A DNA stretch of 64,000 nt from Hermatobates lingyangjiaoensis (lineage: Eukaryota; Arthropoda; Insecta; Hemiptera; Hermatobatidae), in NCBI GenBank assembly GCA_026182355.1, contig JAPFBL010000575.1, positions 165,001 to 229,000 on the forward strand. Reading direction: 5' to 3'. This document shows, in pieces, positions 1-64,000 of the stretch (the stretch's first letter is position 1; each line of letters begins with the position of its first letter). The notes below the pieces were generated by a model. That model did no database searches, was not told the origin of the DNA, and saw only the letters and a list, made by a program, of their open reading frames with translations. The translations under genes were made by a program, and so were the position numbers.

Positions 1-59
1 TCGAATTCGATATCGAATAATATTCGAGATCCGGACCACTCATGCAGTATATACTCATA

Positions 60-188
60 TATATATAATAAAATAAAAAACGAAGGAAACACACAGAAAG
101 ACACAGACATAACTCACATCGATATTTCGACAATCGTCGTCATCAGGAGGTGCGAAGAGCGAAGAGTCCCGCAGGAAGACAGGGCGGT

Positions 189-190
<2 letters not shown>
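60..190 (-). mobile_element. Penelope-like tail fragment
   Basis: Read on the minus strand, this contains CTGATGAC, a GAC/GTC stem and GAAAT, followed by a tail like those of other Penelope-derived fragments here. It abuts the (TA)n tract at 190 on its inner side. There is no coding capacity. The family assignment rests on the tail at 1400-1472, which follows a GIY-YIG frame. Confidence 0.6.

Positions 191-234
<44 letters not shown>
190..234. repeat. (TA)n microsatellite
   Basis: Uninterrupted TA dinucleotides between two Penelope-derived pieces. Reading it as a Tyr-Ile coding frame is meaningless. Confidence 0.95.
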
Positions 235-236
<2 letters not shown>

Positions 237-422
237 ATGATCAAACCACAATAAGAAATGGGAAAACAAGACTAAGATCTTTCAACCGTAACAAGCGGTC
301 TTCGTCAGAGTCAAAAACCCAACTGACCCTCGGTTGGGTTTTTGACTCTGACGAAGACCGCTTGTTACGGTTGAAAGATCTTAGTCTTGTTTTCCCATTT
401 CTTATTGTGGTTTGATCATTGA
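235..422. repeat. Inverted Penelope tail dimer (family A palindrome)
   Basis: Two ~88-bp arms are near-perfect reverse complements around a loop of about 10 bases near 328. Each arm carries the family-A tail: a GACTCTGACGAAGACCG stretch, then GAAAG, then the TGTGGTTTGATCATTG end. The tail ends face outward; (TA)n lies directly outside the left arm, and the right arm runs through a TTTCAC...GTGAAAT hairpin into (TA)n at 452. Related copies lie at 14867-15042, 30620-30820 and 25510-25790. Confidence 0.9.
348..377 (+). other. Hammerhead-core-like motif, family A
   Basis: CTGACGAA is followed by stem GACCG/CGGTT (one G-T pair), a CTTGTTA loop and GAAAG. This is one of the covarying instances of the window-wide CTGANGAN-stem-GAAA motif. 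Further family-A copies begin at 14972, 25646 and 28919. Ribozyme activity is not shown by the sequence. Confidence 0.6.
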
Positions 423-451
423 TTGTTATTTCATGTGTTTATGTGAAATCT

Positions 452-489
452 TTATATATATATATTATATATATATATATATATATATC
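452..489. repeat. (TA)n microsatellite
   Basis: TA tract directly 5' of the truncated Penelope copy; the coding frame starts at its edge. Confidence 0.9.
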
Positions 490-491
490 AC

Positions 492-1136
492 CGCCCTACA
501 GCTATAAGGGATCGTAGAATTACTACTCCCTTTATTTCTACTTTTTTCCCAGGCTCCCACAGGCTCGGCGCTGTTATTAGGGAGTTCTTTCCTATACTTT
601 CTTCTTCTTCGTCTACTTCTCCTATTTTCAGTCAGTCCCCTACTTTCTCCTACCGTAGACCTTCCAACCTGAAATCCATTTTTACCCATATTTCCAACAG
701 CCCCTGGGCTAGCAGAGGGATGAAGCGATGTGAACGCCGTAACTGCCAAACCTGTCCCCTAATTAACTCCAGTCCTTACTTTACTTCCCCTCTCAGTAAC
801 GACTCCTATCCTGTTCCTTCTGATACATCTTGCACTTCCTGTAACTGCGTTTACCGTTTGGAGTGTACTCGATGTGATGCTTTTTACGTTGGCTTGGCTT
901 CAACCAAGCTGAGCCTGCGTATGAACAATCACAGGGCGTCCGTTGGTCAGCGCAGAGACCTACCCATAGCTATCCATGCTAATTCCCATGACCTCCCTTT
1001 CAATGATTGTTTCAGGGTACAAATCCTCAAACAAATCCCCGAGTCTAATCCCCATGTCACCCTTAGAGCTTCCGAAGAGGCATTCATATGCCTCCTTGGG
1101 GCTCGTTCTCCTCCTGGTCTCAACCTGTACCGTTAA
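492..1136 (+). pseudogene. Penelope-like ORF fragment: RT C-terminus plus GIY-YIG endonuclease
   Basis: The frame is open for 214 codons from the edge of the (TA)n tract to the stop at 1136, extending well upstream of the first ATG at 720. Seen: YRRPSNLKSIF, typical of the end of the Penelope reverse transcriptase region; then the zinc-binding-like CERRNCQTC; then CVYRLECTRCDAFYVGL in place of the GIY...YIG pair; the catalytic-type Arg in SLRMNNHR; and a Glu-containing end, RASEEAFI...PGLN. In Penelope-like elements the nuclease nicks target DNA to prime reverse transcription. The fingers and palm of the polymerase are missing, so this is a dead 5' truncation, although the nuclease domain itself has no stop or frameshift. 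A close relative lies at 29808-30125. Confidence 0.88.
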
Positions 1137-1137
1137 T

Positions 1138-1262
1138 TATTTTTTATTTTATTTTATTATTATTATTTTATTATTACTATTATTATTATTATTATTATTA
1201 TTATTTTATTATTATTATTTATTTTTTATTATTATTATTTCGTATTTTATATATTTTTTATC
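1138..1262. repeat. TTA/TTTTA-rich microsatellite
   Basis: Imperfect TTA and TTTTA repeats follow the Penelope stop codon. The apparent Leu/Tyr/Phe-rich frames across it are artefacts of the repeat. Confidence 0.85.
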
Positions 1263-1471
1263 TTGTTTTCTAAATAAATATTGGAAGAATTTCTATTTTT
1301 CCTCTCCTCCGCTGGGGAGCAGCATTGCGGTGGTTCCACGAGTTACTCTGGAGGCCAGTAGTAGTTTGCTTCTCAACGCGAGTACTTCGCACTTCTTCCC
1401 GATGACGACGGATGTCGAAATATCGAAGTGAGTTCTGTAGTGTCTTTCTGTGTTCTTTTCTATGCGTTAAA

Positions 1472-1472
<1 letters not shown>

Positions 1473-1504
<32 letters not shown>
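1473..1504. repeat. (TA)n microsatellite
   Basis: Directly abuts the Penelope tail end. Confidence 0.9.
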
Positions 1505-1510
<6 letters not shown>

Positions 1511-1511
1511 A

Positions 1512-1850
1512 CAGGGGTGGGCAACCTTTTTGAGAATGCGTGCCAAAATCGGCCAAGTCTCTGACACAAACTTTTTCCACGTGCCAACCATTTTCTTTTT
1601 TAGAACATATTTGATATCTCTTAAGAGGTTTTTAAACGAAAAAATACTAAATGACCTCAGTGCAGTAAAACATAGTATAAAAAAATAGAAAAAAATGTTT
1701 ATTTTTTTAAATAAACCCTTAAGAACCTTAAGGGTTCTGGTGACATGAATAAAAATTACAGATTGATTAGTTTCGATGTGAAGTCCCTTTTTTACCAATG
1801 TACCTATAACTAATTCTATGTAAATATACCTGATCAAAACTAATGAATCT
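1512..1850. mobile_element. hAT-like terminal fragment
   Basis: Begins CAGGGGTGGGCAACC, a terminus typical of hAT/Charlie-type elements. I could not find the matching inverted terminus, so the inner end is approximate and the copy looks truncated. No coding remnant is visible. Confidence 0.5.
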
Positions 1851-2496
1851 ATAATTGTTATTCATGTACACACACGCTTTTTAATTTTCTAATTAGATCA
1901 ACAGTGTTTTTAATATGGTTGCCTGAAATTTTTCCAATTAATGGGCTTAAAAAAATACTTACTAACCATTTGGACAAGCCATATGATGCCGAACCAACCT
2001 AGCTCACAATCAAACGTATTGGGTAATTATCGTTATGTGTCTTGATGAACCCGTACATATATGGCAATGAAGGGGATTTTGTTAAAAATTTATTAATTTG
2101 TGCGCAATGATTCTCAATTCTCAAAATTTATAACAAATTACTTGCTAATAAAAAAAAGAAAATCATGTAATTTAATTAGACGTTATAAAGAAATAAATAC
2201 TGTCATGGCAATTACCTTTCAAGGTCATTGATGACGTCACATGTAAACAAACACGACAATTTCTTGGAAATAAATTATTCTGAGGTCTCTCTCTTTAATA
2301 CTTTTAATAAAACGATGTCAAGTCTATTGCAATTCAATGAATTTACTTCTAAATTAATTTTAATTATATTCTAGTTAGAAGTTCAAAAGATTTTATTCTT
2401 AGTTTTTCTTTTCTGTGAATAACAAAATGTGAAACATTTTTTTTTTGATTCGTAAAGAATTTTTAATAGAAATTTTTCAAAACAAATTCAATCGTA
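1851..2496. other. AT-rich sequence, nothing recognised
   Basis: No open frame, terminus, tRNA-like box or tandem structure that I can support. Confidence 0.5.
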
Positions 2497-3089
2497 TCTA
2501 TATAAATAAAATAATGATTTTGTCTGTACATTGCTTAGAACTGACTCATTTCAAGTTTTCTTTACGTTTCATACATTAGAGAAACCGAATCCATCCTTAG
2601 AAAAATTTCTGTCAGTTTGTCGGTTTGTCCGCAAAACTTTGTCACAGGTAAACTCAGCTACCATAAGACATATAAAGCTGAAACTTTTACAGTAGATTTG
2701 TGTAGGTCTAACTTAAAATATAGGCTATGAATTGATTGGAAATTCAACGTAGAAGTGAAGTTATGGACGTTTAACGCAAAAATGTTTGTCACAAGTAAAC
2801 TCAGTCACCATGAGATATAGCACGCTGAAACTTTGACACTGGATTTGTGTATGTCTAACTTAAAATATAGGCTCTAAATAGATTGATAATTCAGTACAAA
2901 AGCGAAGTTATGGGGCTTTAAGCTGTATTTTCGTAACTTCACAGACAAGTTTGTTTTGAAAATACACAGGTGTGGCAAGTATTGTTAGTTGATTTTAATT
3001 TCATTGGAGCATATGAATATATTGCGTATTTGACATCAGGCAGGAAAAACCAACAAATAACTTCTTACGCTGTATCATACCGAGGAAAG

Positions 3090-3597
3090 AATTTACAAGT
3101 CAGTAAAGAGATTGGATTAGTGATGAAGAAGCAGTTCATTATCTAATTGAATTTCTTGACTCTGAATTTATTTCTCCTGGACTGCTTGCTCATGAGTAAA
3201 AACTTAAAGTAGGAGCACCAATCATGCTGCAATTTAGTAGCAGTAACAAATTTCATGTTACGAAACATGAGTGCCCCAAAACTGTGCAATGGGTCACGAC
3301 TCTGAGTTTGTGCTCTACACAGATATGCCATAGAGGCGGACATAATGACTGGATGTGGTATTGGGGAGTCTGTGTGTATACCACACATACCATTGATTCC
3401 GAGCCACAAGCTGTCTCCGTTGAAACGAGTGCAAAGTCCGGTCAGAGTCTATTTCGCAATGACGTTAACTAAGTCGCAAAGGGAGACTTTATCTAACGCA
3501 GGAATTCAAGTTAGCGAGACCCAAGTTTTTCTCACATGGTCAACTGTAGTTTACTTGCTCAAGAGTCAGAGGTTCCAACTGTTTGTTGTTCCGTGAA
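3090..3597 (+). pseudogene. Helitron PIF1-like helicase C-terminus, frameshifted
   Basis: Fragments in changing frames match the C-terminal Pif1/RecD2-like helicase of Helitron proteins. They are EEAVHYLIEFLDSEFIS, SPGLLAHE then a stop, VGAPIM, SAPKLCNGSRL, IMTGCGIGESVCIPHIPLIP, and SPVRVYFAMTLTKSQ. The last segment corresponds to the conserved FAMTINKSQGQ region near the end of these helicases. At least two frame changes and two stops make it nonfunctional. Confidence 0.8.
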
Positions 3598-3755
3598 ACT
3601 GAAGGACAGACAGCTAATGTTTTGTATACAGGGTCATTTGCTTAACACTGTACTAATAATGGTATTTTCTACTATTCTATAATTTCTAATTATAGTATTA
3701 GTATAATACTATAATTAAATTCATGCATTTTTTCATTACCACAGAGGTTAGTATC

Positions 3756-4120
3756 ATTAATATTAAAATTATAGTAATCCGTCTTACCTCGTACCCTGCT
3801 GCTGAAGTTCTTAGACCGGTTTCGGGCGTCACCCATCTTCAACAAGAACTGATCAACTAAAACTACGGAGTCCTACCTTTCTGTTTATATAACCTACCTT
3901 CTTTCCCAATGCTGCCTAGATTTTTTTATTTAGGCAGCAGATTATTCTATTAAAATCTAGGCAGCATTGGGAAAGTAGGTAGGTTATATAAACAGAAAGG
4001 TAGGACTCCGTAGTTCTAGTTGATCAGTTCTTGTTGAAGATGGGTGACGCCCGAAATCGGTCTAAGAACTTCAGCAGCAGGGTACGAGGTAAGACGGATT
4101 ACTATGATTTTAATATTAAT
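3756..4120. repeat. Penelope tail palindrome nested in the Helitron
   Basis: Two ~165-bp arms, reverse complements around a ~35-base loop at about 3925-3957. The right arm carries TTGAAGAT, a GGG/CCC stem and GAAAT, then GAGGTAAGACGG. Flanks differ from other Helitron copies, as expected for an insertion. The loop is the left breakpoint of the 4.3-kb duplication. Confidence 0.85.
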
Positions 4121-4211
4121 AATACTATAATTGGTATGGTATTCCATGGTATTTTGGAATACCAAGTATAATAGAATTTTTGATTCCGTCAAAGACGGGT
4201 ACGTTTGCTAG

Positions 4212-4900
4212 TTATTAAATAAAATATTATTTGAAATGGATTTTTTTTTTAATTGTCATAATTATTTTTAAAAAGGTTAGAAAATATTATTAAATGAAGG
4301 AGAAAAAGGGTGAGAAAATATTCCTCGTTTAATAATATTTACTAAACGAGTTATTTTTAGATATTCTCGACAGTAATGAAAGAGTTTTTATAGATACGTT
4401 TCAACCATTGTACTGAGCTCTTTCAAGGGAATAAAATTAATTTAAAAATGTTACAGCTGAAAGAAAAAAAAACTTGATATTTTAATTTTGTATAAATTAA
4501 ATGTCCTTTTGTGTTTATTAAACAGTGAATATATTATTATTAAAGTTTAAAATTTTTGATATAATTTGAAATGAAATGAATATTGTTTACTGTTCATTTC
4601 TCAAAAGTTATTATTGTTAATAATGTTATTTTAAATATTTAATCTTGAACTCCTAAAGTGTCTTTATATCAAATACAGCATAGAATCAAGAACCTGCAAA
4701 ATGATGTTTTTCGTATTTTTTTCGGTCTGATTAATTTAATTAATTAAATTTATTTTAATTAATTAGTTTAATTACTTTATGTAAAATATAGAATCACGAA
4801 GGAATTGTATTCGGGTCAAATAGAAATACTCCGTTGCCAACGTTTTGGTTTGATTTAAAATAATTAGAGATTAGAGAACACACCTATTTATAATATATAT
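4212..4900. other. AT-rich filler, nothing recognised
   Basis: Runs of AATTAATT and weak self-complementary stretches only. Present in both copies of the segmental duplication. Confidence 0.5.
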
Positions 4901-4903
4901 ATA

Positions 4904-4989
4904 TAATGACGAACAACAGTTCGAAATATTGAATTCTGTAAGTTTTCTTTGTATTGTCTTTTCTGTGTCGTGCTTTGTGTAATTTAAAG

Positions 4990-5023
<34 letters not shown>
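4904..5023 (+). mobile_element. Penelope tail fragment ending in (TA)n
   Basis: ATGACGAAC, an AACA loop and GTTCGAAAT begin the fragment; AATTTAAAGT runs into (TA)n (4990-5023). It is the same family as the minus-strand tail at 10940-11032. Confidence 0.7.
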
Positions 5024-5028
<5 letters not shown>

Positions 5029-5450
5029 TGTGTTCTCTAATCGGGGTTCGGTCAATTTTCCAGGATAAAAAATGAAACTCTCGTTGCCAACGTTTCGGTT
5101 TTATTTAAAACCTTTTTCATAGGCAGAAGTAAGAATTTTTTAACTAAGAAAATGAAATTTACATTATTTAAAGGAACAACAATGTAGCTGGACAAAACCT
5201 TCGACTAGACTAATAGATAACATTACAAATAACCTAGGTTATTTGTAATGTTATCTTATTAGTCTAGTCGAAGGTTTTGTCCAGCTAACATTGTTGTTCC
5301 TTTAAATAATGTAAATTTCATTTTCTTAGTTAAAAAATTCTTACTTCTGCCTATGAAAAAGGTTTTAAATAAAACCGAAACGTTGGCAACGAGAGTTTCA
5401 TTTTTTATCCTGGAAAAATTGACCGAACCCCGAGTAGAGAACACACCTAT
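5024..5450. repeat. 427-bp Penelope tail palindrome
   Basis: Near-perfect palindrome centred on TAACCTAGGTTA at about 5230. Each arm holds the tail family with CCTATGAAAAA, stem GGTTTT/AAAACC and GAAACGTTGGC, ending GAGAACACACCTAT. On the left that end touches (TA)n. There is almost no spacer at the centre. Duplicated at 21372-21798. Confidence 0.9.
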
Positions 5451-5536
5451 TCTATCAAACGGTCGATATATTATTGAATCTGTTATATATAGTATATAAT
5501 ATTTATTGATAAAAAGTATGTACCGTGGAAGAGAAA

Positions 5537-5649
5537 CAAAACTAAAGTTTATCGGGACTCGGTCAGTTCTCAGGTTCAAATTAAACTAATAAATTAAGTT
5601 TAATTTGAACCTGAAGAACTGACCGAGTCCCGATAAACTTTAGTTTTGT
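5537..5649. repeat. Short tail palindrome
   Basis: Arms carry the AACTGACCGAGTCCCG end around an AAACTAATAAATTAAGTTT centre. The right arm leads into TA repeats. Duplicated at 21885-21997. Confidence 0.85.
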
Positions 5650-5677
5650 ATATATATATATATTGACCAATATATAT

Positions 5678-5815
5678 ATAAAAAGATATAACATAAACAC
5701 GTGAAACAACAATCAATGATCAAACCTCAATAAGAAAATGGGAAAACAAGACTAAGATGTTTCAACCGTAACAAGCGGTCTTCGTCAGAGTCAAAACCCA
5801 ACTCCAGTATACTAT
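5678..5815 (-). mobile_element. Penelope family-A tail, single arm
   Basis: Minus-strand family-A tail (AATCAATGATCAAACC ... GTCTTCGTCAGAGTC) without an inverted partner; it stops at AACCCAACT. Confidence 0.75.
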
Positions 5816-6040
5816 ATAGTATAGTATTTTAAATTTTTCCTTGAAAATTATAATTAAAATATAATAAAAATAATTTATTATAATAAATTATAATAAAATT
5901 ATAATATATAATAAATTTCATAATTCACGGTAAATATGCTTTGTGTGTGCCGCGACATATTTCAATGTCCTTTAAGTGAAAAGAGGCTGAAAAACAGTGG
6001 CTTTTACACTATTTAACTAAAATCTTGTTCACTTAAACGG
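5816..6040. other. AT-rich, nothing recognised
   Basis: No feature supported. The part at about 5925-6000 is the most diverged patch relative to the second duplication copy. Confidence 0.5.
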
Positions 6041-6129
6041 ATCAGTTCCTTCTTCTCTTGATGTCGACGAATGCTGTAATTTTAAAAGGAGTTTTTTTCA
6101 GCGTTCTCTTTTCTCTCTTTAATTTAACC

Positions 6130-6240
6130 CCCTTCGCCCCCCCCCCCCAGCCCCTAAAAGTCTTGATTGTGTCAAAGAGAGTAAAAAGTGAGATAGAGAG
6201 GGAGAGAGAGTGCGAGAGAGAGAGAGAGAGAGAGAGGGAG
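6130..6240. repeat. Poly-C run and (GA)n tract
   Basis: C homopolymer at about 6139-6149, then GA-rich sequence with a pure (GA)n at about 6216-6235. Both reading directions give Ser-Leu or Arg-Glu repeat frames, which I do not consider genes. The tract is longer in the copy at 22550-22630. Confidence 0.9.
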
Positions 6241-6637
6241 CAAAAAAAGTTAATGTGGCTGGTACAGTCCATCTCATATGATGTAAGCTCAAAAAAAAAA
6301 GAAAAAAAGTTTCGCTTTTTAGCCATGCTAATAGAATTAAACTGTACAAAATAACTCGAGACTCTGAATTCTGGAAAAATCTATCCAACACTTTTAGTAT
6401 TTACCAATAGTTTGAAAGAAATGTTTAAATCATTCAAAGAATTAATAAATAGAAATTAGAATTGAACTTCATATCAAAATAATACAGAGTGATCGGAAAG
6501 CTACTGTGCACTCATAGTTTTAGCGAATTAATGTAACCTGAGAGAGATGGAACTCTGCTTCGTTGATGAAAAAGGTTATATTCAACACATTCAGTCGTAT
6601 TCTCTTATATAAAATAGCTCATTAATTGTGCAATCTG

Positions 6638-6808
6638 TTATAGTGTGGTATTTACTCATATTTTGGGAAAGTATTATGTCTCCACACAATAACAATGTTC
6701 TAGTGAGGTATTAACTCATATTGGGGAAAGTGTTTTGGTCTCCACACAAAAACAATGTTATAGTGTGGTATTTACGCATATTGGGGAAAATTATTCTGGT
6801 CTCCACCT
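6638..6808. repeat. Three-copy ~60-bp tandem repeat
   Basis: Three imperfect copies of a unit containing TGTGGTATTTACTCATATT ... GGTCTCCACACAA. Also present in the second duplication copy, at about 23018-23190. Confidence 0.85.
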
Positions 6809-6815
6809 AGCCTAG

Positions 6816-7165
6816 CCTTGAAAATGCTAAACAACTTTTGGCGAAACGTCGGCATATAATCAGGAAATAACACTGGGTATTTTATGATCCTTTTGAGGTT
6901 TTCTTGTTACTAAATTTTTGTTTTCTGTTGGTTGGTATTTCCTTGGATGTCTTGCTCTTTATATGTCGTTAATAAATAGTTTTTTTTTTTTAGCCTTGAA
7001 AATGCCAAACAACTTTTGGCGAAACGTCGGCATATAATCAGTATTTTATATCTGTGATTTTGGAAAGTAATGTTAGTCCCATTGATGATACAGCCATTGC
7101 GAAAACCGGTCGAGCGACTTCACCAGCGATAGACGAGGTATGACGGTTAATAATGATATCTTATA
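6816..7165 (+). mobile_element. Penelope tail fragments
   Basis: Two direct copies (about 6816-6860 and 6992-7042) of TTGAAAAT, a GC(C/T)AAA/TTTTGGC stem and GAAACGTCGGC. A further tail follows with GAAAACCGGTCGAGC and GAGGTATGACGG, ends shared with the tails at 11200, 24740 and 47130. In the first class the hammerhead C3 and G8 positions read T and A, which could still pair. Confidence 0.65.
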
Positions 7166-7600
7166 TAATCTGAAGTTGAATTTTTATGACAAAAATCCTC
7201 AAGAACCCCTTCTATTATAATTTTATTTAATTTTCAATAATGTTGTATCTTTATTATAATCTTAAAGGAAGAGAATAGTGAATCCTATTGAATTCAGTAT
7301 CTAAAGAAAAGGTCTAAAGGTTCTTTTCAAATGAAAAGAAAGGAACAGTCATTACGTTAAAGCCCGTATTTCAGTGATTTATTTCTTAGGGGAAGAATTC
7401 AAAGTGTTGAATGACAGAAACTTTTGTTTTCTGGAAAATTACTTGTTAATAAAAAGGGAAAAATGAGGAAAAACGAGTAGCTAAAAAATAAATTTAAGAA
7501 TTTTTAATTAAAAGCTAGTTGGAATTATCTCACTGGATGTCCTCCTTTTAAAATGTTTTAATTTAAAAATTGAATCTATGTTTGTAAATTTGATTTAGGT
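7166..7600. other. AT-rich, nothing recognised
   Basis: No frame or repeat that I can support. Confidence 0.5.
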
Positions 7601-7604
7601 TAAG

Positions 7605-9336
7605 TTGCAGAGGTAGTTATACGAGAGAACACACACAGGTTGAATATTAGCCCTTTGTGATACCACACAATGAGGATTTAACATTGTAGGTGATAAACCT
7701 TGCCTAACTCAAATTTATTTAGAGTACGGATCTTTAACGATATCCTGACATTGTATAGGCTCGGAGCCGACGGCTTAACAGCCTCTCCGAGGGACAACAT
7801 GCTCAGATTTGTTAAACTCCAGCGTGAATAAAGAACATTTTACATTAGTAGTGATAAATCTTGCCTAACTCAAGTTTATTTAGAGTAGGGATCTTTAACG
7901 ATATCATGATATTGTATAGGCTCGGAGCCGACGGCTTGACAGCCTCTCCGAGGGACAACATGCTCAGATTTGTTAAACTCTTGCGTGAATAAAGAACATT
8001 TTACATTAGTAGTGATAAATCTTGCCTAACTCAAGTTTATTTAGAGTAAGGATCTTTAACGATATCATGATATTGTATGGGCTCGGAGCCGACGGCTTAA
8101 CAGCCTCTCCGAGGGACAACATGCTCAGATTTGTTAAACTCTTGCGTGAATAAAGAACATTTTACATTAGTAGTGATAAATCTTGCCTAACTCAAGTTTA
8201 TTTAGAGTAGGGATCTTTAACGATATCATGATATTGTATGGGCTCGGAGCCGACGGCTTAACAGCCTCTTCGAGGGACAACATGCTCAGATTTGTTAAAC
8301 TCTTGCGTGAATAAAGAACATTTTACATTAGTAGTGATAAATCTTGCCTAACTCAAGTTTATTTAGAGTAAGGATCTTTAACGATATCCTGACATTGTTA
8401 GGCACGGAGCCGACGGCTTGACGGCCTCTCCTAGGGACAACATGCTCAGATTTGTTAAACTCTTGCGTGAATAAAGAACATTTTGCATTAGCAGTGATAA
8501 TTCTTGTCTAACTCAAGTTTATTTAGAGTAAGGATCTTTAACGATATCCTGACATTGTTAGGCACGGAGCCGACGGCTTGACGGCCTCTCCTAGGGACAA
8601 CATGCTCAGATTTGTTAAACTCTTGCGTGAATAAAGAACATTTTGCATTAGCAGTGATAAATCATGCCTAACTCAAATTTATTTAGAATAGGGATCTTTA
8701 ACGGTATCATGATATTGCATAGGCTCGGAGCCGACGGCTTAACTGCCTCTCCGAGGTACAACATGCTCAGATTTGTTAAACTCTTGCGTGAATAAAGAAC
8801 ATTTTACATTAGTAGTGATAAATCTTTCCTAACTCAAATTTATTTAGAGTAGAGATCTTTAACGGTATCCTGACATTGTATAGGCTCGGAGCCGACGGCT
8901 TGACAGCCTCTCCGAGGGACAACATGCTCAGATTTGTTAAACTCTCGCGTGAATAAAGAACATTTTACATTAGTAGTGATAAATCTTGCCTAACTCAAGT
9001 TTATTTAGGGTAGGGATCTTTAACGATATCATGACATTGTTAGGCACGGAGCCGACGGCTTGACGGCCTCTCCTAGGGACAACATGCTCAGATTTGTTAA
9101 ACTCTTGCGTGAATAAAGAACATTTTACATTAGCAGTGATAATTCTTGTCTAACTCAAGTTTATTTAGGGTAGGGATCTTTAACGATATCATGACATTGT
9201 ATAGGCTCGGAGCCGACGGCTTAACAGCCTCTCCGAGGGACAACATGCTCAGATTTGTTAAACCCCTGCGCGAATAAATCAAGGGCCAGAGTGGGTATTG
9301 AACCCCTCATCTACCAGTTCAGAGGCCGTACAATGG
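7605..9336 (-). repeat. SINE whose body is tandemly amplified (~161-bp unit, ~10 copies)
   Basis: About ten copies of a ~161-bp unit running from GATAAATCTTGCCTAACTC through GGCTCGGAGCCGACGGCTT to CTTGCGTGAATAAAGAAC. The unit is the middle part of the SINE seen once at 47705-48042. Only the last copy (9250-9336) continues into the tRNA-derived head remnant (GGTATTGAACCCCTCATCTACCAG). Variants such as GTTAGGCACGGAG against GTATAGGCTCGGAG recur in blocks. Confidence 0.88.
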
Positions 9337-9605
9337 CTTTTTGTGATATTATGCAATGAACATTCTACATTTGGAGTCCTAAATTTTGTCTACCTGAAGT
9401 ATATTTAGGTATACAATTCTTTAAAGAGTACCTGTTATTGCTGGTGTAGCCTAAGATACCGTCTCTTTAACATCCTCTTCAAAGGATGACATGCTCAAAT
9501 TTATTCATTTCCCGCATGAATAAATCATCCAGACTGCATATTGAACTCCCGATCTACCAGCCCAAAGACGACTGCGTTTCGATTGGGCTACCTTGGCTCC
9601 TAATT
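9337..9605 (-). mobile_element. tRNA-derived SINE, diverged copy
   Basis: Same body order as the other SINEs (TTTTGTGATATTATGCAAT, TGACATGCTCAAATTTATTC), and a minus-strand tRNA-like head at 9530-9605 with recognisable but mutated A and B boxes. Older than the copies near 48 and 56 kb. Confidence 0.7.
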
Positions 9606-10295
9606 TGATTTAAAATAAAATAAAAACCCATATATTTTAAGCTATTTTATATTATTTTATTCAAAAGTTGAAAATAATAACTTTTGTTATTTATATTTCT
9701 TGCAATAAGTATTTATTTTTAGCACGTGGTTATTCCAGTTATAATTATCAGTAAATAGCTTCATATTCTAACTCCAGACCTATTATCAGGTGGAGGGGGG
9801 GGGTCCTTTAATTTGGATCAATTTATAATTAGCTTGTTCATTTTAAAACCCATTATTGTTTTCCCCTTAGTCATCATTACTAATTGATAATTCTTCACTT
9901 TTCAAATAATAATGTTTTAGAAAGTACATTTCATTTATGATGTATAATTGATATCATACATATATATATATACAATCGTCATCAAAGAGAACCAATGACT
10001 TTTCAAAACAAAAACTTCTAATTCAAATCATAAAGAAAAAAAAAAAGTTAAATTAACTGGATATACAAATAAATATAATAACCTTTCAACCACTTTTAAA
10101 AAACAGTTTTGATAAGTTATTTTAAATTTGTATTTTTAGATTATTAAAATATATTTATTTATACTTTGCAAATATTATAGTTGAAAGATCTATTTAAAAA
10201 AATATTACACAGAAAAACTATAAAAAAAAATTACGTCCTTAAAAACGTATTTTGGGATAAAATGAGTATAAATATAAGTATTGTACTTATATAAG

Positions 10296-10296
<1 letters not shown>
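9606..10296. other. AT-rich sequence, nothing recognised
   Basis: Only homopolymer A runs, a short G run near 9795 and a short TA stretch near 9960. Confidence 0.5.

Positions 10297-10297
<1 letters not shown>

Positions 10298-10352
<55 letters not shown>
10298..10352. repeat. (TA)n microsatellite
   Basis: Long TA tract beside an internally deleted family-A tail pair (about 10398-10525). Confidence 0.9.
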
Positions 10353-10359
<7 letters not shown>

Positions 10360-10397
10360 TTCACTGATAAAACGAAATACGATCCAAACTGGACACA

Positions 10398-10525
10398 TTT
10401 TCGTCAGAGTCAAAAACCCAACTGACTCAGTTGAAAGATCTTAGTCTTGTTTTCCCATTTTCTTATTGTGGTTTGATCATTGATTGTTATTTCACGTGTT
10501 TATGTGAAATCTTTATATTATATAT
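10398..10525. mobile_element. Collapsed family-A inverted tail
   Basis: A short minus-strand piece (TTTTCGTCAGAGTCAAAAAC) joins directly to the plus-strand GTTGAAAGATCTTAG half. The palindrome centre and one motif half are deleted. Confidence 0.65.
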
Positions 10526-10570
10526 ATATGTATAAACTCAAAAATTGTTATTGACCTCTTCTATTCTATT

Positions 10571-10936
10571 CAATGTTTTGTTATTGAGGGCTAGGTCAAA
10601 TAAAAGAAAATAAACTCCTTTCTAGGCCGACGTTTCGATGTATTTGTACATCATCTTCAGGGCTAAAAATTAGAGTAAGACTATAATACATTTATCAAAA
10701 CAATCTACAACTCACATAGAGAACTAACACACATTTTTTTAAGACTTAAGACTTTTTAAGACATCTTAAAAAATGTGTGTTAGTTCTCTATGTGAGTTGT
10801 AGATTGTTTTGATAAATGTACTATAGTCTTACTCTAATTTTTAGCCCTGAAGATGATGTACAAATACATCGAAATGTCGGCCTAGAAAGGAGTTTATTTT
10901 CTTTTATTTGACCTAGCCCTCAATAACAAAACATTG
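10571..10936. repeat. Penelope tail palindrome, GATGTA family
   Basis: Arms of about 165 bp, outer ends CAATGTTTTGTTATTGAGGG and its complement, centre near 10750. Each arm carries CTGAAGAT, stem GATGTA/TACATC, loop CAAA and GAAAC or GAAAT. The minus-strand tail at 29010-29130 is the same family and lies behind a GIY-YIG remnant, which identifies the family as Penelope-like. Confidence 0.88.
10847..10875 (+). other. Hammerhead-core-like motif, GATGTA/TACATC stem
   Basis: CTGAAGA, one T, a 6-bp stem GATGTA/TACATC closed by CAAA, then GAAAT. The mirrored copy in the left arm is at 10632-10660. Confidence 0.6.
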
Positions 10937-11240
10937 AATATATAACTTTAAATTACACAAAGCACGACACAGAAAAAACAATAAAGATAACACTTACAGA
11001 ATTCAATATTTCGAACTGTTGTTCGTCATCAGGAGTAGACTAGAAGAGAGGACGAAGTGAGAGAGATCTCCCCAAGTCGATGAACGGAGCGCGATTGATT
11101 CGTAAGATGACGTTGGAGTCTTTGGAGTGCCATCTTCGATCGCAGTAAACCTACTCTTTAGAAGATGGACATACGTCCGAAAGCGCTCCAACGACTCTAA
11201 GATCATCTTACGAGATATGACGGTTTTATCCTATTTCTAA
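10937..11240 (-). mobile_element. Penelope tail fragments (two families)
   Basis: 10940-11032 (minus) is a tail with CTGATGAC, stem GAAC/GTTC and GAAAT. 11060-11240 carries the CCGAAAGCGCTCCAACGACT tail with GAGATATGACGG, ending near a TACTAATCTCAGTGG end, also seen at 24695-24790. Confidence 0.7.
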
Positions 11241-11280
11241 TATAAATCATACTAATCTCAGTGGTATTAACAAAAGAATA

Positions 11281-11595
11281 TTGACTATAGGCCGAACATT
11301 GACCCTTTGTGATACCAAACCATGAATATTCTACTACAATAGGAGTTCCAATATTTTGGTTAACCCAAAATGTATTTAGAGTAAAGGGGAATGTTTAACA
11401 AGTACGTGACATGTTACAGGCTTAACATCCTCTCCACGGTGGGGAGGGGGGGGGATGACGTGTTCAGATTTATTTTATCTCTCTCGCGTGTGAATAAATC
11501 GAGGGGTCTTTGAGTGGATATTGATCCCAGGGGATCTACTCGTATACCAGTCCAGAAGCCGAGCACGTTTCCACTGGACTACCACCATAGCATCC
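11281..11595 (-). mobile_element. tRNA-derived SINE, old copy
   Basis: Minus-strand SINE with the head near 11595, a diverged B-box region at about 11520-11545, and a tail end toward 11281 (GGCCGAACATTGACCCTTTG). It contains a G-rich insertion near 11440. Confidence 0.65.
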
Positions 11596-11599
11596 AAAG

Positions 11600-11845
11600 T
11601 ATACCGATCACGTAAAAAAAAAAAATTTTTTTTTTTGAAATTTTATAGAATTTCCTACTTTTAAGACTTCCCTTTTGTTGTTTTGTCTTGTTTAACAAAA
11701 GTCATAAATTAAAAGTTATTTTTTTTTTTGTAAATATTTGTTTAAATGAAAAAGTTACATATCAATTATTCATTTCGAAATCCACAGACTATTTTTCTTT
11801 GTAAAAGTATTTGTAATGTAATACTTAGTTTTTCTGTTGAAAATT
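11600..11845. other. AT-rich, nothing recognised
   Basis: Poly-A and poly-T runs; no supported feature. Confidence 0.5.
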
Positions 11846-11991
11846 TATACTTCTGCCTATGAAAAAAGGTTTTAAATAAAGGCCGAAACGTTGGTAATGA
11901 GAGTTTAATTTGAACCTGAAGAACTGAACGAGTCCCGATAAACTTTAGTTTTATTTTCTATTCCACGGTTGATACATTTATCAATATTTAT

Positions 11992-11995
<4 letters not shown>
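11846..11995 (+). mobile_element. Penelope tail fragment
   Basis: CTATGAAAAAAGG, stem GGTTTT/AAAGGCC-like, GAAACGTTGG, and an AACTGAACGAGTCCCG end leading to (TA)n. Confidence 0.65.
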
Positions 11996-12031
<36 letters not shown>

Positions 12032-12063
12032 CAGATTCAATAATATATCGACCGTTTGATAGA

Positions 12064-12257
12064 ATAGGTGTGTTCTCTAATCGGAGTTCGGTCAATTTTC
12101 CAGGATAAAAAATCAAACTCTCGTTGCCAACGTTTCGGTTTTATTTAAAACCTTTTTGCTTTTAAAAAGGTTTTAAATAAAACCGAAACGTTGGCAACGA
12201 GAGTTTGATTTTTTATCCTGGAAAATTGACCGAACCCCGATTAGAGAACACACCTAT
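12064..12257. repeat. Penelope tail palindrome
   Basis: Arms of ~95 bp, nearly perfect, centre at about 12160 (TTTTTGCTTTTAAAAAGG). Outer ends ATAGGTGTGTTCTC and complement. The right end touches (TA)n. Confidence 0.9.
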
Positions 12258-12259
12258 AT

Positions 12260-12303
<44 letters not shown>

Positions 12304-12307
12304 ATAT

Positions 12308-12369
<62 letters not shown>
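12258..12369. repeat. Long (TA)n microsatellite
   Basis: Over 100 bp of almost pure TA with a few phase breaks. Confidence 0.93.
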
Positions 12370-12374
<5 letters not shown>

Positions 12375-12449
12375 GGTCGTGAATGCAGAAATTGCGATCA
12401 TTTTCAATAAAATATTATATATATATATATATTGGGTATATATTGAGTA

Positions 12450-12555
12450 GCAATTTGCTTCTCAACGCGAGTACTTCGCACTTCTTCCTGATGACGATGG
12501 ATGTCGAATTATCGAAGTGAGTTTTGTACTGACTTTCTATGTTCTTTCCTATTTG
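12450..12555 (+). mobile_element. Penelope tail (same family as the 492-1472 copy)
   Basis: CAATTTGCTTCTCAACGCGA, then CTGATGAC, stem GA/TC with GTC, GAATT, and CTATTTGTTAAAGTTTATA. Matches the end of the 492-1472 copy. Confidence 0.75.
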
Positions 12556-12579
12556 TTAAAGTTTATAGAATATATAAAG

Positions 12580-13040
12580 ATATTAAGAATAGACATGGTG
12601 ACTAAATTTATTTAAAATGGATACTTTATTAAAGATTTTTTTTCTTTTATATTTTTCCGTATTTAATTTATTTATTCATTAATCTATGTAAATTCGTAAG
12701 ACAATACAGACACCTACTCAGTTCATGTTACGTGAAATGCGGCATAGTGTGTGTGTGTCCTGGTTTGGTTTGTTGTGTCTATTTCTAATTGCATTATTAT
12801 GATAATTGCTTTCACACTAGAGGTGCTGACAGGTCATTTATAATTAGAAGCAACTAATTCAATTTAACGCATCACTGAAAAGTAGCCACTCACTGAGTAG
12901 AAATAGTTGTCATCATAATTAGCTATGATTATTGTTAGCTACTATGCACACATCACCATGATGGGGCACGTATTCTAACCATTATTTATCCAGTTAACAG
13001 TTAATAGTACTAGTGCGTTTGGCTTACCTCTTTAATCTCT
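12580..13040. other. Nothing recognised
   Basis: Mixed AT-rich sequence with a short GT run near 12750. No terminus, frame or tandem repeat supported. Confidence 0.5.
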
Positions 13041-13042
13041 CC

Positions 13043-13076
13043 TGATGACGTTTAAACAAAAATATGTATGTTGTAT

Positions 13077-13130
<54 letters not shown>

Positions 13131-13165
13131 ATACAACATACATATTTTTGGTTTAAACGTCATCA
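13043..13165. repeat. Palindrome with a (TA)n centre
   Basis: CTGATGACGTTTAAAC and its complement lie at the outer ends, ~38-bp arms, with pure (TA)n (13081-13126) in the middle. This is the reverse layout of the other palindromes: here the tail ends point inward into (TA)n. Confidence 0.85.
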
Positions 13166-13199
13166 CGATTTAATATATAGTTATATATATATAACAAGA

Positions 13200-13760
13200 T
13201 TTGAGTTGGGTTTTTGACTATGACGAAGATCGCTTGTTACATTTGAAAGATATTAGTGTTTTTTTTCTCCATTTCACATCGTCGTTTGATCATTGATTGT
13301 ATATTTATAATTATTGATATATTATTATTGGGTCTCCAACCGTCTCTGTACCAGTGCGCTTGGTTTCCCTCTCTTATCTCTCCTGAAGACGGTTCAACTG
13401 AAAATTAGATCTGTAAGGGTGTATTTTTAATTTCTCTGTGTTTATTTATGTACATTGAACTGTATTTGTCCATTTCGTATAGTATTTTCATCGATTAAGT
13501 GTATATATATATATATATTTATATATGAATTAAATACCACAATAAACAAATACATATTAATTAAAATGCTCTAAGGCCTTTCGTTACAACATCATCTTTT
13601 CGTTATTACATATTTTTATTAATATATATTTGTTTATTGTGGTATTTTTATTCATATAAGACTCAGTTGGGTTTTTGACTCGGACGAAGACCGCTTGTTA
13701 CGTTTAAAAGATCTTAGTCTTGTTTTCCAATATCTTATTGTAGTTTTGATCATTGATTTA
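13200..13760 (+). mobile_element. Degenerate Penelope tails
   Basis: Family-A-like tails at 13200-13300 and 13665-13760; a GGTT-stem tail at 13330-13450; and a small inverted pair at about 13526-13660 around AAGGCCTTTCGTTACAAC. All are fragmentary. Confidence 0.6.
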
Positions 13761-13786
13761 TATATATATATATATATATATATTAT

Positions 13787-13820
<34 letters not shown>
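13760..13820. repeat. (TA)n microsatellite
   Basis: Interrupted TA tract directly outside the 13830-14805 inverted structure. Confidence 0.9.
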
Positions 13821-13829
13821 TCGATGCGA

Positions 13830-14805
13830 TGTTGACCAATGGGAGTAGAGTTACAGGTCCAAGCGTGAGGTCCCAGTTGCCCGCTGCTCAGCAAAAAGCC
13901 TTTGCGTTCTGCCAATAGGTATAGAGGTTGCACAGTCCCTCTGTGTTAAATGATGTTTGGCAGAAAACATTAGCCTCACTTTACAGTGAACTCCTGTTCC
14001 CTTTCTATTTTTGATTTTTGTGGTGGTTGGGTGTTGCTGAGCAGCGGGCAACTGGGACCTTACGCTTGGACCTGTAACTCTACTCCCATTGGTCAACATC
14101 GCATCGAATCATATTCCTTTCCCCGGACAACCCATAGAAAACTGTATATAAGGACCAACGTCTGGGCCATTTCCTTGCCTGAAGATAACCAGAGAATGGT
14201 TGAAAACATGTCGCAAATACCACCACCAGGTCAACAGTGCAGAACTTTTCATCACCTACCAACCACCCATCAATAGCAGCAATAACATTCAACTGAGAAA
14301 AAACATGAACATAAGAAACCGAAGAGAACAATATACAAAACCTACAACTTGAAGATGTTTCTACGAGAAGAAGTTGGATTCCAGTGTCAACATCTCTTCA
14401 TTCATCTCTTCTGATTATCAACATCAATAATCAAGAGGGACTGTGCAACCTCTACCCCTGTTGGCATGAAGATGAAGGCGGCTTTTCGCAGTAAACAACC
14501 GAGAGTATCTTTAAATATCCTGCAATATCCGTAACAGAAATAGTAAACAACAGCAACACCCAACCACCACAAAAATCAAAAATAGAAAGGGAACAGGAGT
14601 TCACTGTAAAGTGAGGCTAATGTTTTCTGCCAAACATCATTTAACACAGAGGGACTGTGCAACCTCTATACCTATTGGCAGAACGCAAAGGCTTTTTGCT
14701 GAGCAGCGGGCAACTGGGACCTCACGCTTGGACCTGTAACTCTACTCCCATTGGTCAACATCGCATCGAATCATATTCCTTTCCCCGGACAACCCATAGA
14801 AAACT
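13830..14805. mobile_element. Penelope-type terminal repeat (pLTR-like) as an inverted pair
   Basis: The left arm (about 13830-14040, minus) is the reverse complement of 14547-14765 (plus). A third partial copy (14036-14150, plus) leads into 14151-14400, which has a TATATAAGG stretch, then TTGCCTGAAGATAACCAG...TGGTTGAAAAC, a covarying copy of the motif. Outer edges are (TA)n at 13820 and 14808. The sequence is less AT-rich than its surroundings. Frames crossing it do not resemble known proteins and I do not call them. Confidence 0.7.
14179..14206 (+). other. Hammerhead-core-like motif, AACCA/TGGTT stem
   Basis: CTGAAGA, one T, stem AACCA/TGGTT closed by GAGAA, then GAAAAC and ATGTCG. Same layout as the motif at 42671. 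Confidence 0.55.
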
Positions 14806-14866
14806 ATATATATATATATATACCTATATAAAAAGATTTCACATAAACACGTGAAACAACAATCAA

Positions 14867-15042
14867 TGATCAAACCACAATAAGAGATGGGAAAACAAGA
14901 CTAAGATCTTTCAACCGTAACAAGTGGTGTTCGTCAGAGTCAAAAAACCGACTCTGTCCGGTTTTTTGACTCTGACGAAGACCGCTTGTTACGGTTGAAA
15001 GATCTTAGTCTTGTTTTCCCAGTTCCTATTGTGGTTTGATCA
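14867..15042. repeat. Family-A tail palindrome
   Basis: Arms ~80 bp around GACTCTGTCC near 14955; a plus-strand motif begins at 14972. The left arm continues out to GATTTCACATAAACACGTG and the right arm runs straight into (TA)n. Confidence 0.9.
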
Positions 15043-15061
15043 TATATACCTATATATATAT

Positions 15062-15865
15062 CAGTGGCGATTTCTCAGGGAATGCAACACATGCATTGCA
15101 TGCATAGAATTCATCTTTAAAGAAACCAAAATGTTCGAGACTCGAAATATTTAAAGGAACCCCCTTTTTTTTATTCCACTACACGCTAAGGAACCATTTT
15201 CTATGATTGCGCTAAGCTTCCCAATGCAGGGGTTTACTCTTATCATTTCTGGTTAATGAAAATGTTCTTAATTGCCAAGAGAAACAAGAACGAAGTTTGC
15301 ATACACTGCAACTCAGGCTTGCTGAACTCCTCAAATACATACTGGAAAGTGATTTGCACACAGGTCTTCCGGAAATTTATAAACTCATGAATTTGGTTAT
15401 GACTATTCCCATAACAACAGCAAGTGTTGAGAGATCCATTTCTGCCCTCAAAAGAATTAAAAGTTATTTACGAAGCTCCCAATGTGAAGAGCGATTGTCT
15501 AATTTATCCCTAATTTCAATTGAAAGACATTTACTTAAAGATCTCATGGAAGATAGAGAGAAGTTTTATGGTTTTGTTATCGAAGAATTTTGCAAGAAGT
15601 TTTTATTCAAATGATGTATTGTGTATCTCTTTCTTTAATAAAAACATTTTTTGCCTATTTTTATTGTATTGGTTAATAAATGTTAATGTTAAAAGTATAT
15701 CCAAATAATACCTGATTCAAATCCCCATAAAATGTTTTTAATACATCATTATCCTTTTGTGCAACATGAAAAGACTGAACATGAGAATTAGAAGGGTATT
15801 TCTCAGTATTTCTTTTATTCTTTGAAAATTGCATGCCTAAAGAAAAAGGTCAGGAGTCGCCACTG
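15062..15865 (+). mobile_element. Non-autonomous hAT element in (TA)n
   Basis: Termini CAGTGGCGATTTCT and, inverted, CAGTGGCGACTCCT. The 8 bp on each side are ATATATAT, consistent with an 8-bp hAT target duplication but uninformative because the target is (TA)n. The element is 804 bp, with 5' end sequence joined to the last part of the transposase. The transposase is needed to move it but is not complete here. Confidence 0.85.
15219..15614 (+). pseudogene. hAT transposase C-terminal (dimerisation) fragment
   Basis: The frame is open from about 15219 to the stop at 15614, with no convincing ATG at its start. MTIPITTASVERSISALK, IKSYLRSSQ and RLSNLSLISIE match the hAT-family C-terminal dimerisation region (T-ASVERSFSALKRIKTYLR-type) of the ZMYM1-like group. 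The DDE catalytic core and the BED-type zinc finger are absent, so it cannot be an active transposase. The remaining part has no stops, which suggests a recent deletion. Confidence 0.85.
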
Positions 15866-15929
15866 ATATATATATATATATATATATATATACTTTTTTT
15901 CGTTGGAAATACGATCCAAAACGGACAAA

Positions 15930-16200
15930 TATAGTTCAATATAAACAAAGAAACATAGAGAAATCAGAAGAACACACTTACAGTCTCTAATTTTCGGTTT
16001 GAACCGTCTTCAGGAGAGATAAGAGAGGGAAATCAAGCGCACTGGATCAGAGACGGTTGGAGGTTGGTCTCCAACCGTCTCTGATCCAGTGCGCTTGGTT
16101 TCCCTCTCTTATCTCTCCTGAAGACGGTTCAAACCGAAAATTAGAGACTGTAAGTGTGTTCTTCTGATTTCTCTATGTTTCTTTGTTATATTGAACTATA
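15930..16200. repeat. Penelope tail palindrome, GGTT/AACC family
   Basis: Arms ~130 bp, centre near 16065 (GGTTGGAGGTTGGTCTCC). Each arm has CTGAAGAC, stem GGTT/AACC, GAAAATTAGAGA, and an end TTGAACTATA running into (TA)n. Relatives at 53635-53846 and single arms at 13330-13450 and 32990-33060. Confidence 0.9.
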
Positions 16201-16204
16201 TATA

Positions 16205-16261
<57 letters not shown>

Positions 16262-16262
<1 letters not shown>

Positions 16263-16380
16263 GTTTCAACCAAACAGTTATGTTTTTGACTCTGACAAAG
16301 ACCGCTTGTTACATTTGAAAGATATTGGTCTTTTTTTTTTTCATTTGTTATTGTGGTTTGATCATTGATCGTATTTTATA
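16262..16380 (+). mobile_element. Degenerate family-A tail
   Basis: GTTTTTGACTCTGACAAAGACC then CTTGTTACATTTGAAAG. The core G8 is changed to A and the stem has partly decayed. Confidence 0.65.
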
Positions 16381-16399
16381 TATATATTTATAATTATTT

Positions 16400-16752
16400 A
16401 TATATTATTTATATTTTGCTTTTTTGTTTGTTAAAGCTTCCTGTTAACACATAAGTACTGAATTAACATATAATTAATTTTTGTGTATTAATAAAATCAG
16501 TTATTTTAAAAAAGTTATTACAAGATAAAAAAGTATTTACAAAAAATCTTTAATTAAGATGACGGATTTAAAATAAAAAAACAAGTATTGATCCTTTCTT
16601 TATAAATCTCAAAGAAGAATGAAAAAAGAAGAGTAGGGGGCCATTAAAATAAAAAAAAATAAAAAAATCTAAATAAATATAAAGTTTTGAAAAGCAAACA
16701 ACAAGGGAGGTGAAAGCTGTGTGAAGGGAAAAGGCTTTTATTAGATCTGCCT
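16400..16752. other. AT-rich, nothing recognised
   Basis: Sequence just left of the satellite; no supported feature. Confidence 0.5.
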
Positions 16753-19700
16753 TTGACCTTACCCGAAGGAAATGAGCTGTAAAATTACTTAGTCGTCTAT
16801 AGCAAACAGTTCAAGTATCTAATAGAGGGGGAAATATCTTTGAATGAGTGGTATTTGTCTTGGAGCGCGGAATTAAATGAGGATTCAGGTACCTAATGAG
16901 AATCTTATAGGTCTATAATATACATATTATATATGTTACTAGCAAGTTACTTGAATTCAGGTACCTAATTAGTTTACTACGCCCTCATAATACATATATT
17001 ATATGTTATTAGCAAGTTATTTGAATTCAGGTACTTGACCTTACCCGAAGGAAATGAGCTGTAAAATTACTTAGTCGTCTATAGCAAACAGTTCAAGTAT
17101 CTAATAGAGGGGGAAATATCTTTGAATGAGTGGTATTTGTCTTGGAGCGCGGAATTAAATGAGGATTCAGGTACCTAATGAGAATCTTATAGGTCTATAA
17201 TATACATATTATATCTGTTATTAGCAAGTTACTTGAATTCAGGTACCTAATTAGTTTACTACGCCCTCATAATACATATATTATATGTTATTAGCAAGTT
17301 ATTTGAATTCAGGTACTTGACCTTACCCGAAGGAAATGAGCAGTAAAATTACTTAGTCGTCTATAGCAAACAGTTCAAGTATCTAATAGAGGGGGAAATA
17401 TCTTTGAATGAGTGGTATTTGTCTTGGAGCGCGGAATTAAATGAGGATTCAGGTACCTAATGAGAATCTTATAGGTCTATAATATACATATTATATATGT
17501 TACTAGCAAGTTACTTGAATTCAGGTACCTAATTAGTTTACTACGACCTTATAATACATATATTATATGTTATTAGCAAGTTATTTGAATTCAGGTACTT
17601 GACCTTACCCGAAGGAAATGAGCTGTAAAATTACTTAGTCGTCTATAGCAAACAGTTCAAGTATCTAATAGAGGGGAATATCTTTGATGAGTGGTATTTG
17701 TCTTGGAGAGCGGAATTAAATGAGGATTCAGGTACCTAATGAGAATCTTATAGGTCTATAATATACATATTATATATGTTATTAGCAAGTTACTTGAATT
17801 CAGGTACCTAATTAGTTTACTACGCCCAAAAATACATATATTATATGTTATTAGCAAGTTATCTGAATTCAGGTACTTGACCTTACCCGAAGGAAATGAG
17901 CTGTAAAATTACTTAGTCGTCTATAGCAAACAGTTCAAGTATCTAATAGAGGGGGAAATATCTTTGATGAGTGGTATTTGTCTTGGAGAGCGGAATTAAA
18001 TGAGGATTCAGGTACCTAATGAGAATCTTATAGGTCTATAATATACATATTATATATGTTACTAGCAAGTTACTTGAATTCAGGTACCTAATTAGTTTAC
18101 TACGCCCTCATAATACATATATTATATGTTATTAGCAAGTTATCTGAATTCAGGTACTTGACCTTACCCGAAGGAAATGAGCTGTAAAATTACTTAGTCG
18201 TCTATAGCAAACAGTTCAAGTATCTAATAGAGGGGGAAATATCTTTGAATGAGTGGTATTTGTCTTGGAGAGCGGAATTAAATGAGGATTCAGGTACCTA
18301 ATGAGAATCTTATAGGTCTATAATATACATATTATATCTTATTAGCAAGTTACTTGAATACAGGTACCTAATTAGTTTATTACGCCCTCATAATACATAT
18401 ATTATATGTTATTAGCAAGTTATTTGAATTCAGGTACTTGACCTTACCCGAAGGAAATGAGCTGTAAAATTACTTAGTCGTCTATAGCAAACAGTTCAAG
18501 TATCTAATAGAGGGGGAAATATCTTTGAATGAGTGGTATTTGTCTTGGAGCGCGGAATTAAATGAGGATTCAGGTGCCTAATGAGAATCTTATAGGTCTA
18601 TAATATACATATTATATCTTATTAGCAAGTTACTTGAATTCAGGTACCTAATTAGTTTACTACGCCCTCATAATACATATATTATATGTTATTAGCAAGT
18701 TATTTGAATTCAGGTACTTGACCTTACCCGAAGGAAATGAGCTGTAAAATTACTTAGTCGTCTATAGCAAACAGTTCAAGTATCTAATAGAGGGGGAAAT
18801 ATCTTTGAATGAGTGGTATTTGTCTTGGAGCGCGGAATTAAATGAGGATTCAGGTACCTAATGAGAATCTTATAGGTCTATAATATACATATTATATATG
18901 TTACTAGCAAGTTACTTGAATTCAGGTACCTAATTAGTTTACTACGCCCTCATAATACATATATTATATGTTATTAGCAAGTTATTTGAATTCAGGTACT
19001 TGACCTTACCCGAAGGAAATGAGCTGTAAAATTACTTAGTCGTCTATAGCAAACAGTTCAAGTATCTAATAGAGGGGAAATATCTTTGAATGAGTGGTAT
19101 TTGTCTTGGAGCGCGGAATTAAATGAGGATTCAGGTACCTAATGAGAATCTTATAGGTCTATAATATACATATTATATATGTTACTAGCAAGTTACTTGA
19201 ATTCAGGTACCTAATTAGTTTACTACGCCCTCATAATACATATATTATATGTTATTAGCAAGTTATTTGAATTCAGGTACTTGACCTTACCCGAAGGAAA
19301 TGAGCAGTAAAATTACTTAGTCGTCTATAGCAAACAGTTCAAGTATCTAATAGAGGGGGAAATATCTTTGAATGAGTGGTATTTGTCTTGGAGCGCGGAA
19401 TTAAATGAGGATTCAGGTACCTAATGAGAATCTTATAGGTCTATAATATACATATTATATATGTTACTAGCAAGTTACTTGAATTCAGGTACCTAATTAG
19501 TTTACTACGCCCTCATAATACATATATTATATGTTATTAGCAAGTTATTTGAATTCAGGTACTTGACCTTACCCGAAGGAAATGAGCTGTAAAATTACTT
19601 AGTCGTCTATAGCAAACAGTTCAAGTATCTAATAGAGGGGGAAATATCTTTGATGAGTGGTATTTGTCTTGGAGAGCGGAATTAAATGAGGATTCAGGTA

Positions 19701-20267
19701 CCTAATGAGAATCTTATAGGTCTATAATATACATATTATATATGTTATTAGCAAGTTACTTGAATTCAGGTACCTAATTAGTTTACTACGCCCAAAAATA
19801 CATATATTATATGTTATTAGCAAGTTATCTGAATTCAGGTACTTGACCTTACCCGAAGGAAATGAGCTGTAAAATTACTTAGTCGTCTATAGCAAACAGT
19901 TCAAGTATCTAATAGAGGGGAAATATCTTTGATGAGTGGTATTTGTCTTGGAGAGCGGAATTAAATGAGGATTCAGGTACCTAATGAGAATCTTATAGGT
20001 CTATAATATAATATACATATTATATATGTATAGCAAGTTACTTGAATTTGGTACCTAATTAGTTTACTACGCCCTCATAATACATATATTATATGTTATT
20101 AGCAAGTTATCTGAATTCAGGTACTTGACCTTACCCGAAGGAAATGAGCTGTAAAATTACTTAGTCGTCTATAGCAAACAGTTCAAGTATCTAATAGAGG
20201 GGAAATATCTTTGAATGAGTGGTATTTGTCTTGGAGAGCGGAATTAAATGAGGATTCAGGTACCTAG
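16753..20267. repeat. ~282-bp satellite array, 12.5 copies, 7-monomer higher-order repeat
   Basis: Units start with TTGACCTTACCCGAAGG at 16753, 17035, 17317, 17599, 17877, 18158, 18438, 18718, 19000, 19281, 19563, 19843 and 20125 (the last cut after ~143 bp). Each unit has three GGTACCT/GGTACTT sites about 80 bp apart in its second half. Variants repeat with a seven-unit spacing: GAGCAGTAAAA only in units 3 and 10, CGCCCAAAAATAC only in units 4 and 11, and CTTTGATGAGTGG only in units 4, 5, 11 and 12. So the higher-order period is about 1.96 kb. No coding content. Confidence 0.95.
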
Positions 20268-21337
20268 ATTTTTTTATTTAGGCAGCAGATTATTCTATAT
20301 TAAATCTAGGCAGCATTGGGAAGTAGGTAGGTTATATAAACAGAAAGGTAGGACTCCGTAGTTCTAGTTGATCAGTTCTTGTTGAAGATGGGTGACGCCC
20401 GAAATCGGTCTAAGAACTTCAGCAGCAGGGTACGAGGTAAGACGGATTACTATGATTTTAATATTAATAATACTATAATTGGTATGGTATTCCATGGTAT
20501 TTTGGAATACCAAGTATAATAGAATTTTTGATTCCGTCAAAGACGGGTACGTTTGCTAGTTATTAAATAAAATATTATTTGAAATGGATTTTTTTTTTAA
20601 TTGTCATAATTATTTTTAAAAAGGTTAGAAAATATTATTAAATGAAGGAGAAAAAGGGTGAGAAAATATTCCTCGTTTAATAATATTTACTAAACGAGTT
20701 ATTTTTAGATATTCTCGACAGTAATGAAAGAGTTTTTATAGATACGTTTCAACCATTGTACTGAGCTCTTTCAAGGGAATAAAATTAATTTAAAAATGTT
20801 ACAGCTGAAAGAAAAAAAAACTTGATATTTTAATTTTGTATAAATTAAATGTCCTTTTGTGTTTATTAAACAGTGAATATATTATTATTAAAGTTTAAAA
20901 TTTTTGATATAATTTGAAATGAAATGAATATTGTTTACTGTTCATTTCTCAAAAGTTATTATTGTTAATAATGTTATTTTAAATATTTAATCTTGAACTC
21001 CTAAAGTGTCTTTATATCAAATACAGCATAGAATCAAGAACCTGCAAAATGATGTTTTTCGTATTTTTTTCGGTCTGATTAATTTAATTAATTAAATTTA
21101 TTTTAATTAATTAGTTTAATTACTTTATGTAAAATATAGAATCACGAAGGAATTGTATTCGGGTCAAATAGAAATACTCCGTTGCCAACGTTTTGGTTTG
21201 ATTTAAAATAATTAGAGATTAGAGAACACACCTATTTATAATATATATATATAATGACGAACAACAGTTCGAAATATTGAATTCTGTAAGTTTTCTTTGT
21301 ATTGTCTTTTCTGTGTCGTGCTTTGTGTAATTTAAAG

Positions 21338-21371
<34 letters not shown>

Positions 21372-21376
<5 letters not shown>

Positions 21377-21798
21377 TGTGTTCTCTAATCGGGGTTCGGT
21401 CAATTTTCCAGGATAAAAAATGAAACTCTCGTTGCCAACGTTTCGGTTTTATTTAAAACCTTTTTCATAGGCAGAAGTAAGAATTTTTTAACTAAGAAAA
21501 TGAAATTTACATTATTTAAAGGAACAACAATGTAGCTGGACAAAACCTTCGACTAGACTAATAGATAACATTACAAATAACCTAGGTTATTTGTAATGTT
21601 ATCTTATTAGTCTAGTCGAAGGTTTTGTCCAGCTAACATTGTTGTTCCTTTAAATAATGTAAATTTCATTTTCTTAGTTAAAAAATTCTTACTTCTGCCT
21701 ATGAAAAAGGTTTTAAATAAAACCGAAACGTTGGCAACGAGAGTTTCATTTTTTATCCTGGAAAAATTGACCGAACCCCGATTAGAGAACACACCTAT
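21372..21798. repeat. 427-bp Penelope tail palindrome (duplicate)
   Basis: Second copy of the 5024-5450 palindrome, centred on CCTAGG at about 21583, and flanked by (TA)n at 21338-21371. Confidence 0.9.
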
Positions 21799-21884
21799 TC
21801 TATCAAACGGTCGATATATTATTGAATCTGTTATATATAGTATATAATATTTATTGATAAAAAGTATGTACCGTGGAAGAGAAA

Positions 21885-21997
21885 CAAAACTAAAGTTTAT
21901 CGGGACTCGGTCAGTTCTCAGGTTCAAATTAAACTAATAAATTAAGTTTAATTTGAACCTGAAGAACTGACCGAGTCCCGATAAACTTTAGTTTTTG
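21885..21997. repeat. Short tail palindrome (duplicate)
   Basis: Second copy of 5537-5649. Confidence 0.85.
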
Positions 21998-22549
21998 TAT
22001 ATATATATATATTGACCAATATATATATAAAAAGATATAACATAAACACGTGAAACAACAATCAATGATCAAACCTCAATAAGAAAATGGGAAAAACAAG
22101 ACTAAGATGTTTCAACCGTAACAAGCGGTCTTCGTCAGAGTCAAAAACCCAACTCCAGTATACTATATAGTATAGTATTTTAAATTTTTCCTTGAAAATT
22201 ATAATTAAAATATAATAAAAATAATTTATTATAATAAATTATAATAAAATTATAATATATAATGAATTTCATGATTCGCGGTAAGTATGCTTTGTGTGTG
22301 CTGCGACATTTTGCAATGTCATGTAAGTGTACTACAAGTGAAAAAAAAGCTGAGAAACAGTGGCTTTTTTACACTATTTAACTAAAATCTTGTTCACTTA
22401 AACGGATCAGTTCCTTCTTCTCTTGATGTCGACGAATGCTGTAATTTTAAAAGGAGTTTTTTTCAGCGTTCTCTTTTCTCTCTTTAATTTAACCCCCTTC
22501 GCCCCCCCCCCCCAGCCCCTAAAAGTCTTGATTGTGTCAAAGAGAGTAA

Positions 22550-22575
22550 AAAGTGAGATAGAGAGGGAGAGAGAG

Positions 22576-22630
<55 letters not shown>
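22550..22630. repeat. (GA)n tract, expanded
   Basis: The pure GA run is more than twice as long as in copy 1 (6190-6240). The Ser-Leu and Arg-Glu frames here are repeat artefacts. Confidence 0.92.
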
Positions 22631-22631
<1 letters not shown>

Positions 22632-24039
22632 CAAAAAAAGTTAATGTGGCTGGTACAGTCCATCTCATATGATGTAAGCTCAAAAAAAAAGAAAAAAAAG
22701 TTTCGCTTTTTAGCCATGCTAATAGAATTAAACTGTACAAAATAACTCGAGACTCTGAATTCTGGGAAAATCTATCCAACACTTTTAGTATTTACCAATA
22801 GTTTGAAAAAAATGTTTAAATCTTTCAAAGAATTAATAAATAGAAATTAGAATTGAACTTCATATCAAAATAATACAGTGTGTTCGGAAAGGTACTGTGC
22901 ACTCATAGTTTTAGCGAATTAATGTAACCTGAGAGAGATGGAACTCTGCTTCGTTGATGAAAAAGGTTATATTCAACACATTCAGTCGTATTCTCTTATA
23001 TAAAATAGCTCATTAATTGTGCAATCTGTTATAGTGTGGTATTTACTCATATTTTGGGAAAGTATTATGTCTCCACACAATAACAATGTTCTAGTGAGGT
23101 ATTAACTCATATTGGGGAAAGTGTTTTGGTCTCCACACAAAAACAATGTTATAGTGTGGTATTTACGCATATTGGGGAAATTATTCTGGTCTAGAAATTT
23201 GAAAATGCTAAACAACTTTTGGCGAAACGTCGGCATATAATCAGGAAATAACACTGGGTATTTTATGATCCTTTTGAGGTTTTCTTGTTACTAAATTTTT
23301 GTTTTCTGTTGGTTGGTATTTCCTTGGATGTCTTGCTCTTTATATGTCGTTAATAAATAGTTTTTTTTTTTTAGCCTTGAAAATGCCAAACAACTTTTGG
23401 CGAAACGTCGGCATATAATCAGTATTTTATATCTGTGATTTTGGAAAGTAATGTTAGTCCCATTGATGATACAGCCATTGCGAAAACCGGTCGAGCGACT
23501 TCACCAGCGATAGACGAGGTATGACGGTTAATAATGATATCTTATATAATCTGAAGTTGAATTTTTATGACAAAAATCCTCAAGAACCCCTTCTATTATA
23601 ATTTTATTTAATTTTCAATAATGTTGTATCTTTATTATAATCTTAAAGGAAGAGAATAGTGAATCCTATTGAATTCAGTATCTAAAGAAAAGGTCTAAAG
23701 GTTCTTTTCAAATGAAAAGAAAGGAACAGTCATTACGTTAAAGCCCGTATTTCAGTGATTTATTTCTTAGGGGAAGAATTCAAAGTGTTGAATGACAGAA
23801 ACTTTTGTTTTCTGGAAAATTACTTGTTAATAAAAAGGGAAAAATGAGGAAAAACGAGTAGCTAAAAAATAAATTTAAGAATTTTTAATTAAAAGCTAGT
23901 TGGAATTATCTCACTGGATGCCCTTTTAATATGTTTTAATTTAAAAATTGATTCTATGTTTGTAAATTTGATTTAGGTTAAGTTGCAGAGGTAGTTATAC
24001 GAGAGAACACACACAGGTTGAATATTGGCCATTTGTGAT

Positions 24040-24629
24040 ACCACACGATGAGGATTTAACATTGTAGGTGATAAACCTTGCCTAACTCAAATTTATTTAG
24101 AGTAGGGATCTTTAACGATATCCTGACATTGTATAGGCTCGGAGCCGACGGCTTAACAGCCTCTCCGAGGGACAACATGCTCAGATTTGTTAAACTCTTG
24201 CGTGAATAAAGAACATTTTACATTAGTAGTGATAAATCTTGCCTAACTCAAGTTTATTTAGAGTAGGGATCTTTAACGATATCATGATATTGTATAGGCT
24301 CGGAGCCGACGGCTTGACAGCCTCTCCGAGGGACAACATGCTCAGATTTGTTAAACTCTTGCGTGAATAAAGAACATTTTACATTAGTAGTGATAAATCT
24401 TGCCTAACTCAAGTTTATTTAGAGTAGGGATCTTTAACGATATCCTGACATTGTATGGGCTCGGAGCCGACGGCTTGACGGCCTCTCCGAGGGACAACAT
24501 GCTGAGATTTGTTAAAACTTTGCGTGAATAAAGAACATTTTACATTAGTACTGATAAATCTTACCTACTCAAGTTTATTTAGAGTAGGGATCTTTAACGA
24601 TATCATGATATTGTATGGGTTCGGAGCCG
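24040..24629 (-). repeat. SINE-body tandem array, ~3.6 units
   Basis: Same ~161-bp unit as 7605-9336. The fourth unit is cut after GGTTCGGAGCCG by the palindrome at 24630. Confidence 0.88.
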
Positions 24630-24800
24630 TTGTCAATCTTCAATCGCAACTAACTTTTAGTTTAGGAGGTTAGTTGCGATCGAAGATTGACAACGTCCGA
24701 AAACGCTCCAACGACTCCAAGATCATCTTACGTGGTACGACGGTTTGCCGTATTAATAATACGAGTATAAATCATACTTACCTCAGTGGTAATAATAATA
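24630..24800. mobile_element. Penelope tail with a 65-bp palindrome
   Basis: 24630-24694 is a palindrome (TTGTCAATCTTC... and complement, centre AACTTTTAGTTTAGGAGGTT). The tail continues with GTCCGAAAACGCTCCAACG, GGTACGACGG and the TACTTACCTCAGTGGT end. Matches 11160-11260. Confidence 0.75.
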
Positions 24801-24829
24801 TGCATGTACTTATTTAGGAGCTCTCCATA

Positions 24830-25245
24830 ATATATTTACTGTAGTATATGAAGGAGGTATTTGAATTCAGGTACCTAATTAGAATATTATAGATCCATAA
24901 TGTACAACATATCATATGTTATTAGGCAGTTATTTGAATTCAGGTACTTATTTGGGTTATTATGTTCTCCATAGTATATTTATTATAGGATATAATATGA
25001 TGAATCTCTTTGAATTCAGGTACCTAATTAGGTTATTTGCCCTCCATAATACATTTATTACAAGATATGAAAAAAGTTTTTGAATTCAGGTACATCTTTC
25101 ATTATTTTGCCTCCAAGATTTACATATTATATATTAGGAAGTTATTTGAATTCAGGTACTTATATTTGTTATTGGCTCTCCATAATATATTTATAATAGG
25201 ATATGACGAATCTATTTGAATTCAGGTACCTAATTAAATTATTCC
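24830..25245. repeat. Diverged ~60-80-bp satellite monomers
   Basis: Repeated TTTGAATTCAGGTAC(C/T)T boxes at about 24858, 24933, 25008, 25079, 25146 and 25215, with AT-rich spacers containing CTCCATAATA. This is the same sub-repeat as inside the 282-bp satellite, but diverged and without the ~125-bp TTGACCTTACCC half. Confidence 0.85.
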
Positions 25246-25509
25246 TCTTCCGTTATATATCTATTATATGTTTTTTTAGAAATTGTTCCATTCTATCTCC
25301 TTCATTCTCTAGTTTATCAGCACGCTTTTATTTCTGGCTAAAAATCTACCAACCTTTGGACTTTTTTTTTTTTTTTATAGTTTTCATAAACTGCCTATTC
25401 CTGTTAGTGTGTGTGTGTGTGTGTGGGGTGGGGGGGGTTATAAGAATGTGGATGACTGTGGAGTTAACTTGTCATACTGTTTATTGATGCGCAAGTATTG
25501 TTTCAAGCA
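25246..25509. other. Nothing recognised except GT and G runs
   Basis: A (GT)n/G-rich run at about 25410-25438; otherwise no supported feature. Confidence 0.5.
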
Positions 25510-25748
25510 TAACTCCTTCCACATACGTATTTATCTCTCAATGATCAAACCACAATATGCAATTTTTTTTAATATTGTGGTTTGATCATTGATTGTTATT
25601 TCACGTGTTTATGTGAAATCTATATATATAGTTGGGTTTTTGACTCTGACGAAGACCGCTTGTTACGGTTGAAAGATCTTAGTCTTGTTTTCCCATTTTC
25701 TTATTGTGGTTTGATCATTGATTGTTATTTCACGTGTTTATGTGAAAT

Positions 25749-25787
<39 letters not shown>

Positions 25788-25790
25788 CGG
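25510..25790 (+). mobile_element. Family-A tails, one collapsed inverted pair and one complete
   Basis: 25538-25594 is a small palindrome of the TCAATGATCAAACCACAAT end. 25630-25750 is a complete plus-strand tail with its motif at 25646-25675. The TTTCACGTGTTTATGTGAAA subterminal hairpin then leads to (TA)n at 25756-25785. Confidence 0.85.
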
Positions 25791-26088
25791 AAACTGAGTG
25801 ATATGAAATAATTTCTGAAACATATATATATAGTGATCTTTTAAACAATCGATATTTATTATTGCATTTTTAAAAAAAAGTCGATATATTGTGAAACATC
25901 GATAACTGAACATTTGCATAACGAGTGGTTCAGATAAAGAGAGAGGGAGTGAGTGAGACTGAGAGAGAGAGTGAGAGAAGGAGAAAGAAAAAAAAGAAGA
26001 TTGACTCGCTTAACGAGCGCCGTGTTGTTGATGGAGAGGGGAAATGCGAGGTCGGTCCCCTTGTGGGGCCCATTCGTGACTCACTATC
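25791..26088. other. Nothing recognised; GA-rich patch
   Basis: GAGAGAGGGAGTGAGTGAG-type purine stretch at 25938-26000. No supported gene or terminus. Confidence 0.45.
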
Positions 26089-26421
26089 TCACCAGTGTTG
26101 CCAGATTGGTTATTACAAAAGAATAAAATTATTCTTATTTTGCTATTCATTGTTGTTGTTGTTTCTTTTTGAATCTATTTATATGAATCATGTTACGATA
26201 TTTTTTTTTTTAAAAATTAAATATTTCGTTATTTTTTTTTAAAATATTTATTTTCTTTTTTTTTATGTCGATTTCTTATCAAGAATGCGTGTCATTATAG
26301 TTGGGGTGGGGGGCAGGGAGTCAAATGAAACCAAAGTCTAATTGTTGAGTTTTCATGTAGGTCATATTTCAATGCTTTTGATTATTCCAGCTATTCGACC
26401 TGATGTATATTTGGCAACACT
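26089..26421. mobile_element. Candidate MITE with CAGTGTTGCCA inverted ends
   Basis: CAGTGTTGCCA at 26089 and its exact complement ending at 26421, 333 bp apart. No convincing target duplication (TATCTCAC against CTATCATC), so the call is tentative. If real, it sits 145 bp upstream of the Tigger-derived ATG. Confidence 0.4.
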
Positions 26422-26566
26422 GCTATCATCGGGCGGCTTCCTTCACCACTAGCCAGTCTGTGTTTAGCGCTTGTTCCATCAACAACCGTGTGTGCCGTCT
26501 TCAACAAACAAATTATAACGCACTTTTTCCTTTCCACGTATTTTTTTTTGCGTATATTTTTTTAGA

Positions 26567-27820
26567 ATGTCTTCCAAGAAAAAGTCTCAAGAAAAAACCG
26601 ATAAAAGAAGAAATATTACAGTCGAATTAAAACGTGAAATAATACAAAAACGCGAACAAGGTGTTAGCGTTGCTAATTTATCACGTATTTATAATAGAAC
26701 AACATCAACTATTTGCACCATTCTAAAGAATAAAGAGAAAATAAAAATGATCGATACTTCTAAAGGAGTTACAAGGATTTCTACTCAACGTCTTCCTCTT
26801 TTAGACGATGTAGAAAAATTACTTCTTTTATGGATAAAAGAAAAGCAAATTCAAGGTGAGGTTATTAATGAAAACATGATTTGTGAAAAAGCCAGATTTA
26901 TGTACACTGATCTTGTTAAAGATAAACCAGGAGCTGCAAGTCATGACGATGTATTTAAAGCCAGTCATGGTTGGTTTGAAAAATTTAAAAGAAGAACCGG
27001 TTTTAATACTGTTTTAAAAAGTTCTGAACCTGTAAATAATGAGACAAAAACTGGAAATTTTATGTGTGATTTCACAGTTGAACTATTTCCGCATGATACT
27101 ACGGAAGAGTTATCTGTTGATGGTGATATTATAAGAGCTTCATCAGAGCAGCAACCTTCTAGTAAAATACGTGAAATGTTGAAATCCTGGGAATCTGTTT
27201 CTTCATTTATTGAAAAATATCATCCTAATAAAACAATCGCTAAAAGTGCAACGAATTTCTTTAATGATTACGCTGTTTCTCATTTTCGTGAAATTTTAAT
27301 TAATCGAATAAAAAAAAGATCTTTAAATAGTTTATTGTTGGAAAGGAATTCAAAAGAAAGTTCTTTTAAAAGATTAAAAGCGAGTGATTTTGTTGAAACT
27401 ATTCTTGAAGGAAGTGAAGAAGAGTCGTCTTTTTTAAAGAATTCAAAAGGAATTAGCAAAACTTTAAGAGTTTCGAACAGATCTGATTCAAGTGATTTCG
27501 TTGAAAATGTTCTAGAAGGAAATGAACAAGAATCTCTTTCAAAAAAATCAGGTAGTTCAAGTGGTTTTAAAAGGCTAAAAGCCAGTGAATTAGTAGAAAA
27601 TGAAGAAGAGCTACTCTCTAAAAATTCAGGTAGTTCAAGTGGCTATAAAAGACTAAAAGCGAGTAAGTTAGTTGAAACTGTTTTAAGAGCTAGTGAAGAA
27701 GACAATCCATTGAAGAATTCTAAAGATGGTGCTAATACTGCCAGTGCTTATATAAAATTCAAACCCAGTGAGTTAGTTGAAATTGTAATGCCAGTGAGCG
27801 ATGAAGATTCATCTTCATAG
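26567..27820 (+). CDS. Tigger/pogo-derived DNA-binding protein lacking the DDE domain (417 aa)
   Basis: The only long intact frame in the window. The ATG has A at -3 and follows a T-rich tract ending in AG, so it could also be an exon start. Residues 17-57 (TVELKREIIQKREQGVS, NLSRIYNRTTSTICTIL) form the psq/CENP-B N-terminal helix-turn-helix. Residues 76-146 (LPLLDDVEKLLLLWIKEKQ to FEKFKRRTGF) form the Tc5/CENP-B-type second DNA-binding domain. Residues ~207-258 (WESVSSFIEKYHPNKTIA, FFNDYAVSHFREIL) match the C-terminal tail of Tigger transposases. The ~200-residue DDE nuclease core that normally lies between residues ~155 and ~200 is missing without breaking the frame. Residues 266-417 are imperfect repeats of (F/Y)KRLKASELVE plus an acidic Ser-rich stretch, ending SDEDSSS. 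Expected role: nuclear DNA binding, without transposition. It could be a domesticated gene, or simply a young internally deleted element copy. Terminal inverted repeats were not identified. Confidence 0.8.
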   Translation: MSSKKKSQEKTDKRRNITVELKREIIQKREQGVSVANLSRIYNRTTSTICTILKNKEKIKMIDTSKGVTRISTQRLPLLDDVEKLLLLWIKEKQIQGEVINENMICEKARFMYTDLVKDKPGAASHDDVFKASHGWFEKFKRRTGFNTVLKSSEPVNNETKTGNFMCDFTVELFPHDTTEELSVDGDIIRASSEQQPSSKIREMLKSWESVSSFIEKYHPNKTIAKSATNFFNDYAVSHFREILINRIKKRSLNSLLLERNSKESSFKRLKASDFVETILEGSEEESSFLKNSKGISKTLRVSNRSDSSDFVENVLEGNEQESLSKKSGSSSGFKRLKASELVENEEELLSKNSGSSSGYKRLKASKLVETVLRASEEDNPLKNSKDGANTASAYIKFKPSELVEIVMPVSDEDSSS

Positions 27821-28800
27821 CTACTATACTTTTTTTCATTGCAACTGTACAACCTAATGAGTTAGCTGGAAATTTTATAGAAGTGAGAGATGAAGATTCT
27901 TCTTCATAGCTACTATATTAACCAGTGAGTTAGCTGAAAGTGTTATAGAATGAGTGGATGAAGATTCTTATTCATAGCTACTATATTACCCAGAGGGTTA
28001 GCTGCAAGTGTTTTGGCAGTGAGCGCTGAAGATTCTTCTTCATAGCTACTATATTGCCCAGTGAGTTAGCTGAAAGTGTTTTGGCAGTGAGCTATGAAAT
28101 TCTTCTTCATATTGCTACTATATTGCCCAGTGAGTTAGCTGAAAGTGTTATAGCAGTGAGCTATGAAATTCTCTTCATATTGCTACTATATTGCCCAGTG
28201 AGTTAGCTGAAAGTGTTTTGACAGTGAGCTATGAAATTCTTCATATTGCTACTATATTGCCCAGTGAGTTAGCTGAAAGTGTTATAGCAGTGAGCTATGA
28301 AATTCTCTTCATATTGCTACTATATTGCCCAGTGAGTTAGCTGAAAGTGTTATAGAATGAGTGGATGAAGATTCTTCTTCATAGCTACTATATTACCCTG
28401 TGAGTTAGCTGAAAGTGTTCTACTAGTGAGCAATGAAGATTCTTCCTCATAGCTACTATATTACCCTGTGAGTTAGCTAAAAGTGTTATAGAATGAGTGG
28501 ATGAAGATTCTTCTTCATAGCTACTATATTACCCAGTGAGTTAGCTGAAAGTGTTCTACTAGTGAGCAATGAAGATTCTTCCTCATAGCTACTATATTAC
28601 CCTGTGAGTTAGCTGAAAGTGTTCTACTAGTGAGCAATGAAGATTCTTCCTCATAGCTACTATATTACCCTGTGAGTTAGCTGAAAGTGTTCTACTAGTG
28701 AGCAATGAAGATTCTTCTTCATAGCTACTATATTACCCAGTGAGTTAGCTGAAAGTGTTATAGCAGTGAGCGCTTAAGATTCTTCTTCATAGCTACTATA
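27766..28800 (+). repeat. 68-bp minisatellite grown from the gene's last codons and stop
   Basis: About 14 copies follow the coding one. Consensus copies read PSELAESVIAVSDEDSSS, then TAG, then CTACTATATTAC. Many copies keep the same frame and the TAG. Some have TTCATATTGCTAC in place of TTCATAGCTAC, or frame-changing indels. Variants (CTACTAGTGAGCAATG, GAATGAGTGGATG) alternate in blocks. The array ends near CTACTCTACC at 28800. Confidence 0.93.
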
Positions 28801-28904
28801 CTACTCTACCTTCATCTAGCCAGGAGTACTTAATTTCTTAGTAAGTTGTATCACCATTCATTTAAATACCTAAATTATATTTATTAACAAATTAACTGAG
28901 TCAG

Positions 28905-28995
28905 TTGAGTTTTTGACTCTGACGAAGACCGCTTGTTACGGTTGAAAGATCTTAGTCTTGTTTTCCCATTTCTTACTATGGTTTGATAATTTATA
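28905..28995 (+). mobile_element. Family-A tail
   Basis: GTTTTTGACTCTGACG, with the motif at 28919-28948, ending at GGTTTGATAATTTA and then (TA)n. Confidence 0.8.
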
Positions 28996-29009
28996 TATAT
29001 ATATATATC

Positions 29010-29765
29010 CTATGTTTTGTTATTGAGGGCTAGGTCAAATAAAAGAAAATAAACTCCTTCCTAGGCCGACGTTTCGATGTATTTGTACATCATCTTCAGG
29101 GCTAAAATTAGAATAAGAACTATAAAGAACATTTACCAAAACAATTTACAACTCACATAGAGAACTAACAAAAATTTTTTTAAGACCAACAGATACATAC
29201 AAAAGGTTATTTTATAATCAGAGTCATCTATTTCAAAGTATTAGACAAAAGGAAATTAGTTTTACTTTGGAAAGTGTGCTAATGGTTATTTAAGTTACAT
29301 GAGAATTAATTGGTTATAGGTACGAAAAACACTACTTGTTATATTCATCTATCATTTCAACAAAACAGGGTGGGTGAACATATGAAGGTTACATAAAGAA
29401 AGGTTAGTTTATGACTAAAGGTTATCATCCATGTTACAATGATTTACTATTGTTATTATGACTGGTGATGGGAAAGAATGTTTGTATAAATATGGCTAAA
29501 CTTTTCAATATCAGACCTCGAATTACCAGTGTTAGGAGTTTTCTGTATGTGTATCATTTATTTTATTATTCTTTTCCCAGGTCCTGCTTCCATGTCAATG
29601 ATTTTGGAATTTGTAAGGTCAAAAGTGTTATTTAAAGAGAGGGCATGTTTTGCTAAGGCACATGTAATATTCTTTTTCTTAATATCCGTTTTGTGTTGTG
29701 CCAATCTATTTCCTAAGTACTGACTAGTTTGTCCTATATATGTATGTCATGTTGCAATTTGTGCA

Positions 29766-29766
<1 letters not shown>
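29010..29766 (-). mobile_element. Penelope-like element 3' part (GATGTA family)
   Basis: On the minus strand, a GIY-YIG remnant (29766-29470) is followed by the 3' region, then CTGAAGAT, stem GATGTA/TACATC and GAAACGTCGGCC (about 29100-29070), and the GACCTAGCCCTCAATAAC end. This links the motif directly to a Penelope coding region. Confidence 0.8.
29470..29766 (-). pseudogene. GIY-YIG endonuclease remnant, frameshifted by TA expansion
   Basis: The minus strand reads YCTNCNMTYI, then an extra TATA, then GQTSQYLGNRLAQHKTDIK, ITCALAKHALSLNNT and IIDMEAG. This is the Penelope-type GIY-YIG nuclease with the YIG box split by a 4-bp TA insertion. It is truncated upstream at (TA)n (29767) and the end has decayed. 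Confidence 0.78.

Positions 29767-29806
<40 letters not shown>
29767..29806. repeat. (TA)n microsatellite
   Basis: Separates two divergently oriented GIY-YIG fragments. Confidence 0.92.
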
Positions 29807-29807
<1 letters not shown>

Positions 29808-29808
<1 letters not shown>

Positions 29809-30125
29809 CCCTTTCACACTTCACTCCATCTTCCCACAACCAGTCCTTCCCTGTTGCTAAGGACTGCTCATGTACATCCAAAAATTGTGTTTACAAATTG
29901 GACTGTACTCGTTGTGATGCGTTCTACGTAGGACTGTCCTCTAACAAGCTCAGCCTCCGTATGAACGGTCATAGAGCATCCGTTAACAACAACTCCAATT
30001 TACCTGTCGCCATACACGCCAAATCCCACGGTCTGTCTTTTAACGACTGCTTCAGTGTGCAGATTCTGCGTCAGATTCCCCCTGGTGATAATAACGTGAC
30101 CCTTAGAGCCTCTAGTCCTCAATAA
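29808..30125 (+). pseudogene. Penelope-like GIY-YIG fragment, truncated at both ends
   Basis: Open from the edge of (TA)n to a stop acquired at the junction at ~30116. DCSCTSKNCVYKLDCTRC, FYVGLSSNKLSLRMNGHR and FSVQILRQIP closely match 720-1136. The terminal Glu-containing helix is replaced: ...VTLRASS runs into TCCTCAATAACAAAACAT, which is the end of the GATGTA-family tail. This is a chimeric junction. Confidence 0.82.
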
Positions 30126-30449
30126 CAAAACATAAAATAGAATAGAAGAGGTCAATAACAATTTTTGGAGTATATATGTATATATATTGTTCCCATTTGT
30201 TCCCACAAACAAATTTGTTCTCTTATTTTAATACATTTTGCTTGTCCTTTAATAATCTTTTATCCTTCATTTACTTTAATATTCTTAATCTATTTATTCT
30301 CTATTAGTCTAGTTATAGCGTTGACCTTTCAACTCTTTTATTCTAACCACTTGTTTCTTGTTGTTTTTGACCTTTGACCTTTTCTTTATATTAACCTGTA
30401 CTATCCTTTTAATCTATTTATAGCAATGACTAAGCATGAGTCATCGATT
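30126..30449 (+). other. Penelope 5' region or unique sequence
   Basis: T-rich sequence between a chimeric GIY-YIG end and the N-terminal fragment. It may be the 5' part of the terminal repeat. No motif supported. Confidence 0.4.
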
Positions 30450-30612
30450 TTAATTTAACATGTCACTTGGCCAACTCCTTTTCCAGTTGAACCCTGTTAG
30501 CAGGAAGTTAGTTCGTAAGATCGAATCTCTCAGTGTTAAGATCGTGAATGCCGAGACTGTGGTTGATTTTAATGATACCTGTTTGATAAAGGATCTTCTG
30601 CCTATTTATACC
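30450..30612 (+). pseudogene. Penelope-like ORF N-terminal fragment
   Basis: Open frame reading NPVSRKLVRKIESLSVK, VVDFNDTCLIKD and LLPIYTNI. It aligns by eye with FRKLEKLCKKQIQ...LLPTFTNI at 40600-40740 (minus) and with the fragments at 41980 and 42745. These are the N-terminal residues found in Penelope terminal repeats. The frame stops within TATACCAATATAT, where a family-A palindrome begins. Confidence 0.72.
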
Positions 30613-30619
30613 AATATAT

Positions 30620-30820
30620 CAATGATGAAACCACAATAAGAATGGGAAAACAAGACTAAGATCTTTCAACCGTAACAAGCGGTCTTCGTCAGAGTCAAAA
30701 ACCCAACTGACTCTGTTGGGTTGGAACCTCAGTTGGGTTTTTGACTCTGACGAAGACGGCTTGTTACGGTTGAAAGATCTTAGTCTTGTTTTCCCATTTC
30801 TTATTGTGGTTTGATCATTG
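30620..30820. repeat. Family-A tail palindrome
   Basis: Arms ~90 bp around GTTGGGTTGGAACCTC. One motif stem is altered (GACGG). The right arm continues to ATTTCACGTGTTTATG and TATACCAATATATA. Confidence 0.88.
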
Positions 30821-30849
30821 ATTGTTATTTCACGTGTTTATGTGTAAGC

Positions 30850-31058
30850 TTTTTATACCAATATATATATATATATATTGATTGTATATCTTATATATTA
30901 TATAAGAACTGACCGAGTCCTGATTATTTATCAATATGTACATATTTAAGTATAAGCTATATTTATATACGAGTATTTCTATTTACTTAATAAACGGATA
31001 GACGATCTAGACTGGAGACACATTATATATTTATTGTGATATAAATATATGTTTATTT

Positions 31059-31120
<62 letters not shown>

Positions 31121-31240
31121 GATCTAGACACAATACGAGTATATTTATGTTTGTATATTTCATCAAAGGCATCTTGGATCCTCAACAGGTCCCATCAAAA
31201 CTGGATTATTTATTTCTGTATGAATCACTAGACATGAGTT
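30850..31240. other. TA-rich stretch with tail scraps
   Basis: A fragment AAGAACTGACCGAGTCC at ~30905, and (TA)n at 31061-31120. Otherwise nothing. Confidence 0.55.
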
Positions 31241-31250
31241 ACTTTAAAGC

Positions 31251-31898
31251 CAGAGATTCCCAAAGCGGGTTCCGGGGAATCCAGAGGTTCCTTAACGGAG
31301 TGTCTGGGGTTCCGTAAAAAACATTTAGAGAAAAAAAAATTATTGGGTATGGATTTATTGTGTGTTTCTTATACACATAAGTAGAAGTGGCCAAAATTTT
31401 ATTCATATTTAGGAAGAATCACTAGTCAGTTTTTGGAGCTATCTAGATTCCCGAATTTCTTTCTATTGCAAAAATAGCACTTCACACATTGCTACCACTT
31501 CCCACTACCTACTTATGAAAAACCGGATTTTCTTGCCATAAAAACTAAATACCGAAGTAGACTTCATGCTCGGTCTGACTTGAGAATCAAACTTCCAACT
31601 ATAAAACCAAAAATGATTACAAAATAAACTATGTGTTAAAGTTGCTCATAATTCTGTTTCATGTGTTATGTACTTGTGGAATAGATGAAAATTAAAATCT
31701 TTTAGTTTTGAATTTTTCTTCAAAAAATACGCATTTCAGTAATAATACTTTTTAATTGTTTTCAAACAATAATACTATTTATAAAAGCATATGAAAATAG
31801 TGATATTATGATTGTAAAAAATTTTTAGAATCTGGGGTTCCTGGGAAAGTTACTGAAGCAAAAAGGGTTCCGCGTCGAAAAAAGTTTAAAAAACAGTG
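31251..31898. mobile_element. hAT-type MITE with 8-bp target duplication
   Basis: Ends CAGAGATTCCCAAAG and, inverted, CACTGTTTTTTAAAC, with TTCCG-rich subterminal sequence on both sides. CTTTAAAG flanks it at 31242-31249 (one extra C before the element) and at 31899-31906. No transposase remnant. Confidence 0.75.
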
Positions 31899-31906
31899 CT
31901 TTAAAG

Positions 31907-32520
31907 TAGAAGGTATATTATATGTGAGTGGTTGTTATATTACTAAAGTCTGAGGGTCTATGTTTAGAGGAAATCAGATTTTGTGAGAATTCTTTGTATG
32001 TGCCGTAAGGCTATAAGAAAAAGGGATGAGTCAGCCCTTCAGGCGATATGACACGTCATGCATGAAGATATATATCACTCCAACATTACAATGACCAGCA
32101 AATATCATACAATACATGAAAGTCACTAACCGCCATCTTATACTATGCAAAGGACCAATATTTTTATAATTAGAACTCAATATTCATTATTACATCAATT
32201 ATTAATTATTGTATCTATATATTATACTAATTATTGAAACATTATATAATATTAGAAATACAATACAAATAATATATAAAACTAAAAGAAAGAAATAACT
32301 TGCACTTTATTAAACAGACTACGTTGTTTTTCAAATTATTATTTATTTCTAGAGCATAAATTAATAATAATTAAACTGAATTTCTTTTTTTTTAATTTTT
32401 CTTTTATGTGTTATTCTTCAGTATAAATACAACATTTTATATAAACACATGAAATAACAATCAATCAAGGGTAAAAATGCTTTTTTTCTCTCATTTCATA
32501 TTGCCGTTAGATCATTGGTT
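31907..32520. other. AT-rich, nothing recognised
   Basis: No supported feature; a trace of a tail (CACATGAAATAACAATCAATC) near 32445. Confidence 0.5.
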
Positions 32521-32523
32521 CTG

Positions 32524-32537
32524 TATATATATATATA

Positions 32538-32568
<31 letters not shown>
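32524..32568. repeat. (TA)n microsatellite
   Basis: Outer flank of the palindrome at 32602. Confidence 0.88.
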
Positions 32569-32569
<1 letters not shown>

Positions 32570-32601
32570 CACAAAATTGTCACAATAACACGTGATATAA
32601 A

Positions 32602-32890
32602 TATTCAGGTAACTCACCACAAATGAATGAAGATAGTCGCTCTGAGGCCTTTCGTTTTCACGTCATCGGAGAGCAAGTGAATACAAGTTGTAGGCAGGTT
32701 ATGAATTTTGATTTATAGTTGGATTGAGATTGTGATTATGATTGGAAAAATACTGTCAATGATGCCAATCTTAATCCAACTATAAATCAAAATTCATAAC
32801 CTGCCTACAACTTGTATTCACTTGCTCTCTGATGACGTGAAAACGAAAGGCCTCAGAGCGACTATCTTCATTCATTTGTGGTGAGTTTTC

Positions 32891-32896
<6 letters not shown>
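32602..32896. repeat. Penelope tail palindrome, AAGGCC family
   Basis: Arms ~120 bp with ends TATTCAG...CTGAATA and centre near 32745. The right arm reads CTGATGAC, GT/AC stem closed by GAAA, then GAAAGGCC (32829-32848). The left arm carries CATCGGAG instead of CATCAGAG, one base off. (TA)n lies outside both ends (the right tract is 32895-32937). Confidence 0.88.
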
Positions 32897-32941
<45 letters not shown>

Positions 32942-32984
32942 TTCACGATCAATCACAAACACAGAACTAAGGAACAAACACACT

Positions 32985-33065
32985 TACTGTCTCTAATTTT
33001 TGGTTGAACCGTCATCAGGAGAGTTGAGAAAGGCACACCAAGCGCACTTGTGAAGTGATGGTGAC
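32985..33065 (-). mobile_element. Penelope tail, GGTT family
   Basis: Minus-strand CTGATGAC, GGTT/AACC, then AAAAATTAGAGAC; the G of GAAA is lost. Confidence 0.65.
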
Positions 33066-33111
33066 CAACCATCATCAGTGATGATTAGGCGAGACCAACC
33101 GTCGCTAATGT

Positions 33112-33530
33112 AGGAGTACAGACAGCTAATGTAGTGTATACAGAGTCATTTGCTTAACACTGTACTAATAATCGTATTTTCTACTATGCTATAATTTCTA
33201 ATGGAATTTTGGAATAGCAAGTCTAGTTAAATTTTTGATTCCATCAAAGACGGGTACGTTTGCTATGTATTATATATAACTGTAAACTTTTTTTTTATTT
33301 AATGTTTGCTTTAATAGAAACGCTGGTAATAAAGTAAGGTATGGAACTACAGTAGCCCAGTGGCTTGCGTGCTCGCCGATGACAGTAGTGCAAATGTATT
33401 ATAAATAAATGTAACAAAAATTTTTTTTTTAATTTAATATTTGCGTAATATAAACACTAGTAATAAAGTAAGGTATGAAACCAGAGTAGCCCGGTGGCTT
33501 GCGTACTCGCTGTTGACAGTAGCACAAGTA
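33112..33530 (+). mobile_element. Composite Helitron remnant with captured ~120-bp repeats
   Basis: A Helitron 3' end whose last bases read GTTTGCTATG instead of GTTTGCTAGT (about 33245-33272). It is followed by two ~120-bp repeats, each with AGTAGCCC(A/G)GTGGCTTGCG. It is cut at 33530 by the next Helitron. Confidence 0.7.
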
Positions 33531-34061
33531 TCTTTATAAATAAAATAATGATTTTGTCTGTACATTGCTTAGAACTGACTCATTTCAAGTTTTCTTTACG
33601 TTTCATACATTGGAGAAACCGAATCCACCCTTAGAAAAATTTCTGTCGGTTTGTCCGCAAAACTTTGTCACAGGTAAACTCAGCTACCATAAGACATATA
33701 AAGCTGAAACTTTTACAGTAGATTTGTGTAGGTCTAACTTAAAATATAGGCTATGAATTGATTGGAAATTCAACGTAGAAGTGAAGTTATGGACGTTTAA
33801 CGCAAAAATGTTTGTCACAAGTAAACTCAGCCACCATAAGACATAGCGAGCTGAAACATTGACACTGGATTTGTGTGTGCCTAACATAAAATATGGGCTC
33901 TAAATAGATTAATAATTCAGTACAGAAGCGAAGTTATGGGGCTTTTAGCTGTATTTTCCTAACTTCACTGACAAGTTTGTTTTGAAAATACACAGGTGTG
34001 GCAAGTAGGTATTGTTAGTTGATTTTAATTTCAATTGAGCATATGAATATATTGTGTACTA

Positions 34062-34890
34062 GCAAATGTACCCGTCTTTGACGGAATCAAAAATTCTATT
34101 ATACTTGGTATTCCAAAATATCAATTATAGTATTATACTAATACTATAATAAGAAATTGTAGAATAGTAGAAAACACCATTATTAGTACAGTGTTAAACA
34201 AATGCCTCTGTATACACTACATTAGCTGTCTGTCCTTCAGGTTCATGGAAGAACAATCAGTTGAAACCTCTGACTATTGAGCAAGTAAACTACAGTTGAC
34301 CACGTGAGAAAAACTTGGTTTTGCTAACTTGAATTCCTGCGTTAGATAAAGTCTCCCTTTGCGACTTAGTTAACGTCATTGCGAAATAGACTCTGACCGG
34401 ACTTTTCAATAATTTCAACGTAAACAGACAGTGGCTCGGAATCAATGGTATGTGTGGTATACACACAGACTCCCCAATACCACATCCAGTCATTATGTCC
34501 GCCTCTATGGCATACCTGTGTAGAGCACGAACTCAGAGTCTTGTCCCGTTGCACAGTTTTGGGGCACTCATGTTTCGTAACATGAAATTTGTTACTGCTA
34601 CTAAATTGCAGCATGATTGGTTCTCCTACTTTAAGTTTTTACTCATGAGCAGGCAGTCCAGGAGAAATAAATTCAGAGTCAATAAATTCAATTAGATAAT
34701 GAACTGCTTCTTCATCACTAATCCAATTTCTTTACTGACTTGTAAGTTCTTTCCTCGGTTTCATATAGCGTAAGAACTTGTTTGTTGATTTATCATGCCT
34801 GTTCATATTAAGGGCTGAGAATTGCTCGTTTACAAAAGATTTATTCTCAATAGATAGTACATCCTTAACTCTGTGAAACACCATTTCAAT
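34062..34890 (-). pseudogene. Helitron helicase C-terminus (in the middle Helitron)
   Basis: Minus-strand frames give FHRVKDVLSIENKSFVNEQF, IMTGCGIGESVCIPHIPLIP and VRVYFAMTLTKSQ, with stops and frame changes between them. Same order as at 3090-3597. Confidence 0.8.
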
Positions 34891-35479
34891 GATGTCAAAT
34901 ACGCAATCTTTATAAATAAAATAATGATTTTGTCTGTACATTGCTTAGAACTGACTCATTTCAAGTTTTCTTTACGTTTCATACATTGGAGAAACCGAAT
35001 CCACCATTAGAAAAATTTCTGTCGGTTTGTCGGTTTGTCGGTTGTCGTTTGTCGGTTTGTCGTTTGTCGGTTTGTCCGCAAAACTTTGTCACAGGTAAAC
35101 TCAGATACCATAAGACATACAAAGCTGAAACTTTTACAGTAGATTTGTGTAGGTCTAACTTAAAATATAGGCTATGAATTGATTGGAAATTCAACGTAGA
35201 AGTGAAGTTATGGACGTTTAACGCAAAAATGTTTGTCACAAGTAAACTCAGCCACCATAAGACATAGCGAGCTGAAACATTGACACTGGATTTGTGTATG
35301 CCTAACTTAAAATATGGGCTCTAAATAGATTATTAATTCAGTACAGAAGCGAAGTTATGGGGCTTTTAGCTGTATTTTCCTAACTTCAGAGACAAGTTTG
35401 TTTTGAAAATACACAGGTGTGGCAAGTAGGTATTGTTAGTTGATTTTAATTTCAATTGAGCATATGAATATATTGCGTA

Positions 35480-36130
35480 TTTGACATCATTGAAATGGTG
35501 TTTCACAGAGTTAAGGATGTACTATCTATTGAGAATAAATGTTTTGTAAACGAGCAATTCTCAACTCTTAATATGAACAGGGAGGAAAAATCAACAAACA
35601 AGTTCTTACGCTATATGAAGCCGAGGAAAGAACTTACAAGTCAGTAAAGAGATTGGATTAGTGACGAAGAAGCGGTTCATTATGTAATTGAATTTCTTGA
35701 CTCTGAATTTATTTCTCCTGGACTGCCTGCTCATGAGTAAAAACTTAAAGTAGAGCACCAATCATGCTGCAATTTAGTAGCAGTAACAAATTTCATGTTA
35801 CGAAACATGAGTGCCCCAAAACTGTGCAACGGGACACGACTCTGAGTTCGTGCTCTACACAGATATGCCATAGAGGCGGACATAATGACTGGATGTGGTA
35901 TTGGGGAGTCTGTGTGTATACTTCACATACCATTGATTCCGAGCCACTGTCTGTTTACGTTGAAATGATTGCAAAGTCGGGTCAGAGTCTATTTCGCAAT
36001 GACGTTAACTAAGTCGCAAAGGGAGACTTCATCTAACGCAGGAATACAAGGTAGCAAAACCAAGTTTTTCTCACATGGTCAAATGTAGTTTACATGCTCA
36101 ACGGTCAGAGGTTTCAACTCTTTCTTCTAC
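35480..36130 (+). pseudogene. Helitron helicase C-terminus (in the inner Helitron)
   Basis: VFHRVKDVLSIENKCFVNEQ, EEAVHYVIEFLDSEF, SPGLPAHE then a stop, and later the TGCGIGES region. Interrupted by stops and frameshifts. Confidence 0.8.
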
Positions 36131-36364
36131 CATGAACCTGAAGGACAGACAGCTAATGTAGTGTATAAGCTGGAGGCATTTGTTTAACACTGTAGTAATA
36201 ATGGTATTTTCTACTATTCTATAATTTCTAATGACATTTTGAAATACCAAAAATGACGGAACTTCTGATTCCTCCGTGGTATAGCCGAAAGGCAATAGGC
36301 ACACGGCAATAAAACAAAACAGGAACTTCTGATTCCGTCAAAGACGGGTACGTTTGCTATGTAT

Positions 36365-36615
36365 TATATATAACTGTCAACTTTTTTTTTAATTTAATAT
36401 TTGCTTAATAAATACACTGGTAATAATGTAAGGTATGGGACCAGAGTAGCCCAGTGGCTTGCGTGATCGCCGATGACAGTAGTGCAAATGTATTATAAAT
36501 AAACACAACAAAAATATTTTTTTTTAATTTAATATTTGCGTAATATAAACACTGGTAATAAAGTAAGGTATGGAACCAGAGTAGCCCAGTGGCTTGCGTG
36601 CTAGCTTTTGACTGG
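36365..36615. repeat. ~120-bp repeats captured in the Helitron
   Basis: Two copies of a unit with TAATATTTGC(T/G)TAATA, GTAAGGTATGG and AGTAGCCCAGTGGCTTGCG. The last piece resembles a tRNA A box, but no B box follows. Homologues at 33290-33530 and 38375-38750. Confidence 0.75.
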
Positions 36616-37486
36616 GAGCACGTTAATTAGAACTAACTCATTTCATGTTTTCTTTACGTTTCATACTTCAGAGTAGCCACATGTACCCTTAGAATAATTT
36701 CTGTCTGTCGGTTTGTCCACAAAATATTGCTACCATAAGACATATAAAGCTGAAACATTGATTGTAGATTTGTGTATGTCTAACTTAAAATCTAATCTTT
36801 GTATACAGAGGCTTTTTTTTAGCACTGTACTAATAATGGTATTTTCTACTATTCTATAACTTCTAATTGTAGTATTAGTATAATACTATAATTGATATTT
36901 TGGAATACCAAGTATAATAGAATTTTTGATTCCGTCAAAGACGGGTACGTTTGCTAGTATATTCATATGCTCAATTGAAATTAAAATCAACTAACAATAC
37001 CTACTTGCCACACCTGTGTATTTTCAAAACAAACTTGTCTGTGAAGTTAGGAAAATACAGCTAAAAGCCCCATAACTTCGCTTCTGTATTGAATTAATAA
37101 TCTAGTTAGAGCCCATATTTTAAGTTAGGCCCACACAAATCCAGTGTCAATGTTTCAGCTTGCTATGTCTTATGGTGGCTGAGTTTACTTGTGACAAACA
37201 TTTTTCCGTTAAACGTCCATAACTTCACTTCTACGTTGAATTTCCAATCAATTCATAGCCTATATTTTAAGTTAGACCTACACAAATCTACTGTAAAAGT
37301 TTCAGCTTTATATGTCTTATGGTAGCTGAGTTTACCTGTGACAAAGTTTTGCGGACAAACCGACAAACCGACAGAAATTTTTCTAAGGGTGGATTCGGTT
37401 TCTCCAATGTATGAAACGTAAAGAAAACTTGAAATGAGTCAGTTCTGAGCAATGTACAGACAAAATCATTATTTTATTTATAAAGA

Positions 37487-38150
37487 TTTGACATCATTGA
37501 AATGGTGTTTCACAGAGTTAAGGATGTACTATCTATTGAGAATAGATGTTTTGTAAACGAGCAATTCTCAACTCTTAATATGAACAGGGAGGAAAAATCA
37601 ACAAACAAGTTCTTACGCTATATCTTACCGAGGAAAGAACTTACAAGTCAGTAAAGAGATTGGATTAGTGACGAAGAAGCAGTTCATTATCTAATTGAAT
37701 TTCTTGACTCTGAATTTATTTCTCCTGGACTGCCTGCTCATGAGTAAAAACTTAAAGTAGAGCACCAATCATGCTACAATTTAGTAGCAGTAACAAATTT
37801 CATGTTACGAAACATGAGTGCCCCAAAACTGTGCAACGGGACACGACTCTGAGTTCGTGCTCTACACAGATATGCCATAGAGGCGGACATAATGACTGGA
37901 TGTGGTATTGGGGAGTCTGTGTGTATACTTCACATACCATTGATTCCGAGCCACTGTCTGTTTACGTTGAAATGATTGCAAAGTCCGGTCAGAGTCTATT
38001 TCGCAATGACGTTAACTAAGTCGCAAAGGGAGACTTCATCTAACGCAGGATACATGGTAGCAAAACCAAGTTTTTCTCACATGGTCAAATGTAGTTTACA
38101 TGCTCAACGGTCAGAGGTTTCAACTCTTTCTTCTACCATGAACCTGAAGG
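37487..38150 (+). pseudogene. Helitron helicase C-terminus (in the outer Helitron)
   Basis: Nearly identical to 35480-36130, with the same stops, so both descend from one already dead helicase. Confidence 0.8.
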
Positions 38151-38374
38151 ACAGACAGCTAATGTAGTGTATAAGCTGGAGGCATTTGTTTAACACTGTA
38201 GTAATAATGGTATTTTCTACTATTCTATAATTTCTAATGACATTTTGAAATACCAAAAATGACGGAACTTCTGATTCCTCCGTGGTATAGCCGAAAGGCA
38301 ATAGGCACAGGGCAATAAACCAAAACAGGAACTTCTGATTCCGTCAAAGACGGGTACGTTTGCTATGTATTATA

Positions 38375-38750
38375 TATAACTGTCAACTTTTTTTTAATTT
38401 AATATTTGCTTAATAAATACACTGGTAATATTGTAAGGTATGGGACCAGAGTAGCCCAGTGGCTTGCGTGATCGCCGATGACAGTAGTGCAAATGTATTA
38501 TAAATAAATGTAACAAACAAATATTTTTTTGAATTTAAAATGTGGATAATATAAAAGATGGTAATAAAGTAAAGGGATCTAGCCAGGGTTGCCAGTAGCT
38601 TGCTTGCTCGCCGATGACAGTAGTGCAAATGTATTATAACTAAACACAACAAAAATATTTTTTTTTAATTTAATATTTGCGTAATATAAACACTGGTAAT
38701 AAAGTAAGGTATGGAACCAGAGTAGCCCAGTGGCTTGCGTGTTAGCTTTT
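38375..38750. repeat. ~120-bp repeats, three copies
   Basis: As at 36365-36615 but with an extra, more diverged middle copy (38510-38635). Confidence 0.75.
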
Positions 38751-39563
38751 GACTGGGAGCACGTTAATTAGAACTAACTCATTTCAAGTTTTCTTTACGT
38801 TTCATACTTCAGAGTAGCCACATGTACCCTTAGAATAATTTCTGTCTGTCGGTTTGTCCACAAAATATTGCTACCATAAGACATATAAAGCTGAAACATT
38901 GATTGTAGATTTGTGTATGTCTAACTTAAAATCTAATCTTTGTATACAGAGTCTTTTTTTTAGCACTGTACTAATAATGGTATTTTCTACTATTCTATAA
39001 CTTCTAATTGTAGTATTAGTATAATACTATAATTGATATTTTGGAATACCAAGTATAATAGAATTTTTGATTCCGTCAAAGACGGGTACGTTTGCTAGTA
39101 TCTATATAAATAAAAGAGAGGTTTTATCTGTACATTGCTTAGAACTGACTCATTTCAAGTTTTCTTTATGTTTCATACTTTAGAAAAGCCGCATGTACCC
39201 TTAGAATAATTTCTGTCTGTCTGTTTGTCGATATGTTATAGTCACCCACCAGTAAACTCAGCCAATATAAGACATAACAAGTTGAAACTTTGACAGTAGA
39301 TTTCTGTATGTCTAACTTAAAATCTAAACTTTGAATGGATTGAATATTCAACGATGAAGCGAAGTTTTGAACTTTAAAGCCGTGTTTGGTTAACTACACA
39401 GATATGTTTATTTTGAAAATATACAGGTTTAGCAAGTAGGTATTGATGGTTGATTTTAATTTCATTTGCGTACATGAATATATTGCATATTTGAACTTAT
39501 TGACAAGGTGTTTCCCAGAGTTCAAGATGTTCAGAATTCAGAATTCATGATATTCAGAATAAA

Positions 39564-39871
39564 CATCATGATTTGTGTTCTTGACCCAGTATTTATATGA
39601 TGTAATTTTTTGTGGGTTGAGGTCCAATGATTTTAAACTAGTCCCTTTGCGGACGTTTCGACATATATTTATGTTATCTTCAGGGCTTGGAAATCTGTTT
39701 ATGTTGCAGCATACCTATTTACTACAGTAGCCATCATGTAACAGTAGTAAATAGGTATGCTGCAACATAGACAGATTTCCAAGCCCTGAAGATGACATAA
39801 ATATATGTCGAAACGTCGGCAAAAGGACTGGTTTAAAATCATTGGACCTCAACCCTCAAAAAATTACATCA
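39564..39871. mobile_element. Penelope palindrome insertion with 13-bp target duplication
   Basis: Arms start at 39595 and end at 39874, centre near 39735. The right arm has CTGAAGAT, GACATA/TATGTC and GAAACGTCGGC (39786-39814). TATTCAGAATAAA flanks it at about 39551-39563 and 39872-39884, and the Helitron relative lacks the insert. The left end extends further (CATGATTTGTGTTCTTGACC) than the right. A relative lies at 53886-54190. Confidence 0.82.
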
Positions 39872-39884
39872 TATTCAGAATAAA

Positions 39885-40440
39885 TAGATTTGTGAACAAG
39901 CAATTCTGAACCCTTAATATGAACAGGCAGGAAAAATCAACAAACAAGTTCTTACGCTATATCAAGCCGAAGATAGAACTTAAAAGTCAGTAAAGAGAGT
40001 GATTAGTAATGAGGAAGTAGTTCATTATCTTTTTGAAATCGTGATTGCTCCTGGACTGCCTGCTCATGAGTACTTGCTTGAAGAAGGTGCACCATAAAGA
40101 TACGATTTAGTATCAGTAAAACAATTCATGTTACGAAACTTGAGTGTCTCGGGAAATGTGCAACAGGACATGACTCTGAGTTTGTTCTCTTTACTGATAT
40201 GCCATAGAGACGGACATCATGACTGGGTGTGGAATGGGGAGTCTGTATGTATACGACCCATACCACTGATTCCGAGCCACTATCTGTTTCCGTTGAAGCA
40301 ATTGCAAAGTCCTTTTAGAGTCTATTTCGCATTGATATTAACTAAGTCGAAAAAGGGAAACTTTATCTAACGCAGGAATGTAGTTTGTTTGCTCAAGAGT
40401 CAGAGGTTCCAACTGTTTGTTTTTCCATGAACCTGAAGGA
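39885..40440 (+). pseudogene. Helitron helicase C-terminus, most decayed copy
   Basis: Remnants of LRN, a GCGIGES-type region and FALILTKSK. Many indels. Confidence 0.7.
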
Positions 40441-40559
40441 CAGACATCTAATATGGTGTATACAGGAGCATTTGTTTAACACTGTACTAATAATGGAATA
40501 TTTTACTATTCTATAATTTGTAATAATATTTTGGAATACCAAGTACAATCGAATGTTTG

Positions 40560-40760
40560 ATTTAGTCAAAGACGGGTAGTTTTGTTAGTTTATATATATA
40601 TATATATATATTTGTAAAAGTTGGAAGCAATCCTTCATTTAAACATATATTGTTAAATAACCCCCCATATTTGGCTTGTATCTGCTTCTTACACAATTTC
40701 TCCAGTTTCCGGAATTCCTTCCTCGTCCTCTTCATTAAAACTATAAAGCTTATCACCAAT
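40560..40760 (-). pseudogene. Penelope-like ORF N-terminal fragment ending in (TA)n
   Basis: The minus strand reads MKRTRKEFRKLEKLCKKQI, FNNICLNEGLLPTFTNI, then Tyr-Ile repeats from (TA)n at 40591-40611. The native frame is replaced by (TA)n immediately after TNI. It lies downstream (on the minus strand) of the GIY-YIG remnant 41290-40981 and its tail. Confidence 0.75.
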
Positions 40761-40980
40761 ATTGCTAGTCGACATGTTTTGAATGTACCACATTCATCAT
40801 CAGGGCAATAATGAGAATAATAGTAGGATTGTTAGTTTATTTAGAGGTGGATTACTATTGGAATGTTCATAGGACATCGCCCTGGGACACATTATTATGG
40901 GGGATTAAGGCAGGGTGGTTGGACTCACCTACTACCTGGCTAATCTGGTTTGGCCTGTTGGAAAATAGTTTTAAAATTTG
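40760..40980 (-). mobile_element. Penelope tail between GIY-YIG and N-terminal region
   Basis: The minus strand carries CTGATGAT, stem GAATG/CATTC (loop TGGTA) and AAAACATGTCG; the G of GAAA has changed. Same family as 42671-42698. Confidence 0.65.
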
Positions 40981-41295
40981 TTAAGAATTATTAAGTTGGA
41001 TATTTATAGCTGGCTGCTTTTCTTGAATTTTTAATGCTTCTAATATTTGTAATTTAACATGGTTTCTTTCTTTAGCGATAATTTTCGTGGAATTCACCAT
41101 CATTTCTCTTGTGAGTTTTGTCTTATGGAGTGATTTTTCTCTTGTATGGGATTTTGGCGCGCCGGCAGAAAGGTGCATGGTAATTCTTCTTGATAATAAA
41201 GTCGTGGTCATTCCTATATATGAGCTTTTACGGGCCTCGCAGCTCCCGATATTGCATGATTACTCATATATAAGATTTGTTTCTTTTGATTCTTT
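40981..41295 (-). pseudogene. Penelope GIY-YIG endonuclease fragment
   Basis: The minus strand reads NIGSCEARKSSYIGMTTT, LLSRRITMHLSAGAPKSH, and NHVKLQILEALKIQEKQP then AIN. This is the GIY-YIG fold region from YIG through the catalytic Arg to the Glu helix. One stop upstream. The 42190 copy is the same family. Confidence 0.8.
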
Positions 41296-41339
41296 TAATT
41301 ATTTATAGTTTTATTATTAATTATTTGAAATATTTATAG

Positions 41340-41482
41340 TTTTAATGAAGAAACGAGGAGGAATTCGGGAAACTGATGAAATTATGTATGAAACAGATAC
41401 AAGCCAAATATGGGGCGTTATTTAACATTATATGTTAAAATGAAGGACTGCTTCCAAATTTTACAAATATATATATATAATA
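41340..41482 (+). pseudogene. Penelope N-terminal fragment, frameshifted
   Basis: Nucleotide match in the opposite orientation to 40610-40745 (GATACAAGCCAAATATGGGG ... GGACTGCTTCCAA ... TTACAAATATATATA). It ends in TA repeats at the same codon. Confidence 0.7.
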
Positions 41483-41831
41483 AAAACTTTTTCTTCTTCT
41501 TGGAGTTTGGTCAGGGTTAATATACGGAATCACTTTTTCGCCAACGTTTCGTCTTTATTTTAAGACATCCTCAGGGCTATAAACTAACAAAAAAACAATG
41601 GACATTTGTCATATCTACTTTACAATCATCATAACAAATTCAGAAAACTTATTTACTCTTACTTACTTACTTTGAATTTGTTATGATGATTGTAAAATAG
41701 AGATGACAAATGTCCATTGTTTTTTGTTAGTAAATAGCCCTGAGGATGTCTTAAAATAAAGACGAAACGTTGGCGAAAAGGTGATTCCTTATATTAACCC
41801 TGAAGAAACTCTAAGAAGAAGAAAAAGTGTT
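41482..41831. repeat. Penelope tail palindrome, GTCTT/AAGAC family
   Basis: Arms ~150 bp, centre near 41660. The right arm has CTGAGGAT, GTCTT/AAGAC and GAAACGTTGGCG (41740-41768). Confidence 0.85.
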
Positions 41832-41863
41832 TATTAGTAAATTGCGGCCAAGAAAACAATACC

Positions 41864-41867
<4 letters not shown>

Positions 41868-41914
<47 letters not shown>
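41868..41914. repeat. (TA)n microsatellite
   Basis: Left flank of the N-terminal fragment 41940-42110. Confidence 0.9.
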
Positions 41915-41920
<6 letters not shown>

Positions 41921-41939
41921 GTATTTAAATTGTTGATAT

Positions 41940-42110
41940 CTATTAAAGTGTTTCAAAAAAGTGTCTCAATGTCCTTTGAACAACTCATTTGGGAATTACC
42001 ACCTTATATTCGTAAGACTGTCAGGAGACTGGAACAGCTTAGTTTGAAAGTTGTTAATACCGTAGCTGCGGTACATTTCAACAAAATATATTTATACCAT
42101 CTATATATAT
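41940..42110 (+). pseudogene. Penelope-like ORF N-terminal fragment
   Basis: WELPPYIRKTVRRLEQLSLK then VVNTVAAVHFNKI resembles RKLVRKIESLSVKIVN at 30490. It breaks off into ATATATTTATACC. Confidence 0.6.
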
Positions 42111-42189
42111 ACTTATTATAAAAGCCCACCTGTGAGTAGCCTGTTTATTAAAAATAATAATCAAGACAAAAGTTCACATTTAAAGGAAA

Positions 42190-42500
42190 GAAATCTAGTG
42201 TACGAGTATACATGTACTAATGGGGACTGTGAAACCCAAAAACACTCGTACATTGGTATGACTACCACTTTCCTATCAAGAAGGCTCACCATGCACCTAA
42301 TGAACTGAGCACCCAAAAAACATACGCAAGACAAGCATAATGTTTAATTAACCCGAGAGAATCTGGTTAAAAATACTAAAATTATAACAAAAGAAAGTAA
42401 CCACCATAAACTAAAAATTTTGGAGGCTATATTCATTCAAAAACTAAAGCCACTCCTAAATATTCAGGTCGAAAACAGTAGCCGTATTTTGAAACTGTTT
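42190..42500 (+). pseudogene. Penelope GIY-YIG endonuclease, one in-frame stop
   Basis: VYEYTCTNGDCETQKHSYIG, MTTTFLSRRLTMHLMN, stop, APKKHTQDKHNV, stop, then NHHKLKILEAIFIQKLKP and LLNIQ. The nuclease core is almost complete apart from point stops. Truncated on the 5' side. Confidence 0.8.
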
Positions 42501-42670
42501 AGTTCACATCAAGGGCATCCAGAAACCCTTGCAGGTAGCGACTCGGCCGAAAGGCCACTCACCCCACAGGATTAACGCCCACCATTTCTTAAACTTTATG
42601 GAAAACAACCCATTCTACCTTCTCCATGTATATATAAACCAGATATTTCAGTTTAGATCTTATTTACGTC

Positions 42671-42698
42671 CTGATGATGAATGTTGATCATTCGAAAC
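42671..42698 (+). other. Hammerhead-core-like motif, GAATG/CATTC stem
   Basis: CTGATGA, one T, stem GAATG/CATTC, loop TTGAT, GAAAC. It sits between the GIY-YIG remnant (42190-42500) and an N-terminal fragment (42722-42820), so its place in the element is clear. Confidence 0.65.
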
Positions 42699-42721
42699 AT
42701 GTCGTCTATAGGAGATGTACT

Positions 42722-42820
42722 TTATTGTGTAGACGAAATAACGAGAGTGTTATTTAGAAAAATTGAGAAACTTTTTAAGAAACAGGTATCAGCTAAATTT
42801 GGTGTCATTTTCAATAATAA
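42722..42820 (+). pseudogene. Penelope-like ORF N-terminal fragment ending in (TA)n
   Basis: VDEITRVLFRKIEKLFKKQV then SAKFGVIFNNN runs directly into (TA)n at 42822-42843. Confidence 0.72.
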
Positions 42821-42849
42821 TATATATATATATATATATATATAGTATA

Positions 42850-43138
42850 TTGGCTCTTGTCTTCTCCCTCTCAACTTCCTTTCTTTGAGGACGACTGTTT
42901 GAAAGGTCGAAATATTGAATGTGAGTCCTCTAAAGTGTTTGGAGTTTGTCAAAGTTTTTAAAGTATGTATTTATATATATATCTGTATACACTGCTTTGT
43001 TGGTAAGTAGACAGTACGACAGTAGGATGGGGTTGTGTGTATATTGTAGACGGTCCCCCGATGGTGAATAATGAAGCACTGTCAGAGTCACTGCCCCCCC
43101 CCCCCCCCCCACCTATATAAATAGTGACTGAAAGCACA
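42850..43138. other. Tail scraps and a poly-C run
   Basis: A possible tail (GAAAGGTCGAAATATTGAAT near 42900) and poly-C at 43094-43111. Nothing else supported. Confidence 0.45.
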
Positions 43139-43780
43139 CCAGTGTTAATAATGGATCGGTCTGCTACCCAATTTAAATCTTCCGCGGCACTATTCCCTAG
43201 CCGTTATGTTTACCTCGCCAGTCGAGAATTTCCTTCTCTTCTTCTTTTATTTTATTTAAAGTTTATTATTCTTTATTTATCTTTAAAGAGTAGAGAAATT
43301 CTTTAACTTTGTTTTTATTAAACAATTTCAAAACATTCTTTATTTATCATAAAAAAAAAAAAAAGAAAAAAATTCCTTAACTTTTGTTACTTTCCTATAA
43401 CCAATGTTTTCTTTAAGAAGCTGTGCGCATGCGTAATCGCGCACTACTTTGCACATGCTCTGCGTACAAACAGTCGTCAAAAAAAAAAAAAAAAAAAAAA
43501 AAAATCTAACCTTCGAAAAAAATGAAGTAGCATTTTAAAAAACTAAAATACACTATTTTTCTTGTTATCTATTTAGTACAATCGCGAAATGTGCTTTTCT
43601 TTTCTAGTTTATTATATTTTTTTAAATTTAATAGGATACAAAATAAAATGAAAAACAAAAAAATACAATAACGACTTTTTAAAAAACTTCCTATAGTTAC
43701 TTTTGTTTTTTAGACAATATAATTTTTAATTTCATTGATCGTATTTCATGATCATAGAAATTACAATTTTTTTGTGAGTA

Positions 43781-43782
<2 letters not shown>
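43139..43782. other. AT-rich with poly-A runs, nothing recognised
   Basis: Long A runs at 43350-43365 and 43478-43504. No supported gene or terminus. Confidence 0.5.

Positions 43783-43829
<47 letters not shown>
43783..43829. repeat. (TA)n microsatellite
   Basis: Lies 115 bp before the GIY-YIG frame. Confidence 0.92.
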
Positions 43830-43832
<3 letters not shown>

Positions 43833-43943
43833 TTCGATAACAAGTATTAAAACAAAAAAATAAATAGACAAAGTTAAAACAGGCAAGAGTAACAGCACAG
43901 AAGGTTTTCTAATCGTAATAATGTGGGCAATATGTTAATATAA

Positions 43944-44306
43944 AGCTTTTCCAGCGAATTGGAGTCCGGTGGTATTTATAAAATTCTGTGGAAAAATTGC
44001 CATAAAATTTATATTGGTCAAACTGGTAAATTATTAAAGACACGTGTAAAACAACACCAATATAACGTAAGTAGACAGGAAAAAAGTAGTGCCTTATTCT
44101 TGCATATAAAAAATGAAAATCATCATATTGATTGGACAGGAGCTAAATTTATTACCTATGAAAAATCAATGCTGTTAAGAAATATTATTGAATCGTCTCT
44201 AATTAAATTTAATAGATCTAATATTATAAACATTAGTAACGGTCTCTTCAAACTTGATACTTTCGTTACGAGGGCAATAGCCTCTTCAAAGAGGGTTGAC
44301 AGCTAG
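43944..44306 (+). pseudogene. Penelope GIY-YIG endonuclease, intact domain, 5' truncated
   Basis: Open from just after a stop at 43941 to the stop at 44304-44306. GGIYKILWKNCHKIYIGQTG has a textbook GIY...YIG pair. LKTRVKQHQYNVS supplies the Arg-His part, and MLLRNIIESSLI the Glu helix. A different subfamily from the 720 and 42190 copies. The polymerase is missing and no ATG is required for this fragment, so it is probably not expressed alone. Confidence 0.85.
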
Positions 44307-44474
44307 CGGATAGATTTTTAATCTTTCTTACTGTACTCCTTTGTTTCCCCAAACATCCCTCTGTGGACTATTGCCCTTTCTTGCACTTTACACCATTTTA
44401 AAATACCACTCTTCCCTTCTACTCCTTTCAACCTCTCACCATTATGTTTCTGCATCTAGTATTTCAAATGAAAA

Positions 44475-44600
44475 AGAAGAAATTTCTGCGAAATGGGAAA
44501 ACAAGACTAAGATCTTTCAATTGTATGAAGTAGTCTACGTCAGAGTCAAAAACCCAACTGAACTAACGAAGACTGCTTGTTACGGTCTTTTTTTCCATTT
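44475..44600. mobile_element. Degenerate family-A inverted tail
   Basis: AAATGGGAAAACAAGACTAA...CGTCAGAGTC in the minus sense, followed by a deleted plus half (CGAAGACTGCTTGTTACGG ... TTTTCCATTTCATATTGTGG). Its last bases begin the minisatellite. Confidence 0.75.
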
Positions 44601-45938
44601 CATATTGTGGTTTCATCACTTTATTATACATACATGATGACAATAAATACATTACGTATATATTGTGGTTTCATCACTTTGTTATACATACATGATGACA
44701 ATAAATACATTACGTATATATTGTGGTTTCATCACTTTGTTATACATACATGATGACAACAAATACATTACGTATATATTGTGGTTTCATCTCTTTATTA
44801 TACATACATAATGACAATAAATACATTGCGTATATATTGTGGTTTCATCACTTTGTTATACATACATGATGACAATAAATACATTACGTATATATTGTGG
44901 TTTCATCACTTTGTTATACATACATGATGACAATAAATACATTACGTATATATTGTGGTTTCATCACTTTGTTATACATACATGATGACAATAAATACAT
45001 TACGTATATATTGTGGTTTCATCACTTTATTATACATACATGATGACAACAAATACATTACGTATATATTGTGGTTTCATCACTTTATTATACATACATA
45101 ATGACAATAAATACATTACGTATATATTGTGGTTTCATCTCTTTATTATACATACATGATGACAATAAATACATTACGTATATATTGTGGTTTCATCACT
45201 TTGTTATACATACATGATGACAATAAATACATTACGTATATATTGTGGTTTCATCACTTTGTTATACATACATGATGACAATAAATACATTACGTATATA
45301 TTGTGGTTTCATCACTTTATTATACATACATGATGACAACAAATACATTACGTATATATTGTGGTTTCATCACTTTATTATACATACATGATGACAATAA
45401 ATACATTACGTATATATTGTGGTTTCATCACTTTGTTATACATACATGATGACAATAAATACATTACGTATATATTGTGGTTTCATCACTTTATTATACA
45501 TACATGATGACAACAAATACATTACGTATATATTATGGTTTCATCACTTTATTATACATACATAATGACAATAAATACATTACGTATATATTGTGGTTTC
45601 ATCACTTTGTTATACATACATGATGACAATAAATACATTACGTATATATTGTGGTTTCATCACTTTGTTATACATACATGATGACAATAAATACATTACG
45701 TATATATTGTGGTTTCATCACTTTGTTATACATACATGATGACAATAAATACATTACGTATATATTGTGGTTTCATCACTTTATTATACATACATGATGA
45801 CAACAAATACATTACGTATATATTGTGGTTTCATCACTTTATTATACATACATGATGACAATAAATACATTACGTATATATTGTGGTTTCATCACTTTAT
45901 TATACATACATGATGACAATAAATACATTGCGTATATA
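44600..45938. repeat. 58-bp minisatellite, ~23 copies
   Basis: Unit ATTGTGGTTTCATCACTTTG, TTATACATACATGATGACA, ATAAATACATTACGTATAT. The first part is the family-A tail end (ATTGTGGTTTGATCATT with one change). Variants (AACAAA, CATAATG, ATCTCTTTA) are interspersed. There are no unique spacers between units. Confidence 0.95.
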
Positions 45939-46380
45939 AGATTGCAGCATTTTTTATGTTCATCTGGAGAATAATAGAATGAACAAATATGAAGAAGTGC
46001 TGACATCTTTGATTTATGAAGCAGAACCACGTCTCTTGTTCTATTATTCTCTTAATGACTTTGCGATGCCAAAAAATCTGAATAAACTTGAATGTCTGAT
46101 CTTTCATTTCTATTTCAATGTTTAAAGCTAAATTTAGTGACCACTTTAGAACATCTGTATTCCACTGTAGCTATGTAACATATATTTCTAGTAAGAAGTT
46201 TAGAAATTGTCACTTACCTATATTTGACAATGTTTTTTTCTTTTCTTTTGGTAAGATAAGTGTTGTTTCTAGATAGCTATATCTATGAAAAGGATTTCTC
46301 AATATAATATTGTTTTGCCTTAATTATTTTATATAGGGAAGGAATCCTAAATGTTTCTTTACTTAAATGTATTTAGAATT
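45939..46380. other. Nothing recognised
   Basis: AT-rich flank of the minisatellite; no supported feature. Confidence 0.5.
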
Positions 46381-46654
46381 GTAGGGTAAAAAGTTAATGA
46401 AATGGTCTCCACATATAAAAATGTTAATGGTATAAACCACGCGTTTCGAACGCATAGTGTTCTTCTTCAGGCATTAGCTAAAAAAAAATACAATTACATC
46501 ACAGTGGCTCTGATGTCATTGTACGAAACATCACTGTGATGCAATGTATTTTTTTTAGCTAATACCTGAAGAAGAACATATGTGTTCGAAACGCGTTGTT
46601 TATACCATTAAAATTTGTGTATGGGGAGACCATTCCATTAACTTTTTACCCTAC
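46381..46654. repeat. Penelope tail palindrome, GAACA/TGTTC family
   Basis: Arms ~125 bp, ends GTAGGGTAAAAAGTTAATG and complement. The right arm has CTGAAGAA, GAACA/TGTTC and GAAACGCGTTG (46566-46592). Siblings at 48122-48360 and a single arm at 48590-48716. Confidence 0.88.
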
Positions 46655-46699
46655 AAATGAGTATATACCAGATAATAAGTGATATTGCACTACGTTAGA

Positions 46700-46800
46700 T
46701 TGCACTACGTCAGGTATTTAGAGTACCTGACAGAAAGATGTTTAATAAGTACCTGACATTGTATAGAAGGCTTAATGTTCTCTCCTAGAGGTGAAATACA
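46700..46800 (-). mobile_element. SINE body fragment
   Basis: TATTTAGAGTACCTGACAG ... GTACCTGACATTGTATAG ... CTTAATGTTCTCTCC; head and tail are missing. Confidence 0.6.
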
Positions 46801-46809
46801 CTATCTCTA

Positions 46810-47535
46810 CCATCTTTTCCCGAAAATAAGACACTATCTTACTTTATTTTTAGGTCAAATTCCGTGGTAGGGCTTATTATCGGGGGAGGGGGCTTCAAGT
46901 ACATTAAGTAAATTTACATATTTTTTGTTTAATATTTAATTTTATACAGAAATTTAAATTTATTCGATTACAGTCATGTCATCTTCTGTAACATCATCAT
47001 AAATATAGTTAATGGGTTAGTTCCACTGAGGTTAGTAATATTAGAATTAGAACTATTAGAATTATTAGAACATTCACAGTCAGTTAGGTGCTCTTGAAGA
47101 TGGGATCCAGACGGACCCGAAACCGGTCGAGCTTTTCAGAGACTTTACGAGGTATGACGTAATGTATTATTACTAATTCTAATCATCATAAATGATCAAA
47201 ATTTTGAATTCCGTTATGATTCTCCTCCAAATCTATTCCCTGTAGAATTATTGGTCTGAATCTCTCTTGCCTTGCAATACAGCTATCGTTCTTGTCTAAA
47301 TAGCCTCCTTGAAACGAACAACTTTAGAGATAAACAAGGAATTTATTGGACTATTTTTTTTCCAAAGAATTCTCTGAAATATTACGACAGCTAGAGATAT
47401 CTACAACATTCAACATCAATTTTTCAACAAATTATATTTTTCACATTATCTTAACTAGGGCCTATTTTCAGGGGAGGGCTTATAGTCCAAAACATCCAGA
47501 AAATCACGCTAGGACTTATTTTCGGAAAAAGACGG
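46810..47535. mobile_element. TA-flanked MITE (Tc1/mariner-like) with a nested tail
   Basis: TA on each side, and inverted ends CC(A/G)TCTTTTCCCGAAAATAAG / CCGTCTTTTTCCGAAAATAAG. It has subterminal GGGCTTATT repeats and no coding capacity. A ~190-bp Penelope tail is inserted at 47004. An uninterrupted sibling is at 62965-63510. Confidence 0.8.
47005..47183 (+). mobile_element. Penelope tail insertion with 12-bp target duplication
   Basis: ATCATCATAAAT occurs at ~46993-47004 and ~47184-47195, and the sibling MITE lacks the insert. Contents: CACTGAGGTTAGTAATATT, CTTGAAGAT, GGG/CCC stem, GAAACCGGTCGAGC and GAGGTATGACG. This defines the boundaries of one minimal tail unit. Confidence 0.78.
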
Positions 47536-47699
47536 TAGATGTTAGTAAAATAAGTTTATTTCTGATTAAGATATGTGACTTGAGAACTTTGGTTAGTTAG
47601 ATAAGCTAGATATAAATCAAACTCAGAAAAAATACCTTCGTTCAAAGGATTAGAATAAGCGAACACATAGAAACAACACACAACTAACTTCAATATTTC

Positions 47700-48042
47700 G
47701 ACTTGGTCGTAGGTTAGGTTAGGTTAGGTTGCAGTGGCAGTCCCACAAGGGAACACACTTAGGTCGAGCATAGGCCCTTTGTGATATCACACAATCAAGA
47801 TTGATTCTACAGTGAGAGTCCTAAATTTTGCCTAACTCAAGTGTATTTAGAGTGGGTTCTTTAACGAGTACCTGACATCGTATAGGCTCGGGACCGACAG
47901 TTTAACGTCCTTCTCCGAGGGACAATGTGCTCTCAGATTTATTCACCTCCCGGGTGAATAAATCGGGGGCCAGGTGGGGATCGAACCCCGGTCCTATCAG
48001 TTCAGAGGCGAGCACGTAACCACTGAGCTAGCCTGACTCCTG
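47700..48042 (-). mobile_element. tRNA-derived SINE, best-preserved copy
   Basis: Minus strand: the tRNA-like head from 48042 contains an A box (TAGCTCAGTGGTTA) and a B box (GGTTCGATCCC), the internal RNA polymerase III promoter. The body follows, and the element ends in (AACCT)n, seen on the plus strand as GGTTAGGTTAGGTTAGG at 47710. TTAGG is the arthropod telomere unit, so the tail may be coincidental or informative about origin. Confidence 0.88.
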
Positions 48043-48121
48043 ACTTGGTCGTAATCAGGAGAAGAATATGAGTTCTGCTCGGTTGGCAAACAGCAACGAC
48101 GATTTCGAAATATTAAAGTGA

Positions 48122-48360
48122 GGGTAAAAGCCAATGAAATGGTCTCCACATAGAGAAATCGTATAAACAACGCGTTTCGAACACGTAGTGTTCTTCCTCA
48201 GGCATTAACTAAAAGTTAATTGTTAATTAACCTCAGTCCGTTGTACCATAGACACTCACTCTTAGTTAATGCCTGAGGATGGACACTACGTGTTCGAAAC
48301 GCGTTGTTTATACCATTAAATGTTTACATGCAGAGACCATTTCATTAACTTTTTATCCTA
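48122..48360. repeat. Penelope tail palindrome, GAACA family
   Basis: Arms ~100 bp, centre near 48240, with GAAACGCGTTG in the right arm. A point change gives GGATGGACACTACGTGTTC in place of GAAGAACAC. Confidence 0.85.
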
Positions 48361-48589
48361 CAACACATACATATAATGTACCAGGTGGGTAAAAAAAAAC
48401 GCATAATTGTTGGTTAATTAAATGTAATACAAACCAAGTATTGTTATATACTCGTATTATGTATTATCCAATTTGACAGTTTATAAATACATTTCAAACT
48501 CAGGAGAAGTTTTCAAAGACATGGAAAATGAAGTAAAATAATGTTTAACATCTATTATACTTTCAGTGTTTATCGTACAACTGCATACT

Positions 48590-48716
48590 CATGCAGTTGT
48601 ACCATATGAGCACTCACCCTTTGTTACTGACACTCACCCTTAGTTAATGCCTGAGGAAGAACATTACGTGTTCGAAACGCGTTGTTTATACCATTAAATT
48701 GTTATATGTGGAGACC
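48590..48716 (+). mobile_element. Penelope tail, GAACA family
   Basis: CTGAGGAA, GAACA/TGTTC and GAAACGCGTTG, then GGAGACCAT, where the LINE 3' end begins. Confidence 0.75.
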
Positions 48717-49545
48717 ATGTGGTTTTGATGCGGGCCTACCTTCGCGCTACCTCTGACCACCCCCTCTAACCTGTTTTGATATTAGAACGTGTACCCAGCC
48801 TTTCGGCCATATCACGTATAATAGCAGCACAGATTGATGCCTTTTAGCGTGAAAGCTCTTTCGCTGCATCTCGGGAGCACCAAGCTATCCGAGGATAGGA
48901 ACAAGCCTCCGAGATACGAGATACGCGGAGGCGAGCTTCCACGACCCTACATCACAAAATTAAAAGGATGAAAAGAAAAAAAAAAACATAAAACTTAGTA
49001 CTTGTTAAAAGAAAAAAAAAACACTTTATAAGTAAAACAAACATAAAAATCCTCTTCTTCTTCTTCTTCAGTCTACGGACGTCCAGTGGCTACCACTCCG
49101 GGGCACCTTCTCGTTCTTCTTATGCCCTCAATATATTTACAGAAGTCGTCTCTATGGCTTGTCAGGGCAGTTCTATAAGTTGCCGCTACGAACTCTCCCG
49201 TCCTCACTTCGTATTCAAAGCATGCACTAGCATATTTGGGGCATACCTCCAGGATGTGAGCAACACTTTCTGAGGGGGGCCCCTCCACATACACAACTCT
49301 CCTCCTTCCTTTTCTTAAACCTGTCGAGGTATGCCCCAAAATCACCATGCCCTGTCAGAATCTGGGGCTAACCAGTGATAGACATGGAGGTCTCCCAGCC
49401 TCATCCTTATGTCGTCTATATTGAGGAGGAATCGGTGGGTCCCAACACCACCCCCTCTGACCACCTCGGGCACTTGGGGCTCGTGAGAATTCAAAGTGAC
49501 TGAGGGGCTGGCTACAGGTTAGGCTCTTCAGTCTAATTTGATATT
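48717..49545 (-). mobile_element. LINE 3' end (Jockey/R1-type group)
   Basis: Minus strand: a coding C-terminus (49440-49073), then a 3' untranslated region with CCTCCGCG, CCGAAAGGCTGGG and ATCAAAACAGGTTAG. Relatives of that region lie at 56660-56860, 57150-57350 and 57731-57845. Confidence 0.75.
49073..49440 (-). pseudogene. Non-LTR retrotransposon ORF2 C-terminus, frameshifted
   Basis: The minus strand reads LTGHGDFGAYLDRFKKRKEE then SCVCGGA, a frame change, then PSESVAHILEVCPKYASAC, ending VVATGRP at 49073. TGHG-F--YL-RF and the C-C...H...C cluster are typical of the end of Jockey/R1/I-group ORF2, after RNase H. Truncated upstream. Confidence 0.78.
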
Positions 49546-49955
49546 GATTTATAGCCGAAAGCCTTCAATACACAAAGAGACATAGCAGTCTTAACATTAT
49601 CTCTTACTTCGAAACAAAGAAAAAAAAAAATAAAAAAAAATTTGCGAGTATGTGGGACCAAATAATTGAACCGCTCAACCATCGAGAGTATACTTACATG
49701 GTCTACATAATTTATTCAAATCAACTCAATAAATTTGAAATAATATAAATGGAAGTTTCACAGCATATGACTTTTTCCATAGATTTTATTCTTTGAAATA
49801 ACTAAAGTCTTTCTGTTGCAGGTTCTACCAGGTGCGATGTTCTCTCAGGGTGTCACCCAAACTTCCCGTCAAGGTGGAGACCAACATTCCCAATGTGCAC
49901 AACAAGTTTACCAATGGTCAGTAATAATTATAAAAAAATATATATATATATTGCG
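49546..49955. other. Nothing recognised
   Basis: AT-rich sequence; no supported feature. Confidence 0.5.
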
Positions 49956-50870
49956 TTATATAATTTTCAAACGATTAGAATTTCACTTCAATATTTCGAC
50001 TTTGTCGTCATCAGGAGAAGGAAGAGAAGAAGAAGAAGAAGAAGAAGAAGAAGAAGAGTTCTGCTTTGTTGGCAAACTGCAACGAGCAAAACTCATGTTC
50101 TTGTTCTCCTGATGACGAAGACGAGGTCGAAATATTAAAGTGAGTTGTGTGTTGTTAAATACGTGTTTTTATACAACTCACTTCGATATTTCGACTTCTT
50201 CGTCATCAAGATAATGAGGAGAAGAAGAACATGAGTTCTGCTCGGCAAGCAAACAGCAACGAGCAGAATATTTAGACTTCGTCGTCATCAGGGGAATGAG
50301 GAGAAGAAGAAGATGAGTTCTGCTCGACTGATAAACAGCAACGAGCAGAATTCATGTTCTTCTTCTCCTGATGACAACGAGATCGAAATATTAAAGTGAG
50401 TTGTGTGTTGTTAAATACGTGTTTTTATACAACTCACTTCGATATTTCGACTTCTTCGTCATCAAGATAATGAGGAGAAGAAGAACATGAGTTCTGCTCG
50501 GCAAGCAAACAGCAACGAGCAGAATATTTAGACTTCGTCGTCATCAGGGGAATGAGGAGAAGAAGAAGATGAGTTCTGCTCGACTGATAAACAGCAACGA
50601 GCAGAATTCATGTTCTTCTTCTCCTGATGACAACGAGATCGAAATATTAAAGTGAGTTGTGTGTTGTTAAATACGTGTTCTCACACAACTTACTTCGATA
50701 TTTCTACTTCGTCATCAGGAGAAAGAGGAGAAGAAGAGGAGTTCTGCTTGGCTGGCAAACAGCAAAGAGCAGAATTCATGTTCTTCTTCTCCTGATGACG
50801 ACGAGATCGAAATATTAAAGTGAGTTGTACGAGTATGTTGTTTCAACGTGTTTTTTTTTATTCTAATCGT
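49956..50870. mobile_element. Cluster of inverted Penelope tails with a tandem duplication
   Basis: Repeated minus/plus arms around CTGATGAC-GA...TC-GAAAT (for example 50109-50133). Inner sequence is GAGGAGAAGAAGAA with GTTCTGCTCG. About 243 bp (50171-50413) is repeated directly at 50414-50657. A (GAA)n run lies at 50018-50056. Confidence 0.85.
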
Positions 50871-50889
50871 TTGATATTTCGTCCTAAGG

Positions 50890-51210
50890 GACCGTTTCAT
50901 TTTTGAATTATATTATTTTCCCAAAACTCTTATTTCATTTATATCTGTAGATATAAGATTTAAATATTGTCTGTCTGTCCGCTATAGAAATAAAACTGGA
51001 GACATTTAGATACAAAGAAACATATGTTTTTTGTACAACTTTTTTCGTGGGAACTAACTATAGTATTTACATTTTGATCAGATTCCTTTTTGGCATCTGC
51101 CACCTATATTAAGATAATTCTCTCAAAATAACTTCAAATCACGTCAAATAGGGTTTATAACAATCGTAGAGTTCACCTCATTTGTTCAAAATCTGTACAT
51201 TTAAATTGAC
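50890..51210. other. Nothing recognised
   Basis: No supported feature. Confidence 0.5.
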
Positions 51211-51212
51211 TT

Positions 51213-51223
51213 TAATATATATA

Positions 51224-51267
<44 letters not shown>
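51213..51267. repeat. (TA)n microsatellite
   Basis: TA tract left of the palindrome cluster. Confidence 0.92.
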
Positions 51268-51272
<5 letters not shown>

Positions 51273-51334
51273 TTCAAAGGCGGTGAAATGTTCACAAATG
51301 ACAATTAGAAGAAACGATTCTTCGAACTGAATAA

Positions 51335-51542
51335 ACTAGAATTTAAAAAAGAACACATTAGAAAGGAAACCACTGAACTCACTACTATATTTCGATGTCC
51401 TCGTCTTCAGGAATAGAAGTAAATCGCTCCAAAGTCGTTATCAGCCTTTGGAGCGATTCACTTCTTTTCCTGAAGACGAGGACATCGAAATATAGTAGTG
51501 AGTTCAGTGGTTTCCTTTCTATGTGTTCTTTTTTAAATTCTA

Positions 51543-51546
<4 letters not shown>
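51335..51546. repeat. Penelope tail palindrome
   Basis: Arms ~100 bp around GTCGTTATCAGCC near 51437. The right arm has CTGAAGAC then GAGGACATC and GAAAT (51470-51491); only a 2-bp stem is certain. (TA)n at 51548 touches the right end. Confidence 0.85.
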
Positions 51547-51581
<35 letters not shown>

Positions 51582-51584
<3 letters not shown>

Positions 51585-52066
51585 AAACTACAGTTTATCG
51601 GAACTCGGTCAGGTCTTCAGGTTCAAATTAAACTCTCATTGTCAACGTTTCGGTCTTTATTTAAAACCTTTTTCATAGGCAGAAGTATAAATTTGGAACA
51701 GAAAAACTAAGTATTACATTACAAATTATTTTACAAAGAAAAATAGTATGTGGATTTTAACAACAACTGTAGTCTGAATGAACACGTGACACTGAACTGA
51801 AATAACCAAGCAAGGTGCTTGGTTATGACACCTTGCTTGGTTATTTCAGTTTAGTGTCACGTGTTCATTCAGACTACAGTTGTTGTTAAAATCCATATAC
51901 TATTTATCTTTGTAAAATAATTTGCAATGTAATACTTAGTTTTTCTGTTACAAAATTTATACTTCGGCCTATGAAAAAGGTTTTAAATAAAGACCGAAAC
52001 ATTGGCAATGAGAGTTTAATTTGAACCTGAAGAACTGACAGTGCCCCGATAAACTATAGTTTTGTA
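51582..52066. repeat. 485-bp Penelope tail palindrome
   Basis: Arms ~235 bp with a CAAGGTGCTTGG centre near 51820. Each arm has the CTATGAAAAAGG, GGTTTT/stem and GAAAC(A/G)TTGGC tail and the AACTATAGTTTTGTA end, between (TA)n tracts at 51548-51581 and 52067. Confidence 0.9.
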
Positions 52067-52082
52067 TATATATATATATATA

Positions 52083-52260
52083 TATACCATGATAAACGAA
52101 AAAAGGTCCGGCAGGACAGATAACACTTAAAATAAAGTGTGACATATAGACTTAAACATAACAAAGACGCACTTTTCAATATTTCGACCGTAATGGCGGT
52201 CGTCCTCAGGAGAAGAAGTGAATTGACGGAGGGACGACAGTCAACTAAAAGTAACAAACT
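52083..52260 (-). mobile_element. Penelope tail, GACCG/CGGTC family
   Basis: The minus strand has CTGAGGAC, stem GACCG/CGGTC, loop CCATTA, GAAATATTG (52181-52209). Confidence 0.7.
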
Positions 52261-52289
52261 AAAACAGTTGATTTTAAGTATATATATAT

Positions 52290-52490
52290 ACTTAATGTTG
52301 AGGTTAGCCTATATATCCTAAGGTACGTCATAACCTAGCGTCAACAGTTAGGCTAGGCTCTTTTTTCGTTAAATACATGCATATTGTTAATACCACTGAG
52401 GTTAGTATGATTTATATTAGAAATAGGTAAAACCGTCATACCTTGTAAGATGATCATGGACTTTTTTTTGTTCATTATAAGGTTTATTAT
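52290..52490. repeat. Dispersed repeat with Penelope-type end
   Basis: Matches 56348-56545: TGAGGTTAG, GTCAACAGTTAGGCT, CCACTGAGGTTAGTATGATT, CCGTCATACCTTGTAA. Confidence 0.75.
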
Positions 52491-52545
52491 ATATATATAT
52501 ATATATATTATAACAAATTCAATAATATATCAACCGTTGGATAGA

Positions 52546-52978
52546 ATAGGTGTATAATGTAATCGGGATTCGGTCAATTTTCCAGGATCAAAATCAAACT
52601 CTCAATGCCAACGTTTCGGTTTTATTTAAAACCTTTTTCATAGGCCTACAAACAAAGGATGATAAGAAATCATATATAAACATCAACATATAACTAACAT
52701 CAAAATGGAACATTACAGTTGTGAAAAAACAAAAATATATATACAAGTAGAAGTAATAGAATTTCTATTACTTCTACTTGTATATATATTTTTGTTTTTT
52801 CACAACTGTAATGTTCCATTTTGATGTTAGTTATATGTTGATGTTTATATATGATTTCTTATCATCCTTTGTTTGTAGGCCTATGAAAAAGGTTTTAAAT
52901 AAAACCGAAACGTTGGCATTGAGAGTTTGATTTTGATCCTGGAAAATTGACCGAATCCCGATTACATTATACACCTAT
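52546..52978. repeat. 433-bp Penelope tail palindrome
   Basis: Arms ~205 bp, centre near 52762 (AATAGAATTTCTATT). Tail with AAAACCGAAACGTTGGCATT. TA repeats are outside both ends. Confidence 0.9.
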
Positions 52979-52993
52979 ATATATATTATATAT

Positions 52994-53522
52994 AACTAAA
53001 AAATGATTGATCGGGATGCGGTCAGTTTCTTCCACGTTTTAATTCAAACTCTCATTGCCGACGTTTCGATTTTATTCAAAATCTTTTTCATAGGCCTACA
53101 AACAGAGGAAAACAAGAATTTTAATACGTACATTTTTAAAACACAAACAAAAGAAGTACACTATGAAAATTAAATACAATCTTGAGTATTAGGATAACAA
53201 TGACAGAATAATAAAAAAAAAACTACTTATGTACCTACTTATGTAAGTACATTGTAAAAAAACTTTTGTTTTTATAGTTAGACTCCATCTCTTTCTCTTT
53301 TTTATTATTCTGTCATTGTTATCCTAATACTCAAGATTGTATTTAATTTTCATAGTGTACTTCTTTTGTTTGTGTTTTAAAAATGTACGTATTAAAATTC
53401 TTGTTTTCCTCTGTTTGTAGGCCTATGAAAAAGATTTTGAATAAAATCGAAACGTCGGCATGAGAGTTTGAATTAAAAAGTGGAAGAAACTGACCGCATC
53501 CCGATCAATCATTTTTTAGTTG
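52994..53522. repeat. 529-bp Penelope tail palindrome
   Basis: Arms ~220 bp with an unpaired centre of ~60-90 bp (53215-53290). Tail with AAAATCGAAACGTCGGCA; ends AACTAAAAAATGATTG and complement. Confidence 0.88.
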
Positions 53523-53634
53523 TATATCTGTCACACGGTCGAGAAGTTATTAGTGTTTATATATTATATATATATATAATTTTTATATATATATATACTT
53601 TTTCGTTGGAAATACGATCCAAAACGAACAAATA

Positions 53635-53840
53635 TAGCTCAATATAAACAAAGAAACACAGAGAATCAAAAGAACACACTTACAGTCTCTAATTTTCGGT
53701 TTGAACCGTCTTCACGAGAGATAAGAGAGGTAAACCAGTACCAGTGCGCTTGGTTTCTCTCTCCTGAAGACGGTTCAAACCGAAAATTAGAAACTGTAAG
53801 TGTGTTCTTTTGATTTCTCTATATTTCTTTGTCTATATTG

Positions 53841-53846
<6 letters not shown>
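53635..53846. repeat. Penelope tail palindrome, GGTT family
   Basis: Arms ~95 bp. One arm has lost part of its centre (GTACCAGTGCGCTTGG). The right end meets (TA)n at 53846. Confidence 0.85.
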
Positions 53847-53885
<39 letters not shown>

Positions 53886-53892
<7 letters not shown>

Positions 53893-54190
53893 TAATTTTT
53901 TTTGAGGTTTGAGGTCCAATGATTAAAACTAGTCCTTTTGCCGATGTTTCGACATAATCCATAGTCGTAATAACTGTTTTATCAATAAGTTCCTCTTTGT
54001 TACCGAACATATTAAAATGTAATAAATTACCAAATATTAGTAATAGTAGTGCTAATTGTAAAACAATCATGTTGTAGCCCTGAAGATGACATAAATATAT
54101 GTCGAAACGTCGGCAAAAGGACTAGTTTTAATCATTGGACCTCAAACCTAAAAAAAATTACATCATATAAATATTGGGTCAAGAAAACAA
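53886..54190. repeat. Penelope tail palindrome, GACATA family, partly rebuilt
   Basis: Outer arms TATGATGTAATTTTTTT and complement. The right motif is at 54080-54108. The left arm breaks after TTTCGACATAATCC, so the palindrome is incomplete inside. The end GGGTCAAGAAAACAAATCATG matches 39567-39600. (TA)n lies on both sides (53846-53885, 54198-54243). Confidence 0.82.
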
Positions 54191-54205
54191 ATCATGATAT
54201 ATATA

Positions 54206-54243
<38 letters not shown>

Positions 54244-54246
<3 letters not shown>

Positions 54247-54840
54247 GAATGGGAGAGGGAATGAGTTTGTGTGAGTGAGTAGTATAGTGGGTGAAGAAAG
54301 GTTGACAAAGTTAGGGAGGGAATGAGAGGAAAGATTGAGAACCAGTCATTCAGTGAGAAATTGAAGGGAGAGGCTGAAGTAGGAAGTAAGAGAGGTAGAG
54401 CATGATGTTTAGGAGAAAGAAAGAGATAGATTGAGTGGAGGGGGTCAGAGGCTTCCCCCTCCACTATCACGAAGCGTTAGACTTTCAAGTCATATTTTCT
54501 TAACTGCTTATATTCAGCTGTAATTAATATTTATGTTTCAGTGGTTTTTTTTATTTATTTACGACTAAATATTTACAATTAAGAAGTTTAATCATGATAT
54601 GTTTTTTCCACATTTAGTTTATAATTATCACAGGCAGGGAGAAAGAAAGAGATAAACTATAAGACTGAACAGGTAGATAAACACAGAAAGGAAAAGAGGA
54701 AGAGAGATAGCGATAAAGAAAGAAAACGAGGAGAAGGGGGTAGGGATAGCACGAGTGAGAGATAAAGATAGAAAACCGATCACGTTACCTCTTTCTTTCT
54801 TTCTTGTTTTGTATCTACTGCTTTATTCTACAGTGTCGAA
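54244..54840. other. Purine-rich and AT-rich filler
   Basis: GA-rich plus strand (AGGGAGGGAATGAGAGG etc.) at 54244-54450 and 54630-54770. No supported gene. Confidence 0.5.
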
Positions 54841-54880
54841 CAAGTATTTAATTACAATGACAATATATATATAGTTTAGC

Positions 54881-55008
54881 AGACACACTTACAAACTCAA
54901 ATTTTCGGTTGATCCGTCTTCAGGAGAAAAGAGAGAAATATACTTCACCCATTCTCTCTTTTCTCCTGAAGACGGATCATCCGAAACTTTGAGTTTGTAA
55001 GTGTGTCT
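54881..55008. repeat. Penelope tail palindrome, GGAT/ATCC family
   Basis: Arms ~60 bp around CTTCACCC. The right arm has CTGAAGAC, GGAT/(A)TCC and GAAAC (54966-54987). Confidence 0.85.
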
Positions 55009-55150
55009 CTTTCTCTGTGTGTTGATTTTCTTCGTTTGTAAACTGATTTGCGTCCAGTTTGGATCGTATTTTCGAATTTTAAGTGGATATATATATAGTT
55101 TAGTAAAGATGACTGTACAACACTCCATATGTTGTACTTTTAGTCTAAAC

Positions 55151-55451
55151 CAAATGTCTTCAACCGTTAGATCGCAACGTCCTTGAGAGTCGTGAAATGT
55201 TTCAAATTGTTTATTTTTAAATAGAAAATAAAAGACTAAATTAAATAAATAATTTATTTATTATTAATGCGGCACATCAATCTTATTAAAGTTACTATTG
55301 ATCAAATTTATTTTAATTTTCCCTTTTCTTATTTAATTTTTAAAGTTAATTTAATCTTAGTTAATTTTATTTTTGTTTTCACTAAAAGTTCGCGAATAAA
55401 TTTTGACGTCAAAAATGGTTTGCGATTTAAAAGAAAGGTTGAAGATCCCTG
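55151..55451. mobile_element. hAT-type MITE
   Basis: Inverted ends CAAATGTCTTCAACC / CAGGGATCTTCAACC. Flanks GTCTAAAC and CTTTAAAC match at six of eight positions, as for an old 8-bp duplication. No coding remnant. Confidence 0.7.
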
Positions 55452-55559
55452 CTTTAAACAAAGTACACTCTACCCTCGAGTTCTGTACTTCAAGAAACCG
55501 TACTTTAAAGTTTTTGTACTTTTTTTTTCTTTTGAATAACATCAATTATAATTCGAGTA

Positions 55560-56090
55560 TTGGTAATTCACAATGAGGGAAGAGTGACTCCGAGCAGCCT
55601 AGACTACTCCAATTTCGTTATCATAAGTAAACTACACCATTATTATACATAAACATTAGTATTATTATTATTAGTATTAGTATTATTATTATTATTATTC
55701 TGGGAGCCCAGCACTATGTGCGTAAATGCATTTCACCTCCTTACAAAAAAAAAATTATTATTACGTATTTGTATGTGTTATGTGTTTGATTTTTATCCAC
55801 CTGTGTTTGATTATTCTGATTTCTCTGCAAGATGAGGCAGAGAATAGCCTAGCCTACTCCAATTTCGTTATCTAAAGCAAAATATACCTTTATTATGCAT
55901 AAACATTATTATTATTATTATTATTATTAATATTTTACTGTATAAAAAAACATAAACTTACTATATTCATCTGTATTTGATGATTGTAATTTAAGGCAAG
56001 GTGAGGCAAAGAATAGCCTAGCTATCCTCCCTTCTCATCTGTCTACGCTACTCCAATTACATTCAAATCTTTTCAAATCCGGCCGTTACT
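55560..56090. repeat. Three diverged ~180-bp tandem units with (ATT)n
   Basis: Each unit has GAATAGCCTAG or GCAGCCTAGAC, TACTCCAATTTCGTTAT and ATACATAAACATTA followed by ATT repeats (55655-55700, 55905-55930). Confidence 0.7.
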
Positions 56091-56099
56091 ATATTCAGC

Positions 56100-56304
56100 C
56101 GGTCTAACCCTTAGAGTACGAATCTTTAACGAGTACCTGACATCGTACAGGCTCGGGACCGACAGTTTAACGTCCTTCTCCGAGGGACGACGCGCTCAGA
56201 TTTATTCACCTCCCGCGTGAATAAATCGAGGGCCAGGTGTGAGGATCGAACCCCGGTCCTATCAGTTCAGAGGCGAGCACGTAACTACTGAGCTAGCCTG
56301 GCCC
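56100..56304 (-). mobile_element. tRNA-derived SINE, 3' truncated
   Basis: The head at 56304-56230 has clear A and B boxes (complement of GATCGAACCCCGG). The body stops at 56100. (TA)n follows at 56308-56344. Confidence 0.85.
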
Positions 56305-56346
<42 letters not shown>

Positions 56347-56347
56347 C

Positions 56348-56545
56348 ACCTAACTGTGTTGAGGTTAGGCTATACATCCTATGGTACGTCTTAGCCCAGC
56401 GTCAACAGTTAGGCTCTTTTTTCGTTAAATACATGCATATTGTTATTACCACTGAGGTTAGTATGATTTATATTAGAAATAGGTAAAACCGTCATACCTT
56501 GTAACATGATCATGGACTTTTTTTTTGTTCATTATAAAGTTTATT
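56348..56545. repeat. Dispersed repeat with Penelope-type end
   Basis: Second copy of 52290-52490. Confidence 0.75.
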
Positions 56546-56659
56546 ATGTATTATTGATAATGTTTACTTAGATTAAATGTGTAGTGTGCTAAAGTAAGTA
56601 ATATTGTTATAGCCTAGTCATTCTAGAAAGTTTTAGTGAGGTTATGTATATGGTATGCT

Positions 56660-56865
56660 GTCAACCTGTTTTGATTTATTCATGTTCCTTTCGGCCATAC
56701 CATGATAAAGCAGAATAGGTTGATGTTCTTTTTAACGTGGAGCCCTTTCGCCACATCACGAAGACCAAGCGTCCTCTCACAAATGATACACGACTAAACA
56801 GTCCTCATGAAGTGCCCAAGATGGACCTCGCGGAGGCGGGCTTACACGACCTACATCAACGAAAG
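56660..56865 (-). mobile_element. LINE 3' UTR copy
   Basis: AACCTGTTTTGAT, TTCGGCCATACC, CGCGGAGGCGGGC in the order seen in 48720-48960. Confidence 0.65.
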
Positions 56866-57149
56866 CTTTGAAGCACATGCCAGTTAGTCTCTAAAAAGGA
56901 CTGAGGGTTACTTGATGACAGGGTTTAAGTGTTGGATTAAGTATGCTGTCAACCAGTTAGCCTACCCTACCAACCATTAGACTACCACATACCAGTGTTA
57001 TCAATTTCCGGACTTTTCTGTCCCGGATCTGCCTCGGTCTCATCTAGTACGGTAATTCGTGAGTCGATCATCCATAGTGAGCATGAAAAAACATAATTTA
57101 ACTAAGTAATCTCTTTACGTACTGTTGTGCACGTTCAAATTACCATTTC

Positions 57150-57730
57150 CTTACTACTGTTCGATTATAATACCTGTTTTGATCGCTGTGCTCCCTAGCC
57201 TTCCGGCTATTTACACCAAAAGATCAAATAAAGCCGACGATTCAACGTGTTGCCCTTTTTGTCACCTCCAAGTTTTGCCACCCAAAACTTGGAGTGTCCG
57301 AGGTGAACCTCGCGGAGGCGGGTACCACGATTCTACGTCGCGCATTAGACCAATATAAAACTAACTAATTCACGCAATTATACTAGGGGGCGAGAAAACA
57401 ATAAAACGACAGTTAAACCCCCGGTATTAAGGTGGCTCATTTACCTTACTACCAATAAATTACCTCACTAGTTTTTTTTTTTTTAGCTAAGCGTTAGGTT
57501 GCGATGGTCCTCTTTTTCCTTCCTACCTCGTGGATGACCTCAAGATATGTCTTCAGATATTTCTCTTTAAACGATACCTCGTAAAGCTCACTTATCGCTT
57601 TGCCAATTACTATCTCGACCTTTGACCTTTCATATGCGTATCGGGGGCACTCCTCAATCACCTGCTGGATCGTCTCAGGACCCCACCCACAGGAACATGT
57701 GGGATCCTCCGTTCGCTTGAAGCGGTGGTC
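57150..57730 (-). mobile_element. LINE 3' end with coding remnant
   Basis: A coding C-terminus (57730-57494), a short spacer, then the 3' UTR (57350-57150) with AGCCGGAAGGCTAGGG and GATCAAAACAGG. A second UTR copy lies immediately upstream at 57845-57731, so two LINE 3' ends are in tandem. Confidence 0.75.
57494..57730 (-). pseudogene. Non-LTR retrotransposon ORF2 C-terminus, open frame
   Basis: The minus strand reads DHRFKRTEDPTCSCGWGPET, IQQVIEECPRYAYERSK, then YLKTYLEVIHEVGRKKRTIA and T-stop at 57494. C-C-G...E...EECPRY is the cysteine-containing end of Jockey/R1/I-group ORF2. 78 codons are uninterrupted. Homologous to 49073-49440 but clearly diverged. Confidence 0.8.
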
Positions 57731-57845
57731 GATTATAATACCTGTTTTGAACGCTGTGCACCCTAGCCTTCCGGCTATAACACCAAAAGATCAAATCAGA
57801 CCGACGATTTAACGTGTTGCCCTTTTGTCACCTCCAAGTTTAGCC

Positions 57846-58299
57846 ATCCAAACGATTACAATACCACTGTGATTGGGAAATCAGTGATGTTATTCCTCAT
57901 GTTAGTTTATTACGGTCTAAATTCATTTTTCAAACTGTTTCAGACAACTCCAAATAGGTTTACAACCAAAACCTAATCATATAATTATGAACTCAGACTT
58001 AGGAAAATACAAAAGAAAATTACAATATGATATATGACCGTGGTGCTCGCCAACCCAATGAAACTGTGACCCGCAGTTTAACAATAATAACATGTCAAAT
58101 CATTCTAGAATAATGATTCCATGTTTGTTTTTATAACTTATAAAATGGATACAGCTGCATTAATATAAATATAGTTATTAGATTGAAACAAAACTTGACT
58201 AAATTCATTGTCAAAGAGTTTAAAATTTGTTTTTATTGTTTAAACCGATACTCTAGCGCGTTAAAAACGTCAGCCCTTTACGGTCTTTTTGTTTGATTG
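57846..58299. other. Nothing recognised
   Basis: AT-rich sequence without supported features. Confidence 0.5.
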
Positions 58300-58304
58300 G
58301 TGGT

Positions 58305-58413
58305 TCTATATTGGGAGTACTAAATTTTGCCTAACTCAAGTGTATTTCGAGTAGGGATCTTTAACGAGTACCTGATATCGTACAGGCTCGGGACCGACGG
58401 CTTAACGTCCTCT
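58305..58413 (-). mobile_element. SINE body fragment
   Basis: ATTTTGCCTAACTCAAGTG to GACCGACGGCTTAACGTCCT, cut by the start of the 237-bp repeats. Confidence 0.75.
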
Positions 58414-58479
58414 AATGTGTTCTCTAGTTAAAGTGCAACTGGTATGGGAATTTTGAGTACGTTATCAGTAATTATCTCC

Positions 58480-59190
58480 GCATGTTACCAGGGCTTTAGC
58501 TTGCCTATTACTCTTGGCCTAGGTACCGTTTTGCGGAGTAACTGTCAGAATTCCTGCTTAGCATTGCGTTGCTTGATGTGCCCTCGGGCTCCGCCATGCT
58601 TTCAATGAAGGTGGCTAAAGGGTAACTTGTCAACAAGACGGCCTGGCTTCACAATCAGTTATGGCACAAATATGCCGAGGAACGCGAAGATCAAAACAGG
58701 CTTAACGTCCTCACGTTACCTAGGCTTTAGCTTGTCTATTACTCGTGGCCCCTAGGTGCTGTTTTGCGGAGTAACTGTCAGAATTCCTGCTTAGCATTGC
58801 GTTGCTTGATGTGCCCTCGGGCTCCGCCATGCTTTCAATGGAGGTGGCTAAAGGGTAACTTGTCAACAAGACAAGCTAACTGGCTTCACAATCAGTTATG
58901 GCACAAATATGCCGAGGAACGCGAAGATCAAAACAGGCTTAACGTCCTCACGTTACCTAGGCTTTAGCTTGTCTATTACTCGTGGCCCCTAGGTGCTGTT
59001 TTGCGGAGTAACTGTCAGAATTCCTGCTTAGCATTGCGTTGCTTGATGTGCCCTCGGGCTCCGCCATGCTTTCAATGGAGGTGGCTAAAGGGTAACTTGT
59101 CAACAAGACAAGCTAACTGGCTTCACAATCAGTTATGGCACAAATATGCCGAGGAACGCGAAGATCAAAACAGGCTTAACGTCCTCTCTG
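58480..59190. repeat. 237-bp tandem triplication
   Basis: Copies at about 58480-58712, 58713-58951 and 58952-59190. Copies 2 and 3 are nearly identical; copy 1 is diverged and lacks AAGCTAACTGG. Each unit ends CAGGCTTAACGTCCTC, which is SINE-body sequence, so the junctions use SINE homology. Short open frames inside are duplicates of each other and match nothing I recognise. Confidence 0.9.
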
Positions 59191-59309
59191 AGGGACGATA
59201 ATATTGAGTTTACTTACAGTAAAAGTTGAGTGTAGGCCACTCCAATTTTTTTTATAATGCTTTTTTATAATCTCTTTTAAAATAATGATATCATCGTTAA
59301 CAGTCATGT

Positions 59310-59400
59310 TGAATACTCTAGTTCCCAGTATCGCCGAAGTTAAACAATATTGGGCTTGGTTGCTAATTGCATTGGTGACACTATTATATGTTGTTGGTGC
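59310..59400 (+). pseudogene. 5S rRNA pseudogene
   Basis: GTTGAATACTC, CGCCGAAGTTAAACAA, ATTGGGCTTGGTTGC, GCATTGGTGAC and TGTTGTTGG follow the 5S rRNA order (GAAGTTAAGCAAC, GGGTGAC, GTGTTGTTGGC). About 91 bp with many changes and a missing 5' part. The internal control region is mutated, so transcription is doubtful. Confidence 0.82.
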
Positions 59401-59425
59401 CCCAGCTGGTCTGCCTAGCTCATGG

Positions 59426-59749
59426 TAGGTTAGGTTAGGTTAGGTTGCAGTGGCAGTCTGACAAAAGGTCATACAAAGGCCGAGCATTGGCCCTTTGTGA
59501 TATCATACAAAGAAGATTACTTCTACATTGGGAGCCCTAAATTTTAAATAACTCAAGTGTATTTAGAGCAGGGATCTTTAACGAGTACCTGACATAGTAC
59601 AGGCTCGGGACTGACAGCTTAACGCCCTCTCTGAGAGACGACATACTCAGATTTATTCACCTCCCATGTCAATAAAAAAATTCCAGAGTGGGTATTGAAC
59701 CCCGGACCTGCCAATCCAGAGGCGAGTACGTTACCACTGAGCTGGCTTA
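59426..59749 (-). mobile_element. tRNA-derived SINE with TTAGG-type tail
   Basis: Minus strand: head at 59749, body, tail (AACCT)n (plus strand GGTTAGGTTAGGTTAGG at 59429). CCTAGCTCATGG flanks it at 59414-59425 and 59750-59761. Confidence 0.87.
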
Positions 59750-59761
59750 CCTAGCTCATGG

Positions 59762-59979
59762 AGTTATAAATGTTGCATAACTCAAGTGCATTTCGAGTAG
59801 GGATCTTTAACGCGTACTTCACATTGTGCCGGCTCGGGGCTGACAGCTTAACACCCTCTCTGAGAGACGACATACTCAGATTTATTCACCTCCTATGTCA
59901 ATAAATCAAATGCCAGAGTGGGTATTGAACCCCGGACCTACCAAACTAGTGTCGAGTACGTTACCACTGAGCTGCCCCC
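59762..59979 (-). mobile_element. tRNA-derived SINE, tail-less, at the same target
   Basis: Head at 59979 and body; lacks the tail part. It begins right after the second CCTAGCTCATGG and is followed by the third (59980-59991). Confidence 0.85.
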
Positions 59980-59991
59980 CCTAGCTCATGG

Positions 59992-60917
59992 TAAAATGCC
60001 TCCATAATTAATAACGTGCTACAATTTGATCATTGTATAGAACATAAGGCCAACTACCTATATATATATTGGCGTTTTGTAAAAACAATTAATTTGAAAC
60101 TCTACCGTGTCTAATTGATAACTACTTGATTACTTTAATTATATTTAATGATCGGTTAATACCATATTTCAATGACTCTTCATACTGTTTATTAACTATT
60201 ATTACACTTATCATTATATGATTGTCAATTCATTATTGCTAATGGGTTTACTTAAGAGTTCAGTTGAGTGTAGACCACTCCAGAATTTTTTTTCTTTTTT
60301 TTTTTGGAATGATAAAATGTTATTGGAGAAAATAGGGGTAGATGGCAAAGTGGTAATTGATTTGGGGCAGGAATTCTCAGTTGATTTAGTTGGCCTTGTT
60401 TAATTACAGCGATTGAAAAGGAAACATTCCGCTCTCTCACTCTCTCTCTCTCTCTCTTTCTATATATATTTGTATATATACAAGTTCCTTCTAAATGAAA
60501 TTCCAAATAAACTAATTAAATAAACCTGAACAAATACAGCAGAAAATGTTTTAAATAATAAGAATAATATTAGTTTCTTTATAATGAGGCATAAATCGCT
60601 TATTTCAAGAATCTATTCAATAAATTAAACTTCCTTTCATCTTTTACTGCTTCTTTCTGAATCGTTGAATATTCGCGAAGTGGGATGTTACAGTCTAAAC
60701 TTCTCAGGCTATGTGTGTGTTAGCTCATAAAGAGTTGGGACTTCTTTGAAAGAAAGTTAAAGACTTTCGTAGTTGAGTCTTTATTGTTACCCTTGAATAC
60801 TGATCGCTTTTAAATTCTATTCTATCGTCTGAAATACTTATTCCGTTTTGTTTTTTTTTTAAAGTAATAGAATAGCTACAAACTTCTTTTCAATGACTGA
60901 AATAATTTGTAGTTGAA
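59992..60917. other. Nothing recognised; short TC run
   Basis: (TC)n at about 60434-60458 and TA bits at 60058 and 60468. Otherwise no supported feature. Confidence 0.5.
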
Positions 60918-62610
60918 ACAAGTTTTTTTGTCATTAATGGTATGAGCAAGTCGTTCATACGAGTTTTTTGTTATTAATGGCATAAGCAAGTCGTTCATAC
61001 CAGTTTTTGTTATTAATGGTATGAGCAACTCGTTCATAAAAGTTTTTTGTCATTAATGGTATGAGCAAGTCGTTTATACAAGTTTTTTTTTTCATTAATA
61101 GTATGAGCAAGTCGTTCATACAAGTTTTTTGCCATTAATAGTATGAGCAAGTCGTTCATGCAAAATTTTTGTCATTAATAGTATGAGCAAGTCGTTCATA
61201 CAAGTTTTTTGTTATTAATGGTATGAGCAAGTCGTTCATACAAGTTTTTTGTCATTAATAGTATGAGCAAGTCGTTCATACAAGTTTTTTGTCATTAATA
61301 GTATGAGCAAGTCGTTCATACAAGTTTTTTGCCATTAATAGTATGAGCAAGTCGTTCATGCAAAATTTTTGTCATTAATAGTATGAGCAAGTCGTTCATG
61401 CAAAATTTTTGTCATTAATAGTATGAGCAAGTCGTTCATACAAGTTTTTTGTTATTAATGGTATGAGCAAGTCGTTCATACAAGTTTTTTGTCATTAATA
61501 GTATGAGCAAGTCGTTCATACAAGTGTTTTGTCATTAATAGTATGAGCAAGTCGTTCATACAAGTTTTTTGTCATTAATAGTATGAGCAAGTCGTTCATG
61601 CAAGTTTTTTGTCATTAATAGTATGAGCAAGTCGTTAATACAAGTTTTTTGTCATTAATAGTATGAGCAAGTCGTTGATACAACTTTTTTGTCATTAATA
61701 GTATGAGCAACTCGTTCATACAAGTTTTTCGTCATTAACAGTATGAGCAAGTCGTTCATACAAGTTTTTTTGCCATTAATAGCATGAGCAAGTCGTTCAT
61801 GCAAGATTTTTGTCATTAATAGTATGAGCAAGTCGTTCATACAAGTTTTTTGCTATTAATGGTATGAGCAAGTCGTTCATACAAGTTTTTTGTCATTAAT
61901 AGTATGAGCAAGTCGTTCATGCAAGTTTTTTGTCATTAATAGTATGAGCAAGTCGTTCATACAAGTTTTTGTCATTAATAGTATGAGCAAGTCGTTCATA
62001 CAAGTTTTTTGTCATTAATAGTATGAGCAAGTCGTTTATACAAGTTTTTTGTCATTAATAGTATGAGCAAGTCGTTGATACAACTTTTTTGTCATTAATA
62101 GTATGAGCAAGTCGTTCATACAAGTTTTTTGTTATTAATGGTATGAGCAAGTCGTTCATACAAGTTTTTTGTCATTAATAGTATGAGCAAGTCGTTCATA
62201 CAAGTTTTTTGTCATTAATAGTATGAGCAAGTCGTTCATACAAGTTTTTTGCCATTAATAGTATGAGCAAGTCGTTCATGCAAAATTTTTGTCATTAATA
62301 GTATGAGCAAGTCGTTCATACAAGTTTTTTGTTATTAATGGTATGAGCAAGTCGTTCATACAAGTTTTTTGTCATTAATAGTATGAGCAAGTCGTTCATA
62401 CAAGTGTTTTGTCATTAATAGTATGAGCAAGTCGTTCATACAAGTTTTTTGTCATTAATAGTATGAGCAAGTCGTTTATACAAGTTTTTTGTCATTAATA
62501 GTATGAGCAAGTCGTTGATACAAGTTTTTTGTCATTAATAGTATGAGCAAGTCGTTCATACAAGTTTTTTGTCATTAATAGTATGAGCAAGTCGTTCATA
62601 GAAGTTTTTT
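60918..62610. repeat. 40-bp minisatellite, ~42 copies
   Basis: Unit CAAGTTTTTTGTCATTAATA + GTATGAGCAAGTCGTTCATA. Variants (TTATTAATGG, GCCATTAATAG, CATGCAAAATTTTTG, AAGTGTTTTG) recur in the same order at 61210-61600 and 62130-62520, i.e. a ~920-bp internal duplication. No spacers. The minus-strand frames across it are repeat artefacts. Confidence 0.95.
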
Positions 62611-62737
62611 TTTTATCACAATTACTATCTCTGTCATATTACAAAAGAGCCTCATAAATTTCAAACATAATTCAAGCTCGTATTAGCTCATAGTTGTTAA
62701 CAACACATACAACTGATATTCCAATGGATATAGCAAT

Positions 62738-62826
62738 GTTGAATAGATCAATCCTTGTTTGTTCGTCAAAGTTAAGCAACATTGGGTGTGGCTAGCAGTT
62801 GCATGGGTGACGTCACGTGTTGTTAC
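62738..62826 (+). pseudogene. 5S rRNA pseudogene
   Basis: GTTGAATAGATCAATC, GTTCGTCAAAGTTAAGCAAC, ATTGGGTGTGGCTAGCAG, TTGCATGGGTGACGTCACG and TGTTGTTA. Closer to 5S than the 59310 copy, but the 5' end is unrecognisable. No shared flanks with the other copy, so I see no 5S-SINE structure. Confidence 0.84.
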
Positions 62827-62964
62827 CATCTCCACTAAATTCCATAGTTTAAATTAGTGTTGAATTATTACTTTATCCCTTCTATAAAAACTTTTTTTTT
62901 TTTTAATTTTGCCGCATGTTTGCTTCCATGCTATCGCCAATATTTCACGACTATACAGTTACTA

Positions 62965-63510
62965 CCGTCTTTTTTCGAAAATAAGACACTGTCTTACTTT
63001 ATTTTTAGGTCAAAATCCGTGCTAGGGCTTATTCTCGGAGGGAGGGCTTGAAGTACATTAAGTACATTTACATATTTTTGTTTAATATTTATTTTTATAG
63101 AGAAATTTAAATTTATTCGATTACAGTCATGTCATCTTCTGGAACATCGTCATAAATTATCAAAATTTTTAATACCGTTCTGAATTTTCCTCCAAATCTA
63201 TTTCCTGTAGAATCATTGGTCTGAATCTCTAATATATTGCAATATAGTTGTGGTTTAATTAATACTTCTTGTTTAAGTAGCCTCCCTGAAACGAACTTTA
63301 GAGGTAAACAAGGAATTTCTTGGAATATTTTTTTTCCAAAGAATTCTCTAAAATATTACGACAGCTAGAGATACCTACTACATTCATCAACAATTTTTTT
63401 AACGTATTATATTTTTCACATTATCTTAACTCTTGCTTATTTTCAGGGGAGGGCTTATAGTTCAAAACGTTCCGCAAATCACGCTAGGTCTTATTTTCGG
63501 AAAAAGACGG
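62965..63510. mobile_element. TA-flanked MITE (Tc1/mariner-like), complete
   Basis: 546 bp between TA dinucleotides. Inverted ends CCGTCTTTTTTCGAAAATAAG / CCGTCTTTTTCCGAAAATAAG (one mismatch), inner GGGCTTATT-type repeats near both ends, no coding. Sibling of 46810-47535. Confidence 0.85.
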
Positions 63511-63512
63511 TA

Positions 63513-64000
63513 GTAAAGGTGAAAAAAAAGTCTAAAAACACATTTTTAGGGAAAAAAAAGTGACTTTCCCTTAATGTATAAATGCTCCCAAACTATACAG
63601 CACGTGTTCACTATGAGGGTAATTTTGATGCAAAATATTAATTTGATCCATCCAAGATTGTAGATTGTAGCGTCTACACATACACACATTGTGGGATACA
63701 CATACATATCATTGAAAAAAGTAATCAAACGACTTTGGGGACCTCGAAACAAGTAAATCCGTCAAAATTTCGAGATCGAATTTCTTCAACATCACTATAC
63801 TTTACTTATTATATTTACCACTCCCATTTTTTTTCATATATTTTATCGTTTGAAACTTTAATCTGTCATTTATCGATATTAAATTCAATATTATTAGTAA
63901 CCTTTGAAATGTTTTTAACATTACTAATTAGAGTTCATTAGTAATGTACAGACTGGGAGTGCTACCTGTTAAAATAATCGAACAGAGACTTAAAAAAAAC
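63513..64000. other. Nothing recognised
   Basis: AT-rich sequence to the end of the window; no supported feature. Confidence 0.5.

What the first reader, a model, noticed from the sequence alone, without database searches (positions are those of the whole stretch)
348..54987. One covarying RNA-like motif shared by at least eleven unrelated Penelope tail families
Seen: CTGANGA, one base, a 4-6-bp hairpin, then GAAA. Stems differ completely but stay paired: GACCG/CGGTT (348), GATGTA/TACATC (10847), GAAC/GTTC (11009-11032, minus), AACCA/TGGTT (14179), GGTT/AACC (16118), GACATA/TATGTC (39786), GTCTT/AAGAC (41740), GAATG/CATTC (42671), GAACA/TGTTC (46566), GACCG/CGGTC (52181-52209, minus), GGAT/ATCC (54966). 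Sequence around the motif is unrelated between families. Known: hammerhead ribozymes have the core CUGANGA-stem II-GAAA, and Penelope-like elements carry hammerheads. Odd: here one extra base always sits between CUGANGA and the stem. Inference: a derived or alternative catalytic or RT-recognition RNA, possibly no longer cleaving.
Basis: partly seen in the sequence, partly recalled or inferred. Interest (0 to 1): 0.9.

Follow-up and report, generated by a model that had tools for sequence, protein, structure and literature searches.

The report
Dimer-type hammerhead ribozymes in Penelope retroelements
The repeated RNA motif is a known kind of small self-cutting RNA (a hammerhead ribozyme) carried by the tails of Penelope retrotransposons; in this genome it appears in many versions that nearly all carry one extra base in the core, a base known from one plant viroid to change cutting speed.

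Summary
A strict scan allowing spacers 0-3 finds 15 motifs in the window, all with exactly one base between CUGANGA and stem II, against 0.03 per shuffle; relaxed scans give 42. Right after GAA, 16 of 20 representatives have a perfect 4- or 6-base palindrome A...U (background 35 of 560), followed in 16 of 16 by a residue other than G, and the flanks re-pair as stem I (P about 5e-5). This is the type I, short-stem-III hammerhead already reported from Penelope-like elements (PLEs) and said to act as a dimer. Stem II covaries. The extra base has a precedent, residue 10 of a chrysanthemum viroid hammerhead, where U10 speeds and C10/G10 impair cleavage (PMC3705267). Here N10 is U, A or C, hardly ever G (1 of 121 copies). 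C10 copies mostly precede a splice-donor-like site (28 of 35, against 3 of 82 others). A few multi-copy families have U3-A8 for C3-G8, also with precedent (PMC3088659). So it is a known ribozyme class; 'no longer cleaving' is not supported in general. Two key PLE papers were not held, so whether the constant N10 is in print is open.

The parts
342..384 (+). hammerhead motif F11 (A10; stem III AGAUCU; stem I GACU/AGUC), right half of a head-to-head twin
272..314 (-). F11, left half of the twin with 342-384
10625..10666 (-). hammerhead F2 (U10; stem III ACGU; stem I GCC/GGC), left half of twin
10841..10882 (+).
11001..11038 (-). hammerhead F9 (C10; stem III AUAU), splice-donor-like GTAAGT 15 nt after G12
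14173..14213 (+). hammerhead F7 (U10; ACAUGU one base further on; stem I UUGC/GCAA)
15984..16019 (-). hammerhead F12, left half of twin
16112..16147 (+). hammerhead F12 (C10; stem III AAUU; A17; donor-like GTAAGT)
29064..29105 (-).
39648..39689 (-). F1, left half of twin
39780..39821 (+). hammerhead F1 (U10; stem III ACGU; C17; stem I GCC/GGC); its 35-base stretch from C3 occurs 1,977 times exactly in the genome
41539..41580 (-). hammerhead F3, left half of twin
41734..41775 (+). hammerhead F3 (U10; ACGU; U17)
   Evidence: the representative is the minus-strand copy
42665..42705 (+). hammerhead F5 (U10; stem III ACAUGU); stem I only 1 bp here, 16 bp in its relative L027:9813-
46436..46476 (-). 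hammerhead F8, left half of twin
46560..46599 (+). hammerhead F8 (A10; stem III ACGCGU)
48167..48207 (-).
48645..48685 (+).
52174..52215 (-). hammerhead F10 (C10; stem III AUAU); a copy lies 3' of an open PLE reading frame in L041
54074..54115 (+).
54895..54929 (-). F13 relative, left half of twin
54960..54994 (+). hammerhead F13 (C10; ACUU, not a palindrome; donor-like GTAAGT), 3-bp stem II
3795..3870 (-). hammerhead-like F18 in a PLE N-terminal tail (U3, U10, stem III ACCGGU, 8-bp stem I); not reported by the covariance model at E up to 1
6990..7032 (+). variant-core motif with U3-A8 (UUGAAAA), stem I GCC/GGC
23371..23413 (+). second window copy of the U3-A8 family
5347..5388 (+). variant-core family a (GCC-UA-UGAAAA), with an inverted copy at 5085-5126 minus
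3714..3842 (-). PLE ORF N-terminal tail remnant (residues 1-43)
   Evidence: tblastn
24683..24811 (+). PLE ORF N-terminal tail remnant (residues 2-42)
   Evidence: tblastn
52368..52460 (-). PLE ORF N-terminal tail remnant (residues 13-43), no motif seen
56424..56516 (-). PLE ORF N-terminal tail remnant (residues 13-43), no motif seen
1861..2091 (-). PLE reverse-transcriptase remnant
   Evidence: tblastn
43950..44192 (+). PLE GIY-YIG endonuclease remnant
   Evidence: tblastn
29474..29740 (-). PLE C-terminal remnant (L034 lineage)
   Evidence: tblastn

Best explanation
The motifs are type I hammerhead ribozymes in the terminal repeats ('tails') of many PLE families. Each has stem I, CUGANGA, one inserted residue N10, a freely varying stem II hairpin, GAA, and a very short stem III that is usually its own reverse complement, then U16.1 and H17 (the cleavage site). 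A 4-base palindrome cannot close as a hairpin, so stem III must form between two copies; cleavage would therefore be by a dimer, as reported for PLE hammerheads. N10 is not a new catalytic centre. It is an insertion that a hammerhead is known to tolerate, and its identity probably tunes the rate: U10 or A10 permissive, C10 attenuated, C10 being the form next to a splice-donor-like site, where early cleavage would destroy the pre-mRNA. Shown here: architecture, covariation, spacing, palindromes, link to PLE coding sequence, C10-donor association. Inferred: cleavage in vivo, dimer action in this species, use of the donor, and the tuning role of N10.
For: Spacing and enrichment: 15 of 15 spacer 1 in the window and 7 of 7 in another 200 kb; 51 hairpin + GAAA + palindrome sites chosen without core or spacer give a core match of at least 5 of 6 only at spacer 1 (19 sites). 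Stem II: 64 of 64 cells paired, covariation 0.944 against 0.258 shuffled and at most 0.158 when slid (most families were chosen with a stem). Stem III and site: 16 of 20 palindromes directly after GAA against 35 of 560 background positions, next residue C 8, U 6, A 2, G 0. Stem I: mean 3.75 bp against 1.38 for swapped families with the same freedom (one representative has 16 bp, without it the mean is 3.1). Covariance model: 79 matches with E at most 0.0093 in 264 kb (146 up to E 1), against 0 (7 up to E 1) in 291 kb of prokaryote DNA picked to hold a core-like pattern (14 of the 16 model sequences lie in that 264 kb, and the control is not matched in base composition). PLE link: a motif with altered core at the ORF start and in the tail of open RT + GIY-YIG copies L039, L040, L042; motifs beside PLE sequence in L031, L033, L037, L038, L041. 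PLE hammerheads are minimal type I, lack helix III, may cleave as dimers (PMC7761336 passages); a lizard PLE hammerhead cleaves in vitro only with its protein (PMC11167929). N10 precedent: PMC3705267 passages.
Against: No cleavage was shown. Rfam gives no hammerhead match at E up to 10. Stem I is only 0-2 bp in 7 of 20 representatives, and 4 of 20 have no exact palindrome. The U16.1/non-G rule was used in choosing the offset for stem I, so for the four non-palindromic representatives it is no independent evidence. Nearest-neighbour energies favour the drawn double hammerhead over two monomers in only 2 of 11 families. N10 can pair with G12 in 14 of 16 aligned sequences, which would block the active core if it formed. 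Several multi-copy families lack C3 or G8, so cleavage may be dispensable.
Confidence: 0.88

Rival explanations
1. A structural, no longer cleaving hammerhead relic: the fold is kept as a protein-binding, RT-start or RNA-dimerisation signal, and catalysis has been lost because of N10 and core changes.
For: Open copies L039/L040/L042 (about 99% identical protein) have an altered position 3 region but keep stem II, GAAA, an AGCGCU palindrome and C17. Families a, b, c share an altered core across copies. In PLE PAc, ribozyme mutants did not affect insertion in vitro.
Against: Most aligned copies keep the core pair: 99 of 121 have C3-G8 (the search model favours them). U3-A8 hammerheads are active (PMC3088659 passages) and U10 raises cleavage in the viroid. 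No G follows the palindrome in 16 of 16 representatives, as expected of a cleavage site.
Confidence: 0.2
2. The palindromic stem III is mainly an RNA dimerisation element that brings two template RNAs to one dimeric PLE protein, giving head-to-head twin insertions by priming on both target strands.
For: Of 36 neighbouring motif pairs within 400 bp, 23 are divergent (-+) against 6, 4 and 3. Units have tails outward and inner arms of varied length. PAc cuts and extends both DNA strands and is modelled as a dimer.
Against: Head-to-head inverted repeats are already known in PLEs and explained by self-priming on an antisense template (PMC3846280 passages). A simple search found no convincing target-site duplication around 19 twins. 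No direct evidence of RNA dimers.
Confidence: 0.12
3. Chance or low-complexity matches in AT-rich repeat DNA.
For: The core heptamer is common (64 in the window against 21.5 per shuffle), and copies of one family are not independent.
Against: 0.03 hits per shuffled window; 6 hits in 10 shuffles of 264 kb against 73; about 20 families with different stems.
Confidence: 0.01
4. There is no extra base: N10 and residue 12 form the first pair of stem II, in a non-hammerhead hairpin.
For: RNAalifold pairs column 14 with column 32; 4 of 29 core-selected hairpins are longest with spacer 0.
Against: N10 is A in F8 and F11, which cannot pair with G12; GAAA stays the same while N10 varies (A1; GAAA was required in selection); stems I and III are as in hammerheads.
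Confidence: 0.04

Closest known systems
Small hammerhead variants of Penelope-like elements (Cervera & De la Pena 2014; Lunse, Weinberg & Breaker 2017; neither held, known here from citing papers and recall)
   Same: Type I order, stem III reduced to a few bases, in PLE terminal repeats, thousands of dispersed copies, proposed dimer cleavage (PMC7761336 passages; title of Lunse et al. in reference lists)
   Different: All motifs passing the strict scan here have one residue between A9 and stem II; I could not check whether those papers describe it.
Chrysanthemum chlorotic mottle viroid plus-strand hammerhead
   Same: One extra residue (A10) between A9 and G10.1; self-cleaves; rate depends on its identity (PMC3705267 passages)
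   Different: Viroid RNA with loop-loop contacts; there N10 is A, here U, A or C.
PAc (Poseidon, Anolis) PLE hammerhead
   Same: Ribozyme at the ORF start; [quoted passage not shown] cut site 26 bp after the start codon, the A9-to-C17 length of F1 (my count)
   Different: Sequence not held, so its N10 was not seen; cleavage needed the PLE protein.
Hammerheads with U3-A8 (Perreault et al. 2011, PMC3088659 passages)
   Same: The core pair C3-G8 replaced by U3-A8 in nature
   Different: There several scattered hammerheads; here tail families b and c, with N10 as well.
Metazoan retrozymes and axolotl/newt hammerheads (PMC7229834 passages)
   Same: Type I; in amphibians a weak stem III with a palindromic loop, more active as dimers
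   Different: Tandem satellite-like repeats giving circular RNAs, not inverted PLE tails.

Membership tests
Hammerhead ribozyme, type I | Core CUGANGA ... GAA | tested here: met
   15 strict hits (selected for it); of 51 sites chosen without the core, 16 have it in full and 19 at 5 of 6 or better; 99 of 121 aligned copies have C3-G8
Hammerhead ribozyme, type I | Stem II hairpin with covariation | tested here: met
   unselected sites
Hammerhead ribozyme, type I | No residue between A9 and stem II (standard consensus, recalled) | tested here: not met
   One residue in 15 of 15 and 7 of 7; tolerated in an accepted viroid hammerhead
Hammerhead ribozyme, type I | A15.1-U16.1 and residue 17 not G | tested here: met
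   16 of 20 representatives have a palindrome A...U after GAA, next residue non-G in 16 of 16; for the other 4 the rule was used to place the site, and A15.1 comes with the GAAA used for selection
Hammerhead ribozyme, type I | Stem I enclosing the core | tested here: met
   mean 3.75 bp against 1.38 swapped, P about 5e-5; but 0-2 bp in 7 of 20
Hammerhead ribozyme, type I | Match to Rfam hammerhead models | tested here: not met
Hammerhead ribozyme, type I | Self-cleavage at residue 17 | not testable with these tools
   needs RNA assay
PLE dimer-type hammerhead | Palindromic or minimal stem III | tested here: met
   16 of 20 exact palindromes against 35 of 560 background
PLE dimer-type hammerhead | Located in PLE terminal repeats | tested here: met
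   ORF start and tail of L039, L040, L042 (altered core), beside PLE sequence in five other loci; for several window families only by similarity of layout
Penelope-like element | RT plus GIY-YIG in one ORF | tested here: met
   GIY-YIG at the L040 place over Pfam's cut-off in the six-frame search (29.5 bits) but not in hmmscan of the protein at E up to 1; RT-like stretch (PDB E 0.0035) and I-TevI-like stretch (E 0.064); L040 is homologous to L034 (tblastn E about 1e-17), which has GIY-YIG at 4.9e-9; YVDD and GIY by eye
Penelope-like element | Inverted and direct pseudo-LTRs, head-to-head layout | tested here: met
   23 of 36 neighbouring pairs -+
Retrozyme | Tandem non-coding repeats giving circular RNA | not tested
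   no RNA data; layout is mostly inverted pairs

The most novel reading that the evidence does not exclude
In PLE hammerheads residue 10 acts as a rate dial set by life cycle: U10/A10 in families that cut their tandem RNAs freely, and C10 in a clade whose ribozyme abuts a 5' splice site, so that slow cutting lets splicing come first. The palindromic stem III doubles as an RNA dimerisation signal for two-strand insertion, so the fold persists even where the core has changed.
Probability: 0.15. Interest if true: 0.72.

Novelty: new member of a known kind. Interest (0 to 1): 0.42.

Why it matters
It shows an abundant ribozyme that Rfam does not see in this genome, gives about 20 families in which the role of residue 10 can be tested, and offers a natural series (C3-G8, U3-G8, U3-A8; U10, A10, C10) for asking what the still unknown role of hammerheads in Penelope elements is. 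A rough extrapolation from 200 kb is 100,000-270,000 motifs in the genome.

Tried and rejected
Rfam at gathering and at E up to 10 gave no hammerhead; the best matches listed are sub-threshold, mostly miRNA-type hairpins, several lying on the inverted tails.

A pattern scan of viral and prokaryote contigs for PLE hammerheads of other species gave mostly chance matches. The one viral match tested did not match a hammerhead model, so they are no positive control.

A structure prediction of the L040 protein from a single sequence failed (mean pLDDT 36) and was not used. Cofolding of dimers was inconclusive to unfavourable. No convincing target-site duplications were found around twins.

The idea that U3-A8 is new was dropped after PMC3088659; the idea that head-to-head twins are new was dropped after PMC3846280. 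Whether N10 in PLE hammerheads is in print: searches were seen as listings, and passages or sections of 12 papers were read (PMC6155905, PMC11167929, PMC10085705, PMC7229834, PMC11014351, PMC6466107, PMC7761336, PMC3846280, PMC6431247, PMC3088659, PMC3705267, PMC3185496); I saw no statement of it there. The two main papers are not held.

Full report
Checking the observation. A scan that let the spacer be 0, 1, 2 or 3 found 15 motifs in the window, every one with spacer 1, while 100 dinucleotide shuffles gave 0.03 on average. In 200 kb from five other contigs the same kind of scan (spacers 0-4) found 7, again all spacer 1. Relaxed criteria give 42 motifs in the window and 40 in the 200 kb. That sample came from contigs C1-C5 at places I chose, so the extrapolation to about 182,000 per genome (bootstrap 100,000-273,000) is rough. 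One exact 35-base stretch of F1 occurs 1,977 times in the 910-Mb genome and its reversed form not at all. A looser scan (wobble pairs, stems of 3) over window, sample and fetched loci gave 85 of 93 with spacer 1 (L029 and L035 left out beforehand).

Is the stem real? On 16 representatives the four stem II pairs are formed in 64 of 64 cells, with 21 cells changed on both sides and a covariation score of 0.944, against 0.258 in shuffles and at most 0.158 when slid. Most of these had been picked with a stem, so I repeated the test without that: sites chosen only by core + GAA + palindrome + non-G number 73 in 264 kb against 6 in 10 shuffles, and the mean stem is 2.11 bp at spacer 1 and 0.08-0.48 at spacers 0 and 2-5; 27 are best at spacer 1, 2 at spacer 4, and 44 have no Watson-Crick stem of 3, of which 25 are F11 copies with a G-U pair. 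Sites chosen by hairpin + GAAA + palindrome, without core or spacer, number 51; a core match of 5 or 6 out of 6 occurs only at spacer 1 (19 sites). At 4 of 6 there are 39 at spacer 1, 1 at spacer 0 and 18 at spacer 4, the last mostly a low-complexity family that also scores at spacer 1; 8 have no core of 4. Against: when GAAA is not required, 29 core-selected hairpins give spacer 1 in 21, 0 in 4, 2 in 2 and 3 in 2, and GAAA follows in 18; in the four with spacer 0, N10 pairs with residue 12.

In 16 of 20 the bases directly after GAA are a perfect palindrome (ACGU, ACAUGU, ACGCGU, AGAUCU, AAUU, AGCU, AUAU, ACCGGU, AGCGCU), against 35 of 560 background positions (binomial P 2e-16), and the next residue is C 8, U 6, A 2, never G. 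The other four (F4, F7, F13, F16) are AUGU, AACAUGU, ACUU and AGACCU. Upstream and downstream flanks pair next to the core as stem I: mean 3.75 bp against 1.38 for swapped families, permutation P about 5e-5; the site was allowed to slide and had to be U + non-G, in real and swapped pairs alike. Seven of 20 have only 0-2 bp; L027:9813- has 16 bp. F5 and F5b are one family. The order stem I - CUGANGA - stem II - GAA - stem III - UH - stem I is that of a type I hammerhead. A 4-base palindrome cannot fold back on itself, so stem III has to form between two copies (inference).

Which element? The genome holds many GIY-YIG copies: 142 matches among the 150 candidates scored, of 9,198 first-look candidates, some in open frames of 800-850 aa. 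L039, L040 and L042 are about 99% identical in protein. L040 matches a reverse transcriptase and the I-TevI endonuclease weakly in the PDB; hmmscan of the protein finds neither domain, though the six-frame search put GIY-YIG at this place over the cut-off. The L034 lineage, homologous to it, has GIY-YIG at 4.9e-9. In L039, L040 and L042 a motif with altered position 3 lies at the ORF start and again in the 3' tail. Motifs also lie beside PLE sequence in L031, L033, L037, L038 and L041, and the window holds PLE N-terminal tails, RT and EN remnants. Motifs form divergent twins: 23 of 36 neighbours within 400 bp are -+, P 9e-7. Inverted, head-to-head pseudo-LTRs with an optional tail are a known PLE feature (PMC3846280 passages).

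The extra base. Standard hammerheads have none (recalled). The plus hammerhead of chrysanthemum chlorotic mottle viroid has A10 between A9 and G10.1; it slows trans-cleavage moderately, C10 and G10 are very harmful, and U10 raises the rate 3-4 fold (PMC3705267 passages, reporting De la Pena & Flores 2001, not read). Here N10 is U 12, C 6, A 2, G 0 among 20 representatives, and A 45, C 38, U 37, G 1 among 121 aligned copies. A GTRAGT donor-like site lies 11-15 nt after G12 in 6 of 20 representatives against 1.4% of windows. By copy (117 of 126 could be read), 28 of 35 C10 copies have it, against 2 of 37 U10, 1 of 44 A10 and 0 of 1 G10; by representative the association is weaker (4 of 6 against 2 of 14, P 0.037). 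This is probably one clade, so it is one observation rather than many. In PAc the ORF starts at stem II and the cut lies 26 bp after the start codon (PMC11167929, section 3 read); A9-U10-G10.1 of F1 would be such a start codon and A9 to C17 is 26 nt (my count), but PAc's sequence was not seen.

Core variants. With a covariance model (R1, built from 16 representatives, 14 of which lie in the DNA searched) there were 79 matches at E 0.0093 or less in 264 kb and none in 291 kb of prokaryote DNA (40 of the 116 stretches were searched; 7 matches up to E 1). Among 121 aligned copies of 126, positions 3 and 8 are C-G 99, U-A 10, A-A 6, U-G 3, and one each of C-C, G-G, C-A. U-A occurs in family b (GCCAAAC; 7 copies in window, L014, L033, L037), family c (2 copies, L023) and one copy of family a. 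Perreault et al. 2011 reported U3-A8 in nature, its activity in vitro, and insertions near C3 that impair cleavage (PMC3088659 passages). So these are known kinds of deviation. The model favours canonical cores, so the proportion is biased.

Mechanism. The best-supported reading is a PLE hammerhead that cuts as a dimer, perhaps helped by the PLE protein as in PAc, where ribozyme mutants did not affect insertion in vitro. N10 can pair with G12 in 14 of 16 sequences on the consensus fold (U-G 9, C-G 5); this might hold the core closed until protein or a partner opens it. That is an inference. The role of PLE hammerheads is described as unknown (PMC7761336 passages).

Limits. No RNA data; no second species; the genome-wide search tool answered only; the two key PLE hammerhead papers are not held, so 'constant N10' may already be in print.

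Noticed in passing
window 26567-27820 +: 417-aa open frame with CENP-B-type and Tc5 transposase DNA-binding domains.
   Followed up: partly
window 4001-5650 and 20349-21998: Internal duplication at offset 16,348; further shared motifs at 6990/23371 and 7434/23815 suggest it extends with small indels.
   Followed up: partly
window, 13 twin units, e.g. 39595-39874, 41478-41836, 51333-51546: Short units made of two hammerhead tails in head-to-head orientation, 128-388 bp in 12 of the 13 (the pair 50718/50792 did not align cleanly), tails 32-150 nt from C3; they look like solo inverted pseudo-LTR pairs.
   Followed up: yes
L039, L040, L042: Open, very similar PLE reading frames whose motif has an altered position 3 region while stem II, GAAA and an AGCGCU palindrome are kept.
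   Followed up: partly
C10 families, e.g. window 11001-11038, 16112-16147, 54960-54994, 49986-50820: Splice-donor-like GTRAGT at a nearly fixed distance after the ribozyme.
   Followed up: partly
L029, L035: Contigs of the same assembly whose long frames look bacterial by eye (not tested), so the assembly may contain bacterial contigs.
   Followed up: no
L007:1-1200: 400-aa reverse transcriptase frame (RVT_1, 7e-27), by eye not of PLE type, just upstream of an F1 twin.
   Followed up: no
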